DNA from: a virus
IMG/VR virus record: IMGVR_UViG_3300046009_015179
Span: 1-40,875 of that record
Strand: one strand, 5' to 3'
Length of the DNA: 40,875 bases
In this document: positions 1 through 40,875 of the stretch, piece by piece
Position numbering within the stretch: the first letter of the stretch is position 1
Layout: every line of letters begins with the position of its first letter
Program-made: the position numbers and the translations under genes
The notes under the pieces: model-generated
Databases searched by the model: none
What the model was told of the DNA's origin: nothing
What the model saw: the letters and a program-made list of their open reading frames with translations, nothing else

Positions 1-23
1 CCAAATATCTATAGAGGTGATTT

Positions 24-275
24 ATGGCTTGCGGATGCAGAAAAAATAGCTTTGGAGCAAATAGATCTAGTTCGGGTCCAAGACAACAGGCTGCATTGAA
101 GCCTGTTGCAAATTCAACAAAAAATATTGTCATGCCCCCTAAAAACATGCAGACAATGGCACAAACGACTTCGCAAACTCCACCTGCACCTCGCAGTGCT
201 TCTGGAGCATACAACGAAAAAAGAAAAATACAACAAGTAAGAAGAGATGCCATACGGAAAGCATTTGGAAAGTAA
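24..275 (+). CDS. small CGC-motif phage protein, hypothetical
   Basis: An 83-residue protein of unknown function. The start is supported by AGAGGTG seven to eight bases upstream of the ATG. It opens with Met-Ala-Cys-Gly-Cys-Arg-Lys, has a low-complexity Gln/Pro/Ala/Ser middle, and ends in a basic helix (about residues 65-83). The Cys pair could bind metal or form a disulfide, but no second pair is present, so this is speculation. It converges on the LolA-like gene with one base between the two stops. The disordered middle and basic tail would fit a small virion or nucleic-acid-associated protein. No family recognised with confidence. Confidence 0.7.
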   Translation: MACGCRKNSFGANRSSSGPRQQAALKPVANSTKNIVMPPKNMQTMAQTTSQTPPAPRSASGAYNEKRKIQQVRRDAIRKAFGK

Positions 276-276
276 A

Positions 277-1038
277 TTATTTTCCAATGTCTATTTTTGG
301 ATAAATGTTTGGCATTACCCACACATTATTATGGATATTCTGATTTAATCGAACATCAGATATATGCCAATCCATAATAATGTTTTCATCATACCAAATG
401 ATATGCAATTTCTTTGGAAGTAAAACGCCAGCAATAGTTTGATTTTCGATGATCTCACTGCTGGCGATCATTTTGCCATTATTGGAAAATAAATAATTAC
501 CTTTAACGGTATCGTTGTCAATCAAAGTTCCAACAGTCATGCCATTCGCCAAAGCATTATTATGATCTTTAAGATGTAAATTTCCTTGTGGAAGTTTTAT
601 AATCTCTTTTGAATTTTCAACATTGTTGTTAATATTAAGGCTAAGTATTATCCATTCTGGATTTAATGCTGATTTTAATCCAGTCTTACTCAAGTTTTTG
701 ACATCAGAATAATAAATCGCTTTTGGTTTAGATCTTTTTGACCAATACCATAAAAAATTATCATTTATGCCAATATCAAGTTCTTTTCCAAAAAAACTTG
801 ATGCAGACAATCTAAACTTTTTATCATCATAGAAAAGATTGCCACTCAAAGTTATTGGAAATTTTTGTATTAGATGTATGGATAGATTATATGAAGCTAA
901 TGATTTTATAGATTTATATTCTGTTTTATTTTGCGAATTGCCATTTTTTTTAAAAAAAACGACATCTGTTTGTCTTTTGTTGTAAAAAAACAAAAAAAAT
1001 AAGATAAATAACAATGCTAAGTAGAATTTTTTCATCAT
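277..1038 (-). CDS. LolA-like secreted or membrane-anchored protein
   Basis: A 253-residue protein with an N-terminal hydrophobic segment (about residues 4-19, preceded by Met-Met-Lys-Lys) that acts as a signal peptide or anchor. The rest is predicted beta-rich. The stretch around residues 75-110 (phenylalanine-rich, ELDIGINDNFLWYW, then KAIYY) follows the pattern of LolA/LolB-like lipoprotein-carrier folds, where alternating strands line a hydrophobic pocket. From memory, a close pattern (D-G-x-N-D-x-x-x-W-x-W) occurs in secreted planctomycete proteins of this type; this cannot be checked here. If right, it would act at the cell envelope. The start codon is one of two adjacent ATGs after AGGA. 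The gene diverges from 1068-1901 with a 29-base gap, so both promoters must lie within that gap or inside the neighbouring genes. Confidence 0.6.
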   Translation of the reverse strand: MMKKFYLALLFILFFLFFYNKRQTDVVFFKKNGNSQNKTEYKSIKSLASYNLSIHLIQKFPITLSGNLFYDDKKFRLSASSFFGKELDIGINDNFLWYWSKRSKPKAIYYSDVKNLSKTGLKSALNPEWIILSLNINNNVENSKEIIKLPQGNLHLKDHNNALANGMTVGTLIDNDTVKGNYLFSNNGKMIASSEIIENQTIAGVLLPKKLHIIWYDENIIMDWHISDVRLNQNIHNNVWVMPNIYPKIDIGK

Positions 1039-1067
1039 CCTAGTTATGTAAAGAATTGGAGAATAAT

Positions 1068-1901
1068 ATGTTGTCTTATAAAAATTGGAAATCTTTAAAC
1101 GAAAGCTTTTTTAATCAAACTTTAGGTCTTTCAAATCACCAAAATTTGGGATTAGTTAGTCCTTCTAGTCTTTTTGATCCAGTTCATAGTGAAGCTAAAG
1201 CAAAAAAAGAAGTTATCGAAGATGAAAGTGGTGATGGAGAAACAGTACCAGCAGCATCAGAAAAAGATGAGCCAAAGATGAGCAAGTGTAAATATTGTGG
1301 AAAATATTCCAAAAATATGAAAAAAGAAGATATGGATCATGAAGATATGGATCATGAGGATCATGAGGATCATGAAGATAAAGGTGATGAGGATCATGAG
1401 GATCATGAAGATAAAGGTGATGAAGATCATGAAGGTGATGAAGATCATGAAGGTGATGAAGATCATGAAGGTGATGAAGATCATGAAGGTGATGAGGATC
1501 ATGAAGGTGATGAGGATCATGAAGGTGATGAAGATCATGATGAAAGTGATGGAGATGAATTTGAAGAATCTAAAAAGCATAAAAAGCATATGAAACACAT
1601 GAAGTGTATGAAGTGCATGAAAGAATCTTCTTATAATGAATCTAAGAAATCAACGCACAAAAAGAAATCTAAGAAAAGTGTGCCAAAAAAAGATGTTGAT
1701 TCAGATACTGACTCAGATGTTGAAGCAAGCGAAGATTCAGAAGCAGCTATAATCAGCAAACTTGTGAAAAAAGGATTACCAGAAAAACTTGCAATTGCAG
1801 TTGCAAAAAAGAAAATGAAGAAGATTAAAAATGAATCTTCTTGGATGGAAGGAGTTTTTGGTGCAAATCCAACTCGAAAATTCTATGATGGTATTAGCTA
1901 A
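1068..1901 (+). CDS. acidic His/Asp/Glu repeat protein with capsid-targeting-like leader
   Basis: The start is the ATG at 1068, preceded by GGAG with six-base spacing; an in-frame TTG at 1056 lies over that ribosome site and is unlikely. The protein (277 residues) begins MLSYKNWKSLNES, like the T4 internal-protein leader (MKTYQEFIAEA), with LNE/S as a possible prohead-protease cut. A CxxC pair follows (CKYC, about residue 77), then His/Asp/Glu repeats including seven near-perfect GDEDHE units. Next comes a Lys/His/Met/Cys stretch (KKHMKHMKCMKCMK), a Lys/Ser-rich linker, a helix ending in KKKMKKIK, and a tail with SSWMEGVFGANP. The charge pattern suggests cation or metal binding or a packaged polyanion. 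Function unknown. A terminator hairpin follows the stop. Confidence 0.75.
   Translation: MLSYKNWKSLNESFFNQTLGLSNHQNLGLVSPSSLFDPVHSEAKAKKEVIEDESGDGETVPAASEKDEPKMSKCKYCGKYSKNMKKEDMDHEDMDHEDHEDHEDKGDEDHEDHEDKGDEDHEGDEDHEGDEDHEGDEDHEGDEDHEGDEDHEGDEDHDESDGDEFEESKKHKKHMKHMKCMKCMKESSYNESKKSTHKKKSKKSVPKKDVDSDTDSDVEASEDSEAAIISKLVKKGLPEKLAIAVAKKKMKKIKNESSWMEGVFGANPTRKFYDGIS
1416..1541 (+). repeat. tandem 18-bp repeat, seven units, coding GDEDH(E/D)
   Basis: Seven consecutive 18-base units of the form GGTGATGAAGATCATGAA, differing by GAA/GAG synonymous changes. The last unit ends in Asp instead of Glu. Irregular EDHEDHEDK units lie just upstream (about 1336-1415). Unit length is a multiple of three, so copy-number change would lengthen or shorten the protein without a frameshift. 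Confidence 0.95.
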
Positions 1902-1921
1902 CATTTTTTCAATATAAAATT

Positions 1922-1954
1922 AAAGCCTCATGTCTAAAGACTTGAGGCTTTTTT
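1922..1954 (+). terminator. rho-independent terminator after the acidic-repeat gene
   Basis: AAAGCCTCA (1922-1930) pairs with TGAGGCTTT (1943-1951). An inner GTCT/AGAC stem closes on a two-base loop, with one T-T mismatch between the stems. A T-run (1949-1954) follows on the plus strand. It lies 21 bases after the stop of 1068-1901 and overlaps the 3' end of the convergent epimerase gene. Confidence 0.85.
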
Positions 1955-2833
1955 CATTTTTTCAAGTAAATTCTTTACACCAGTTTTAATATCGACTTTT
2001 GGATTATAATTTAATAGTTCTTGAGATTTTCTGATATGAGCTTTAGTGTGATTTTGAAAGAATAAAGTAAATGGATTATCTAGGTATTCCACTTCAAGTG
2101 GCTTCCCTAAATTTTCCTTAATAGTGGATATGATATCATTTATAGAAGTTCCAACACCTGTACCAGCATTGAAAACATCAGATTTGTTATATTCTAAACA
2201 GGAAATATTTAAATCAACAATATCCTCAACTGCAACCCAATCTCTTGTTTGCTCGCCAGATTTAAATACACTGACTTTTCCATTTTGTATTGCTTGTTTG
2301 CACAATTTATAAATCATGCTTGCTCGGTTTTTTTTGTGCTGTTCTCCAATCCCATAAACATTAAAATATCTCAAACCAATGACTGGTATTTTTTTATCTT
2401 CTGAAAATTTATTTGCGATATTTTCTAGTCTATTTTTCGATTGCGAATAAATATTGGCGGGGCATGTTTCGCCATCTTCTCGATGTGGAGGAGGCAACAA
2501 ACCATAGACAGATGCACTACTTGCGTAAATAATTTTTTTGCAACCCATATCAGCAACTTGATTAAAAACTTCTAAAGAGAAATCGCAGTTTATAGAGTAC
2601 ATATACTCTTCATCGGTGTCCGTAGTATCATTGTGTGCTGCTTGATGAAAGCAATAATCTAAATTTTTTAATTTACTTAGTCCGGAACAGTTCGGAGGTA
2701 AAAAGTAATCATGCTTGCACTTCCTTTCACTCCTACTTCCAGATACAATGATCTCATGACCAAGATCATGAAGTTTATTTGCTAATGCGGAGCCAATGAA
2801 TCCAGAAGCACCAGTAACTAATATTCTTGCCAT
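1934..2833 (-). CDS. NAD-dependent sugar epimerase, HldD-like (SDR family)
   Basis: A 299-residue extended short-chain dehydrogenase. The N-terminus has the Rossmann motif GASGFIG (residues 8-14), and the catalytic Tyr-x-x-x-Lys appears as YSQSK (about residues 129-133). The segment FNVYGIGEQHKKNRASM and the later SGEQTRDWVAVEDIVD and FNAGTG are closest to ADP-L-glycero-D-manno-heptose 6-epimerase (HldD/RfaD), though related UDP-sugar epimerases cannot be excluded. Start after AAAGGAG, eight bases upstream. It would make a nucleotide sugar for lipopolysaccharide or capsule, consistent with the glycosyltransferases at 11342-13754. The 3' end is convergent with the acidic-repeat gene and shares its terminator hairpin. 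Confidence 0.9.
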   Translation of the reverse strand: MARILVTGASGFIGSALANKLHDLGHEIIVSGSRSERKCKHDYFLPPNCSGLSKLKNLDYCFHQAAHNDTTDTDEEYMYSINCDFSLEVFNQVADMGCKKIIYASSASVYGLLPPPHREDGETCPANIYSQSKNRLENIANKFSEDKKIPVIGLRYFNVYGIGEQHKKNRASMIYKLCKQAIQNGKVSVFKSGEQTRDWVAVEDIVDLNISCLEYNKSDVFNAGTGVGTSINDIISTIKENLGKPLEVEYLDNPFTLFFQNHTKAHIRKSQELLNYNPKVDIKTGVKNLLEKMKKASSL

Positions 2834-2887
2834 GTTTAAATCTCCTTTATCATTAAGATAGGATCATTTTGAGGTTTTTTGTCAATT

Positions 2888-3610
2888 ATGTCCAATGAAA
2901 TAAAAACATATTTTGAAAAATACTTAAGCATTGGGCTTAAGCCAATATTACTTCATCCGACATCTAAAAAGCCACTATTATCTAAGTGGAATTCTAAATA
3001 CGATCAAAACAAATGGAAAATGTTATTGCAGGAACATGATAATCTTAATATTGGAATTTTACTTGGCGATATTATTGATGTAGAAGCAGATACAGAAGAA
3101 TCAAATGAATTACTTTATTCTTTAATAGGAAATTACAAACATCCTTGTTTTGAAAGCAGCAGATCTATTCATCACATATTTTTAAATCCAGATGTGACAT
3201 TAACTGCAACAAAATTTCGTGGTATTGAATTTAGGGGCAATAATGTTCAATCAGTATTTCCTCCTTCTATACATGTCAATGGTAGTCGCTACAGATTTTT
3301 GAAAGAAAGCACATTTCCAATACCACCAATGCCAGAGGAATTGTTAAAGTTTTATTGGGAGAATAGAAAAAATCAAAGAAAAAGCGAAGTTAAAACAAGA
3401 AAAACACCAAAGGTAAAAACCTTACGAGAAAATTTCAAAAAAAGTCTTTGTCATAATTGTAAAAATCATTTCATTATTCACAAAAAAAGATTAAAGCTTG
3501 AAGTCCAAGCATTTTTATCTATGGATAAATTTTGGTCTTGTAGAAAGTGCAGAGAAATAAATATAAATTCAAACTGCAGGAATATAAGAAATCAAAACAA
3601 ATCAAGATAA
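2888..3610 (+). CDS. stand-alone prim-pol (AEP primase/polymerase) domain protein with zinc ribbon
   Basis: A 240-residue protein from the ATG at 2888; a TTG at 2879 with GAGG four bases upstream is an alternative start. Residues about 15-140 match the bifunctional DNA primase/polymerase N-terminal domain (archaeo-eukaryotic primase type): KPILLHP...KPLLSKW, NIGILLG, an acidic triad region DIIDVEAD (61-68), SIHHIF (His 94-96 region), then FRG and PPSIHVNGSRYRF. A basic linker precedes a four-cysteine zinc ribbon (C188, C191, C218, C221). There is no helicase domain, unlike most prim-pol replication proteins. Likely role is primer synthesis or short gap filling during phage replication. The 3' end overlaps the convergent hydrolase gene by 19 bases. 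Confidence 0.8.
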   Translation: MSNEIKTYFEKYLSIGLKPILLHPTSKKPLLSKWNSKYDQNKWKMLLQEHDNLNIGILLGDIIDVEADTEESNELLYSLIGNYKHPCFESSRSIHHIFLNPDVTLTATKFRGIEFRGNNVQSVFPPSIHVNGSRYRFLKESTFPIPPMPEELLKFYWENRKNQRKSEVKTRKTPKVKTLRENFKKSLCHNCKNHFIIHKKRLKLEVQAFLSMDKFWSCRKCREININSNCRNIRNQNKSR

Positions 3611-4209
3611 TTACTTACATATCTTATGTGTTTGTCCGAAATGCTATGACCACCATATGTTCCTTCAATGGCTGTAACATCGTAATTTAACGCTACTAGT
3701 GAATTTCTTGTGGGCAAGTATCTTTCTTCCCAAGTGAAAATTTCGTCATCACGATTATGAATCAATAAACATTTTTTTTGAGTTTCATTTAAAATAATAT
3801 TATCAACATTTAATATGCACCCGCTATGGCTTATGCATGTTTTGATTTTGCTTGTCATCCAAATTTGAAAGGCTACAACAGCACCAGCAGAATAACCGCC
3901 AATGACTGTGTTCTCTGGATCTATTTTTTCAAGATTCATGATGTCATTTATAACATGACGCAAACTCAATGATGTTTTCACCAAGCCTTTGATTGATTTG
4001 TTTTGATTTGTAATTCCAGAAGGTTTTGGATACCATTCAACTTCTGGTGTTATAATATTAATTTTACAATTCTTCATTATCTCCGAATTATTTTCATACA
4101 AAGATAATAGGGCTTCTGGCTCTTGGTTTCTTCCAACCAAAAGAAATATATTTTTTTCTATCTTTTTGTTTGAGTTTTTTTTTATGAATCCAAACAATCT
4201 ATTCCCCAT
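3592..4209 (-). CDS. alpha/beta hydrolase, carboxylesterase/phospholipase type
   Basis: A 205-residue serine hydrolase. The nucleophile elbow is GGYSAGA (Ser107), the acid is Asp155 in HNRDDEIF, and the catalytic His is His188 in YGGHSIS, so the triad looks intact and in the usual order. Size and the GHSIS ending suit the small carboxylesterase/phospholipase-like branch (abhydrolase_2). No signal peptide, so it acts in the cytoplasm. The first 28 bases overlap the end of the amidoligase gene, implying translational coupling. I infer it processes an ester, thioester or amide product or substrate of the amidoligase. Third gene of a leftward unit running from 5858 to 3592. Confidence 0.85.
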   Translation of the reverse strand: MGNRLFGFIKKNSNKKIEKNIFLLVGRNQEPEALLSLYENNSEIMKNCKINIITPEVEWYPKPSGITNQNKSIKGLVKTSLSLRHVINDIMNLEKIDPENTVIGGYSAGAVVAFQIWMTSKIKTCISHSGCILNVDNIILNETQKKCLLIHNRDDEIFTWEERYLPTRNSLVALNYDVTAIEGTYGGHSISDKHIRYVSNYLDLF

Positions 4210-5102
4210 TCATGATAAAAATCAAAGTTAGTTTCAGAGAAATCTTCTATTTTATAAGCCAAGTCTTTTGGTAGATGACAGTTTACAATATGCATAAACT
4301 TTTCGGCTTTTCTTCTGTCGCATGTATTTATACAAGTTTGAAGTAGGTTGGCATCATAACCAAAACAAAAGGTTGTCTGATCAACATTTTCATCAAACTC
4401 TTCGTCTGTAATCCAAAAAAGTTTGTTTTTCTCTTTTTCCACAAAATTAATTGTATACGCAGTCAAGTCATAAATTAACTCTACAAGTCTTGGGCTTTTT
4501 AACCAAAAATTACCAAGACAACGATATTCTAAACCATGATCTGGAATTCTATGACTTCCAGCATGACCATAGATTTTTCTTCTGTATTTTTGCGTTATAT
4601 CTTGATCAAGCAACACTGATGGTATTGCGACAAATAAATCTAACATTCGAACTGTGTTCAATATTCCTTTGCTATCTTGAAATAGATCACTATTTCCCAA
4701 ATGAATATGACCACCAGCAGTACGAAATCCAGTGCTTTTAATCACATCTTCTGGTGGCTGAATTTGTTCAAGTGTATATGCACAAAATTCAGAATTACAC
4801 CCAACAATTCTAGATTCCTTATCAAGAAGATCTTGATTATCAAGCCAATGAGCAGATTCGATTTTTATTTCATGATCTTTTATATTTTCTTGCAACATCT
4901 GAAATGCCGTGCGAATATTATGAATAGCTTCAGATGCTGAATATGCAGGAGTAATTTGCATTTCCGCCAAAACATTATCATAATAGATGGATGTGTAACC
5001 TCGGCTAATTTTGTTTTCTTTGTTTGGAAGTACATTAATGGCATTTATTATTTTGCCATTGCTGGAAATAAATACTTCTGGATCAGAGCCAAATGAAAAC
5101 AT
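4182..5102 (-). CDS. phiEco32-type COOH-NH2 ligase (glutamine-synthetase-fold amidoligase)
   Basis: A 306-residue protein with hallmarks of the phage phiEco32-like COOH.NH2 ligase family (type 2). These are FSFGSDPEVFI at the N-terminus (Asp7-Pro-Glu9), NVLAEMQITPA (Glu47), RTAGGHIHLG (127-136; His132, His134), a basic RRKIYG patch (174-179), and GLEYRCLGNFW (190-200). Members have a glutamine synthetase-like fold and are predicted to use ATP to join a carboxylate to an amine, modifying peptides, proteins or cell-wall material. The start has a strong AGGAGG site. It follows the unknown gene 5112-5858 with nine bases between and overlaps the hydrolase downstream. The conserved motifs look intact, so activity is expected; the substrate is unknown. 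Confidence 0.88.
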   Translation of the reverse strand: MFSFGSDPEVFISSNGKIINAINVLPNKENKISRGYTSIYYDNVLAEMQITPAYSASEAIHNIRTAFQMLQENIKDHEIKIESAHWLDNQDLLDKESRIVGCNSEFCAYTLEQIQPPEDVIKSTGFRTAGGHIHLGNSDLFQDSKGILNTVRMLDLFVAIPSVLLDQDITQKYRRKIYGHAGSHRIPDHGLEYRCLGNFWLKSPRLVELIYDLTAYTINFVEKEKNKLFWITDEEFDENVDQTTFCFGYDANLLQTCINTCDRRKAEKFMHIVNCHLPKDLAYKIEDFSETNFDFYHEWGIDCLDS

Positions 5103-5111
5103 AATTGCCTC

Positions 5112-5858
5112 CTATAGTGATTGCCATCGAGTAATTGTTTGCAAATTCTGATTATCTGATTGAAATAGGTCTGTGCTATAAGATAGTATTCCATCTCTAT
5201 GAATTGTAATAAGATTTATATCTGGATAATTTTTACGGATATCTTGGCAAAAGCATTTTCGATCACCAATACTCATTATTTTTTTTATTCCATACATAGA
5301 ATTTTTCAATAATGAGCAATCTTTTACTTGATACGGTTTTATTTTGCTTTCTAAAATCCCATTTATTGTGAAATCAGTTTTTTTGTCTATTTTGTGGACC
5401 ATTCCTATGCGAATTAGCAACATATACATTGATATTAGAGGAGGAGATTTAAGCCATCTTTTGCTTGCAATTAAAAGTGCGGTATTATCTTCACATATTT
5501 TGAACTTAGTTTTTTTTATTTTTAATTTTTTTTCAAATTGATTGATAAAATTAATTGAATTGTTGATTTTGTCTATAAATTCTTTATCTGATTTGTTTTT
5601 CAATAAGATACGAATTTCTTCTAAACAAATTGGATTTTTTCTTGGATTATAATGAAAATTGAATATGCTTATGATTCTATTGTAAATATTTGCAAATATA
5701 ACTATTTGCAAGAAATCCTTACAAAACACAAAAGGATGACATTGCTCGTTATTTTCAGATACAAAGGAAAATTCGAGACCCTTTTTATATATTTGTAAAA
5801 TATTATTGTTCCTTTTATCGTCATCATACCACTTAATACTAATAGATCTTTTAAACAC
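5112..5858 (-). CDS. hypothetical protein, first gene of the amidoligase unit
   Basis: A 248-residue protein starting at a GTG preceded by GGAG. I do not recognise a family. It is Lys/Ile/Asn-rich with no signal peptide. The N-terminus looks beta-rich (SISIKWYDDD, then LEFSFVSENNEQ). The middle is helical, and the C-terminal third has scattered Cys (about 184, 201, 203). Position directly upstream of the amidoligase on the same strand suggests it is a partner, substrate or substrate-recruiting protein, but this rests on context only. Divergent from the HTH gene at 5916. Confidence 0.6.
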   Translation of the reverse strand: MFKRSISIKWYDDDKRNNNILQIYKKGLEFSFVSENNEQCHPFVFCKDFLQIVIFANIYNRIISIFNFHYNPRKNPICLEEIRILLKNKSDKEFIDKINNSINFINQFEKKLKIKKTKFKICEDNTALLIASKRWLKSPPLISMYMLLIRIGMVHKIDKKTDFTINGILESKIKPYQVKDCSLLKNSMYGIKKIMSIGDRKCFCQDIRKNYPDINLITIHRDGILSYSTDLFQSDNQNLQTITRWQSL

Positions 5859-5915
5859 AATGACTCCAATGATTAATTATAAGTTTTTTCGAAAAGGTTA
5901 TTCAATATATAATTT

Positions 5916-6227
5916 ATGCAAGGCTTTATTGAATTTTTTGAAAACAATCAAAACGAAAGCCAAGTAATAAATATTTACTTGGCTAGACCCGATCTTTCTG
6001 TATCTAAAATTGGAAATATGTTTGGTTTATCAGAAAGAGAGGTTTATCGGATACTTCATGTAAGCCAAATAAATCCCAATAGAAAGAACCTACACAAAGA
6101 AAAGGTTCAGCACTTGCATGGTTTGGGATGGGGAATTAAAGAAATCGCAAATTTTACAGGATATTCAGCAAGGAATGTAAGGTACATATTGAAAAATCCT
6201 TTGAGGGAACATGACTCTGCAAAATGA
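5916..6227 (+). CDS. small double helix-turn-helix protein
   Basis: A 103-residue protein with two HTH-like segments. The first, about residues 27-46, reads DLSVSKIGNMFGLSEREVYR; the second, about 73-92, reads GWGIKEIANFTGYSARNVRY. The paired Trp/Gly-x-x-x-Ile-Ala pattern with basic exits suggests DNA binding, as in small regulators or small terminase-type recognition subunits. The gene overlaps the following structural gene by 17 bases, suggesting coupled expression. It diverges from the amidoligase unit across 57 bases that must hold both promoters. No recognisable SD lies close to the ATG. It could regulate the unit; this is inference. Confidence 0.7.
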   Translation: MQGFIEFFENNQNESQVINIYLARPDLSVSKIGNMFGLSEREVYRILHVSQINPNRKNLHKEKVQHLHGLGWGIKEIANFTGYSARNVRYILKNPLREHDSAK

Positions 6228-7050
6228 TGATATAAAATTGTTTTATTCTGGTGGTGGATCAAATAATGATCCGGACTCTAGCATTGGAGGGGCGATCTCC
6301 AATTATGTTTTATCATCTAATAGAATATTTGATAATGTTTCTGCAGTACAAAATTCTGCTGGACATACAGACTATCGATGTGTGTATTTCAACAATATTA
6401 ATATTACAGATACATTGCTCAATGCTGCAATTTATGTGGATAGTCAAGTTTCTGGTGGTGCATCAATTACAATTGGAATTGAAGTAAATAATGAGAGACA
6501 AGACATTTATATTACAAATGCTGGCAATGTATCATCTGGAACTGTAACATTGCAATTGTATGATTTCTTTACAGACGCAAATATTCAATTTTCATTCGCA
6601 CACGATTTAAACATTAATGTTTGGGCTAGTAATTTTCAAACCTCAATTAGATCTATTTCTGGATTAGAACAAGTTACAATAAGTGGGTCTTATCTTGGAA
6701 CTACCGCTTATTTCTCTGTGAATTTTATTGGCACAAGTTCAAAGAGATATTTTGAATCATTAGAAGTTGTTAATTTGTCGCAATCATTTGTAGATGTAAA
6801 TGCAACATTCACTTTACAAAAAGTTTTTGATGGAGGACCAAAATTAAAAACAGCCACTGAAATAGCATCAGAAATTAATGCTCCAAATAATATTACTTTT
6901 GTCGAAACATCGTCATCATCTCCTTTACTTATAGGTAATCTTAAGCCAACTGAATATTTACCAGTTTGGATAAAAAGAACCGTTGTTGCTGGTATAAACT
7001 CAATGGAAAATGACGGATTCTCTTTAAGGATTAAAGGGGAGATAATTTGA
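6211..7050 (+). CDS. putative virion structural protein, beta-sandwich type
   Basis: A 279-residue protein of a phage structural type I recognise by pattern. An N-terminal DIKLFYSGGGSNNDPDSSIGG is followed by a disulfide-free beta-rich middle. The end reads LKPTEYLPVWIKRTV followed by about 20 residues, typical of proteins that assemble in the particle, often near baseplate or neck genes. The middle (about residues 110-200) looks like an inserted Ig/BIg-like beta domain (TVTLQLYDFF, EQVTISGSYLG, TAYFSVNFIG). No signal peptide. GAGGG precedes the ATG. Exact location on the virion cannot be told from the sequence. It overlaps both neighbours, so it belongs to a rightward unit 5916-7999. Confidence 0.65.
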   Translation: MTLQNDDIKLFYSGGGSNNDPDSSIGGAISNYVLSSNRIFDNVSAVQNSAGHTDYRCVYFNNINITDTLLNAAIYVDSQVSGGASITIGIEVNNERQDIYITNAGNVSSGTVTLQLYDFFTDANIQFSFAHDLNINVWASNFQTSIRSISGLEQVTISGSYLGTTAYFSVNFIGTSSKRYFESLEVVNLSQSFVDVNATFTLQKVFDGGPKLKTATEIASEINAPNNITFVETSSSSPLLIGNLKPTEYLPVWIKRTVVAGINSMENDGFSLRIKGEII

Positions 7051-7568
7051 GATTATTACTTATATTTTTTTTGTTTATAGTAGGATTTGCATTTTCTCAA
7101 ACACATAAACAATATTCTCCAACAGTGGCTGAATATGAAAATAAAATTGATCATGTGGCAAAAATGGCAAAAGGAGTTTTTGAAAAAAACACATGGACAG
7201 AAATTATTTTAAAGAACAAATATTCGGAAAAAGAATTATTATGGAATGAATTAAGTGAATATCAAAAAGATATGTTTATGTTTGTCGTTGGAAATAGAAC
7301 ATTAAGCTCAATTCTAAAAATAGAAGAATATTGGCAAGAAGAAATTAAAAGATTCGATAATCCAAATCATAAATTGATTACATCTTCAGAATCTAGACCT
7401 GCTACAAAAAAAGAAGTATTGGCATATTTAGATAAATTAGAAATTTCAAGGAAAAAATTTGTCGCAGAATTAGAAAAATATAATGATGTTTTTTTTGAAA
7501 AATATAAAAGCGAACTTACAACTGAAGAGATATCGAGTTATATGAAAAAAATTAAGGACTCGAAATAA
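7047..7568 (+). CDS. secreted helical protein, hypothetical
   Basis: A 173-residue protein starting at TTG, with GGGGAG upstream; the start codon overlaps the TGA of the previous gene (TTGA). It has a clear signal peptide (residues 1-17, MRLLLIFFLFIVGFAFS, then Gln-Thr) with a likely signal-peptidase cut after FAFS. The mature part is charged and alpha-helical with coiled-coil character. I do not recognise a family. Export would place it in the periplasm or at the cell surface. Linked to the McsA-like gene by a shared base (stop/ATG overlap at 7568). Confidence 0.65.
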   Translation: MRLLLIFFLFIVGFAFSQTHKQYSPTVAEYENKIDHVAKMAKGVFEKNTWTEIILKNKYSEKELLWNELSEYQKDMFMFVVGNRTLSSILKIEEYWQEEIKRFDNPNHKLITSSESRPATKKEVLAYLDKLEISRKKFVAELEKYNDVFFEKYKSELTTEEISSYMKKIKDSK

Positions 7569-7999
7569 TGGATAATTGCCCAATATCAAACAATCCTTGC
7601 TCTAACATGAAAAATATTCATTATCACATCAATGATGGCGATAATATAAAAGATTGCGATATATGTCAAAATTGCAGTGGATTCATTGACATTAAAGACA
7701 TTTTTTTTATATCTTGTTCAAATTGTGGTCTATTATTGATGGATTTGCAAAACAATGGGAAAATGGGATGTGGCAATTGTTATGTACAGTTCAAATTATT
7801 TATCGATAAAATATTAAGAAAATGTCAACAATCATTAACTCATTGTGGCAAAAGACCATTATGTTTTGATAACATTACAATTGAAAAAATTGAAAAAATT
7901 ATGATGTCTGCAATTGTAGTTGAAAACTACGAACTTGCTAAAAAATGCAAAGATGCAATTATTCGGAAAGCCAAGACTCTAGATCTTTTGGATCAATAA
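7568..7999 (+). CDS. McsA-like zinc and UVR-motif protein
   Basis: A 143-residue protein with several Cys pairs (C30/C33/C36, C50/C53, C68/C71), including the GCGNCYVQF element. HCGKRP and a C-terminal UVR motif follow (about residues 105-135, IEKIMMSAIVVENYELAKKC). This order (treble zinc fingers, G-x-G-C-x-x-C-Y, H-x-G-K-x-P, UVR helix pair) is that of McsA, the activator of the protein arginine kinase McsB and adaptor for Clp proteases. It also appears in related UVR proteins of other bacteria. In the phage it may redirect host proteolysis or stress control. No McsB homologue is visible in the window. The 3' end overlaps the subtilase gene by 41 bases, convergently. Confidence 0.8.
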   Translation: MDNCPISNNPCSNMKNIHYHINDGDNIKDCDICQNCSGFIDIKDIFFISCSNCGLLLMDLQNNGKMGCGNCYVQFKLFIDKILRKCQQSLTHCGKRPLCFDNITIEKIEKIMMSAIVVENYELAKKCKDAIIRKAKTLDLLDQ

Positions 8000-8900
8000 T
8001 TCCAAACCCTTCAAAAAACTTATTCTTCGCAAAATTTTTATCTTTCACGGAAAAAGTATGCTTTTTAAAAATCGTTCTATAATCCTCAGAACAATTTAAT
8101 TTTATTTTATTTCCATTACTTCTATTCCAAGATAATAACAATGAGGCAATTCCAACAGCAAAAGGATTGCTCATACTAGTGCCAGATAAAATGGCATACC
8201 AAGATTCTGGAACTGTGCTTAATATTTTATTTCCCGGAGCTAAAAAATCTAAATCTTGACCAGTACAACTAAATTTAGATCGTTCTAAATTTTGATCTAT
8301 TGAGCCTATTCCAATTGTTTCTGGATAATTTGCTGGATAGAAAATCTCATGCGTTTTACCAGCGTTTCCAGCAGCACAAAAGGTAACTATACCTTTTTCC
8401 TCGGCTGCTTGAATTGCCTTTCTTACCTGCTGTACAGGACTTGGACTACCTAAGCTTAAAGTTATAAAATCGACATTTTGTTCTATAGCCCATTTAATTC
8501 CATTGGCAACAGTGATGAGATCGCCATTTCCGTTGTCATCTAATACTTTGATTGGAATTACTTTGCATTTTGGAGCCACACCAACAACACCAAATTCGTT
8601 ATTAGATGCACAAATTATTCCAGCAACATGGGTTCCATGACCGTTACCATCTATGGGATCTTTTTTTTCATTTATCATGTTCTTGCCGGGAAGCAAATTA
8701 TCTATAAGATCTGGATGCTGCAAATCGCAACCAGTATCAATTACGGCAACTTTAACGCCTTCGCCTTGTGATGATTTCCACATTTTTGGCAAATTGAAAG
8801 CGGTAACTCCCCAATTGCATCTTTGTTTCGCCTCTTGAACAGAAATTACTTCCATTCTTTCGAATGGAAGTAATTTGCATTTATGATTTTTTTTCTTCAT
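7959..8900 (-). CDS. subtilisin-like serine protease (S8 family)
   Basis: A 313-residue subtilase with a complete triad: Asp55 in VIDTG, His88 in GNGHGTHVAG, Ser242 in SGTSMSNP, and the oxyanion Asn179 in AAGN. No signal peptide is visible and the region before the catalytic core is only about 45 residues. It is therefore probably an intracellular or virion-associated protease without a full-length propeptide, as in intracellular subtilisins. The ATG at 8900 overlaps the end of the upstream gene by 20 bases; a second ATG (residue 16, at 8855) lies inside a perfect hairpin. Possible roles are precursor processing in the virion or attack on host proteins. Subtilases are uncommon in phages. Confidence 0.93.
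   Translation of the reverse strand: MKKKNHKCKLLPFERMEVISVQEAKQRCNWGVTAFNLPKMWKSSQGEGVKVAVIDTGCDLQHPDLIDNLLPGKNMINEKKDPIDGNGHGTHVAGIICASNNEFGVVGVAPKCKVIPIKVLDDNGNGDLITVANGIKWAIEQNVDFITLSLGSPSPVQQVRKAIQAAEEKGIVTFCAAGNAGKTHEIFYPANYPETIGIGSIDQNLERSKFSCTGQDLDFLAPGNKILSTVPESWYAILSGTSMSNPFAVGIASLLLSWNRSNGNKIKLNCSEDYRTIFKKHTFSVKDKNFAKNKFFEGFGIIDPKDLESWLSE
8843..8876. repeat. 15-bp perfect inverted repeat inside the subtilase 5' coding region
   Basis: 8843-8857 is the exact reverse complement of 8862-8876, with a four-base loop (TTTC on plus, GAAA on minus). On the subtilase mRNA it covers codons 9-19, including the internal ATG at 8855, and closes on a GAAA tetraloop. Such a stem in the first 60 bases could limit initiation or stabilise the transcript. 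Confidence 0.85.
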
Positions 8901-9303
8901 TTTCTACTTTCCAATAACCAGTGCTATATTTCTCCACTATAAATTCAATCATTTCGCTAAATAACACCTCAATTGCAATCTTCCTAATCAATCCAGACAT
9001 AGGTTTCAACCATATTGGCAAAGAAGATATAATGATGTAATCAAACAAACTTCCAGCAACCAACAATACAGTTTCTTTTTTATCTTTTCCATTTGGTATA
9101 ATGCCTTCAACGAATTGGATCATCTCATCTGTTACTTTCAAAATGAACAATGTTCCTTTTGTCAGATATTCACGACATATGCCGAATTTACTAGCATGTG
9201 GTGGTTTTTCTAAATCCCAACGATTTTTTAAATCAATGATATAATTTTTTATTACTTCAATTACTTCTTGCACTTCATCTGTTGTGAGTTGTTTTTTAAT
9301 CAT
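8881..9303 (-). CDS. hypothetical phage protein, possibly membrane-associated
   Basis: A 140-residue protein, start after AAAGGGAA. The N-terminal half is helical and charged (TTDEVQEVIEVIKNYI). The C-terminal half (about residues 78-125) holds amphipathic to hydrophobic helices around LLVAGSLFDYIIISSLPIWL and a Pro-Met-Ser-Gly turn. The pattern resembles small conserved phage proteins sometimes proposed as holin-like or structural, but no firm family is recognised. It is cotranscribed with the subtilase (20-base overlap). A TATAAATG-like box lies just upstream but too near the ribosome site to call a promoter. Confidence 0.6.
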   Translation of the reverse strand: MIKKQLTTDEVQEVIEVIKNYIIDLKNRWDLEKPPHASKFGICREYLTKGTLFILKVTDEMIQFVEGIIPNGKDKKETVLLVAGSLFDYIIISSLPIWLKPMSGLIRKIAIEVLFSEMIEFIVEKYSTGYWKVENEEKKS

Positions 9304-9367
9304 AATATTTCCCTTTCATATCATTTATATAGTTGTCTAAATGGCAATTTACAAATGAGGTTTAACT

Positions 9368-10228
9368 GTGAAAATTTTAGTTACTGGAGGAGCAGGATTT
9401 ATTGGAAGTAATCTTATAGATTATTTAATCGAACAAGATAATGATGTTTTGGTAGTTGATAATTTGACAACTGGAATTAAAAAAAATATAAATCATAGAG
9501 CTTCTTTTGTAAATTTTAATGTTAAAGATAATTGGGAGTCAAATAATGCTTTGAAGAGTTATGATCCTCAAGTTATTTATCATTTAGCTGCCCTGCCAAG
9601 AATTGCACCAAGTTTTAAAAATCCAAGTGAAGTTTTATTTGTAAATTGTCTTGGAACTGTCAATATGTTGGAGTATGCAAGATTGAGAAAAAGCAAAGTT
9701 ATTTTTGCTGGCTCTTCATCTGTTGAGCATGACATATATGCAAATCCTTATTCCCATTCTAAATATATCGCAGAACAAAATTGCATTATGTACAATCGTA
9801 TTTATAGTCTTTCAATAGCAATTGCAAGATTCTTCAATGTGTATGGAAATAGACAAATTTTAAATGGCGAATTTGCAAATGTTATTGGCATATTTGAAAA
9901 TCAAATTATAAAAAACAAACCTTTAACAATAACTGGAAATGGCGAACAAAGAAGAGATTTTACTTATGTTGGAGATGTTTGTTCCGGACTATTAAAAATG
10001 CATGAAAAAAATTGGAATGGAAAAATTTTTAATTTAGGAAGAGGTAAAAATTATTCAATAAATGAAGTGGCACATATGTTTAAACCTTCAAAGATTGAAT
10101 ATATTCCATCAAGAATTGGAGAGGCTTACGAAACATTAGCAGATACTTCTTTCTCAGAAAAAGAATTAAATTGGAAACCAAAATTTGATTTACCAGATTA
10201 TATTGAAATGTTTTTACATAATCTCTAA
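9368..10228 (+). CDS. NAD-dependent sugar epimerase/dehydratase, GalE/WbpP-like
   Basis: A 286-residue extended SDR enzyme starting at GTG with GAGG eight bases upstream. The Rossmann motif is GGAGFIG (residues 7-13). The family then shows YHLAALPR (about 76-83), SSSVEHD in place of the usual SSxxVYG, and catalytic YSHSK (about 128-132). It continues with RFFNVYG, GNGEQRRDFTYVGDV and FNLGRGKNYSINE. This is closest to UDP-glucose/UDP-GlcNAc 4-epimerases. It is shorter than the usual 310-340 residues, lacking part of the C-terminal substrate lobe. It would supply a nucleotide sugar to the nearby glycosyltransferases. Convergent with the GP88-like gene with a three-base overlap. Confidence 0.9.
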   Translation: MKILVTGGAGFIGSNLIDYLIEQDNDVLVVDNLTTGIKKNINHRASFVNFNVKDNWESNNALKSYDPQVIYHLAALPRIAPSFKNPSEVLFVNCLGTVNMLEYARLRKSKVIFAGSSSVEHDIYANPYSHSKYIAEQNCIMYNRIYSLSIAIARFFNVYGNRQILNGEFANVIGIFENQIIKNKPLTITGNGEQRRDFTYVGDVCSGLLKMHEKNWNGKIFNLGRGKNYSINEVAHMFKPSKIEYIPSRIGEAYETLADTSFSEKELNWKPKFDLPDYIEMFLHNL

Positions 10229-11325
10229 TGTTCTAAAAGTAAAACGCCTTTTACATCTTTACGAAATGCTGCATCATCTCCGTCTTCAGATGTGACTATG
10301 ACATACCATCTAGGAATTCCTTGTTCTGGCATTTGCTTTAATTCATCGTAACTAAGTAAATTCATAAAAGGAATATCTATTTTTAATTTACTTTTCATAT
10401 AAGAAATTACATTCAATTTAAGTTTATCTTCGTCTTCTATTTTCATCAAATCTAAATTAGAAAAAATTGATTTTGGTATGATATAAGAATTTCTCTCAAT
10501 GTTTTTGGCTTTTTCTGTTTCTGAACTTTTTGCTCCTTGCGAAAAAGTCACAAGACCAACTTTACCTTTTTTCGCAGTCTCAGCAACTTTAGTATAAGCA
10601 TATGCTTTTATCTTATAGCCTTCTTTAGTTAACTTGTTTTTAACATCAGTGGCAATATTTTCATACTTCACACCAAAAAAATCACCAGAGTCATTCCATC
10701 GAATAACTACTGTTGGTTTATAACCTTGTTTAGCTCCGTGTTCTTCGCACTTTGCTTTTAATTCTTGATATAGTTGTTCTTCATATTTATCTGGAGAATT
10801 CAATAAATAATTGATTCTTCGTGTCATGCTATCATATGAATTTGGATATCTAATATAATTGCCTTTTCTGGCATAACACTTAACTACACAATCTCCTGCT
10901 CCGGGACAAGTATTTACGAAAAAAAACTTCTTATTTTCTAAATCGTAAACTATGCCTCTAAATGCTGGAATGCCTGTCTTATAGACAAATTCATGAGGAC
11001 CACCACTTTTTAAAATCTTTTCATTTGTATTAATGATATTGTTTGGCTGCTTTGTTATTCTTTGAATAAATTCATCAACATCTACTTCTGATTCGCCTTT
11101 TTGAAAAAAACTAGATTTTGAATGTATAAATGGTGATTTTATAGGGAACTTTTTTCTTTCTCCATAGGCAGCATTTGCATTTCCTTTAACATCATTTAAG
11201 TATTTTACAACTTCTTTTGCGTCTGGACATACCTTGCCAACATCACTAAATGTATTTTCCCAGTCAATTTCATCTAATCGCATGAAAGAGGAGAATCCGA
11301 AAAATGTAGCGTTATTGTTATTCAT
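10225..11325 (-). CDS. GP88-like phage protein
   Basis: A 366-residue protein matching the phage 'gene product 88' pattern. Its core is the cysteine motif NTCPGAGDCVVKCYARKGNY (about residues 138-157), followed by a Tyr/Arg-rich helix. VIRWNDSGDFFGVKY then corresponds to the conserved R-x-x-x-SGDFF-x-x-Y, with KAYAYTK after it. Cys139, Cys145 and Cys149 could bind metal or an iron-sulfur cluster. The biochemical role of the family is not established to my knowledge. The N-terminal 110 residues and the C-terminal 90 residues are outside the core and unrecognised. No clear SD before the ATG. Shares a strand with the glycosyltransferases upstream, 16 bases away. Confidence 0.75.
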   Translation of the reverse strand: MNNNNATFFGFSSFMRLDEIDWENTFSDVGKVCPDAKEVVKYLNDVKGNANAAYGERKKFPIKSPFIHSKSSFFQKGESEVDVDEFIQRITKQPNNIINTNEKILKSGGPHEFVYKTGIPAFRGIVYDLENKKFFFVNTCPGAGDCVVKCYARKGNYIRYPNSYDSMTRRINYLLNSPDKYEEQLYQELKAKCEEHGAKQGYKPTVVIRWNDSGDFFGVKYENIATDVKNKLTKEGYKIKAYAYTKVAETAKKGKVGLVTFSQGAKSSETEKAKNIERNSYIIPKSIFSNLDLMKIEDEDKLKLNVISYMKSKLKIDIPFMNLLSYDELKQMPEQGIPRWYVIVTSEDGDDAAFRKDVKGVLLLEH

Positions 11326-11341
11326 AATAAAATATATATTG

Positions 11342-12061
11342 TTATGTTGCTTTATATTTATGCATTTTATATATAACTTTTGACATTGCCGTGATTTGTT
11401 TTGGCTTTTTATCCCAACCAGAACTCTTACAAATTTGTTTTGCTTGTATGTCAGAATGAAAGAAAAATCTAAATCCTTGCTTGCTAAGTCTAAGTGTTAT
11501 CTCTTCTGTCATGCCTCCATATTGGTCTATTCTTTCGCAAAACATACCAGCATTTATAATGTGTTCTCTTCTAATTGCTGAAAAGTTTTCAACAAATGTT
11601 GTCTTTGGTTGTTCTATTTGTTTTAAATTTCCATTTTCATCAATGATGTTATAACAACCCTTGTTTCCAAATATCCAAACTTTTTCTTTGTCTTTCGATA
11701 ACTCTTTGACGAATTTTTCAATTACAAATTCATCTGCGAATGTAAACCTATCATCTATAAAAATTAAAAATTCTCCTATAGATTCAATAATTCCAAGATT
11801 TCTACTTCTTGCTAATCCATAATCTTTTTTTCCATTTATATCATATCTCGCACCATATATGTGCTTTACTTTATATGAATTTAATTTTTTCTCATAACAT
11901 GAAAAGTTTTTAATGTAGTAGTCTTTATCGCTATCATCACAAATAATTATCTCATAATTTTTATATTTTTGTTTTTTAATTTCTGTTATTGATTCCATGG
12001 CAACATCATATCTGTTGCAGGTTGGAATTATTATTGATACATTTGATTTTTTAAAAAACAT
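11342..12061 (-). CDS. family 2 glycosyltransferase (GT-A fold)
   Basis: A 239-residue GT2 enzyme. It begins with VSIIIPTCNRYDVAMESI and IIICDDSDKDY (nucleotide-binding Asp). The DxD-type metal site appears as FLIFIDDRF (about residues 93-101), and GGMTEEITLRL later matches the catalytic ED region. No membrane segment. It transfers a sugar from a nucleotide donor to a glycan or protein acceptor. The start overlaps the stop of the upstream glycosyltransferase by 11 bases, so the two are translated together. Together with the epimerases it suggests remodelling of a surface polysaccharide or glycosylation of virion proteins. Confidence 0.9.
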   Translation of the reverse strand: MFFKKSNVSIIIPTCNRYDVAMESITEIKKQKYKNYEIIICDDSDKDYYIKNFSCYEKKLNSYKVKHIYGARYDINGKKDYGLARSRNLGIIESIGEFLIFIDDRFTFADEFVIEKFVKELSKDKEKVWIFGNKGCYNIIDENGNLKQIEQPKTTFVENFSAIRREHIINAGMFCERIDQYGGMTEEITLRLSKQGFRFFFHSDIQAKQICKSSGWDKKPKQITAMSKVIYKMHKYKAT

Positions 12062-13754
12062 TTGTTATTCTTTTAATAGATTTTTTAAACTTACTGAAAA
12101 TACTTTCTGTAATTACTTCTTTTATTTCGCAGAAATTTGAATCTTCGGTATGTATGCCATGAATTTCTCTGTTGAAAAAGTAATTGTTATTGGGAAGATT
12201 TCCCGGAAAGTATTTTAAATTAACACCACTTTTTTTGACTGAGTAATCAAAACTAAGTTGATCTCTCCTTGATCCTTGGCAGATTTCTTCCCACCAAATT
12301 TCATTGAATAACTTTACTTTTTCATTATGTTTTCTTAAAATCACCGAACACTCAGAAAGACCTTTGTTTTTATTTACCTTAAAGCGTTTATATCTTTCCA
12401 TTTGTTTTGTGATTGTATTTATATCATCTAAATTTCTTTCACAACAAATTTTTGCTTCTTCATAAATACAATCTCTTTCTCCGTGTTTAAAAACAACCAT
12501 GTCGCAATCACTTAAATATGTTTCAAATAAAGATTTCATACTCCAAGGAAACTTGATTTTTATGCTTCCATCAACCCATAAACTAAATTCTTTATCTGGA
12601 AAATAAACATGCGAAAGAATCTTGTGTATTTTTGCATTTCTATTCGGATCAGAAAATTCTTTATGTGCTGATCTTATATTCCAATATTTACTATTTATAT
12701 ATTCATCAAGAAACGCAACATATGGAATGTCTTTTTGTTTGTGGTTTTTAAGAGAATCGTATTTATTTGTTATCGATGTGTATACAACCGAATTGTTTGA
12801 ATTAACATTCAATTTATTAGAATCTTGAAGGTGACAATTCAACAATTTTGTTTTTATCCATTTATTATAAAACAAAGTTTTATTTTCCGAAGAGTATTTG
12901 TGGTTACTTTGCCCACTATGACCTCCAAAATGATAAATTTTTGATTCTCCACAAAACCAAATTTTATAACCTTCCATGACGACCTTCATGCATAAATCAG
13001 AATCTTCCCAATATCCGATTTTATATGCATTATCAAATCCACAGACTTTATCAAATAATTCTTTTGATATCATCAAACAAGAACCATTTATCATTTTCAC
13101 TTCTTTGCTCTTTATTACTTCTGCAGGAGCAGAAGATAATTCAAATGGCTCAATTCCTTGGCTTTGATATATGTTTCTTCCAATATGAAAAAACAGATGA
13201 TCTTTCCAACTCCATTCAGAACCACAAGAGTCAATAAAGTCATTTTTTGATAATTGCATGTTGCCAACAATGCCTATTTTTTCATCAATTTTGAAAGAAT
13301 TGTAAATTGGCTGTAGCCAATTTTTAGTCAATATGGTGTCTGCATTTAAAAATAGTAAATATTTACCTCTAGCTTCTTTAGCTCCAGTATTACAAGCATT
13401 TGAAAAGCCAGAATTGTTTCCCAATATTAGGAAACATTTGCCAATAGGATTGTTTAATTCTGATTTTCTTTCTTCCCAAGATTTGACACATTGAAGATGT
13501 GTTTTTTGAGGGCAATGGTCATCAACATAAATGATTTCTATTTTTAAATTATGATTTGTTAAATCCCAAGATTTTATGTGTTCAATTATATAATCTTTGC
13601 TTTTATAGCATGGAACTATGATAGAAATATCTATATCTTTTAATTCAGATGAATTAAACCATGATGGAGTTTTTACCTCCATGTAATTTATTTTGATAAT
13701 TCCTTTTTTTTCAACTACATCTTTTGTTGCATTTTGATATTTTTTGTAAATCAT
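12051..13754 (-). CDS. two-domain glycosyltransferase: GT2 plus DUF616 (TOD1/MUCI70-like)
   Basis: A 567-residue protein. Residues about 40-290 are a GT2 domain: ISIIVPCYKSKDYI, IIYVDDHC, NNSGFSNACNTGAKEARG, LFLNADT (metal site), then GFDNAYKIGYWEDSDLCMKV (catalytic ED). Residues about 325-540 match DUF616, now TOD1/MUCI70 glycosyltransferase-like: VYTSITNKYDSL, DPNRNAKIHKILSHVYFP, SLWVDGSIKI, CIYEEAKICC, and a C-terminal WWEEICQGSRRDQLSFDY. The fusion implies sequential transfer of two sugars. Neither part shows a missing key motif. No SD is visible before the ATG at 13754, only eight bases after the stop of the gene upstream, so expression may rely on read-through translation. Confidence 0.9.
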   Translation of the reverse strand: MIYKKYQNATKDVVEKKGIIKINYMEVKTPSWFNSSELKDIDISIIVPCYKSKDYIIEHIKSWDLTNHNLKIEIIYVDDHCPQKTHLQCVKSWEERKSELNNPIGKCFLILGNNSGFSNACNTGAKEARGKYLLFLNADTILTKNWLQPIYNSFKIDEKIGIVGNMQLSKNDFIDSCGSEWSWKDHLFFHIGRNIYQSQGIEPFELSSAPAEVIKSKEVKMINGSCLMISKELFDKVCGFDNAYKIGYWEDSDLCMKVVMEGYKIWFCGESKIYHFGGHSGQSNHKYSSENKTLFYNKWIKTKLLNCHLQDSNKLNVNSNNSVVYTSITNKYDSLKNHKQKDIPYVAFLDEYINSKYWNIRSAHKEFSDPNRNAKIHKILSHVYFPDKEFSLWVDGSIKIKFPWSMKSLFETYLSDCDMVVFKHGERDCIYEEAKICCERNLDDINTITKQMERYKRFKVNKNKGLSECSVILRKHNEKVKLFNEIWWEEICQGSRRDQLSFDYSVKKSGVNLKYFPGNLPNNNYFFNREIHGIHTEDSNFCEIKEVITESIFSKFKKSIKRITNVF

Positions 13755-13761
13755 TTAAAAA

Positions 13762-14208
13762 TTATTGACCCATTTGCGGTTGATTTCCAACTTGTGGTTG
13801 ATTAGCTGGAACGCCTCCAACTTGTGGTTCAGAATGATTCTTCATCATTTTTTGAGTCACGGCGTGTTGCCCAAGAATAATTCTTTTTAATTCGTCATCT
13901 TTTAGTCCTGCTTTTTCCTTGGCAATTGTTGCGAAATTATGCAACAAGTTCACCCACACTGCTTTTGGCATGCTTTTAGGCAAAACGCCAATAAAGTTTT
14001 GATATTTACTTTCAACATTTGAAGCTAATTTAGACAATTCTTGTTCAGAAGCATTGGATTGGGTGGATGATACATTTCCCAACGGCTTGTTGCCAGCGGG
14101 TTGAGCAGGAGCTTGTGCGGATGCCATTGGCGTAGTTCCACCCATAGTCATTTGATTTGCATCCATTTCTTTAAACTCGCACCACTCAGTAAATTTTTTC
14201 AAGGACAT
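13762..14208 (-). CDS. hypothetical virion-type protein with capsid-targeting-like leader
   Basis: A 148-residue protein beginning MSLKKFTEWCEFKEMDANQM; KFTEW matches the leader pattern shared by many proteins here. A disordered Ala/Pro/Gln linker (about 24-55) leads to a helical domain (about 56-125, SEQELSKLASNVESKYQNF, then PKAVWVNLLHNFATIAKEK). A Pro/Gln/Asn tail carries two PQVGxxPxNQPQ-like repeats. It ends in Gly-Gln. GGGG precedes the ATG. A leader plus linker plus helical bundle fits a packaged internal head protein, an inference from the T4 internal proteins. Ten bases downstream of the gene at 14218. Confidence 0.7.
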   Translation of the reverse strand: MSLKKFTEWCEFKEMDANQMTMGGTTPMASAQAPAQPAGNKPLGNVSSTQSNASEQELSKLASNVESKYQNFIGVLPKSMPKAVWVNLLHNFATIAKEKAGLKDDELKRIILGQHAVTQKMMKNHSEPQVGGVPANQPQVGNQPQMGQ

Positions 14209-14217
14209 GATACACCC

Positions 14218-14463
14218 CTATATAAGTTTGTTGTTTTTTCCAACTGGTTTATTCTTGTTAAGTTCATCTCTTTCTTTTATGGCATCTTTAATTTTTTCAT
14301 GCCATGTTGAGATTTTGGAACTTGATATATCTAACAGTTGAGCCAATCCATCTGTATTGTTTAAAATTTGAAGAAAATTATCCCAAAACTTTTCATCTAG
14401 TTCCATGCCTTTTTCTATAACCGCAATAGATTTGTTGTTCAAACCTAATGGCTCTCTTCTCAT
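14218..14463 (-). CDS. hypothetical small helical protein
   Basis: An 81-residue protein if it starts at the ATG at 14463 (GGAAAAT upstream). A TTG at 14499 overlapping the previous stop would add 12 residues (reading MILVSFCSLLEN) and is less likely. It is wholly helical, with a conserved-looking block LDEKFWDNFLQILNNTDGLAQLLDISSSKISTWHEKI. Function unknown. It sits in a leftward run of tightly packed small genes. Confidence 0.6.
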   Translation of the reverse strand: MRREPLGLNNKSIAVIEKGMELDEKFWDNFLQILNNTDGLAQLLDISSSKISTWHEKIKDAIKERDELNKNKPVGKNNKLI

Positions 14464-14495
14464 ATTTTCCAACAATGAACAAAAAGAAACTAAAA

Positions 14496-14711
14496 TCAAG
14501 TTTTTTTCCTTCCTCTATTTTTTTTCTTACCACAAAAAAACTTCTCATCTGGATTAAAATCAGTTTGACCACTTTTCGTGTTTGTCATGGCATATTTACT
14601 TTTAACGCCAGTTAAACCAAATACTTCATCGGCATTGCTATTTGGTTGACCCAAAAGAGGCAAATCAATTTGTTCTTTATCTAGCCATTCTCTGAAAGAA
14701 ATAAGACTCAT
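14496..14711 (-). CDS. small protein with capsid-targeting-like leader
   Basis: A 71-residue protein starting MSLISFREWLDKEQIDLPLL; SFREW matches the leader pattern. The rest is polar and probably disordered, ending in a very basic tail (GKKKNRGRKK). Leader plus basic tail would suit a small DNA-associated protein packed in the head. No strong SD. Three bases separate it from the zinc protein upstream. Confidence 0.65.
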   Translation of the reverse strand: MSLISFREWLDKEQIDLPLLGQPNSNADEVFGLTGVKSKYAMTNTKSGQTDFNPDEKFFCGKKKNRGRKKT

Positions 14712-14714
14712 ATT

Positions 14715-14942
14715 CTATTTATTCGTCTTTGATCTGATTTTAATAGCCGATTTGACATCACAGAATGGGTTTTTCATTTGTATTGATATATTTTTATCTT
14801 TAAATTCTTTTTCGACATTGTGACAATCATGTTCGTCACAATGCCAGAAATCTTTGCTGCTTGCCATCCCATTACGAATTGTGCCTTTTTTTACGCACTT
14901 TTTTGCTATATTTTTACATTCATGTATTTGACATTTTCTCAT
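14715..14942 (-). CDS. small zinc-binding protein, hypothetical
   Basis: A 75-residue protein with CQIHECKNIAKKCVKKG near the N-terminus and HCDEHDCHNVEKEF in the middle (Cys4, Cys9, Cys16, Cys35, Cys40 with His residues), consistent with a single compact zinc site. The C-terminal third is basic. GAGG precedes the ATG. Similar small cysteine/histidine proteins are common in large phages; function unknown. Between the Dam-like pseudo-enzyme and a leader-tagged protein on the same strand. Confidence 0.65.
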   Translation of the reverse strand: MRKCQIHECKNIAKKCVKKGTIRNGMASSKDFWHCDEHDCHNVEKEFKDKNISIQMKNPFCDVKSAIKIRSKTNK

Positions 14943-14948
14943 TTGACC

Positions 14949-15683
14949 TCAATAGTTCTTCCAAATGTATTGAATTCTTTTCTTATTTAGTTTCTGAAAC
15001 ATTTTTCTTTTTAATTTCCAATCTGGAAAAAATAATTTAAAAATTTTATGATCCGAGCAAGAAATGATTGCATGTCCGCTGAAGTTTTTAAATGTGTTGG
15101 CTAATTTAGTGTAAAATTGATCCTTATGACCAGTAGGCAAAGCATAATAAAGAACGCTATCATTGTGATTGAATTTCTGTACAACTTCTATTGCTTCTTT
15201 ATTCATGATAAAGGTTTCTTGCAATCTTTTATGAAGCTCATTAACTTCTTGCAAAACTTTTTTCCATTCAACCTTTTTATTTGAAAAAACCTCTTTGTTT
15301 TCGCTTTTGCTTAATTTACGCAAAACAAATTCATTTACGGCTTTGTCTAAATAATCATCAAATTTTAAATTTTGATTTTCTAGGTATTTTTGAAATGTGG
15401 TTTCTGTACATCTTACATTTGAAATTTTCTTAGAAAAATCTTTATTTTCGTCTCTAATTGCCCTATAAACTTGAATAATTCCTTCGTGAGTATCATTCAA
15501 TATTTCTAGTTTTGATCTTTCCTTTGCCAACATAATATTCAAATCTCTACACATTACATCAATATAAATCATGTTTTGATATGATTCTGGAAATTCACCA
15601 ATAATCCATTCCGTTATATTTTGATCATCACTTTTTTTCACTATCGGTTTCATTTTTTTTATTGTCTGTTTCATTTTTTTCAT
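14949..15683 (-). CDS. D12-class (Dam-like) DNA adenine methyltransferase homologue, catalytic motifs lost
   Basis: The start chosen is the ATG at 15683, with AGGAA six bases upstream; longer in-frame starts run back to 15779 through the upstream gene. The 244-residue protein keeps the D12-class scaffold. MKPIVKK opens it where the family has MKxPF/IKYxGGK, followed by ITEWIIGEFPESY, KERSKLEILND, IIQVYRAIRDE and LRKLSKSENKE. HKRLQETFIMNKEA and HAIISCSDHKIFKLFFPDW complete the match. But GGK is replaced by DDQ (residues 19-21), the SAM-binding F-x-G-x-G region reads DVMCRDLN (42-49), and DPPY reads ALPT (181-184). It therefore should not methylate DNA. It may bind DNA, block a host methylase or restriction enzyme, or be a decaying gene. 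The frame is open throughout. Confidence 0.75.
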   Translation of the reverse strand: MKKMKQTIKKMKPIVKKSDDQNITEWIIGEFPESYQNMIYIDVMCRDLNIMLAKERSKLEILNDTHEGIIQVYRAIRDENKDFSKKISNVRCTETTFQKYLENQNLKFDDYLDKAVNEFVLRKLSKSENKEVFSNKKVEWKKVLQEVNELHKRLQETFIMNKEAIEVVQKFNHNDSVLYYALPTGHKDQFYTKLANTFKNFSGHAIISCSDHKIFKLFFPDWKLKRKMFQKLNKKRIQYIWKNY

Positions 15684-15885
15684 CGGTATTTCCTGTATGT
15701 TTGTAAATTGCTTTTTTGCATTTGACACAAATATAATCAAACGGACCATATCCATGCTTGGCGTTATAAAACCAGCCAACTTTTTTGAAATTCGTGTCGT
15801 GACATTCCATGCACATACAGCGAATTATTTTGTCGTCCTCATTTTCTCCCTCAATGAAAAAATAACAACCTTTAACTTCATCCAT
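15628..15885 (-). CDS. small zinc-ribbon protein, hypothetical
   Basis: An 85-residue protein with two cysteine clusters, CMCMEC (about residues 23-28) and CVKC (about 53-56), forming a probable zinc ribbon. A central aromatic stretch (VGWFYNAKHGYGPFDY) lies between them, and a low-complexity Lys/Asn/Glu/Thr tail contains two near-identical KNETD units. GGAGG lies eight bases before the ATG. The tail is encoded by repeated A-rich sequence that also encodes the first codons of the Dam-like protein in another frame (56-base overlap), so the overlap may be the product of a small duplication. Confidence 0.7.
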   Translation of the reverse strand: MDEVKGCYFFIEGENEDDKIIRCMCMECHDTNFKKVGWFYNAKHGYGPFDYICVKCKKAIYKHTGNTDEKNETDNKKNETDSEKK

Positions 15886-15920
15886 ATTTTTGTCCTCCAG
15901 TTAATAGAGAAAGAAAACAA

Positions 15921-15949
15921 AAAAAGCCTCTCAAACTGAGAGGCTTTTT
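15921..15949. terminator. bidirectional rho-independent terminator
   Basis: AAAAAGCCTCTCA (15921-15933) pairs with TGAGAGGCTTTTT (15937-15949) around a three-base loop, 13 bp. The A-run and T-run at the base let it work both ways. It lies 25 bases after the stop of the minus-strand gene 15975-16256, which it would terminate, and upstream of the gene starting at 15885. Confidence 0.88.
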
Positions 15950-15974
15950 GCTATTAGCAATTTGAATTACTTCC

Positions 15975-16256
15975 TCACCTAAAGAATCTAAAGTGATGTC
16001 TTTTTTTTGTGTCTGCTTTAGGCTCATCTTCGCTTTCTGGTACTGAATTATTTTTTTCATTCGCACCATCTTTTTTTTCTTCTTTTTTATCAATATCAGG
16101 CTTTACATTCCAACCCGGATCTTTTGATTGCCAACTACCATCTTCAGAAGACGGCATAAATTTTTCTATAAGATTAGGGTTTGTTTTCTGTATATAGATA
16201 ACAGTATCTGTCAAAGAAAGCAGAACTATTATGCCATATAGGAAGCTTCTATCCAT
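15975..16256 (-). CDS. single-pass membrane protein, hypothetical
   Basis: A 93-residue protein with one N-terminal hydrophobic helix (about residues 6-22, LYGIIVLLSLTDTVIYI). A polar, proline- and charge-rich tail (PSSEDGSWQSKDPGWNVKPD, then Lys/Glu runs) and a basic end (KKRHHFRFFR) follow. GGAGG precedes the ATG. The layout (anchor plus long hydrophilic tail) resembles small phage envelope proteins such as i-spanin-type products, but no lysis gene neighbours it, so this is not claimed. Divergent from the trypsin-like protease with 20 bases between. Confidence 0.65.
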   Translation of the reverse strand: MDRSFLYGIIVLLSLTDTVIYIQKTNPNLIEKFMPSSEDGSWQSKDPGWNVKPDIDKKEEKKDGANEKNNSVPESEDEPKADTKKRHHFRFFR

Positions 16257-16276
16257 AATACCTCCAAGGATTTAAA

Positions 16277-17104
16277 ATGAAACATCTAATATTTTTGATA
16301 TTTCCCTTATGGTTATTTAGTGTAGAACCAGATAAAAAACTACATGAGAAAAGTTTATATCCTACAATAAAGATAAGTTATAGTAAAAACAATTGCGATT
16401 GCGATGATTGTAAGAAAAAACCACCACAAGCAGTAGCCAGTGGATTTATCGTCAAATCAGAATTAATTCAATCTCAACTTATTGATAAAAAATACCTAAA
16501 TGTTATAGTCACAGCTGCACATAATGTCGAAAATGTAGCATCGGCTATCGATGTTCATTGCGGAGTTTATGACAATTGGTCAAACCTTACGAAATTTGAT
16601 ACATATCAGGCATTAATCTACAACATCAATAAGAAAATGGATTTGGCAATTTTGATATTTAAATCAGATAAAAAAATGCCTTGTGCAGATATGGACTTTA
16701 ATTCTAAGCCATATTTTGGAACAGATGTATTTAAAATAGGATATGGTCTTGGAGATGATATACGCATTGATTTCGGAGCAATAACATCTGTCGATACAAA
16801 AAAGCCAGAAAATCTTAAAGGATTTCTAAGATCGAATTGTTATACAATATTCGGAGATTCTGGCGGACCTTTATTTTATAAGGATGGATATAAAGTTATT
16901 GGAGTTACAAGTTCCATTCGTGGCTCTGATTCTTTGTTTTTAAATAACCAAGCTTATTTTTCTCCAATTTATTGGATAAAAACTTGGGATGATGAATCAG
17001 AAGGGGCTTTGTCATTCATATATAAGGAAAATAAAAAACAACCTCAAACACTTATTTATCAGATATGGATGAGGGATTTTGAAGTGAAAGGCACAAGAAA
17101 ATGA
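16277..17104 (+). CDS. secreted trypsin-like serine protease (S1 fold)
   Basis: A 275-residue protein with a signal peptide (residues 1-15 or so, MKHLIFLIFPLWLFS). The chymotrypsin-fold triad is His82 in VTAAHNVE, Asp122 in KKMDLAILIF and Ser195 in FGDSGGPLF. A cysteine cluster after the leader (CDCDDC, 40-45) may bind metal or form disulfides. Export puts it in the periplasm or outside. AAGGA precedes the ATG. The stop overlaps the start of the 445-residue protein (ATGA at 17101-17104), suggesting joint production. Possible roles are cleavage of envelope proteins or maturation of the neighbour. Secreted trypsin-like proteases are unusual in phages. Confidence 0.9.
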   Translation: MKHLIFLIFPLWLFSVEPDKKLHEKSLYPTIKISYSKNNCDCDDCKKKPPQAVASGFIVKSELIQSQLIDKKYLNVIVTAAHNVENVASAIDVHCGVYDNWSNLTKFDTYQALIYNINKKMDLAILIFKSDKKMPCADMDFNSKPYFGTDVFKIGYGLGDDIRIDFGAITSVDTKKPENLKGFLRSNCYTIFGDSGGPLFYKDGYKVIGVTSSIRGSDSLFLNNQAYFSPIYWIKTWDDESEGALSFIYKENKKQPQTLIYQIWMRDFEVKGTRK

Positions 17105-18438
17105 TCAGCTTTAAAGAATCTTTGGAATTAAAAAAAACTGAAAAATTGGCATTAGAATGTTTTCGAGAAATGATCATCAGAGGTATTAGTCCAGAATCAT
17201 TTGTTGAATGGCTCGATATTCATTCAGAAACCGATCATATAGCAGATAAAGCCGAAAAATGGGTCGTTACCGAACTTAAGGTTAATGAACAAGGATTTTT
17301 TCAAAATGTTGGCAATTTTATGCAAGGTGCTGCAAATAAAGTTCAAGGTGCTGTTGGCAATTTTATGCAAAATGCTGGCAATAAAATGATGGCAGGATCT
17401 GGATCTAATCAAGACCCTTTGGTTGTGGCAAGCAATCAAGCAGTAGAAAAAATAAATGACCTTATAAAGAAAAGTAATAGGCAAAATTCTCGACTTGCTC
17501 AAAAAGATATTCAAGACTCATTGTACGGCATATTAAAAACCTTGAAAAATACACCAGTGGCAACTCAACCACCACCAATACCACCACAAGCTGGTGCAAA
17601 GCCAATGAAGCCAATGGCTGGCGGACCACCAACTGTTGACGCTGCTTCTAAAGCTCGTGCTGCTGGTGCTGCCACCGATAGAGCATCAAGTCCAGACCAG
17701 TTTAATTATGAATCTTCTCATCATGGAAAAATTAATCCCATAGATATAAAATTAATGGAAACTAGGATTAAAAATCTTTGTTTTCTTGTAGAAGGAAGAG
17801 GCTTTAATTCAAAATTGTTCGCACAATGGATTGCTAACGAATATGTTCTAGATGAGGCAAATTGGCTTGGCGGAGCATGGGCTGGATTAAAAGGTGGTTT
17901 GGCTGGAGGCTTTGATCGCTTTATGGGTGGCGGAGAAGGAAGTGTTTGGGATGCTTTCACAAAAGGCTACAAAGGCAGTAGAGATGAAAAATACGATCAA
18001 TATGATATAAAATCAATTGAAGATGCTATAAAACATCTAACTGATTTTTCTGGTAAACTTGATGCTGCAAATTATAAAGAACTTTCAAAACAAATTGCAG
18101 ATCTGAATGCAAATTTAAGAAATGTAGCCACATCTAAAGCACCAGCAGAATCTGGATCTAAACCAGCAGGAGAAGCACCACCAGCAGAAGCGGAAGAAAC
18201 GCCACCACCAGAACCAACAGCGAAACCAACACCAGAAGAGTTTTTGAAAAATTATCCAGAAAAAACAACTAAAGGAAAACTTAGTGTGGTTGGATCAATC
18301 AGAAAATTACCTAAAGACATTCAAGAAAAAATTATGAAAACTAAAGAGTTTCAGATGGTTATGGAAAATCCGAATGCTCTAAGTAGAATTCAAAATTTAT
18401 CTAAAATTATCAAAACTATGGTTCCGCCAAGTCCTTAG
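17101..18438 (+). CDS. internally duplicated Gly/Ala- and Pro-rich protein, probably virion-associated
   Basis: A 445-residue protein made of two similar halves. Each half has a helix ending in F-x-x-W (SFVEWL about residue 38; LFAQWI about 239) and a Gly/Ala-rich amphipathic stretch (about 68-100; about 251-280). Each continues with a coiled-coil helix pair (about 115-150; about 300-340) and a Pro/Ala linker. A final domain (about 385-445, KGKLSVVGSIRKLPKDIQEK) follows. The start MISFKESLELKK fits the leader pattern. The Gly/Ala stretches (for example NVGNFMQGAANKVQGAVGNF) could insert in membranes. I infer a packaged protein, perhaps ejected; no family is recognised. AAAGG precedes the ATG, which overlaps the protease stop. 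Confidence 0.75.
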   Translation: MISFKESLELKKTEKLALECFREMIIRGISPESFVEWLDIHSETDHIADKAEKWVVTELKVNEQGFFQNVGNFMQGAANKVQGAVGNFMQNAGNKMMAGSGSNQDPLVVASNQAVEKINDLIKKSNRQNSRLAQKDIQDSLYGILKTLKNTPVATQPPPIPPQAGAKPMKPMAGGPPTVDAASKARAAGAATDRASSPDQFNYESSHHGKINPIDIKLMETRIKNLCFLVEGRGFNSKLFAQWIANEYVLDEANWLGGAWAGLKGGLAGGFDRFMGGGEGSVWDAFTKGYKGSRDEKYDQYDIKSIEDAIKHLTDFSGKLDAANYKELSKQIADLNANLRNVATSKAPAESGSKPAGEAPPAEAEETPPPEPTAKPTPEEFLKNYPEKTTKGKLSVVGSIRKLPKDIQEKIMKTKEFQMVMENPNALSRIQNLSKIIKTMVPPSP

Positions 18439-18460
18439 GTAATTATACAAAAATAAGCAT

Positions 18461-18546
18461 TAAGCGGAAAGACAATCAGATGTTTCGCAAATAGTGAAAT
18501 TCACCCCCTTGAACACGAAACAATTAAAGTATTGTCTTTCCACTTA
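18461..18546. ncRNA. structured RNA element candidate in a convergent gap
   Basis: 18466-18476 pairs perfectly (11 bp) with 18531-18541, extended by TAAG/CTTA (18461-18464 with 18543-18546). Inside, TGTTTCG (18481-18487) pairs with CGAAACA (18516-18522), and GTGA/TCAC (18494-18497 with 18501-18504) forms a third stem, followed by a five-C run and TTGAAC. Three nested stems in 86 bases are far more than chance for AT-rich DNA. It lies after the stop of 17101-18438 and ends at the stop of 18544-18849. It is not a standard terminator (large loop, no T-run). The strand of transcription is unknown. Confidence 0.55.
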
Positions 18547-18849
18547 AATGTATCCATTTTTTTTAGCTTGATTCATTTCTTCAACCGAAACTTTTCTTCC
18601 AATAAAATCCGAAATAGATTGAAGAAAATGTCTAATAACATCAATTTCTAAATCTTTTATATATTGTGTACCCATTTTTTTAGCTTCCAAAAGATCATGT
18701 ACATCTACAGACCAATCTAGCAATTGATCATCAATAAAAATCCCTTGCTTAAGATTTCCCTTTTCAGCCATATACATTCTTACTTCAAATTTGCTCTTTC
18801 CTTCTGGAATTGGATTATTTGTTTCCATTTGTTGGTTTTTTTTATTCAT
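18544..18849 (-). CDS. hypothetical small phage protein
   Basis: A 101-residue protein, start after AGGA. The centre (FEVRMYMAEKGNLKQGIFID, then DQLLDWSVDVHDLLEAKKMG) looks conserved: a beta hairpin followed by helices. The C-terminal part (DLEIDVIRHFLQSISDFIGR) is helical. No signal peptide and no catalytic motif seen. Function unknown. It stands alone on the minus strand between rightward genes, divergent from the SWIM gene across 29 bases. Confidence 0.65.
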   Translation of the reverse strand: MNKKNQQMETNNPIPEGKSKFEVRMYMAEKGNLKQGIFIDDQLLDWSVDVHDLLEAKKMGTQYIKDLEIDVIRHFLQSISDFIGRKVSVEEMNQAKKNGYI

Positions 18850-18878
18850 TTTAAAAATCCTATCGGCTTAAATATATT

Positions 18879-19415
18879 ATGAATTTCAATGAGTTTGTTA
18901 GACTTAATGAGTCCACTGTTATCGATCTTTATAATAGTACTGTGGATGCGTTTCCTAAAACTACGAAAAGACAAAATTCCATCGATATGATAAAAATTAT
19001 TGAGATGAATTTTTTGCCTTATCTTGGAATGAGGACACTTTTCGTAAAAGGTCTAGCAAAAAATATTGGTAATCAAAAGGAATATACAACAGTTGCTTTG
19101 TTTAAAGGAATAAAATATCTAACTAAGGAATCTAAAAATTCCATTAAGTTGATTGCAAGCGATGAAAAGAAATATATTCTTGAAACTATAAAGTCAGATG
19201 TTAATGAGGTTGTCGTAAGATGTACTTGCCCTGATTTTTATTGGAGATTCAATTACTACAACTCAATTGATAAAAGCCTTTATGGAAGAAAAAGAAGTAA
19301 GTATGAGTCAAAAAGCAACGAAAGAATTGCAAATGTGAATGAATCACCCGGAATGTGCAAGCATTTGATCAAATTGATCAAATCGTTAAATGACTCTAAA
19401 ATCATGGAGGACTAA
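18879..19415 (+). CDS. SWIM-type zinc-finger protein with capsid-targeting-like leader
   Basis: A 178-residue protein starting MNFNEFVRLNESTVIDLYN; NFNEF and LNES match the shared leader and candidate cleavage site. The C-terminal half has the SWIM signature CxCxxF...CxH: VVVRCTCPDFYWRFNYY (about residues 109-125), then SPGMCKHLIKLIKSL (about 154-168). SWIM fingers bind DNA or proteins and are found in several large-phage proteins of this size. No clear SD lies before the ATG. The TAA stop shares a base with the next gene's ATG. If the leader is genuine, this zinc protein would be packed in the head and could meet the DNA early. Confidence 0.75.
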   Translation: MNFNEFVRLNESTVIDLYNSTVDAFPKTTKRQNSIDMIKIIEMNFLPYLGMRTLFVKGLAKNIGNQKEYTTVALFKGIKYLTKESKNSIKLIASDEKKYILETIKSDVNEVVVRCTCPDFYWRFNYYNSIDKSLYGRKRSKYESKSNERIANVNESPGMCKHLIKLIKSLNDSKIMED

Positions 19416-19972
19416 TGGATTATGAATACAAATCTTTTATAGATAATTTGAATTCTTTAGAAGGTATCGATATCTTCCAGAAAGAAATGGAACCTACAAC
19501 TTGGGTCTTCTTTTCTTGTGAATCAGATCATTCTATCGCCCTTTTAACGGCTTTGGTCGAAGAAATAGCAGATGATAAAATCTGCAAAATGATGAATTTA
19601 ACTCATCCAATTAATGAAGATAAACCTGCATATCAACTTGTTTTTCATCAAGATGTAGATCGATTACTGAAGTTGTTTTCATCTCGAATTAAAATGTTCG
19701 TTGAAAAAAATAAAGTTGTAGCCTATGACGAATACGGAGTTCCAGATTTATCTCTAGTCACAATCAAACAAATAGCCAAAGAGCTAAAAAATCGCAAAAA
19801 TTTGACTTTTGCCATGGTTTGGATGGAAGAAAACATTAAAGACAATATTGCAATTGAAGGAAATGGAAATCCAACACATCTTGTTGGATTATTAGCCAGA
19901 GGACTGCACATGGCAATTGAATGGTCCGATAGATACTTGAAATTCAACAAACAGGATAAGGATGATAATTAA
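19415..19972 (+). CDS. hypothetical protein coupled to the SWIM gene
   Basis: A 185-residue protein, start after GGAGG and overlapping the previous stop by one base. Mixed alpha/beta with no signal peptide. Noticeable blocks are TTWVFFSCESDHSIALLTAL (about 28-47), PAYQLVFHQDVDRLLKLF (about 71-88) and a C-terminal helix (LVGLLARGLHMAIEWSDRYL). Not recognised. The stop overlaps the convergent stop of the first MGATS paralogue by four bases. Confidence 0.65.
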   Translation: MDYEYKSFIDNLNSLEGIDIFQKEMEPTTWVFFSCESDHSIALLTALVEEIADDKICKMMNLTHPINEDKPAYQLVFHQDVDRLLKLFSSRIKMFVEKNKVVAYDEYGVPDLSLVTIKQIAKELKNRKNLTFAMVWMEENIKDNIAIEGNGNPTHLVGLLARGLHMAIEWSDRYLKFNKQDKDDN

Positions 19973-20325
19973 AAGATACCTAATTTTATAACCATCCAAG
20001 AAATTGTTGTTTTTGGCTTGCCCGTAATATAAAAACTCCAGTTGCTATTATGGGCATCTGCCTTTAAATTTGAACTAACAATTGCCACTTTATTGTTATC
20101 TTGTAAAAATACAGTATATTCATTTACAGATCCTGATGGAGCCGTAAATACAATTTCTGCATTCTCTTCTTTCAAATTCATGACACCAGCAGCTATAATT
20201 CTTGGACCCATCAAACTACTTATAGATAAAGGAACACAAGAATCATTTGAATTAGAAGAAGTAGCAGTAAGTGATGATTTTCCAACCGATCCACAACCTA
20301 TTCCAGTAACGCTTGAAGCACCCAT
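19969..20325 (-). CDS. MGATS-tag paralogue 1, short beta protein
   Basis: A 118-residue protein opening MGASSVTGIGCGSVGKSSL, the most diverged copy of the tag shared by four neighbouring genes. The body (about residues 30-118) is beta-rich: VPLSISSLMGPRIIAAG, then EIVFTAPSGSVNEYTVFLQD and NSNWSFYITGKPKTTISW. This has the look of a small trimeric virion protein, perhaps an Ig-like or decoration fold. It lacks the NGxVK block that follows the tag in the other three. GAGG precedes the ATG. The family pattern suggests that the tag anchors and the body is displayed, an inference. Confidence 0.7.
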   Translation of the reverse strand: MGASSVTGIGCGSVGKSSLTATSSNSNDSCVPLSISSLMGPRIIAAGVMNLKEENAEIVFTAPSGSVNEYTVFLQDNNKVAIVSSNLKADAHNSNWSFYITGKPKTTISWMVIKLGIF

Positions 20326-20358
20326 TTTTCACCTCTATAATATGTAAGCTTTATGAAC

Positions 20359-20398
20359 AAAAAAAGACAATGCATTTAAAACTGCATTGTCTTTTTTT
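20359..20398. terminator. bidirectional terminator between MGATS paralogues 1 and 2
   Basis: 20359-20374 (A-run then GACAATGCA) pairs with 20383-20398 (TGCATTGTC then T-run) around an eight-base loop. It lies 33 bases before the ATG of paralogue 1 on the minus strand and after paralogue 2, so it would stop transcription from paralogue 2 and let paralogue 1 be controlled separately. Confidence 0.85.
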
Positions 20399-20416
20399 TA
20401 AATTATAAAAGCAAAA

Positions 20417-20450
20417 GGTATGCGTCTTGGAGAAAACCAAGACGCATACC
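20417..20450 (-). terminator. terminator after MGATS paralogue 2
   Basis: A perfect 14-bp stem: 20417-20430 with 20437-20450, loop AGAAAA on the plus strand. On the minus strand it begins nine bases after the stop of 20460-21023 and is followed by TTTTGCTTTT. Two strong hairpins in a row (with 20359-20398) suggest full isolation of this highly structured gene. Confidence 0.75.
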
Positions 20451-20459
20451 CAATTGAAC

Positions 20460-21023
20460 TTAAGAAACTGCTGCACTGAAAGGAGTCGCTTCAGTACCGC
20501 TATTTGTAAGGAATGCCCTTACGCAGAACTGACCAGAAGCGATATCTATTATCTCAAGACTGTCGCCTTTGATGCCACCCTGAGTAGATCCATCCATTGT
20601 AATGGTATCAGTAGTCGAAGTAGTTGGCCAACCATTTGCTGGCTCACCCTCTCCGTCATCGGCAAGAGCCAAGCCAGAAATAATGTCCGTTGCATTAGCT
20701 ACTTGAATTTTGTAGCTGTTGCTAGTTACAGTGGTATTAACATAAAACTTATAAATATCACCAGTTCCAGTAGCTGCTGGAAGAGTAGCAACAACACCTG
20801 CTGCCCTAGTGAAAACCAAAGGAATTCCAGCTTTGCTTGAATCAAGAGTTATTGTCGCAACATTAAGCACGAATGGTGCTTTTGACAATGCGTTGTTGTC
20901 GAGATTAGCTGCGGTCACAGCATTTGGCTCGATGTTTACTGTTTTTACAGAACCATTGAAAACCAATGGCTTGATTTTTGATGCAGAACCTTGTCCTGTT
21001 CCTTCTGTTGATGTAGCTCCCAT
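20460..21023 (-). CDS. MGATS-tag paralogue 2, beta-rich display-type protein
   Basis: A 187-residue protein with the tag MGATSTEGTGQGSASKIKPL, then VFNGSVKTVNIEPNAVTAAN. The body (about residues 50-187) is beta-rich, Ser/Thr/Ala-rich and lacks Lys runs; a segment around VVATLPAATGTGDIYKFYVN resembles phage capsid- or fibre-surface beta domains. The end FCVRAFLTNSGTEATPF would close a beta sandwich. GGAG precedes the ATG. No signal peptide, so it is assembled inside the cell. Base composition is more GC-rich than neighbouring hypothetical genes, as for the capsid gene, suggesting strong expression. Confidence 0.75.
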   Translation of the reverse strand: MGATSTEGTGQGSASKIKPLVFNGSVKTVNIEPNAVTAANLDNNALSKAPFVLNVATITLDSSKAGIPLVFTRAAGVVATLPAATGTGDIYKFYVNTTVTSNSYKIQVANATDIISGLALADDGEGEPANGWPTTSTTDTITMDGSTQGGIKGDSLEIIDIASGQFCVRAFLTNSGTEATPFSAAVS

Positions 21024-21060
21024 AATAATCTCCTTTTATATATAAAAAAAATCAAACACA

Positions 21061-21128
21061 ATAAACTTAGCTTAACATAAAGACTAAGTTTATTTGAACG
21101 GCTTCAAGAAATTTAAAACCGTTCAAAT
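21061..21128 (-). terminator. two adjacent hairpins after MGATS paralogue 3
   Basis: ATAAACTTAG (21061-21070) pairs with CTAAGTTTAT (21084-21093). ATTTGAACGG (21092-21101) pairs with CCGTTCAAAT (21119-21128). The second stem begins seven bases after the stop of 21135-22106. Neither has a long T-run, so they may be terminators, 3' protective stems or processing sites. Confidence 0.6.
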
Positions 21129-21134
21129 ATTACA

Positions 21135-22106
21135 TTAAACAATCGCAGTTACATCCACACTCTTCCATGCACCGCCAACATAGACTTCTATGTTGCTTGT
21201 CGCTGTGTTGTAACAAAACATGCCGTTGGTTGCAGTACCAGCAGCAGCATCTCTTGCAGTATTATTTGCATATACTGGCATGATTGGCATACTTTGAATA
21301 TAAATGTGACCATTTCTACCAGAACCAGAATTAGTGCCACAAGTAAGAAACATATCGCCAGCACGATCTGTGCCAACGCTATTACCAGTAGTAATCTCGA
21401 TATCGCCACCACGACCATCAACTGTGCCATCACCAGCTTCGATACGGATGTCTCCGCCATCTACATCTGTAGTGGCTAGTGAATTGCCAGCAGTGATTTC
21501 TATGTCGCCTGCTTCTGGATAATCCTCACCCTCATTGATGCCATCTCCAGTTCCACTATCGCCAGCATGAATATGGACATGACCAGCCTCACCATCGCCA
21601 CCAGCATCGCCAGCTTCAATATTAATATCGCCACCCTCGCTGTCAGTAGTACCACTTGATCCATCGCCACCATAGATGTTTACATCGCCAGCATCGCTGT
21701 TTTCGACACTATCGGCATCACCACCTCTAATCGTTACATTTCCAGCGTTTGCATCTGGACCATTGCCGGTATCACCAGCGAATATTTCAATGTTTCCGCC
21801 TTCGCCATTACCATTAGCTTTACCAGCGTAGATGAAAACACTGCCACCATCAGCATCATCTCCGACTCCATCAGCCTCGGGAGGATCGACCGCTAACGGA
21901 TATCCATCACCTGCTTTAATGGTAATGCTGCTTGCATCATTATTGCCAGCAGTTCCATCTGCCGTGGAAATCAAAATATCCGATGTAAAGTTTTCGAAAA
22001 TTTTACCTTGTTGTATGTTTTCTTTTTTCACGACACCGTTTACGATTTTCGGTAAATATTTCTCTACCGATCCTATTCCGACACCTTCATTACTTGTAGC
22101 TCCCAT
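21135..22106 (-). CDS. MGATS-tag paralogue 3 with acidic GGDI-type beta-repeat body
   Basis: A 323-residue protein. The tag MGATSNEGVGIGSVEKYLPK leads to IVNGVVKKENIQ and a linker. About eleven imperfect repeats of 15-22 residues follow (residues about 60-265), of the form (G)G-(D/H/N)-(I/V)-x-(I/V)-x-(A/T)-G-(D/N/K), very rich in Asp, Gly and Ala. Regular one-strand-per-coil repeats of this kind build beta-helices or beta-prisms in phage fibres. The C-terminus (NGMFCYNTATSNIEVYVGGAWKSVD) matches the common phage fibre/appendage ending MxxYNTxTxxxxxYxGxAW. No Arg/Lys in most repeats, so the body is strongly acidic and might bind calcium. GGAG precedes the ATG. Confidence 0.8.
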   Translation of the reverse strand: MGATSNEGVGIGSVEKYLPKIVNGVVKKENIQQGKIFENFTSDILISTADGTAGNNDASSITIKAGDGYPLAVDPPEADGVGDDADGGSVFIYAGKANGNGEGGNIEIFAGDTGNGPDANAGNVTIRGGDADSVENSDAGDVNIYGGDGSSGTTDSEGGDINIEAGDAGGDGEAGHVHIHAGDSGTGDGINEGEDYPEAGDIEITAGNSLATTDVDGGDIRIEAGDGTVDGRGGDIEITTGNSVGTDRAGDMFLTCGTNSGSGRNGHIYIQSMPIMPVYANNTARDAAAGTATNGMFCYNTATSNIEVYVGGAWKSVDVTAIV

Positions 22107-22139
22107 AATGATCTCCTTTGTAATAAGTAGAAATTAAAA

Positions 22140-22164
22140 AACTTAGTTTTAAAAAAACCAAGTT
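22140..22164 (-). terminator. hairpin at the end of MGATS paralogue 4
   Basis: AACTTAGTTTT (from 22140) pairs with AAAACCAAGTT (to 22164) with one A-C mismatch and a short loop. It overlaps the stop codon of 22163-22930 and is followed on the minus strand by TTTTTAATTT. Weak to moderate terminator. Confidence 0.5.
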
Positions 22165-22930
22165 ACCTTGCGTACTCAGAAACTTTCAACACCGCACTGT
22201 TGGTGTTCAAGGTGAGGATGTCATCTGCTCCATCCCTCTTTGCTTGGATTTTAATGGTCAACGCAGTTGTGACAGAATTTGAAAAAACCATGGCAATGGG
22301 AAACAGTACTGCACTTCTAGTGCCACCACCTGCACTATTTGTCCATGCTTGGTTTCTCCATGTTATCTCAACATCATTTACCGTTATTCTAGATCTGAAA
22401 TTATCTGCCAAGCCTCCACCAACAGCATAAGTTGCATTATACTCAATGTACAAGGAACTGCTGTTGGATACTGGCGTGTATGAAACTGATGCAAAATCAG
22501 TATAGTCATTACTGTTGTTGGTCAATTCGCCAGCGGTGAATGTATAGAAACTCGTATTCAAGTGTTGTCCAATTGCGTCACCTCTGATGTAACCTTCAGC
22601 GGTTATATTGTTGCCAGACGAAATGTCACCATCAGCGGATATATCGCCATCTGCGGTTACATTGTTGCCAGACGAAATGTCACCATCAGCGGATATATTA
22701 TTACCAGATAAAATATCACCATCAGCGGATATATCGCCACCAGACGAAATGTCGCCATCTGCACTGATATTTGATTCGGTTGTCATATCGCCAGTTGCGT
22801 TGATGTCGTATTTCCAGTTGTGTAGAATATCGACACCGAGGTTTTCAGCTTTTACTACGCCATTTATTATAAGTGGTTTAATTTTATTTACAGAGCCTAT
22901 TCCTACACCTTCTCGACTTGTTGCACCCAT
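22163..22930 (-). CDS. MGATS-tag paralogue 4 with ISADGD repeats and beta head
   Basis: A 255-residue protein. The tag MGATSREGVGIGSVNKIKPL is followed by IINGVVKAENLG. A repeat shaft (about residues 45-112) of six-residue steps such as ISADGD, ISSGNN and ILSGNN forms a likely beta-helical or triple-beta stalk. A globular head (about 120-255) includes LYIEYNATYAVGGG, SRITVNDVEITWRNQ, LFPIAMVFSNSVTTALTIKI and a terminal VLKVSEYAR. The head pattern (even-spaced strands ending in a basic residue) resembles C1q/TNF-like jelly rolls in phage fibres. GGAG precedes the ATG. Stalk plus head is the classic layout of a receptor-binding or decoration fibre; which of these is not known. Confidence 0.78.
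   Translation of the reverse strand: MGATSREGVGIGSVNKIKPLIINGVVKAENLGVDILHNWKYDINATGDMTTESNISADGDISSGGDISADGDILSGNNISADGDISSGNNVTADGDISADGDISSGNNITAEGYIRGDAIGQHLNTSFYTFTAGELTNNSNDYTDFASVSYTPVSNSSSLYIEYNATYAVGGGLADNFRSRITVNDVEITWRNQAWTNSAGGGTRSAVLFPIAMVFSNSVTTALTIKIQAKRDGADDILTLNTNSAVLKVSEYAR
22618..22770 (-). repeat. degenerate short tandem repeats encoding the paralogue 4 stalk
   Basis: Repeated 18-36 base blocks such as GACGAAATGTCACCATCAGC followed by GGATATATCGCC (plus strand) recur at about 22617, 22674, 22723 and 22743 with small changes. They encode the ISADGD/ISSGNN steps. Blocks differ by multiples of 18 bases, so recombination between them would alter stalk length in frame. Confidence 0.8.
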
Positions 22931-23038
22931 AATAATCTCCTTGAAATTTAGGTGTATTTATCTAATAATATCTATCATTTGCATCGTAATTGTGATTAGA
23001 GCATGGAATAAATTTTGCGAAAACAGATATATACTTAT

Positions 23039-23605
23039 ATGACATATGAAGCAAGCCCAGAAACTAAATCATTTCAACAACAAATTTTGTATGGAACCAT
23101 ACTTGGTGGATCATCTATTGTCAATCCAACACATGGTAGAAATTGTTATCTTGCAATGAGAGACAATAACCTTAATTGGCTTTCATATAAAATCAATGAA
23201 TTGAAAGATTTTTTTAAGTTAGATAGCACCACTATCAAAAAAGATAAAAACACATATAGATGTTACTCTGTCGCATATCCTTGTTTCAATCAACTTTATC
23301 GATCATTCTATAAAGATGGTAAAAAAACTGTAACTAAAGAAATTTTAGAGTCTCTGAATGATCTTGCTTGGATGGTGTGGTATGTCGATAGTGGTAGGAA
23401 AAGTAAAAGAAAAGTGTATCTTAGGACACAAAAGTTCGGAGAAGAAGGTTCAAATATTATTGCAGAATATTTCAATTCTTTGGATTGCACATGCACAATA
23501 AAGAAACAAAAAGAAAGATTTGAAATAGTTTTTGATAATAAAGGCTCACAAGAATATCTCAAGACATTTTCGCATAGATTGCCAAGCTTTATGGTAAATG
23601 ATTAA
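23039..23605 (+). CDS. free-standing LAGLIDADG homing endonuclease
   Basis: A 188-residue protein from ATG 23039; a TTG at 23015 with GGA upstream is an alternative start. Two LAGLIDADG helices are visible: QQILYGTILGGSSI (about residues 13-26) and LNDLAWMVWYVDSG (about 108-121). Together they form the fold of a monomeric double-motif nuclease. The second keeps the metal-binding Asp (VDSG). In the first, the usual Asp of LGDG is Gly (LGGSS), so a catalytic acid seems lost, unless the subfamily uses another residue. It lies in its own space beside the MGATS array, not inside a recognisable intron. It would promote its own spread, and perhaps exchange of neighbouring fibre genes. Confidence 0.8.
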   Translation: MTYEASPETKSFQQQILYGTILGGSSIVNPTHGRNCYLAMRDNNLNWLSYKINELKDFFKLDSTTIKKDKNTYRCYSVAYPCFNQLYRSFYKDGKKTVTKEILESLNDLAWMVWYVDSGRKSKRKVYLRTQKFGEEGSNIIAEYFNSLDCTCTIKKQKERFEIVFDNKGSQEYLKTFSHRLPSFMVND

Positions 23606-23696
23606 GAAATTAAAATTTTTATGATTTAAATTTGATTCAATTGTTGAATTATCGTATGATTCAATTAGATATTACAACAACGATACATTATGGAAT

Positions 23697-24155
23697 ATGA
23701 CCATGAGTACAAAGTGTAGTCTATATTATTGTGAAAATTTTCATCTTTATCGTGAATCATTTGATGAAAAATCAATTTATCTAAAAATCAATAATGAAAA
23801 AATAAAAATAAATATTGAATTTTCATTGCAAGATTTCGCCAAAATATCTGCATGTTTCAATTTTGAGTCTTTGAAAAAACAATCAGAAATTACTAATGAA
23901 GATATAAAAAATTATGTTGAAAATGTAATAAAATTAAGAGATACCGATGGAATTGGATCGCTTTTTGGTATTGGTGTATATGGATCAACTTTATTGCCAA
24001 AAGAAACCCAAATTGAGAACGGTATTAATTTCTTTGAAGAAAAAAGAAATTCAATAAAATTACTTCTAGAACAGATAGAAAACAAAAAAACATACGATAT
24101 ACCATTTGGTCTAGAAGATATTATTTGTGAGAATTCCAAAGTTGTGAAAATTTAG
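23697..24155 (+). CDS. hypothetical protein
   Basis: A 152-residue protein with a possible alternative ATG two codons in (23703). It has an N-terminal beta-rich part (KCSLYYCENFHLYRESF, SIYLKINNEKIKINIEFSL) and a C-terminal helical part (FFEEKRNSIKLLLEQIENK). No motif, signal or membrane segment recognised. The 3' end overlaps the convergent small cysteine protein by 35 bases. Confidence 0.55.
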   Translation: MTMSTKCSLYYCENFHLYRESFDEKSIYLKINNEKIKINIEFSLQDFAKISACFNFESLKKQSEITNEDIKNYVENVIKLRDTDGIGSLFGIGVYGSTLLPKETQIENGINFFEEKRNSIKLLLEQIENKKTYDIPFGLEDIICENSKVVKI

Positions 24156-24285
24156 ATCTCTCTTTTTCTGTAAACTTTTCTTTATATTCTTTGACGATAT
24201 TCTTGTGGATTTCTTTAATTTTGATGCATTGATTGCATTTTTCTCCACAATAATTCCCATGCTTTGCACAAAAATTATTCATCAT
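24121..24285 (-). CDS. small cysteine-rich protein
   Basis: A 54-residue protein from the ATG at 24285, preceded by AAGGAAGA; an in-frame extension to 24315 lacks a ribosome site. It begins MMNNFCAKHGNYCGEKCNQC, giving Cys/His ligands in a C-x2-H-x3-C-x3-C-x2-C spacing suitable for one zinc, then a basic helix. Probably a mini zinc finger. Function unknown. Confidence 0.6.
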   Translation of the reverse strand: MMNNFCAKHGNYCGEKCNQCIKIKEIHKNIVKEYKEKFTEKERSKFSQLWNSHK

Positions 24286-24321
24286 CTTCTTCCTTAAAAT
24301 AATCAAATATATCATTTATTA

Positions 24322-24360
24322 GTTGCATTAATTTATATATAATTATGTAAATTATGCAAC
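24322..24360. promoter_or_regulatory. imperfect AT-rich palindrome between divergent genes
   Basis: GTTGCATTAATTTATATA.. on the left mirrors ..GTAAATTATGCAAC on the right, seven outer base pairs being perfect (GTTGCAT/ATGCAAC) and the inner arms imperfect. It lies in the 159-base gap between the starts at 24285 (minus) and 24445 (plus), where both promoters must be. Candidate operator or promoter overlap. Confidence 0.4.
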
Positions 24361-24444
24361 ACATCAACAACTCTTTTAAAAACATACAACTCCTTTATCT
24401 ACATACTAATAATAAACTAAAATAAATTTTTTTCAAGGTAATTT

Positions 24445-24789
24445 ATGATTAAAACAAGAGAAGATATTTGGATGCACCTCGATGAATTAAATTGGTCGAA
24501 AGTATTCATCATGTTTTCAGTTAAATACAAAAAAAAATTAAAAATTGTTGATATTGAAATTCAAAGCGTTATGCGTATTACTAAATGTGGGAAAAGTAAT
24601 GTTGATTTGGAAGATGAAATTCGTAAGGAAAAACACTTCCTCACAGAACCAATCTATCAAGAATATGAATATTCAAATTGCAATTATAAAGTAGATGGAA
24701 TGTTGACATGGAACAATGATTTGAAAAAGGTTTTTTTAACTGGGAAAACTACAAAGAAATTAATTGAACAATTTAAAAAAGAAATATGA
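24445..24789 (+). CDS. hypothetical protein
   Basis: A 114-residue protein, start after AAGG. No family recognised. It has an aromatic helical N-terminus (REDIWMHLDELNWSKVFIMF), a basic middle, and a Cys pair (C57, C79) with no obvious metal spacing. No signal or membrane segment. Ends 25 bases before the secreted Tyr/Asn-rich protein on the same strand, so probably cotranscribed. Confidence 0.6.
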   Translation: MIKTREDIWMHLDELNWSKVFIMFSVKYKKKLKIVDIEIQSVMRITKCGKSNVDLEDEIRKEKHFLTEPIYQEYEYSNCNYKVDGMLTWNNDLKKVFLTGKTTKKLIEQFKKEI

Positions 24790-24814
24790 ATATATATTCA
24801 TAAAGGAGCATACG

Positions 24815-25111
24815 ATGAAATCTTTAATTTTGGCTTTGGTTATTTTTTTAGGCTTTAGTGGTGTTTCAGAGGCACAATTTATCGTTGTATATCCACAAGT
24901 AAGACACTACAACAACTATAATTATAACAATTATAGATACAACTACAACAACTATAATTATGGTTATAGATATAACAACTACAATTACAATTACAATTAC
25001 AATTACAATTACAACAATAATTGGAACAGATATGTAACGCCAAGTGGATATATGCCATTCAATAATCCATATTTTCACATGGCAACACAAGGAATAGGTA
25101 GAAGCTGGTAA
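24815..25111 (+). CDS. secreted Tyr/Asn-repeat protein
   Basis: A 98-residue protein from the ATG at 24815, with AAAGGAG eight bases upstream; an upstream in-frame ATG has no ribosome site. The signal peptide (MKSLILALVIFLGFSGVSEA, residues 1-20) is followed by QFIVVYPQVRHY. A run of NYNYNY/NNYNYGYRY repeats (about 29-71) ends in a short tail with MPFNNPYFHMATQGIG. The repeats come from AAC/TAC/AAT/TAT codons. Such Asn/Tyr-rich exported proteins can be adhesive or amyloid-like. A surface role (for example coating the infected cell) is inference. Confidence 0.75.
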   Translation: MKSLILALVIFLGFSGVSEAQFIVVYPQVRHYNNYNYNNYRYNYNNYNYGYRYNNYNYNYNYNYNYNNNWNRYVTPSGYMPFNNPYFHMATQGIGRSW

Positions 25112-25117
25112 GTAAAA

Positions 25118-25453
25118 TTACATCCCACAACCGCCAGAATGCTTTTCTTCCTCTTCCTTGTCGTGTTTGAACGCATGGAAAATATCAGAAATGTAAGCAC
25201 GGGATACAGATATCTTGTACTCCATCCATTCTTCAAGTTGATCATCGGGAGTGAGCATTTGTAACATCATGCTCGCATCATTTATTATATCTTTCAAATT
25301 ACGCATCAACATGTCATTACCATCATCTGAAACTTCATTTCTTAAAGTAGGAGAAGGTATAGATGTCGATGATTCACACATGTCAAAATATTCACTCTCA
25401 CTTATAATGCCAGCTAAGTAAAATTTATAATTTGGATTATTTTTGTCTATCAT
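25118..25453 (-). CDS. hypothetical protein with acidic/His/Cys tail
   Basis: A 111-residue protein from the ATG at 25453 (AAAGGAC upstream); a longer frame reaches 25498 without a ribosome site. The N-terminus (NYKFYLAGIISESEYFDM) looks like a short SHOCT-type helix pair. The middle has two helices around MLTPDDQLEEWMEYKIS. The tail reads KHDKEEEEKHSGGCGM and might chelate metal. Function unknown. Confidence 0.6.
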   Translation of the reverse strand: MIDKNNPNYKFYLAGIISESEYFDMCESSTSIPSPTLRNEVSDDGNDMLMRNLKDIINDASMMLQMLTPDDQLEEWMEYKISVSRAYISDIFHAFKHDKEEEEKHSGGCGM

Positions 25454-25498
25454 GATTATTTGTCCTTTTGATAATAACGAGTATTTTATTTGTTTCAA

Positions 25499-25855
25499 TC
25501 ATTTCTTTTTTATTTCGAACTTACGGACAGAACCTTTTTCTTTGTCCTTAATTCCCATCTCATGTCCAGTTTGATAATCATCATTATTTCCAAACAACTT
25601 AAATTTTTTACCATTCAAAGCATCTGTGTATCCACTATAAAATGACTCTGATATAAGTGTTGTCATCGCACAAGGTTTTGCATATAATACATCATCAGTA
25701 GTCTTGCATAAACTGGTATTTTTAAATTGTTCCTTATCTTTCATAATTCTTGGAAATCCACTGTATTCACCTTCGAAATTCCTATGCCTGATTCTGCCGC
25801 ATCCCGAAGTCACAAAAATAGCAACAACTAAAAACAACATAATCATTTTATTCAT
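25499..25855 (-). CDS. predicted lipoprotein
   Basis: A 118-residue protein with an N-terminal signal (MNKMIMLFLVVAIFVTSGCG). The lipobox VTSGC puts lipidated Cys at residue 19. GGAGA precedes the ATG. The mature part contains two further Cys (50 and 62, possible disulfide) and a basic end. Phage lipoproteins often act in superinfection exclusion (for example T5 Llp) or as o-spanins; neither is indicated specifically. It is one base from the gene downstream. Confidence 0.7.
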   Translation of the reverse strand: MNKMIMLFLVVAIFVTSGCGRIRHRNFEGEYSGFPRIMKDKEQFKNTSLCKTTDDVLYAKPCAMTTLISESFYSGYTDALNGKKFKLFGNNDDYQTGHEMGIKDKEKGSVRKFEIKKK

Positions 25856-25915
25856 ATTATCTCCTAGTCCATTAAAATTATATGATTATCATATATATGT
25901 ATGGGAGAATATAAA

Positions 25916-26275
25916 ATGAACGATGAGAAAAATTTTATAAATGTAAATCAACTGAAACAAGAATTAGAATCATATAAAAAGTTTGCATTCTCCAATAATC
26001 TAATTGCATTGGCTCTATCTCTAACTATGGCTAATGCTACAGAAAAAATAGTAAATAGCATTAGCGAAAATGTATTAATGCCAATTATAAATTACTTTGT
26101 TGATAATGCTGGAGAAAACTGGAGAAATCTTGTTTTTGTGCCAACCGCTGGTCTTGAATTTGAAATTGGATCAATGATGAATGGATTTTTAAAGTTCATA
26201 TTCACTAGCATTATTGTCTATATCTTTTATACAAAGGTTTTTAAAAAAAATGCAAATATTTCAATGGATGAATAA
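25916..26275 (+). CDS. MscL-like mechanosensitive channel protein
   Basis: A 119-residue protein from the ATG at 25916, with GGGAGA upstream (a five-codon-longer frame starts inside that site). It follows the large-conductance mechanosensitive channel plan: a short N-terminal amphipathic helix (ELESYKKFAFSNNLIALAL) runs into TM1 (about 30-55, with TEKIVNSISENVLMPIINYF matching the GKIVxxLVxDxIMP motif). A periplasmic loop with Trp-Arg-Asn-Leu precedes TM2 (about 90-110, FLKFIFTSIIVYIFYTKVF) and a short charged tail. TM1 is less Gly-rich than bacterial MscL, so gating may differ. It may protect the infected cell from osmotic stress or help lysis or DNA entry. The stop overlaps the methyltransferase gene. 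Confidence 0.75.
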   Translation: MNDEKNFINVNQLKQELESYKKFAFSNNLIALALSLTMANATEKIVNSISENVLMPIINYFVDNAGENWRNLVFVPTAGLEFEIGSMMNGFLKFIFTSIIVYIFYTKVFKKNANISMDE

Positions 26276-26921
26276 ACATATAATACCAAGAAAATTCGAA
26301 AAAATAAGAATAGGAAATAACAAAGATGGAGGATATGTTCTTCCTAAAAAATGTATCGATGAAGGTGATCTTTGTATTTCTTTTGGATTGGGAAATAATA
26401 TTACTTACGAAAAAGATTTATTGAATAGGAATAAAAAAGTTATTGGATATGATATTGCATTAAAAACACGACACGCATGGGCAAGAAAAATGAAACTTGA
26501 TACCTATGAAGAATTCGCAAACATACCAGAAGTACAACAATCTAATAAAATAGTTCTAAAGATAGATACCGAAGGTTCGGAATGGAATTTTTTTGAAACA
26601 ATGAATATGCAACATTTTGAAGAAAAAATTTCTTGCTTTGCTTTTGAATTGCATCTCCATATGAATCCTAAAAAAACACCATTATCAGTTATGGAAAAGA
26701 TGCTTGATACACATTATGTCGCTCATGTTCATGGGAATAATTATGGAAATTGTAAGGAACTAGTTCCAGTTGCATTGGAAATTACACTGGTAAATAAGAA
26801 ATATTTTGACAACCCACCAATTGATATTCAAAAATATCCTATTAAAAATTTAGACTATGTAAACAAACCGGGACGCATAGAATTAGATTTGCCTTGGTTG
26901 CATAGTATTAAGCTGTTGTGA
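26268..26921 (+). CDS. FkbM-type SAM-dependent methyltransferase
   Basis: About 217 residues from the ATG at 26268 (ATGAATAA overlap with the MscL-like stop); starts at 26250 and 26214 are also open. The fold shows RIGNNKDGGYVL, then ISFGLGNNITYEKDL (SAM-binding glycine region) and GYDIA. KIDTEGSEWNFFETM is the FkbM/Methyltransf_21 hallmark, and AFELHLHM follows. Such enzymes O-methylate sugars or small glycans. With two epimerases, two glycosyltransferases and the sulfotransferase it completes a glycan-decorating set. The 3' end overlaps the convergent metallopeptidase gene by 39 bases. Confidence 0.85.
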   Translation: MNKHIIPRKFEKIRIGNNKDGGYVLPKKCIDEGDLCISFGLGNNITYEKDLLNRNKKVIGYDIALKTRHAWARKMKLDTYEEFANIPEVQQSNKIVLKIDTEGSEWNFFETMNMQHFEEKISCFAFELHLHMNPKKTPLSVMEKMLDTHYVAHVHGNNYGNCKELVPVALEITLVNKKYFDNPPIDIQKYPIKNLDYVNKPGRIELDLPWLHSIKLL

Positions 26922-27569
26922 TTGAACTTTGTTTGGCTGCATAGTATTAGGCTGTTGTGATTGACCTTTGCTTCGATATGACGCTAGTATAGGTATTTGT
27001 TGGCGAATAACCTGCCAATGTTTGGATACCCAATCTATGAATATTTTTTCAGCCCTTACAGGACCAACTTCACTTGTTGTTCCCGTTGTTTGCAACTCAA
27101 TCTCATGAGTGCATTCGTGAACAATCGTACTGGCTATTTCAATTATAGCATCCAAAGTATCTCCGTGAGTTGCTAAATGCTTTTGAACATTTACACGAAT
27201 TACATCTGATGGCTGTAATTGATTTACATCTATATCTGGAATGTATTTCTTGATAACAGCATTAGGAACTGTATTTAACTTTTGATTCATCATAATGTCA
27301 GAACCAAATTTCATTTTGATCTTGTTTGCAACAGAAGCCCCTACAATTTTTTTATTTTCTGCTGAACTATAAAGACCATAAGCACCTGATTGCAATAACG
27401 CAATGGTGCTTATATTTTTAAGTAACTTCTGACCTGTCAATCTATCGTAAAGTTGTACTAACTTTACTGAATATTTTGCACTTTTATATGCAGAATCAAT
27501 TTGGGTCTCATCGACATTTTCTGTGCCAATGGTAGAACCTTGCTCATAAAACCATTTTGAAAAATTCAT
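26883..27569 (-). CDS. HExxH metallopeptidase-like protein with capsid-targeting-like leader
   Basis: A 228-residue protein from the ATG at 27569 (GGAAGG five bases upstream; a four-codon-longer frame overlaps this site). It starts MNFSKWFYEQGSTIG, matching the leader pattern. The core has the zinc-protease motif HECTHE within IASTIVHECTHEIELQ (about residues 144-159). EVGPVRAEKIFIDWV follows, giving a possible third ligand (Glu). The tail has a twice-repeated Gln/Asn/Pro unit (SQQ-P/L-NTMQP), encoded by a 30-base near-repeat. No signal peptide. It is likely packaged in the head and could act in the host cell on entry; this is inferred from leader similarity. A lytic or peptidoglycan role cannot be excluded. 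Confidence 0.75.
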   Translation of the reverse strand: MNFSKWFYEQGSTIGTENVDETQIDSAYKSAKYSVKLVQLYDRLTGQKLLKNISTIALLQSGAYGLYSSAENKKIVGASVANKIKMKFGSDIMMNQKLNTVPNAVIKKYIPDIDVNQLQPSDVIRVNVQKHLATHGDTLDAIIEIASTIVHECTHEIELQTTGTTSEVGPVRAEKIFIDWVSKHWQVIRQQIPILASYRSKGQSQQPNTMQPNKVQSQQLNTMQPRQI

Positions 27570-27612
27570 AATACCTTCCATGAAAGTATCTATGATTCAA
27601 AATGTTATTTTA

Positions 27613-27903
27613 TTACTGAGGAATTTGAATTCCACCAGAAGATGCAACCACAATCCCACTGCCAAATTTGCTGTTGTATGCGTTTTTAATCTCATCGTCT
27701 GGCTCTCCATACGCAACAATATGAGACTTATTTATGGTCATTTTTTGATCTTTGGCAAAAGGTGCATATGGCATCATACCAACGCCTTCTCTTGAAATGG
27801 CAAAAATCATCGGATTCTTTAAAACAAAAGTATCATTATCAGAAGATAAAGTTTGTGCAAGAACATCTTCACCAGTAGAAATCTTTAAATATTCAATTTT
27901 CAT
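27613..27903 (-). CDS. small beta-barrel protein, possibly Sm/Hfq-like
   Basis: A 96-residue protein, start after AAGGAGA. The sequence YLKISTGEDVLAQTLSSDND, then VLKNPMIFAISREGVGMMPY, APFAKDQKMTINKSHIVAYG and EPDDEIKNAYNSKFGSGIVV alternates strands. It matches a short protein widely found in T4-like phages, especially cyanophages. The opening (G-x-x-V-x-A, then L-x-N-P) and its size suit an Sm/Hfq-like barrel. It may bind RNA; not proven by sequence. Confidence 0.65.
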   Translation of the reverse strand: MKIEYLKISTGEDVLAQTLSSDNDTFVLKNPMIFAISREGVGMMPYAPFAKDQKMTINKSHIVAYGEPDDEIKNAYNSKFGSGIVVASSGGIQIPQ

Positions 27904-27946
27904 AATGTATCTCCTTAGAAAGATTTAACTTAAAAGAATATAACAC

Positions 27947-28303
27947 TTATGTTTCTAATTGTAAATCATTTATAATTTCTTTTGTTTCTTTTTCATGAGT
28001 TTGCATAACTTCTTTTTCGATTTCTGGCTTTCCTTTGATCAAATTGATAATTTCAGCCAAACCAACAAAAGGCAATGCAGCAATAATGCTAGAACCCGGA
28101 ATCGGAGATAAAGTGCCTAGTAATGCCACTCCTATGATGATTTTAGCCATGTTCTTGCCATATTTGACTGATAGTCTCTCATAATGATTTTTGATTTTTT
28201 CAATGATTTTAGATGGCGAAATAAAGTCGGCAATCCCTTCCCTATAAAATTCATAAGGTTTGAAATTACTGACTATTTTCCATTCTGAATATGATAGCAA
28301 CAT
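27947..28303 (-). CDS. hypothetical membrane protein with leader-like start
   Basis: A 118-residue protein starting MLLSYSEWKIVSNFKPYEFY; SYSEW fits the shared leader pattern, close to MLSYKNWKSL of 1068-1901. A charged helix is followed by one hydrophobic hairpin (about residues 53-90, AKIIIGVALLGTLSPIPGSS, then IIAALPFVGLAEIINLI) with a Pro-Ile-Pro turn and a polar tail. No SD. It lies three bases after the homing endonuclease stop. Perhaps a packaged membrane-active protein; speculative. Confidence 0.6.
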   Translation of the reverse strand: MLLSYSEWKIVSNFKPYEFYREGIADFISPSKIIEKIKNHYERLSVKYGKNMAKIIIGVALLGTLSPIPGSSIIAALPFVGLAEIINLIKGKPEIEKEVMQTHEKETKEIINDLQLET

Positions 28304-28306
28304 GAT

Positions 28307-29446
28307 TTATTTAGTTTTTTTTCTTATCTTTTCGATAAAAGATCTCATATTTTTTTCATTATAAACATGACCAAATAAATTGATTTCTGTCCAAACCTCA
28401 AACGATATACCAAGTTCTTTTGCTTTTATTTTAGCAGCATTGATTTTACATATGACAACTTCATCACTTAACCATTTCTCTGGTTTTACTTCGACTAATT
28501 TTTTTGATTCATCTTTATATTCTATTAAGATATCAATGATGTAGGAGGAGGTTATTTCTTTTATTGGATTAAAATATTCAACTTCAATTTTTTCTACAAA
28601 ATAATTTTTTACAAAATCGTCTTCGTCTAATTTTAAATATGCTTTCTTCTCATAGGACGATCTATAAAATACTCTTCCAGCTTTTGAAGATTCATGCCAG
28701 CCACTCAAATGATGAAGTTTTGGATCAAAACCTTTTTTGTATTGTGCGACAGTAGCTTTTGAAATATTCTCTTTATGCTCTCTGGTGAACCCTCCAGTTT
28801 CTTCAAGCATTTTCTTTCTGCCTTCTGAAATATTTTGGCAATGCTCTTCAGAAAATTCTTTTCCCATGTGGGATTCAGACATTTTTTGTTTTGTTTCTTC
28901 GGAATGAACTTTTCCTAACATTCCATTAATGCAATGATTTTCGATAATATTTTTTGTTGCTCTGGCTATACCTTCTGGATTATTTTTCATGTAATTACTT
29001 AGTTTTTTCTTAAACTCTTCGCTACGCTTGATTCCAGTAAGACTCATGCGAATTTTTTCTTTTTGTTCTTCGCTAATTTCTTTTCCTAATTGAATGCAAC
29101 TTTTACAAAGCTGTAAATACGGTTCTTGTAATGAACCATAATAATTGCGTTTTTTCATTTGACGGCAATGATTTCCATCGTGTTTTGGATGAGGACAATA
29201 AACATTAACAATTTCTTCTGTTTGTCGATTTTCTCCAACTTTGTTTACTGGATTGTTGTGATGCATATAACATTTTCTGCAGATAAAACTTTCGCCATCA
29301 TTTTTTAATATGTTTCTTTTGGCTGGTTGCTTTCCAATGATAATAATTTCATCTTTTGGTTCGTGTTGTGGATGATCACAATTTATCTCAATCTTTTCTA
29401 TATCTTTAAATGTTATATACTTAAATTTAAATTCTTCTATATTCAT
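28307..29446 (-). CDS. homing endonuclease: zinc fingers, NUMOD3 repeats, PD-(D/E)XK nuclease domain
   Basis: A 379-residue modular nuclease. N-terminal cysteine/histidine pairs (CDHPQH, CRKCYMHH, CPHPKHDGNHC, CKSC; residues about 23-117) form zinc modules. Four NUMOD3-like DNA-binding repeats follow (about 130-230), with GIKRSEEFKKKLS, GKVHSEETKQKMS and GKEFSEEHCQNIS clearest. The C-terminal domain has Glu266 (SSYEKKAY), Asp305 (YIIDILI) and Glu319-x-Lys321 (LVEVKPEKW), the PD-(D/E)XK active site in a TnsA-like arrangement. AAGGAG precedes the ATG. It stands just downstream of the capsid gene terminator, a typical site for a free-standing homing gene targeting a conserved head gene. Confidence 0.85.
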   Translation of the reverse strand: MNIEEFKFKYITFKDIEKIEINCDHPQHEPKDEIIIIGKQPAKRNILKNDGESFICRKCYMHHNNPVNKVGENRQTEEIVNVYCPHPKHDGNHCRQMKKRNYYGSLQEPYLQLCKSCIQLGKEISEEQKEKIRMSLTGIKRSEEFKKKLSNYMKNNPEGIARATKNIIENHCINGMLGKVHSEETKQKMSESHMGKEFSEEHCQNISEGRKKMLEETGGFTREHKENISKATVAQYKKGFDPKLHHLSGWHESSKAGRVFYRSSYEKKAYLKLDEDDFVKNYFVEKIEVEYFNPIKEITSSYIIDILIEYKDESKKLVEVKPEKWLSDEVVICKINAAKIKAKELGISFEVWTEINLFGHVYNEKNMRSFIEKIRKKTK

Positions 29447-29542
29447 GTTAAACTCCTTGTGATTTCATTCTACACGAAATCTGTTTTTTAGTCAATCATA
29501 AAATTTTGATCTTTTTCTAAAAATTTTCTTTTAACAAAAAAA

Positions 29543-29572
29543 AAGAACCCAACTATCATTAGTTGGGTTCTT
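29543..29572 (-). terminator. strong terminator after the major capsid gene
   Basis: AAGAACCCAACTA (29543-29555) pairs with TAGTTGGGTTCTT (29560-29572), a perfect 13-bp stem with loop TCAT. On the minus strand it is followed by a run of T. It lies 31 bases after the major capsid stop and closes the leftward head operon. Confidence 0.9.
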
Positions 29573-29603
29573 AAATTTTTACTATTTTTATAGAGAGTAA
29601 AAA

Positions 29604-31034
29604 TTAAATAATAAAGTTAGCAATCGACATTCTTGCGTAGAATTTAGCACCTTCCCTTAACAATTTTTTTCCGTATCTTGTCAAAATACCTTTTCTGGGG
29701 CAAAAGCTCTCTGGATCGAGAACAACAGGTGTCTGAGTAAGAGGAACATAAGGGCAGTAGAAATATCCTGAGTCAAGATATGAATCGCCTTTATAGCCCA
29801 TAAGGATTTGATTGCTTTGGAACAATGGATCTTTATATAATCTCCAACGATTGTTCACAGTTCCGACATACTGGATGCCAAGGGAGCTAGTGAATGTTTC
29901 GCTAGGAGCAGGAGCGAAACCAGCGGTTGCGGTTTCGAAGATCGAAGCAACTTCGGGAGATGTAACGATGAAGTTAGCACCACCACGAAGGGTCTTACGA
30001 TGAATAACGGAGGAAATTTCAACGATCTTCACATAGAGAGATTCGTATTTTTCCTTGATGGTATCACCTAAGGAGGTGTTGAAGTCCCAAGCGGTTACAG
30101 TACCAGCATTTTGACGGAGGTCGGTGAGGACTTCACGATCAATTTCAAGATTAATTTCTTGAGCAAGAACTGCGGTCAATTCGGCTTCAGCGTCCAAGTT
30201 GTGTTGCGAACGAAGATCTTGTTGAGCTTCATAAGACCATACAGCCTTCAACTTACGGGTCTTGGCGGTAATATCTTCAGATTCAACAACGAGGTTGATT
30301 TCTGGAAGGTCTTGATTACATTCAAGATTAGATTCGTAGCTCATTACTACGCTATTTGCACCGGGATCGCTATCCCAAGTCAATGTCAATGCACCACTGG
30401 TCAAATCAATTGTGCCAGTAGATACAGCGGGTGAAGGTGAGCCAATTTCAGTTTTATTGAATGTGCCACCAGCACTAAAATTGAATGTATATACTGCTGT
30501 AGCACCATCATAGATAGTACCAGTAATAGTACCAGCCAAAATTGGTCCTCGTTCAAGTGTGAAGTTGGAAGTGGTATCGCCACCTGCATCTACTAGTCTC
30601 TCGTTTTGAACGAACTGGTGAGAATAGAAGATATCAAGGTTTGCAGTACCATCAGCCTTCTGCATCAAGGAGTTTGCGTCATCACCGGGGAAGCCGCCAT
30701 TATTATCTGCACCACGGGTAGCACCCTTATTGGATGAATAGCGGAAGCGGAGATAATAAACAAGACCAGTAGGTCCAAGCAAAGGCTGGACGGATACGAT
30801 CTTATTAGCGATCAACTGTGGGTAAATCCTACGAACCAATGGTATGGAGATTCGTTTGAATTGTGCGATGTCAGCGGTGTCGGTAGACACTTCGTTGATA
30901 AGGCGTTGGTTTTCGAGAAGAACTGCTGTGGCTGCACGAGTATTACGGTCTTCGATTCCATTGAGGAGACCAGTTTTAGCCCAGCGTCCTTCTAACTCTT
31001 TAGCTTCATTTAAAAATCTAGCATTAGCGTTCAT
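29604..31034 (-). CDS. major capsid protein, T4 gp23-like
   Basis: A 476-residue T4-type HK97-fold capsid protein. Family marks are IPLVRRIYPQLIANKIVSVQ (about residues 66-85) and PLLGPTGLVYYLRFRY (about 86-101), the gp23 P-domain entry. A long insertion (about 130-230) and ETFTSSLGIQYVGTVNNRW come later. MGYKGDSYLDSGYFYCPYVP, RYGKKL and a short C-terminus complete it. T4 gp23 loses 65 residues to the prohead protease; here LINE/V (about residue 51) or FLNE/A (residue 10) are candidate cut sites. AAAGGAAA precedes the ATG. Base composition is richer in G/C than neighbours, as expected for the most expressed gene. Confidence 0.95.
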   Translation of the reverse strand: MNANARFLNEAKELEGRWAKTGLLNGIEDRNTRAATAVLLENQRLINEVSTDTADIAQFKRISIPLVRRIYPQLIANKIVSVQPLLGPTGLVYYLRFRYSSNKGATRGADNNGGFPGDDANSLMQKADGTANLDIFYSHQFVQNERLVDAGGDTTSNFTLERGPILAGTITGTIYDGATAVYTFNFSAGGTFNKTEIGSPSPAVSTGTIDLTSGALTLTWDSDPGANSVVMSYESNLECNQDLPEINLVVESEDITAKTRKLKAVWSYEAQQDLRSQHNLDAEAELTAVLAQEINLEIDREVLTDLRQNAGTVTAWDFNTSLGDTIKEKYESLYVKIVEISSVIHRKTLRGGANFIVTSPEVASIFETATAGFAPAPSETFTSSLGIQYVGTVNNRWRLYKDPLFQSNQILMGYKGDSYLDSGYFYCPYVPLTQTPVVLDPESFCPRKGILTRYGKKLLREGAKFYARMSIANFII

Positions 31035-31068
31035 ATTAAAATTTCCTTTTACTGTTAGAATTTAGCTT

Positions 31069-31971
31069 TTACTTTGGTTTTTTCACACCTGAAAGAACCA
31101 AGATTTGGTCTATTTCACTGCTGTTGTTGTTGTCATAATTTTCCGCAATTACGACTTCTTGATCAACAACCTTATTACCTCTCCCCGTTACATTCTGTGC
31201 TTTTTCAACCCTTGCATTCTGTTCTGTAATTACTTCAGACTTTTTTCGACTTTCAACCGCCCTTGTTTGCTCTGTAATTAAATTTTTAGCATAGCGTACA
31301 TTTTCATTAAGTTTAGTGTTTTCGGTAGAAAGCCTGATATTACGGGCTTCCATAATTCGAAGTTGACCTTTAAGTTCATCGGCTTGTTTGATTGCTTCTT
31401 CAACTTTTGCTGAAGAGACATTGTTCACTTCATCATCGGAAAGATAATTGCTGGTGAGGTCAACAATCTTATCGAGAACGACCTTATGTTCAGCCAAGCG
31501 AGGATCGGTTACGATGTCCTTGCGAGCTTGTTCATAGATTTCTTGACCCTTCACTTGAAGGAATTGATCTACCTTATCAACAATGTATTCCTTCATTTCA
31601 TGAAGTTTCTTGTCGTATTCTTCGTACAGTTCTACTTCAAGAGAATTGTTTTTAGCTCTTTCAGATTTAAGCATCTGATAGGCTTCTTCATATCCTTCTT
31701 CCATAGCTTGCTTGTACTCTTCGCCTTGAATTTCAAGACGATTGCGAAGATCGGCAATGATAGAATAAGCTTCTTCATAGCCTTTTTCCGCAGTATTTTC
31801 TGATTTGTTTAGTTCGCCAGAGAGATCTGAATATGCTTCTTCAAGCTTTTCATTATACTCTTTTTCGAGACTTACTTTAGCCTGATCTAGCATCTCGCTG
31901 ATAGCAGAAGATACTTCCTTTACATCGGACTCAGGCAACAATTTCTTGATCGCTTCCATTATCTTTTCCAT
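31069..31971 (-). CDS. prohead scaffold protein, T4 gp22-like
   Basis: A 300-residue, almost entirely helical, Glu/Lys-rich protein with long coiled coils and repeated EEAY motifs (EEAYSDL, YEEAYSII, YEEAYQML). It sits between the protease and capsid genes in the gp21-gp22-gp23 order of T4. It would form the internal core on which gp23 assembles and then be degraded by the prohead protease. The C-terminal end (EIDQILVLSGVKKPK) is conserved in form with gp22 tails that contact the shell. GAGG precedes the ATG. Identity rests on order, composition and tail. Confidence 0.88.
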   Translation of the reverse strand: MEKIMEAIKKLLPESDVKEVSSAISEMLDQAKVSLEKEYNEKLEEAYSDLSGELNKSENTAEKGYEEAYSIIADLRNRLEIQGEEYKQAMEEGYEEAYQMLKSERAKNNSLEVELYEEYDKKLHEMKEYIVDKVDQFLQVKGQEIYEQARKDIVTDPRLAEHKVVLDKIVDLTSNYLSDDEVNNVSSAKVEEAIKQADELKGQLRIMEARNIRLSTENTKLNENVRYAKNLITEQTRAVESRKKSEVITEQNARVEKAQNVTGRGNKVVDQEVVIAENYDNNNSSEIDQILVLSGVKKPK

Positions 31972-32013
31972 TAGCCTAACCTCACTTTGCTAGTGTTTCG
32001 TTTTAAGAAATAA

Positions 32014-32691
32014 TCAAACAATTTTTGATTTAATACTTTTTGTTTGATCCTCGATTATTCCACCCAAGCAAGCAATTAACGCTTCTTTGCTAACTCTATG
32101 TATGCTGCTACTTTCATTTTTAGCAGGTATTTCCATAGAATTATTTATTGGAGCGTAATTTTCTCGCTTGTTATTTACCACCTTCTCCTGAAAGGCAGCG
32201 TGTGTGCTTGGATCTGCAACCGCATCAAAAGTTAAGAGTTTATAGCTCTCGCCAATGACAAGGATGCCGTTCTCGTCCACTTTGCCGTTGCCTACGCCAC
32301 GGCTACTAATTCCGACTCGTACACCATCATTGATAAGTGCTTTGAGGATTCTTCCATGTGGAGTATTAAGAATCTCTCCCTCACCCATGAGGTTATTGCC
32401 TTCCCACCACAACTTTGTAATGACATGAGATGCCTTTTCAAAGTGAATGATAGAATCAGTGGGATGGTCAAGTTCGCCAACCAACCCACGAGATTCAATT
32501 ACTGGCAAAAGTTTCTTTACATTTTCATCGAGGACTCCGTGTGGATACATCCTCTTATTTTTGTTAACAGCTTCGGCTTCTTGGAATTTTCCTCTAAACT
32601 TAGTGAGTCCTTTATCGGTGGATTCATTAAGATTTAGAAAGAGTCCTCCATTATTGCAGGAGTCAACAAGTAGCATTTTGTTGTCGCTCAT
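32014..32691 (-). CDS. prohead maturation protease, T4 gp21-like
   Basis: A 225-residue serine protease of the gp21/assemblin group. Catalytic residues by motif are His76 (VGELDHPTDS), Ser129/Ser130 (VRVGISSRGVG) and Asp156 (LLTFDAVADPSTHA). The N-terminus contains NLNESTDKG, with the LNE/S pattern seen in other leaders; this may be an autocleavage site. The C-terminal tail is Lys/Ser-rich and is probably removed. It would cut scaffold, capsid and leader-bearing internal proteins at (L/I)-x-E sites. AAAGGAG precedes the ATG. Ten bases downstream of the core protein gene. Confidence 0.93.
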   Translation of the reverse strand: MSDNKMLLVDSCNNGGLFLNLNESTDKGLTKFRGKFQEAEAVNKNKRMYPHGVLDENVKKLLPVIESRGLVGELDHPTDSIIHFEKASHVITKLWWEGNNLMGEGEILNTPHGRILKALINDGVRVGISSRGVGNGKVDENGILVIGESYKLLTFDAVADPSTHAAFQEKVVNNKRENYAPINNSMEIPAKNESSSIHRVSKEALIACLGGIIEDQTKSIKSKIV

Positions 32692-32701
32692 TCATCTCCT
32701 T

Positions 32702-34540
32702 TTATTCAACTGGTTGGGCTATTTCAGCCTTTGGATGCAATGGATTATTGAGGTTTGGCCAAGTATCATTCGACTGGAATGTGCCGATTTCCTCATTATC
32801 CTTATCAACACCTTTTTCGCCCTTTAGAGTGAAAGTGAAGGGATCAGGAATGTAAGGGTTACTTAAGGATGGCCAAGTATGGTCACCACCGTCATTACCC
32901 AAAGCATTATGAGCCATTTCTTCATCTCCGCCCAAATCCTTTCCATCACTTACAGGTGCATGGTTAACACCATATTCATCCCTTCCATTGAATTTGGAAG
33001 GAACTGCATCGGTTTGTTTTGCATTCCAAGCAGTATTTGGATGATCTCCATCAGCGGAAGTATGAACTCCATGATCTTTCCATTCGCCAGAGTTATCAAT
33101 ATTGGCTTCAACTAAATCATTGATATAATCAGCGATTTCTTCAGCCATTTCTAAGGACGGAGATTGAGTTTTGCTTAATACAGCTTCAACATCATACATG
33201 AAACTTGCGGTTTCAATCTTAGTTGCTTCGTCACCGATTTCGCTTGCTGTTTTGTGCATTTCATGAAGAGCCTTATAAAGATCTGAGAAAACTCTCATAT
33301 CAATACTTTCGCTTTCATCAAGTTTTGAAAATAACTTAGTGGCTACATTTTGGAATTCCACATAAGCATCTTTGCATTCTTTGCATTCTGCGGTGATATC
33401 AGTTCTAACACCAGCAGCAGTACCAATTTTCTTTACACGATCTGTATATGCACTGTGTGCAGTTCTAAGAATTGCTTCAGCAATAAACTTGCAAGTATCA
33501 TCATCATAATTTGTGATATTTGCTATTTCGAAAGCTTCAGCGATATTATTAGTCAATTCTTCCTGAGTTAAATAAAGAACTCCGGGGAATTTGCTAACCA
33601 TGTTTTCTAGAGCTTCTTCAAGGGAAGAATTATCAGATGTGTTGTTATATCGCTTTAATTCAGCGATAGCCTTTACAAATGTCTGATTCTCATTAAGCTT
33701 CTTGGCACTACCACGAAGAATTTTGAGATCTGTATCGATTGTTTTCCATTGGAAGGAAAGGATTTTACCTTCGTTCCTTTTTTGTGTATTTGGAATAGCT
33801 ACAGCAACAATATTTCCTTTATTGTCAGGTTGAATTATAGATTCGGTCAACATATGACCATAATTTTTGTATTCAACATAACCAGATACATTATTGGCTA
33901 AATTAGCCCATTCTTTCATATTTTTTACTGCACGAACATAAGTTCTCCAACGAGGATTTTTAGATTTTCCAAGTTTCCTTGCAGCTGTAGCTCGCTTACG
34001 ACCTAATTCTTTCTTTTTGCTCTTCGAAATTTTTCTCTGACTTAGCTTTCTCATACGAACACGCTTTGCTACTAAGCTGCGTGGTTGTTTCTTGTGGAAT
34101 AGCTTGCTGCGTTTGCCAGTAGGTTTGGAAACCGATACTTTAAATGCAACTGCTTCGCTAATTTGTTTACGAACATTTGGTAGCGAGAAGTACTCGTCAA
34201 ATTTATTGTCAGCGATTTCATCCTTGCTTTCGATAATTGCATCCACCATTTCAGAAATAGTTTGTCTTGCACCTTTCTTAGCGGATTCTTCATCGATAAC
34301 AAGTTCTTGAATGTTTTCAAAAATAACTTGATCATCTTCTAGCTTGTAAATTGCATTGATGAAGTTATCATCAGCGGTTTTGTAGGTAACAGCGTTTTCG
34401 GTGAAAGAAAACAACTCAACATCAATGCCGAGAGTTTTACCTAAAATGTCTTCAGCAAGAATAAGTTCTTCTTCAATACGGGTTAAAGAATTTTCTTGCA
34501 AATTTTTGAATGCTTCAAAGCTTATAAGTTTTCTTTTCAT
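32702..34540 (-). CDS. putative prohead core/internal protein with basic segment
   Basis: A 612-residue protein lying between portal and protease genes, where T4 has the core genes 67 and 68. It begins MKRKLISFEAFKNLQENS, matching the leader pattern and a possible LQE/N cut. Residues 139-199 are extremely basic (KRSKLFHKKQPRSLVAKRVR, then KISKSKKKELGRKRATAARK), likely to bind DNA or RNA. The middle is helical (about 260-480). The acidic C-terminus carries two copies of TWPxLxNPxxP, at about 558 and 595. I infer a core or internal head protein processed by the protease. AGGAG precedes the ATG. No homologue by name. Confidence 0.75.
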   Translation of the reverse strand: MKRKLISFEAFKNLQENSLTRIEEELILAEDILGKTLGIDVELFSFTENAVTYKTADDNFINAIYKLEDDQVIFENIQELVIDEESAKKGARQTISEMVDAIIESKDEIADNKFDEYFSLPNVRKQISEAVAFKVSVSKPTGKRSKLFHKKQPRSLVAKRVRMRKLSQRKISKSKKKELGRKRATAARKLGKSKNPRWRTYVRAVKNMKEWANLANNVSGYVEYKNYGHMLTESIIQPDNKGNIVAVAIPNTQKRNEGKILSFQWKTIDTDLKILRGSAKKLNENQTFVKAIAELKRYNNTSDNSSLEEALENMVSKFPGVLYLTQEELTNNIAEAFEIANITNYDDDTCKFIAEAILRTAHSAYTDRVKKIGTAAGVRTDITAECKECKDAYVEFQNVATKLFSKLDESESIDMRVFSDLYKALHEMHKTASEIGDEATKIETASFMYDVEAVLSKTQSPSLEMAEEIADYINDLVEANIDNSGEWKDHGVHTSADGDHPNTAWNAKQTDAVPSKFNGRDEYGVNHAPVSDGKDLGGDEEMAHNALGNDGGDHTWPSLSNPYIPDPFTFTLKGEKGVDKDNEEIGTFQSNDTWPNLNNPLHPKAEIAQPVE

Positions 34541-34707
34541 GTCTCATCAACTCCTGTGCCTGTAAGTTATGATTTATGTAGCACGATTTTCAATGCTGTC
34601 ATTATGCTATATATTACTCACGCCATAATATTTTAAATCCAATTTTAAAAAATAGATTAACACTATAAAAATTAGATCGACAATATAAAAATAGCATCTA
34701 TCAACTA

Positions 34708-34715
34708 TATAAGTA
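34708..34715 (+). promoter_or_regulatory. candidate T4-type late promoter box
   Basis: TATAAGTA, one base from the T4 late promoter box TATAAATA, lies about 30 bases before the ATG at 34745 and about 20 before its GAGG, a sensible spacing. The 204-base gap 34541-34744 between divergent genes is otherwise A/T-rich with no ORF seen and presumably also drives the leftward core gene. Confidence 0.35.
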
Positions 34716-34744
34716 TGCTTTTGGGATTAAAATTGAGGTAAAAA

Positions 34745-35080
34745 ATGAAAACATTTCAACAATATATTGAAGATGTCGCAATGGATCTTGGTCGTGAAAT
34801 AGCTGGAAGGGGTCTAAGTGCATCAAAAGGACCAGTACTAGCTCATCTTCTTCGTGCAGTTCGTATTGCAATTGCTGACGACCCAACTTTTGCTCGAAGA
34901 CTACTGACTTTGTTGCAAAGCGAAGGTCCAGATGTTCAAGGAGAACTAGATAAGTCAAATATGGATGATCTTAATGATTCTGCATTTTTGTCTGGTTTGA
35001 GAACGGCTGCAAAATCTGGTTTGAAAACTTCTAAAGATGAACCAGATGTAGTTGCTCCAAACGCTTCTGACATGGCATAA
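34745..35080 (+). CDS. internal-head-protein-like protein with T4 capsid-targeting-like leader
   Basis: A 111-residue protein starting MKTFQQYIEDVAMDLGREIA. The first ten residues are nearly the T4 internal protein leader (MKTYQEFIAEA of IPII/IPIII), which targets proteins to the prohead core. The rest is helical with basic patches (LLRAVRIAIADDPTFARRLL) and an acidic, disordered tail. GAGG precedes the ATG. The gene lies antisense inside the leftward head operon, between the zinc protein and the core protein, and its stop abuts the zinc protein's stop. Best guess is a packaged internal protein; what it does after ejection is unknown. Confidence 0.75.
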   Translation: MKTFQQYIEDVAMDLGREIAGRGLSASKGPVLAHLLRAVRIAIADDPTFARRLLTLLQSEGPDVQGELDKSNMDDLNDSAFLSGLRTAAKSGLKTSKDEPDVVAPNASDMA

Positions 35081-35329
35081 TTATTTCTGGAACCAGTATT
35101 GATAAGCTTTTTTAAGACTGTCTTCAGTCAATTCAAATTCTGCATTATCAAAAACAACTGAATCTACAGAGCATAGTGGACACAAAGCTGTCTGCCCTGC
35201 ATCTGTATATTCTTTTACATCAATTGCTTTGAAAATTTTAGTGCAATGATAGCATCCAGCATTCACTGCTACATTTTGTAGATTTTTATTTTTAAAAGCA
35301 AAGTGTGCTAATTGTTTAATTGTTATCAT
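35081..35329 (-). CDS. small zinc-finger protein of the head region
   Basis: An 82-residue protein with CYHC (about residues 26-29) and CPLC (about 50-53), one zinc-ribbon site, flanked by KAIDVKEYTDAGQTALCPLC and SVDSVVFDNAEFELTEDSLK. This small family (C-x2-C...TDxGxTAxCPxCxxDSV) is common in large phages; role unknown. It starts one base after the portal stop with no SD and is likely translated by coupling to the portal gene. Confidence 0.75.
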   Translation of the reverse strand: MITIKQLAHFAFKNKNLQNVAVNAGCYHCTKIFKAIDVKEYTDAGQTALCPLCSVDSVVFDNAEFELTEDSLKKAYQYWFQK

Positions 35330-35330
35330 A

Positions 35331-38300
35331 TTAACTCATTGTGCTATCATCACGATCTTCATGATCTTGTTCTATTCCATAATTTATAATTTCAAGATTG
35401 TACTTTTTCAAATCATTTTCTTCAGCATCTGGAATTTCATCTGTTGCTGTTGTTGGAGGTTCGCCTTCTGGCGGTGGTGTAGTTTCGCCTTCTGCTGGCG
35501 GTGGTGTAGTTTCGCCTTCTGCTGGCGGTGGAGCTTCTGCACCAAGATCTGGAGTTGGACCACCAGCTTCAGACCCTATTTCTTTTCCTGCTTCTTCTGG
35601 AGTAGGAACACCAACACCTAGCAATTGAGGATTTTGAGACATAATCTGAATTTTTAGATCTTCTAATTTTTGCAATTTAAGTCTGCTCAACATCATAGAT
35701 GTATCTTCTTCTGAATACATTAAAACTTTTGTATAAATGTCATAATCTGACATTAACAAACCACTTTTTAAAGAACCTGCATTTGTAAGTCTTGCTGTTT
35801 TTACTTCGGCTCTTGATAATTCTCTCCAATCTGATGGTGGAGTCATACGAATTTTTAAATCTTTAAACATTTCTTGTGGAAATCCACGAAGTTCAAGATG
35901 TCTTTCGCATATATCTAAAATTCCATCTTCAAAATTCGATTGAAGTCTTTCGATCATTCTTGCGAACTTAACATCTTGTGCTGATAATGTAATTCTAGTT
36001 GCATTAACATCTTCACTTGAAAAATAACTTTTTGGAAAGTTCAATGAAACAAATAATTTATTTCTAAAATAAACAGCATCATCAATTTCTCCAAGGTTTT
36101 GTGCGCCCGGAAGAGTTTCAATTCTACTATTTGCATTTGGACGAACTGGAACCCAATAGTCTTCATCTTGTGCTGGTGGTTGCCATCTTTCTTCTACAAG
36201 GTTTGCACCTGTTGTTGCACGATTACCAGCAGTTTTTCTTTTACGAAATTGATCTTTTAATCTTTCCATAAAAGCTTCTGCTTTAAATGGTGGAAGTTGA
36301 CCGACATCTATATAAAACACTCGTCTCTCGGGCGCACGAGTATTATGGGTCGGTATGCCATTGGCTATGAAATTATGAAGTTCATTTTCAACTGTAATAT
36401 CAAAAACTTCTTCTTTTCCTACATGTTCTACAGATATTACATTTTCATATTTCGGCAATTCATTTTCAGATATTGTCACAGAATAAGAAATAGTTGACGG
36501 CATCTTTCTATTTTTTTCTATGATATGACCACATTTACGATGTCTAGTTTTAAGTTTTCCAGAACACAATCCAATTGAAGACCAAATTTCCTTGATATCT
36601 TCAATCAATTTTTGATTACACAATTCAATTGTAGAAAACCATGTTCCCTTTTTTGTTGTTCTTTCACATCCATCTGCATTACAAATTCCTTCGACAAATG
36701 CTTTTCTAATATTTTTCGATGCTGTGTGAACCCAATCAGGAATTCTTTTGTTTTTAGCTCCATGGATATATCCCAAAGTGATAAAAGTTTTACAAGCTAT
36801 TCTAGAATCGACTACATATTTACCTAGTTGTTTATGCTTGCTTCTAGTTTCTTTTTCAAATCTCACTTTTCCAAAATATTTTTTCAATAAATTTGCATAG
36901 AATTTATTTTGTCTATCATCCATGCCAGCAGTAAAGTTTAACTGGCATTTATTCTTACTCATTGATCCATCGCCAATCAGAAATCCAAAAAGACGAGCAA
37001 AATCTTCATCTACATATTTTGGTAAATCAATTCTTTCTTCATTGTACTGACCTTTACTTACAACAATTAAATTGTCAGGATTAATTTCAAATTTGTCACA
37101 TATTTCCAAAGCTTTTTCATATGGCAAAGCCTTTCCTTTAGAATACAAAAACTGTTTGACTCTATCCGCTTTAGTGCTACACAATCTCATGATTTGAGAT
37201 TTATTTGCGTAGGTATTATTACGGAATGATTTTCTTTGGGAATCACTTATCTTTGCCCATTTAGTTCCAAATATTTTTGGGATCTCAACTTCTTTATCAT
37301 TATTCCTTTGAACATTTATAATCATATCATGTTTTGGAATTAAGTTTTGAATATCAACATATTGAATAATTCCGTTTCTGTTAACCAGAATTGGATGGGT
37401 TGCTGTTCCTGTAATTTCCACATGTTTTGTCTTAACTTTATAAACATCTTTAATTCCATTGTTCATAAAGTTTATAACATTGGTAATTATAGTGTTGTTA
37501 GATTGATCATAAGAATAAACTTGATCATTTATTTGTAAGTCCTTGATGTATTTATAGCTATTTTCGGTTCTAATTCTTGTATTTCCAACAAGACACAGGC
37601 GATATACCACCATTGCATCTTCCATAAGTCTTAATTGATGTGCTGGTCCTCTGGCTGGTTCGATAAGAGATTGTCCGTAAGGATAGAAATTTCTTCGATC
37701 ATCTCCAATTCTCATATGCAAAATTTGGGATGGTGCAAATCTTATTGCTGTAGATTGGGATAATTCTGCATCACTTTGTTGTGATACATCTCCTCTTGCC
37801 AATGCTTGATAGTCTGGACCTTCTTTTGATTGTTGGAATTCAATTAATTTTCCTTTAATTGTTTCGATTCGATACATTGTCTCTGGTGGCAAAGGTATAA
37901 TTTTATAGATACCCTCAGCTGGTTTATCTGGATTTATAACTATTTCGAAAAATTTGTCACCATGAACAATCATATCTTTGAAGTACACATAACCATATCT
38001 GTTAAGATTTAACATTTTTCGATGAAGAAGCAAAAATTCAATTTCTTTTCTAACTTCGTCATTTTTGCATTCAATAGTCATAATATTCCCTGCATCATTC
38101 TTTTGGCAATTATGAAGGATTACAGAGTCTGTTGCAAAGCACAAATGTTTCTCAACTGATATATCATAAACATCCATTTCTGGACCTTCGGCTACACTAA
38201 CAACCTTTCTTACCGTTGCTCTCCTGTGCAATTTTCTAATTTCTTTTAGTGTGAATCCATTCTTTTGAATCATACTATCGATAGTATTCCAATCATGTTC

Positions 38301-39101
38301 CATTATTTTGGCGATTTGTCTTACTGGAATGTCGCTTCCAATTAGTCTGCAAGCTCTATTTAACTTTTCATATTCGGGAGTTATTTTGCCACTTTTCCAA
38401 TCATCTACAAATTGTCGTTCATGAATCCATCCTTTATCAAATGAAAATATTCTTGGAAATTGATTCACTCTAAGATTTGTTAAATTTTGATTGGCTGGAA
38501 TACGATAAAATGGCATTAATTCATCGCCAAATTCAAGTTCTCCGCAAGGAATCCATTCGCCATTTCGTTTTAAAATGCGATGATCTGGTGTTGCGTATAT
38601 GATTTTTCCATCATCTAGAACAACTTCAACAGTTTTGGCTTTCTTTACAAGTCTTGGAGCAAATGCCCATCCAAGTGTGTAATCTCTTTTTTCTAAGTTG
38701 TAGCAATAAACTAAAAATCTTTCATTAGCTTTGTTTTTTGTGAGCCATTCTATAGTTTGGTAGCCATGTGGAGTTGCAATCAATGTATCTCCGCTGACGC
38801 ATGCTTCATCAGCGAATACGGTCATAGCCATTTCAATTTCTGGTAAATTTCTTAGTCTTTCGTATTCTTTATATCTTGAAGATCGATTACCAAGTGTGGT
38901 AGTATCGATCATATCATAGGTTTGACGAAGGTTGATGTAATTACTTGGACCTTGTCCAGCAACTAATTCGCCGCCAGTTTGCAAAGCATCAGCCTGAGAA
39001 ATCCCTGCACCAGAAAATTTAGAAGAATCTTTTCTTTTTGCTAGTGGGTCTTTTTCTGTGGCGTATGTAAATAGCTTAAAAAAATCTGACCAAAGTGTCA
39101 T
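35331..39101 (-). CDS. portal protein (T4 gp20-like) interrupted by two inteins
   Basis: A 1256-residue precursor. After removal of intein 1 (residues 101-331) and intein 2 (503-920) a 607-residue portal remains, comparable with T4 gp20 (524). Exteins show FADEA-CQKNDAGNI at the first junction, MIVHGDKFFEIVIN, SQILHMRIGDDRRNFYPYG, and VVYRL-TRAPERRVFYIDVG at the second, the most conserved portal block. ERWQPPAQDEDYWVPVR and the clip/crown region follow. The C-terminus is a Pro/Glu/Gly linker with two identical AEGETTPPP units (about 1208-1226). GAGGAA precedes the ATG. The portal forms the dodecameric DNA gate and nucleates prohead assembly, so full splicing is needed for infectious particles. 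Confidence 0.95.
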   Translation of the reverse strand: MTLWSDFFKLFTYATEKDPLAKRKDSSKFSGAGISQADALQTGGELVAGQGPSNYINLRQTYDMIDTTTLGNRSSRYKEYERLRNLPEIEMAMTVFADEACVSGDTLIATPHGYQTIEWLTKNKANERFLVYCYNLEKRDYTLGWAFAPRLVKKAKTVEVVLDDGKIIYATPDHRILKRNGEWIPCGELEFGDELMPFYRIPANQNLTNLRVNQFPRIFSFDKGWIHERQFVDDWKSGKITPEYEKLNRACRLIGSDIPVRQIAKIMEHDWNTIDSMIQKNGFTLKEIRKLHRRATVRKVVSVAEGPEMDVYDISVEKHLCFATDSVILHNCQKNDAGNIMTIECKNDEVRKEIEFLLLHRKMLNLNRYGYVYFKDMIVHGDKFFEIVINPDKPAEGIYKIIPLPPETMYRIETIKGKLIEFQQSKEGPDYQALARGDVSQQSDAELSQSTAIRFAPSQILHMRIGDDRRNFYPYGQSLIEPARGPAHQLRLMEDAMVVYRLCLVGNTRIRTENSYKYIKDLQINDQVYSYDQSNNTIITNVINFMNNGIKDVYKVKTKHVEITGTATHPILVNRNGIIQYVDIQNLIPKHDMIINVQRNNDKEVEIPKIFGTKWAKISDSQRKSFRNNTYANKSQIMRLCSTKADRVKQFLYSKGKALPYEKALEICDKFEINPDNLIVVSKGQYNEERIDLPKYVDEDFARLFGFLIGDGSMSKNKCQLNFTAGMDDRQNKFYANLLKKYFGKVRFEKETRSKHKQLGKYVVDSRIACKTFITLGYIHGAKNKRIPDWVHTASKNIRKAFVEGICNADGCERTTKKGTWFSTIELCNQKLIEDIKEIWSSIGLCSGKLKTRHRKCGHIIEKNRKMPSTISYSVTISENELPKYENVISVEHVGKEEVFDITVENELHNFIANGIPTHNTRAPERRVFYIDVGQLPPFKAEAFMERLKDQFRKRKTAGNRATTGANLVEERWQPPAQDEDYWVPVRPNANSRIETLPGAQNLGEIDDAVYFRNKLFVSLNFPKSYFSSEDVNATRITLSAQDVKFARMIERLQSNFEDGILDICERHLELRGFPQEMFKDLKIRMTPPSDWRELSRAEVKTARLTNAGSLKSGLLMSDYDIYTKVLMYSEEDTSMMLSRLKLQKLEDLKIQIMSQNPQLLGVGVPTPEEAGKEIGSEAGGPTPDLGAEAPPPAEGETTPPPAEGETTPPPEGEPPTTATDEIPDAEENDLKKYNLEIINYGIEQDHEDRDDSTMS
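36342..37595 (-). mobile_element. intein 2 in the portal gene (418 residues, LAGLIDADG type)
   Basis: Begins at Cys503 (CLVGNTRIRTENS) and ends at Asn920 (IANGIPTHN), with Thr921 as the +1 residue. Block B is TGTATHPIL (564-572). The endonuclease domain has both LAGLIDADG helices, LFGFLIGDG (704-712) and FVEGICNADG (802-811), each with its metal-binding Asp, so homing activity is plausible. It splits the conserved VVYRL/TRAPERR motif of the portal, a site under strong constraint where imprecise loss would be lethal. Confidence 0.95.
38109..38801 (-). mobile_element. intein 1 in the portal gene (231 residues, no LAGLIDADG)
   Basis: Begins at Cys101 (CVSGDTLIATPHG, block A) and ends at His330-Asn331 (SVILHN, block G), with Cys332 as the +1 residue. 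Block B is IYATPDHRIL (168-177) and block F is VYDISVEKHLCFAT. The normal endonuclease place (about 203-294) holds no LAGLIDADG motif. Instead it has a predicted helix-turn-helix (about 254-283, DIPVRQIAKIMEHDWNTIDS), a DNA-binding remnant or a different homing module. Splicing residues look intact. Confidence 0.92.
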
Positions 39102-39169
39102 AATATTCCTCTACTTATATTAGTGTGCTTTCTTAGTTATTGTATTATCCAACTTTTTTAGGGCATTTG

Positions 39170-39760
39170 ATGAAAAAAGTTCTATTTATAATGAGTCACA
39201 TTGGTAGTGGATCTAATGAATTATATGCTTTATTGAATAATGAAACAAGAATCATGGGATTTGAAAAAGATAATATTTATGATACACCATTGAGATTGTT
39301 GGGTCTTACTGAAAATAAGCACAAGTTAAATAATTCATCAAGAATATACATGGATCACCTACTGTATAATTATCAATATAGTCTCAAGCCTAATCAATTT
39401 TGCCAATTTATATTTTTGGTAAGAGAGCCAGAAGCAACGATTGATTATCTTATAAATCAAAAGATTTATAAAAAAAATGATGCAAAAAGATATTATCTTT
39501 ACAGAATCAGAAGATTGTGCGAATTAGCAAAAAGAAATCCAAATTCTGTTTTTTTGACACATTCGAATCTTCGTGAGGGAAAAGGTTTAGATTTAATATC
39601 AGAATATATTGGATTAAAAACTAAATTGAAATTCAGTCAAGAGTTCATTATCCCATCTGGAAAAAATACTTTACAATTACAAGAATATGAAAATTTATCT
39701 AATGCTTATGAGAAATATATTTATTTTGCAAATAAAGTTTGTAACATAATTGTTAAATAG
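39170..39760 (+). CDS. sulfotransferase-like P-loop protein
   Basis: A 196-residue protein from the ATG at 39170 (TTAGGG upstream; an in-frame TTG at 39140 is less likely). MKKVLFIMSHIGSGSNELYA contains a PAPS-binding-like P-loop (SHIGSGSNELY). IFLVREPEATIDYLI matches the 3'-phosphate-binding R-x-P region, and NPNSVFLTHSNLREG follows. This suggests transfer of sulfate to a glycan or protein. It lacks some usual C-terminal elements and may be a divergent member. Complements the sugar-modifying genes in the window. Divergent from the portal gene over 68 bases. Confidence 0.7.
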   Translation: MKKVLFIMSHIGSGSNELYALLNNETRIMGFEKDNIYDTPLRLLGLTENKHKLNNSSRIYMDHLLYNYQYSLKPNQFCQFIFLVREPEATIDYLINQKIYKKNDAKRYYLYRIRRLCELAKRNPNSVFLTHSNLREGKGLDLISEYIGLKTKLKFSQEFIIPSGKNTLQLQEYENLSNAYEKYIYFANKVCNIIVK

Positions 39761-39763
39761 ATT

Positions 39764-39976
39764 ATGAAATTTAAAAATTGGTTATCTAAAAAATCTGAAA
39801 ATTTTAATATTGGCATTTCTGATATTGGACCCGACTCTCATGATATGCTCCCGCCCATGGATAGTGCGGGAGCATTTCAAACAATTGGTGATGATAAACC
39901 GCCAGTAAATAAGAAAACAAGATCTGTAAAGAAATGTAATTGTGGAAAAAAGAATCATTTTGGAAAAAGAATATAA
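39764..39976 (+). CDS. small protein with capsid-targeting-like leader
   Basis: A 70-residue protein starting MKFKNWLSKKSENFNIGISD; KFKNW matches the leader pattern. The middle is Pro/Asp/Met-rich (PDSHDMLPPMDSAGAF) and encoded over a GC-rich hairpin. The end is basic with CNCGKKNHFGK (Cys57, Cys59; possibly metal-binding), recalling the CGC protein at 24-275. Three bases after the sulfotransferase stop, so cotranscribed. It overlaps the convergent peptidase gene by 22 bases. Likely a packaged small head protein, by leader similarity. Confidence 0.65.
   Translation: MKFKNWLSKKSENFNIGISDIGPDSHDMLPPMDSAGAFQTIGDDKPPVNKKTRSVKKCNCGKKNHFGKRI
39845..39875 (+). repeat. GC-rich 10-bp inverted repeat inside a coding region
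   Basis: ATGCTCCCGC (39845-39854) pairs with GCGGGAGCAT (39866-39875) across an 11-base loop. The stem is 70% G+C in otherwise AT-rich DNA. It encodes DMLPPMDSAGAF of 39764-39976. No T-run follows, so it is not a standard terminator. Confidence 0.7.
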
Positions 39977-40668
39977 TTCTTTGGAGCCAGAAAATTTAAA
40001 TTTTCCATATCAATAACTTTAATTGTTGATGCCAACCATTTATTTGGAATGTGATCCACATCGGCATAAACTGCACAAATCCAACCATCCCATCTGCGGT
40101 TAAATTCATCGATTGTCCAAGTTCTTATTTTCAATTCTTTATCGCTATTGTTTATATATTTGATAATTCCTTTTGCTTCATCATAGTGAACCATGACCAT
40201 AGCATGACCGGGAATACCAAATAATACACCACGCTTTTCTTTCACTACAGCCTTACGGATCAAACTTTTATCAGACAAACTTGTAGTCTGTTCAAATTTG
40301 ACATTTAAAGCCATAAGCTTTCTTGCTGATCCACTTGGGCTGCTATAACCTTGACATTCGGAATCATTCGTTAGGTTGATAAGTTTTTTTTCTTCAGCAT
40401 ATCTTCCAATACATTCAAGTGATGCCCAAACACATTGAATTCCAGTCTTATTATAGACTCTATCCTTCATAGGAATTGGAACCATTACATTTGAAACATC
40501 ATCATCTTCATAGCCTTCGAAATTGGCTACTGGATTAGTAATTTTCTCGTGTGAAACTTGAGCAACGCTTTGTAAGTTCGGTGCTTTAGCTACAACCAGA
40601 AAACACAATGAAAATGAAAGTATTGTACAGACAGAAATCAGGAAAAAACTTGCTTTTTTAGATTGCAT
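39955..40668 (-). CDS. membrane-anchored papain-like cysteine peptidase homologue
   Basis: A 237-residue protein with an N-terminal signal or anchor (about residues 7-27, SFFLISVCTILSFSLCFLVV). A papain-fold core follows: Cys79 in TGIQCVWASLECIGRY, His155 in GIPGHAMVMVHYD and Asn173/Asp176 in IKYINNSD form a Cys-His-Asn/Asp triad as in C39/transglutaminase-like peptidases. The end WTIDEFNRRWDGWICAVY closes the domain. Exported or membrane-bound, it would act in the periplasm. From memory, similar proteins occur in planctomycetes. GGAGG precedes the ATG. Substrate unknown; cleavage of envelope peptides or transamidation are possible. Confidence 0.75.
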   Translation of the reverse strand: MQSKKASFFLISVCTILSFSLCFLVVAKAPNLQSVAQVSHEKITNPVANFEGYEDDDVSNVMVPIPMKDRVYNKTGIQCVWASLECIGRYAEEKKLINLTNDSECQGYSSPSGSARKLMALNVKFEQTTSLSDKSLIRKAVVKEKRGVLFGIPGHAMVMVHYDEAKGIIKYINNSDKELKIRTWTIDEFNRRWDGWICAVYADVDHIPNKWLASTIKVIDMENLNFLAPKNYILFPK

Positions 40669-40683
40669 ATTCCTCCTTGAAAA

Positions 40684-40703
40684 TTCCTATAAATATATAG
40701 GAA
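40684..40703 (+). promoter_or_regulatory. palindrome containing a T4-type late promoter box
   Basis: TTCCTATA (40684-40691) mirrors TATAGGAA (40696-40703) around AATA. On the plus strand it contains TATAAATA (40688-40695), the exact T4 late box. It lies 16 bases before the peptidase start on the minus strand. Plus-strand transcription would run into 40704-40850, where I see only a seven-codon ORF (40714-40737) with AGGAG and a hairpin. Confidence 0.4.
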
Positions 40704-40810
40704 AATAGGAGTCTATGTATGCAATCATTACACAATAATATTATCAAATATATATTGATAATGTTACTATTGGTGTAAATTTAAAATTTGTCTTATATTA
40801 TTTGTAATTT

Positions 40811-40843
40811 AGAGATCGCCTTGAATAAATTAAGGCGATCTCT
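40811..40843. terminator. 12-bp hairpin, probable terminator
   Basis: AGAGATCGCCTT (40811-40822) pairs with AAGGCGATCTCT (40832-40843), nine-base loop. It lies 10 bases after the stop of the minus-strand gene running in from the window edge. There is no long T-run on either side, so efficiency is uncertain. Confidence 0.65.
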
Positions 40844-40853
40844 TTGCGAATCA

Positions 40854-40875
40854 TTAATCATCGTCTTCATCGTCA
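40854..40875 (-). CDS. 3' tip of an unknown gene with acidic C-terminus (partial)
   Basis: On the minus strand, from the window edge, the frame reads Asp-Asp-Glu-Asp-Asp-Asp then TAA (40854-40856). The hairpin at 40811-40843 follows at terminator distance, supporting a real gene end. Nothing more can be said about the product. Confidence 0.4.

Follow-up and report, generated by a model that had tools for sequence, protein, structure and literature searches.

Many of the proteins encoded by a 40,875-bp genome fragment (the window) of a T4-related huge phage open with a common N-terminus that is very probably a capsid-targeting sequence (CTS) of the T4 type, by which tagged proteins would be packed into the head, clipped and probably delivered with the DNA. 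In 7 of the 57 window genes the product begins with a leader that reads M-(x)-[ST]-F-x-[EQ]-[WF]-L. The comparison set also contains eight relatives of 76-595 kb, used because the window record is a fragment and not a whole genome. The leader, the cleavage motif that follows it, the depletion of this motif from protein bodies, its conservation in orthologs and the position of an upstream DNA element are directly observed.

A common leader on unrelated proteins

All ten N-termini that the first-pass annotation had listed as carriers of the leader were found where it placed them, inside called genes (Table 1). Its pattern matches 12/57 starts, whereas 200 shuffles of the N-termini average 2.0 matches and never exceed 6, and a strict version, M-x(0,4)-[STKN][FY]xx[WF], matches the seven genes mentioned above versus 0.7 (maximum 4). 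Pooled internal methionines match the two patterns in 1.7% and 0.55% of cases, which gives binomial p values of 2e-10 and 3e-8, respectively, for the starts of the window. The strict excess recurs in 8/8 relatives (for example 30/840 versus 4.9, 44/1080 versus 7.9, 25/435 versus 2.2 and 16/180 versus 1.8), confirming that the motif is commoner at N-termini than in the shuffled control. A motif this short in a window of only 41 kb might be attributed to chance or to gene calling; this is barely conceivable given the p values and the repetition of the excess in every relative, while the gene caller is blind to the motif and the comparison of starts with internal methionines already refutes both. 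Simple paralogy is ruled out as the source of the common leaders, as the 175 leader proteins of the window and its relatives fall into 128 unrelated body families. The set, rightly described as large in the annotation, is even larger in the relatives, with 28-38 leader genes (profile score ≥9) per 530-600 kb genome.

Table 1. Leader genes and head module of the window (slash, candidate cut site; score, leader-profile score).
Feature	Coordinates	Strand	Evidence
Leader protein MLSYKNWKSLNE/S, acidic/His-Asp repeat body, 277 aa	1068..1901	+	score 11.8
Extra candidate MQGFIEFFENNQ, 103 aa	5916..6227	+	score 8.5
Leader protein MSLKKFTEWCEFKE, 148 aa	13762..14208	-	score 13.0
Leader protein MSLISFREWLDKE, 71 aa, TAAATA at -10	14496..14711	-	score 16.8
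Leader-like protein MISFKESLELKK, 445 aa	17101..18438	+	score 12.1
SWIM-like CxC...CxH protein, leader MNFNEFVRLNE/S, TAAATA at -10	18879..19415	+	score 11.7
HExxH protein, leader MNFSKWFYEQ	26883..27569	-	leader MKISNFKQWLQEQE in G007
Leader protein MLLSYSEWKIV, 118 aa, CTAAATA with TAAATA at -11	27947..28303	-	score 10.6
Major capsid protein, gp23 type	29604..31034	-	phrog_138 2.9e-83
Scaffold at gp22 position	31069..31971	-	between protease and capsid, position kept in all relatives
Prohead protease, gp21 type, N-terminus FLNLNE/S	32014..32691	-	phrog_207 head maturation protease 1.6e-49
612-aa protein at gp68 position of head gene order, start MKRKLISFEAFKNLQE/N	32702..34540	-	score only 1.9
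Leader protein MKTFQQYIED, 111 aa, adjoins core and portal genes	34745..35080	+	score 8.5
Portal, gp20 type, two apparent inteins	35331..39101	-	phrog_213 1.9e-67, in two stretches
Leader protein MKFKNWLSKKSE, 70 aa, TAAATA at -10	39764..39976	+	score 14.0

Several entries can be refined. The probable start of the first leader gene is ATG 1068 and not TTG 1056, and that of the HExxH gene is ATG 27569, with 27581 being an in-frame ATG upstream. In the 17101 protein, Ser occupies the second aromatic position of the leader; since a distant relative in G005 begins MKTFYESL, this may be a conserved variant. The weak score of the 34540 protein is due to an unusually long prefix before the motif; its start, MKRKL-x-x-[FY]-x-x-F, is kept in all seven more distant relatives, and the product is probably a core component. 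The gene at 5916-6227 (MQGFIEFF) had been missed, and its orthologs in G002, G003 and W01 combine MxxFKxF with an upstream TAAATA. Two further matches to the first-pass pattern, at 10225 and 23039, have low profile scores and look like chance.

Orthologs retain both the leader and the cleavage site. Those of the 1068 protein (G001, G003, G005 and G007) keep MLSYKxWKxLNES, with a Shine-Dalgarno-like sequence upstream instead of the TAAATA element, and those of the 14496..14711 protein (G001, G002, G003 and G005) keep its leader; among the relatives, the 13762..14208 protein has an ortholog only in the near-identical G006. The G001 relative of the 34745 protein, MKTFSQFVGLKEN, likewise adjoins the core gene of its genome. 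Across 34 loci of the SWIM-like protein, most near orthologs preserve M-x-F-x-x-[WF]...[LI]xE[SA] together with the element, and in G002 the domain forms the end of a 472-aa fusion that has acquired a new N-terminus with a leader of its own. The protein put forward as a SWIM zinc protein has a SWIM-like CxC...CxH motif and no Pfam SWIM match. Similarly, the HExxH of the suggested peptidase is unchanged in 4/4 aligned homologs, and the protein, whose fold model is poor (pLDDT 53), matches no family or PDB sequence that would identify it as a peptidase.

Likeness to the T4 capsid-targeting sequence

Targeting by the T4 CTS is driven by aromatics at residues 4 and 7. The window leaders are short N-termini of unrelated proteins with aromatics at these same positions, and the capsid-targeting role proposed in the first-pass annotation was supported by every sequence test made. 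At columns left free by the pattern, aligned leaders are enriched about 3-6 fold in K, [KR], [EQ], L and a downstream E, matching the T4 sequence MKTYQEFIAEA. A profile trained on huge phages only, with T4 left out, ranks the three known T4 internal proteins, IPIII, IPII and IPI, at positions 2-4 of 264 T4 genes (p = 1.3e-6). No leader excess is seen in phiKZ, SPO1, lambda or 220 kb of Atu_ph07. Counting against the reading, Atu_ph07 has a gp21-type protease yet shows no excess in the 220 kb examined, and the excess of KVP40 is only weak.

The window itself encodes a gp21-type prohead protease, which also matches the proteases of T4, KVP40, P-SSM2 and Atu_ph07. It lies in a head module whose gp22-position scaffold is without PHROG match. 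The annotation was also correct in placing LNE(S/A) near the N-termini of protease and capsid, the latter having candidate sites FLNE/A and LINE/V.

Candidate cleavage sites follow the leader and are avoided in the bodies

Within residues 9-24, [LI]xE[ASN] is found in 15.6% of leader proteins, 2.9% of other proteins and 3.6% of shuffles. An L/I-x-E shortly after the leader is a property of the set that is not evident in every protein: only 39% have any [LI]xE in this interval, so that a good number would have to be cut elsewhere or not at all. A protein surviving the prohead should avoid such sites in its body, an expectation that is our own rather than a published criterion; LxE is indeed depleted in leader-protein bodies (observed/expected 0.81 versus 1.18 in other proteins), as is IxE (0.85 versus 1.13), with no avoidance of VxE, AxE or [LI]x[DN]. 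Depletion restricted to LxE and IxE agrees with the L/I-x-E specificity of gp21 (PMC9026906).

These observations bear on where the tagged proteins go. Some cargo looks enzymatic, as it might if the leader routed proteins to the tail, baseplate, infection compartment or membrane and resembled the T4 CTS by convergence. Such routing is improbable: the blind recovery of the T4 internal proteins (IPs) by the profile, the enrichment behind the leader and the avoidance in bodies, both specific to LxE/IxE, and the lack of leader excess in phiKZ, SPO1 and lambda all indicate a gp21-containing prohead. Inside the head, the tagged proteins could be mostly scaffold or core, degraded and expelled rather than delivered, following the precedent of T4 gp22, gp67 and gp68, core proteins that are chopped by gp21 (PMC9026906, PMC5694885); the 34745 and 32702-34540 genes do lie in the head module, where they also have relatives. 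We nevertheless consider this unlikely, because avoidance of LxE and IxE is the opposite of what is expected of proteins destined for chopping, and bodies differ between phages, some of them having NUDIX, C39 peptidase, CCA-adding enzyme, AAA_33 and DUF3293 domains.

A TA[AC]ATA box immediately upstream of leader genes

TA[AC]ATA is located at -10/-11 from the ATG of 54/159 leader genes (34%) versus 35/2831 others (1.2%; OR 41, p 1.8e-49), with a positive association in every genome. Canonical TATAAATA at usual T4 distances was considered and is not the enriched form; the T4 late element lies about 20-42 nt upstream of the ATG, and the T4 IP genes are without a box at -10/-11. A box at -10/-11 would yield a leaderless mRNA. 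Compared with a T4 late promoter (TATAAATA-like box roughly one helical turn ahead of the start site, no -35), leader genes have TA[AC]ATA at -10/-11 and other late genes differ: orthologs of recognisable late structural genes, taken as a positive control, are not enriched in the box at this position. The promoter claim is therefore held at moderate confidence, and "late promoter" is a less certain label for the box than CTS is for the leader. A collection-wide DNA pattern scan gave 14 matches to the true box and 25 to a scrambled one, so that the raw counts favour the control, but 24 of the latter come from one gene family; counted as independent families (11 versus 2), it weakly supports the box.

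Because the box sits at the Shine-Dalgarno position and known late-type structural orthologs lack the same placement, it might instead be a translation-initiation element of genes transcribed otherwise. This possibility, which we take seriously while doubting it, bears on the box alone and would leave the CTS reading intact. Against it, the box resembles the gp55-dependent late box of T4, whose TATA lies roughly a helical turn away from the transcription start (PMC2988020); in leader genes the box is followed at about 10 bp by a purine as the presumed start, almost always with a pyrimidine at -1, and an A/T-rich tract lies near -30 to -25; and a gp55-like sigma homolog is present in 7/8 relatives.

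A proposed packing and delivery mechanism

Under the CTS reading, the first 8-10 residues ([ST]-F-x-[EQ]-[WF]-L, matching Y4 and F7 of the T4 CTS) would recruit each tagged protein to the prohead core late in infection; the gp21-type protease would then free the mature protein by cutting behind [LI]-x-E, and this protein would remain in the head and probably enter the host with the DNA. Packaging, cleavage and ejection, like the leaderless start, are predicted here from gene sequences. In the huge-phage lineage the tag appears to have spread until dozens of unrelated proteins in each genome carry it, and in about a third of leader genes tag and promoter may form one compact unit, with a late-promoter-like TAAATA/TACATA box from which transcription would begin on the first base of the ATG and the late mRNA would be leaderless. 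Fusion to this cassette of about 45 bp would provide a gene with late expression and head targeting at once. Whether the cassette is truly portable, recombined onto unrelated genes as a modular delivery system for injected cargo, is a proposition to which we give even chances; polymorphic arrays would then encode proteins for host takeover and counter-defence, which would be trimmed after packaging and injected together with the DNA. The G004 relative offers a candidate array (83.6-98.3 kb): 14 leader genes lie there within 15 kb, their 5' cassettes similar and their bodies unrelated. An ADP-ribosyltransferase assignment for a cargo protein of G004 was dropped (no Pfam or PHROG match; poor model, pLDDT 38).

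The window phage and its relatives thus probably deliver a large complement of proteins to infected cells. A short motif can be read as a packing list of uncultured huge phages: in each genome it marks dozens of genes, most of them unannotated, as predicted to encode injected proteins, some with the domains named above, and the cassette logic of cargo acquisition is testable.

Comparison with known systems

In phiKZ and SPN3US, many head proteins lose propeptides, mostly long and with S/A/G-x-E type sites, to the prohead protease and are then ejected (PMC5694885, PMC13282480). The huge-phage proteins would resemble these inner-body proteins in being numerous, trimmed and ejected. They differ in lacking long propeptides and in having a short and common F-x-x-W leader, which only 1/356 phiKZ proteins match.

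The same leader is carried by PSSM2_114, 115, 194 and 205 of the T4-like cyanophage P-SSM2 (MRTFQEFL, MKSFKQFL, MKSFSQFL and MKTFKQF), which rank top by the huge-phage profile and are not labelled CTS in the P-SSM2 record; the main text of the virion-proteomics paper contains nothing on these genes. Unlike in the huge phages, they are few per genome and have no -10/-11 element upstream.

The T4 internal-protein system is known from a handful of proteins. As in IPI, IPII and IPIII (MKTYQEFIAE/A, MKTFKEFTSTTTPVSTITE/A), the huge-phage tag sits at the N-terminus, reads K-[ST]-[FY]-x-[EQ]-[WF]-[LI] with two aromatics at residues 4 and 7, and precedes bodies more basic than other proteins; the L/I-x-E cut site, gp21-type protease and gp20-21-22-23 head module are also shared. 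Unlike in T4, the second aromatic is often Trp instead of Phe, the cargo is variable and includes enzyme domains, about a third of leader genes follow a late-promoter-like box, and tagged genes number about 28-38 per 530-600 kb genome. Together, this suggests that some of the largest phages have scaled up the internal-protein system of T4.

A shared leader on unrelated proteins

The first-pass annotation had held that scattered window proteins share a T4-like capsid-targeting leader and that the phage packs a large set of internal proteins. The shared N-terminal motif is real: the strict pattern M-x(0,4)-[STKN][FY]xx[WF] occurs at 7 of 57 window starts, against a shuffle mean of 0.7 and maximum of 4, and the first-pass pattern at 12 of 57 (mean 2.0, maximum 6), with internal methionines matching at only 0.55% and 1.7%, respectively. 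The excess is repeated in every relative of the comparison set, eight contigs of 76-595 kb with genes called by a program blind to the motif. Using a seven-column leader profile, trained with the test genome excluded, we found 28 genes scoring ≥9 in relative G001 (decoys 0.7) and 38 in W01 (LR756511.1; decoys 1.1), together with 28 in G002 and 19 in G004; the window itself has 7. At the relaxed profile threshold, about a tenth of candidates are expected by chance. Because the 175 leader proteins pooled from all genomes form 128 clusters by similarity of their bodies (the sequence beyond the leader), common descent of whole proteins fails to explain the shared leader.

In G004, 14 leader genes lie inside 15 kb, where blocks from -16 to +30 share a mean pairwise identity of 55% versus 29-33% in flanking blocks; no BLAST similarity was found among the bodies of these 14 proteins. 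Leader genes adjoin each other above chance in both G002 and G004. Array and adjacency fit a history in which a cassette of promoter plus tag was joined repeatedly to new genes.

Single leader proteins carry Pfam domains of NUDIX (1e-21), peptidase C39 (2e-12), DUF3293 (2.5e-17, with S-AdoMet-lyase similarity at 3.8e-6), AAA_33 kinase-like (6e-17), CCA-adding-type nucleotidyltransferase (1e-25) and DUF2201 metallopeptidase-like (1.7e-8) type; in the last of these proteins (MQEVVSNKEWLEI) the leader is divergent and may be a chance match. In most other leader proteins no Pfam domain was found.

Protease sites

The prohead protease gp21 cuts after L/I-x-E (PMC9026906). Within residues 9-24, [LI]xE[ASN] is present in 15.6% of leader proteins versus 2.9% of others and 3.6% of shuffled sequences, an obvious [LI]xE being found in only some. 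Observed/expected ratios in leader-protein bodies are 0.81 for LxE and 0.85 for IxE (1.18 and 1.13 in other proteins), and VxE, AxE, [LI]x[DN] and reversed E-x-[LI] show no depletion there relative to other proteins. Enrichment behind the leader and avoidance in bodies fit exposure of these proteins to a gp21-type protease. Near orthologs of the SWIM-like protein retain M-x-F-x-x-[WF]...[LI]xE[SA], which distant ones lack; in G002 the SWIM-like domain forms the C-terminal end of a 472-aa fusion protein, which has gained a new N-terminus with a leader of its own.

A box fixed before the start codon

TA[AC]ATA starts exactly at -10 or -11 in 54 of 159 leader genes versus 35 of 2,831 others (odds ratio 41, p 1.8e-49), an excess seen in every one of the genomes. 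Genes with this box nearly always have C or T at -1, and there is an A/T-rich tract near -30 to -25. In T4 late promoters the TATA box sits roughly one helical turn upstream of the transcription start, and there is no conserved -35 (PMC2988020); with the same spacing, transcription here would start at the ATG, giving leaderless mRNA. By contrast, the TATAAATA box of T4, P-SSM2 and KVP40 lies mostly 20-42 nt upstream of the ATG. Seven of the eight relatives carry a member of a gp55-like sigma family. We hold the reading as a late promoter at the start codon with moderate confidence, since orthologs of known structural genes mostly lack the element, though some non-leader genes have it.

In the collection-wide scan, 24 of 25 scrambled-box control matches belong to one protein family starting MKTFEQWYNHTKK. 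The family is conserved across many viral contigs, several of them 160-180 kb long (scan loci L320-L344 except L339).

Head module and neighboring genes

The window, a genome fragment from a 40,875-bp virus record, contains a T4-type head module in T4 gene order. Strong PHROG matches were obtained for its protease, capsid and portal, those of the portal falling in two stretches. The viral collection contains 383 relatives of the capsid, and the longer contig G006 differs little from the window. The diverged second protease homologs of the two large relatives G001 and W01 are reminiscent of the SPN3US protease paralog.

Features of the window, its relatives and reference phages
Feature	Location	Strand	Observation
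Head module	window	-	portal (two apparent inteins), 82-aa protein, 612-aa protein at gp68 position, protease, scaffold at gp22 position, capsid
Portal gene	window 35331-39101	-	gp20-like sequence split by apparent inteins ...CVSGDTLIATPHG...SVILHN before C and ...CLVGNTRIRTENS...NFIANGIPTHN before T
Leader genes with box	window 14496, 18879, 27947, 39764
Leader genes with Shine-Dalgarno-like sequence instead	window 1068, 34745, 32702
F-x-x-x-W family	window 14218-14499	-	starts (with orthologs) such as MNFQKLWENMQ, MSSFQRLWENI; resembles leader variant, may be a further tagged family
COOH.NH2 ligase-like, non-leader	window 4182-5102	-	phrog_3815, 5e-48
Protease-like, non-leader	window 7959-8900	-	phrog_3677, 2e-82
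Four neighboring paralogs	window 19969-22930	-	start MGA[ST]S-x-x-G-x-G-x-GS; bodies variable, repeat-rich; related G003 protein has TACATA at -10/-11
Second prohead-protease homolog	G001:C1:238202-238600		44% identity
Second prohead-protease homolog	W01:C1:242615-242986		39% identity
T4 gp61.1	AF158101 18966-19130		54 aa; top T4 match of huge-phage CTS profile, above known internal proteins
P-SSM2 CTS-like starts	AY939844 99763-100529, 158143-159417, 164043-164690		one annotated cytitidyltransferase

Comparison with T4 and other phages

The sequence itself holds a common tag, a protease site behind it, avoidance of that site in bodies, ortholog conservation and a fixed upstream box. By analogy with T4, we infer packaging, cleavage and ejection: the tag would dock each protein on the prohead core, gp21 would then remove it, and the protein would leave the head together with the DNA. 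Roughly one third of leader genes are probably activated late in infection, each by a promoter joined directly to its ATG. In the open-access literature we found no account of this leader expansion, nor any of T4-like phages with late promoters of the leaderless kind.

The leader excess is absent from phiKZ, SPO1 (100 kb), lambda and 220 kb of Atu_ph07, and weak in KVP40. Cyanophage P-SSM2 has a few strong profile matches, predicted to be internal proteins. In the T4 capsid-targeting sequence (CTS), residues 4 and 7 drive targeting and residues 8 and 10 processing (PMC9026906). Leader columns left free by the search pattern agree with T4 MKTYQEFIAEA: K precedes [ST], [KR] and then [EQ] stand between the two aromatics, and L follows the second aromatic. 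T4 lay outside the training set, and the huge-phage profile ranks its internal proteins IPIII, IPII and IPI second to fourth among 264 genes (p 1.3e-6), behind gp61.1 (start MKTFKEFIKED). This top-ranked protein, annotated as hypothetical, may belong among the internal head proteins without having been recognised as one.

Follow-up and report, generated by a model that had tools for sequence, protein, structure and literature searches.

A short N-terminal tag shared by exchangeable proteins of uncultivated giant phages, and its possible role in docking to the virion

The tag array and its neighbourhood

The window analysed here, the whole 40,875-nucleotide stretch of the IMG/VR virus record IMGVR_UViG_3300046009_015179, carries four consecutive minus-strand genes whose products begin with the common sequence MGA(T/S)SxxGxGxGS(A/V) (Table 1). 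The tag alignment and the ORF positions confirm the four reading frames and the single N-terminal tag reported in the first-pass annotation, whose description of two of the bodies as a 'GGDI repeat' and an 'ISADGD stalk' is also accurate. The first gene of the array is divergent from a gene for a LAGLIDADG_2 protein, for which a TTG start at 23015 is also possible. Two conserved genes adjoin the array at its other end, and in G018 one of these, ORFX, immediately precedes the LAGLIDADG gene, the array being absent between the two. Hairpins had been said to separate the genes and are indeed followed by U-runs in all three spacers; they are strong in two, the third being a short stem with a weak folding score.

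Table 1. Features of the tag array and its surroundings
Feature	Coordinates	Strand	Remarks
Conserved neighbour	18879..19415	+	SWIM-like CxC...CxH spacing (by eye); convergent with array
ORFX	19415..19972	+	Conserved neighbour
Tag gene 4, 118 aa	19969..20325	-	Tag + small beta domain like tailspike C-terminal domains; body family 0
Tag residues 1-14, gene 4	20284..20325	-	
Two hairpins between genes 4 and 3, then T-runs	20359..20450 (20359-20398, 20417-20450)		Fold z -12.8
Tag gene 3, 187 aa	20460..21023	-	Tag + stalk motif + capsid-spike / T4 gp9-gp10-like body; body family 1
Tag residues 1-14, gene 3	20982..21023	-	
Two hairpins between genes 3 and 2	21060..21129		Fold z -7.0
Tag gene 2, 323 aa	21135..22106	-	Tag + acidic GGDI repeats + fibre-type C-terminus; body family 2
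Tag residues 1-14, gene 2	22065..22106	-	
Short hairpin and T-run after gene 1 (weak)	22142..22164	-	Fold z -0.95; 56-nt spacer
Tag gene 1, 255 aa	22163..22930	-	Tag + ISADGD/bactofilin-like stalk + beta-rich head; body family 3
Tag residues 1-14, gene 1	22889..22930	-	
18-bp intergenic motif	23005..23022	-	Candidate operator or promoter element
LAGLIDADG_2 protein	23039..23605	+	Lacks catalytic aspartates; divergent from array; conserved start MTY at 23039
gp23-type major capsid protein	29604..31034	-	Same strand as array

One tag and eleven body families

M1, G2, A3, S5, G8, G10, G12, S13 and K16 are identical in all four proteins, and in three of them the tag is followed by a second element, NGxVKxxN(I/L), as had been noticed before. 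The tag had been taken to span 15-30 residues; its shared start holds, while the universal part comprises residues 1-14 only and residues 19-31 (PxxxNGxVKxxNI) are the property of one subclass. The latter resemble an initial fibre-stalk repeat unit, and the repeat is continued in L030 as SAVTTEKLNDAAVTNVKIADQAVT. When the 255-aa protein was used as a query it matched the N-termini of two paralogues in the window (E 2e-8 and 1e-7), and these values together with the recurrence of the tag in many other contigs show that the likeness is not due to chance. The pattern searches demanded part of the tag, and its apparent invariance is therefore in part the result of selection. In AlphaFold models, run as monomers with shallow alignments (31 and 19 rows), the tag has a pLDDT of 38-46 compared to about 90 for the bodies. 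This suggests a flexible or disordered tag in front of folded bodies, although low pLDDT alone does not prove disorder; an N-terminal arm that is disordered until it binds the capsid is a known case among decoration proteins (PMC7602432).

The expectation that relatives would carry the tag in front of other bodies is borne out by 78 tagged proteins with 11 body families, encoded by about 60 uncultivated contigs and the 595-kb phage LR756511. Such arrays are carried by a group of uncultivated giant phages. Sequence searches of PHROGs, Pfam and PDB returned no tag family, and the tag was undetected in named isolate phages, tblastn included; matches inside a DprA-like protein of S-CAM7 (E 3) and in Vibrio phage 1.244.A (E 8) are regarded as due to chance. 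A search of the literature outside subscription journals found no described tag of this kind.

The bodies resemble modules for display on the phage surface, namely spikes and fibres. The family-1 body matches the capsid spike of phage Pa223 (9ny6; Foldseek E 6.6e-5, VIA Z 11.0 with an rmsd of 2.2 over 98 residues), T4 gp9 and CBA120 TSP4 (Z 8.8-9.6), and also resembles T4 gp10; family 1 is the only one of the four bodies with likeness to a known capsid surface protein. In Rhizobium phages the gene that follows immediately on the major capsid gene encodes an untagged 145-aa homologue of family 1 (49% identity, 1e-24). The likeness of family 0, the commonest body family, to tailspikes is weak by sequence and derives from a structural match to the Pam1 tailspike C-terminus (Z 8.7, rmsd 2.0 over 67 residues) combined with weak profile matches (E 0.015 to the same tailspike; Pfam K1-lyase_C in 4 of 31 members). 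The fold search with family 0 gave no Foldseek match under 0.001. The Bactofilin match of tag gene 1 (2.4e-4) falls below the cut-off, and in relatives a collagen-like fibre body is found behind the tag.

Sequence comparison further shows that segments of the array are mosaic and that bodies swap behind the common tag. The array core (20437-22119) is 94% identical to that of one relative as opposed to 72-76% for the flanking genes, and lone family-2 genes stand in other contexts, among them an 85% identical copy of tag gene 2 in the otherwise dissimilar G002. L095 is a chimera that joins the same body to a different tag class. The earlier proposal of a common element with exchangeable bodies is supported by the 11 families, the mosaic segments and this chimera. 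Gain, loss and exchange are proposed to involve whole cassettes, each with a ribosome site, a tag and a terminator hairpin of its own; the route would be recombination at the hairpins and at the 5' ends that the genes have in common. Concerted evolution of the tag within genomes was unsupported in a DNA-level test (same-genome 0.669, cross-genome 0.653, P 0.22).

A LAGLIDADG protein divergent from the array

The LAGLIDADG protein matches Pfam LAGLIDADG_2 (PF03161, 1.3e-29) over residues 23-177 of 196; this is the sole domain found, with no added C-terminal HTH. Both catalytic aspartates are replaced in all 33 homologues of this type, where the LAGLIDADG helices end in LGG/LGN/LGK/LGT/MGA-type and DSG/DAG/DKG/DCG-type motifs, whereas all six LAGLIDADG_2 proteins elsewhere in the same records keep them. 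That cutting by this protein brings about exchange is therefore unlikely, contrary to the first-pass idea that a homing endonuclease beside the array could promote it. A free-standing homing endonuclease that is still active and causes the array to be exchanged, which the Pfam match and the location of the gene next to an exchanged region would favour, is very improbable given the replaced aspartates, the lack of any Rfam group I intron match in the window and the deep divergence across which the protein is retained. A role as group I intron maturase was likewise rejected on the Rfam result.

The protein is retained within a conserved neighbourhood, and in 28 of 32 records its gene and the array form a divergent pair. 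The loss of both aspartates and the conserved neighbourhood make it look domesticated, and it is probably a former DNA-cutting enzyme that now serves as a regulator, binding DNA in the promoter region shared with the array. A search of non-coding DNA alone gave an 18-bp motif, TTTCGCAAAATTTATTCC, between the array and the LAGLIDADG gene; it has no other exact match in the window, occurs once per record in 12 relatives and is recognisable in one clade only. No catalytically inactive phage LAGLIDADG regulator was found in a search of the literature outside subscription journals.

Docking of the tag and comparison with known systems

The reading that we favour, with a probability of about 0.6, is that the tag is a flexible docking element on the virion, most likely on the gp23 shell, for display modules that are exchanged by cassette swaps under a LAGLIDADG regulator. 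The 14 residues would anchor proteins that differ in all else, beta-rich and probably trimeric, at a single conserved site of the virion, and the bodies would act as interchangeable display modules that probably bind host or environmental glycans. Capsid docking is plausible: the tag genes of the window lie 6.7-11 kb from gp23 on the same strand, and in records of at least 60 kb that include gp23, the nearest tag gene is at a median distance of 12.6 kb (P about 0.01 when compared with random placement). In some genomes the tag genes are elsewhere, up to about 120 kb from gp23. A bolder version, put forward tentatively, is a display system dedicated to giant phages, in which a universal peptide of 14 residues docks on the capsid and takes 11 or more body types, the gene array is swappable, and the promoter-specific regulator derives from a homing endonuclease that was disarmed before these phages diverged.

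A tail location is conceivable in view of the likeness of family 1 to baseplate proteins as well, and of family 0 to tailspikes. The same logic has been proposed for the branched receptor-binding proteins of Klebsiella and Ackermannviridae phages, in which a T4gp10-like domain would receive the short N-terminal 'conserved peptides' (minimum 7 residues) that precede different bodies (PMC6872550). Docking on a baseplate or gp10-like fibre hub is nevertheless rather unlikely here. The best single match of the family-1 body, for all its similarity to T4 gp9/gp10 and CBA120 TSP4, is a capsid spike, its untagged homologue follows a major capsid gene, and several single tag genes are situated 2-5 kb from gp23. 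Since many genomes carry only family 0 at the locus, family 1 is unlikely to be a general hub. A candidate for a T4gp10-like docking domain in an anchored protein, the gp9/gp10-like body of family 1, is itself tagged and is missing from many loci.

Packing of the proteins inside the head for ejection, with the tag as an internalisation signal, is suggested by the T4 internal proteins, whose N-terminal capsid targeting sequence alone is conserved before highly diverse bodies (PMC3012670). The bodies described here look like exterior spikes, fibres and collagen, which makes this reading a distinctly improbable one. T4-type head-protease sites have an (I/L)xE context. This motif is absent from the tag, whose only Glu (position 7) is found in 25 of 76 sequences and outside such a context. 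A translation or mRNA element in place of a protein docking signal would fit the position of the conserved stretch at the very start of each gene next to a similar AAGGAGATTATT ribosome site. Third codon positions are however only 29-64% identical among the four genes, and family-wide each of the four glycine codons is in use for the invariant glycines, which indicates conservation at the protein level and leaves such an element hardly credible.

A tag that docks display modules on the virion would give uncultivated giant phages a recognisable surface-display system and would allow display proteins to be found even where the body lacks any known homologue; should it bind the shell, it could also be used as it stands as a peptide handle in particle display. 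For a selfish nuclease to be disarmed and put to use as a regulator, as the LAGLIDADG protein would have been, is unusual among phages, and the 18-bp motif makes this idea directly testable. In its lack of a nuclease role the protein is reminiscent of WhiA, a domesticated LAGLIDADG transcription factor in which the scaffold functions as a DNA-binding regulator; WhiA however is bacterial and has an added HTH, whereas the phage protein consists of a 188-aa LAGLIDADG_2 protein alone whose regulatory function is a prediction.

The tagged proteins share with the branched receptor-binding proteins (KP32, KP34, K1E/K1-5, Menlow and phiK64-1 groups) a short conserved N-terminus, exchangeable bodies, genes that lie side by side and, probably, a function at the phage surface. 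They differ in the tag sequence, in a locus within the head-gene region and in the use of one tag across 11 body families, and their bodies are small beta domains, capsid-spike-like domains and GGDI or collagen fibres rather than depolymerases. Like the T4 internal proteins they have one short N-terminal tag before diverse bodies, but the T4 proteins reside inside the head and are processed by the head protease. Decoration proteins and head fibres such as T4 Hoc, T5 pb10, SPP1 gp12, phi29 gp8.5, phage L Dec and P74-26 gp87 are similar in their probable surface display, flexible N-terminal arm and apparent dispensability, and collagen-like and carbohydrate-binding types occur among them; the literature found describes no docking tag shared across a row of different bodies, which is the arrangement seen in the present array.

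Tag sequence and distribution

The array comprises four tag genes, as the first-pass annotation described, and an alignment shows that all four proteins open with MGA(T/S)S-x-x-G-x-G-x-G-S-(A/V); the predicted hairpins were likewise found in the spacers, together with T-runs. With the 255 aa protein as query, two paralogues in the window are matched via their N-termini (E 2e-8 and 1e-7), and among 76 aligned proteins residues 1–14 hold most of the information content. Third codon positions are 29–64% identical among the four window genes and Gly8, Gly10 and Gly12 use every glycine codon, so the tag is conserved at the protein level. The proposed second element is present at residues 19–31, where it looks like the opening unit of a fibre-stalk repeat, but is restricted to one subclass. 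A second subclass carries roughly RG(F/Y)xLxx(I/M)xKV in place of NGxVKxxNI (loci L148 656–1705, L103 499–1590, L059, L080 and L052); its bodies are long and fibre-like, and some of its genes lie close to gp23, others at a distance.

Features of the array and its surroundings in the window
Feature	Position	Strand
SWIM-like gene	18879–19415	+
ORFX	19415–19972	+
Tag gene 4 (118 aa)	19969–20325	-
Tag gene 3 (187 aa)	20460–21023	-
Tag gene 2 (323 aa)	21135–22106	-
Tag gene 1 (255 aa)	22163–22930	-
18-bp motif	23005–23022	
LAGLIDADG_2 gene	23039–23605	+
ORF joining NUMOD3 homing-endonuclease-like part and C-terminal head-closure/TnsA-like nuclease domain	28307–29446	-
Major capsid gene (gp23)	29604–31034	-
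T4-type portal gene (gp20) with in-frame intein, 1256 aa ORF	35331–39101	-

Pattern and profile searches place the tag on many viral contigs; the profile matches in all 50 re-searched records, with up to six tag genes in succession. These searches demanded parts of the tag, and its exact invariance is thus partly imposed; the profile also picked up more divergent versions, among them MAATT and MGATSVTGIYNNGAG. The search of relatives for other bodies was productive: all-against-all comparison of the region after residue 32, incomplete proteins having been removed beforehand, sorts 78 tag proteins into 11 body families, one of them collagen-like (L080, PF01391 at 5.8e-41). Searches of PHROGs, Pfam and the PDB did not return the family, and no match in a named isolate phage was convincing. 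The window gp23 shares 78% identity with its counterpart in the metagenomic phage LR756511 (595 kb), which has two tag genes, and no more than 36% with the isolate versions. On this evidence the window is likely to be a fragment of a very large phage.

Exchange and probable loss of array segments

Swapping of bodies, anticipated at the outset, is seen in related phages. Against the related contig G008 the flanking genes are 72–76% identical whereas 20437–22119 is 94% identical, and in 200-bp bins identity rises from 0.6–0.79 to 0.89–1.00 and falls back, with edges at a terminator hairpin region and the ribosome site of gene 2. Assembly chimeras are unlikely because the G008 array recurs in a separate record (G009) and the window array in two further loci (L001, L002). 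Gene 2 returns at 85% and 78% identity in two records (G002, G010) whose fetched regions are otherwise dissimilar, and locus L095 joins the 187 aa body (68% identical) to another family's tag class and first 21 residues (17/21 matching). A test for within-genome homogenisation of tags gave no sign of it. In locus L119 (record G049) the hairpin unit CTTAGTCTTTATGTTAAGCTAAG, which in the window lies upstream of gene 3, stands beside the LAGLIDADG gene, between it and a tag gene, as though genes 1 and 2 had been excised.

The conserved order is a 101 aa gene, the SWIM-like gene, ORFX, the tag array on the opposite strand and the LAGLIDADG_2 gene, the first tag gene being divergent and within about 0.5 kb in 28 of the 32 records carrying this LAGLIDADG type. 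Two records (G014, G018) lack an array here, their LAGLIDADG gene adjoining the SWIM or ORFX gene, and both retain tag genes elsewhere. Since they nest among array bearers in the LAGLIDADG tree, the array appears to have been lost at least twice. Their contiguous SWIM-like, ORFX and LAGLIDADG genes (L154, L153) are natural empty array sites. Between array and gp23, the ORF with the NUMOD3 homing-endonuclease-like part is likely to be either a fusion or an endonuclease insertion; the gp20 intein has splicing and homing endonuclease domains (PF14890, PF05204).

The LAGLIDADG protein

It had been suggested that a homing endonuclease beside the array might drive exchange. This is unsupported because the LAGLIDADG protein lacks catalytic residues: the catalytic Asp is missing from both motifs in 33/33 sequences of this type, the window's included. 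LGD and DDG are kept in all six LAGLIDADG_2 proteins that these same records encode at other sites, and LR756508, in which the tag was not found, has solely an LGD-bearing copy, within a large ORF. In a tree the 30 distinct proteins of the Asp-less type cluster together, separate from three active proteins. Each of 12 related records has one, and only one, occurrence of an 18-bp motif, invariably between LAGLIDADG gene and array; the motif is non-coding, since its possible reading frame differs between relatives. In G018, which has no array at this site, the sole match lies at an unrelated place. By analogy with WhiA, a LAGLIDADG-derived regulator (PMC3781837), the array-adjoining protein may be a regulator.

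Bodies, proposed docking site and known parallels

Structure prediction covered the tag together with its body (AlphaFold; input alignments of 31 and 19 rows): the bodies fold at a pLDDT of about 90, but the tag reaches 38–46. The 187 aa body resembles the capsid spike of phage Pa223 (Foldseek 6.6e-5; VIA Z 11.0) and, in structure comparison, related domains in T4 gp9, T4 gp10 and CBA120 TSP4. An untagged 145 aa homologue (49% identity, 1e-24) is encoded directly 3' of the major capsid gene in Rhizobium phages RHph_Y25 and RHph_I1_23. The 118 aa body shows a weak yet consistent likeness to tailspike C-terminal domains: 67 residues superpose on the Pam1 tailspike (Z 8.7, rmsd 2.0 Å), with a profile E of 0.015, and 4 of the 31 members of the body's family match K1-lyase_C.

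The most economical reading is that the tag serves to dock interchangeable bodies on the virion. Of the original proposal of a common docking element on the capsid surface or a fibre hub, one tag with exchangeable bodies stands; as to the site, the capsid-spike match, the order of genes in the Rhizobium phages and the proximity to gp23 favour capsid over tail but do not prove it. T4 internal proteins have an N-terminal targeting sequence in common (PMC3012670). Branched tailspikes keep a short N-terminal peptide conserved in front of bodies that can be exchanged (PMC6872550), and decoration proteins have a disordered N-arm that becomes ordered on the capsid (PMC7602432). The tag array appears to work like both of the latter, although membership of either is not established.
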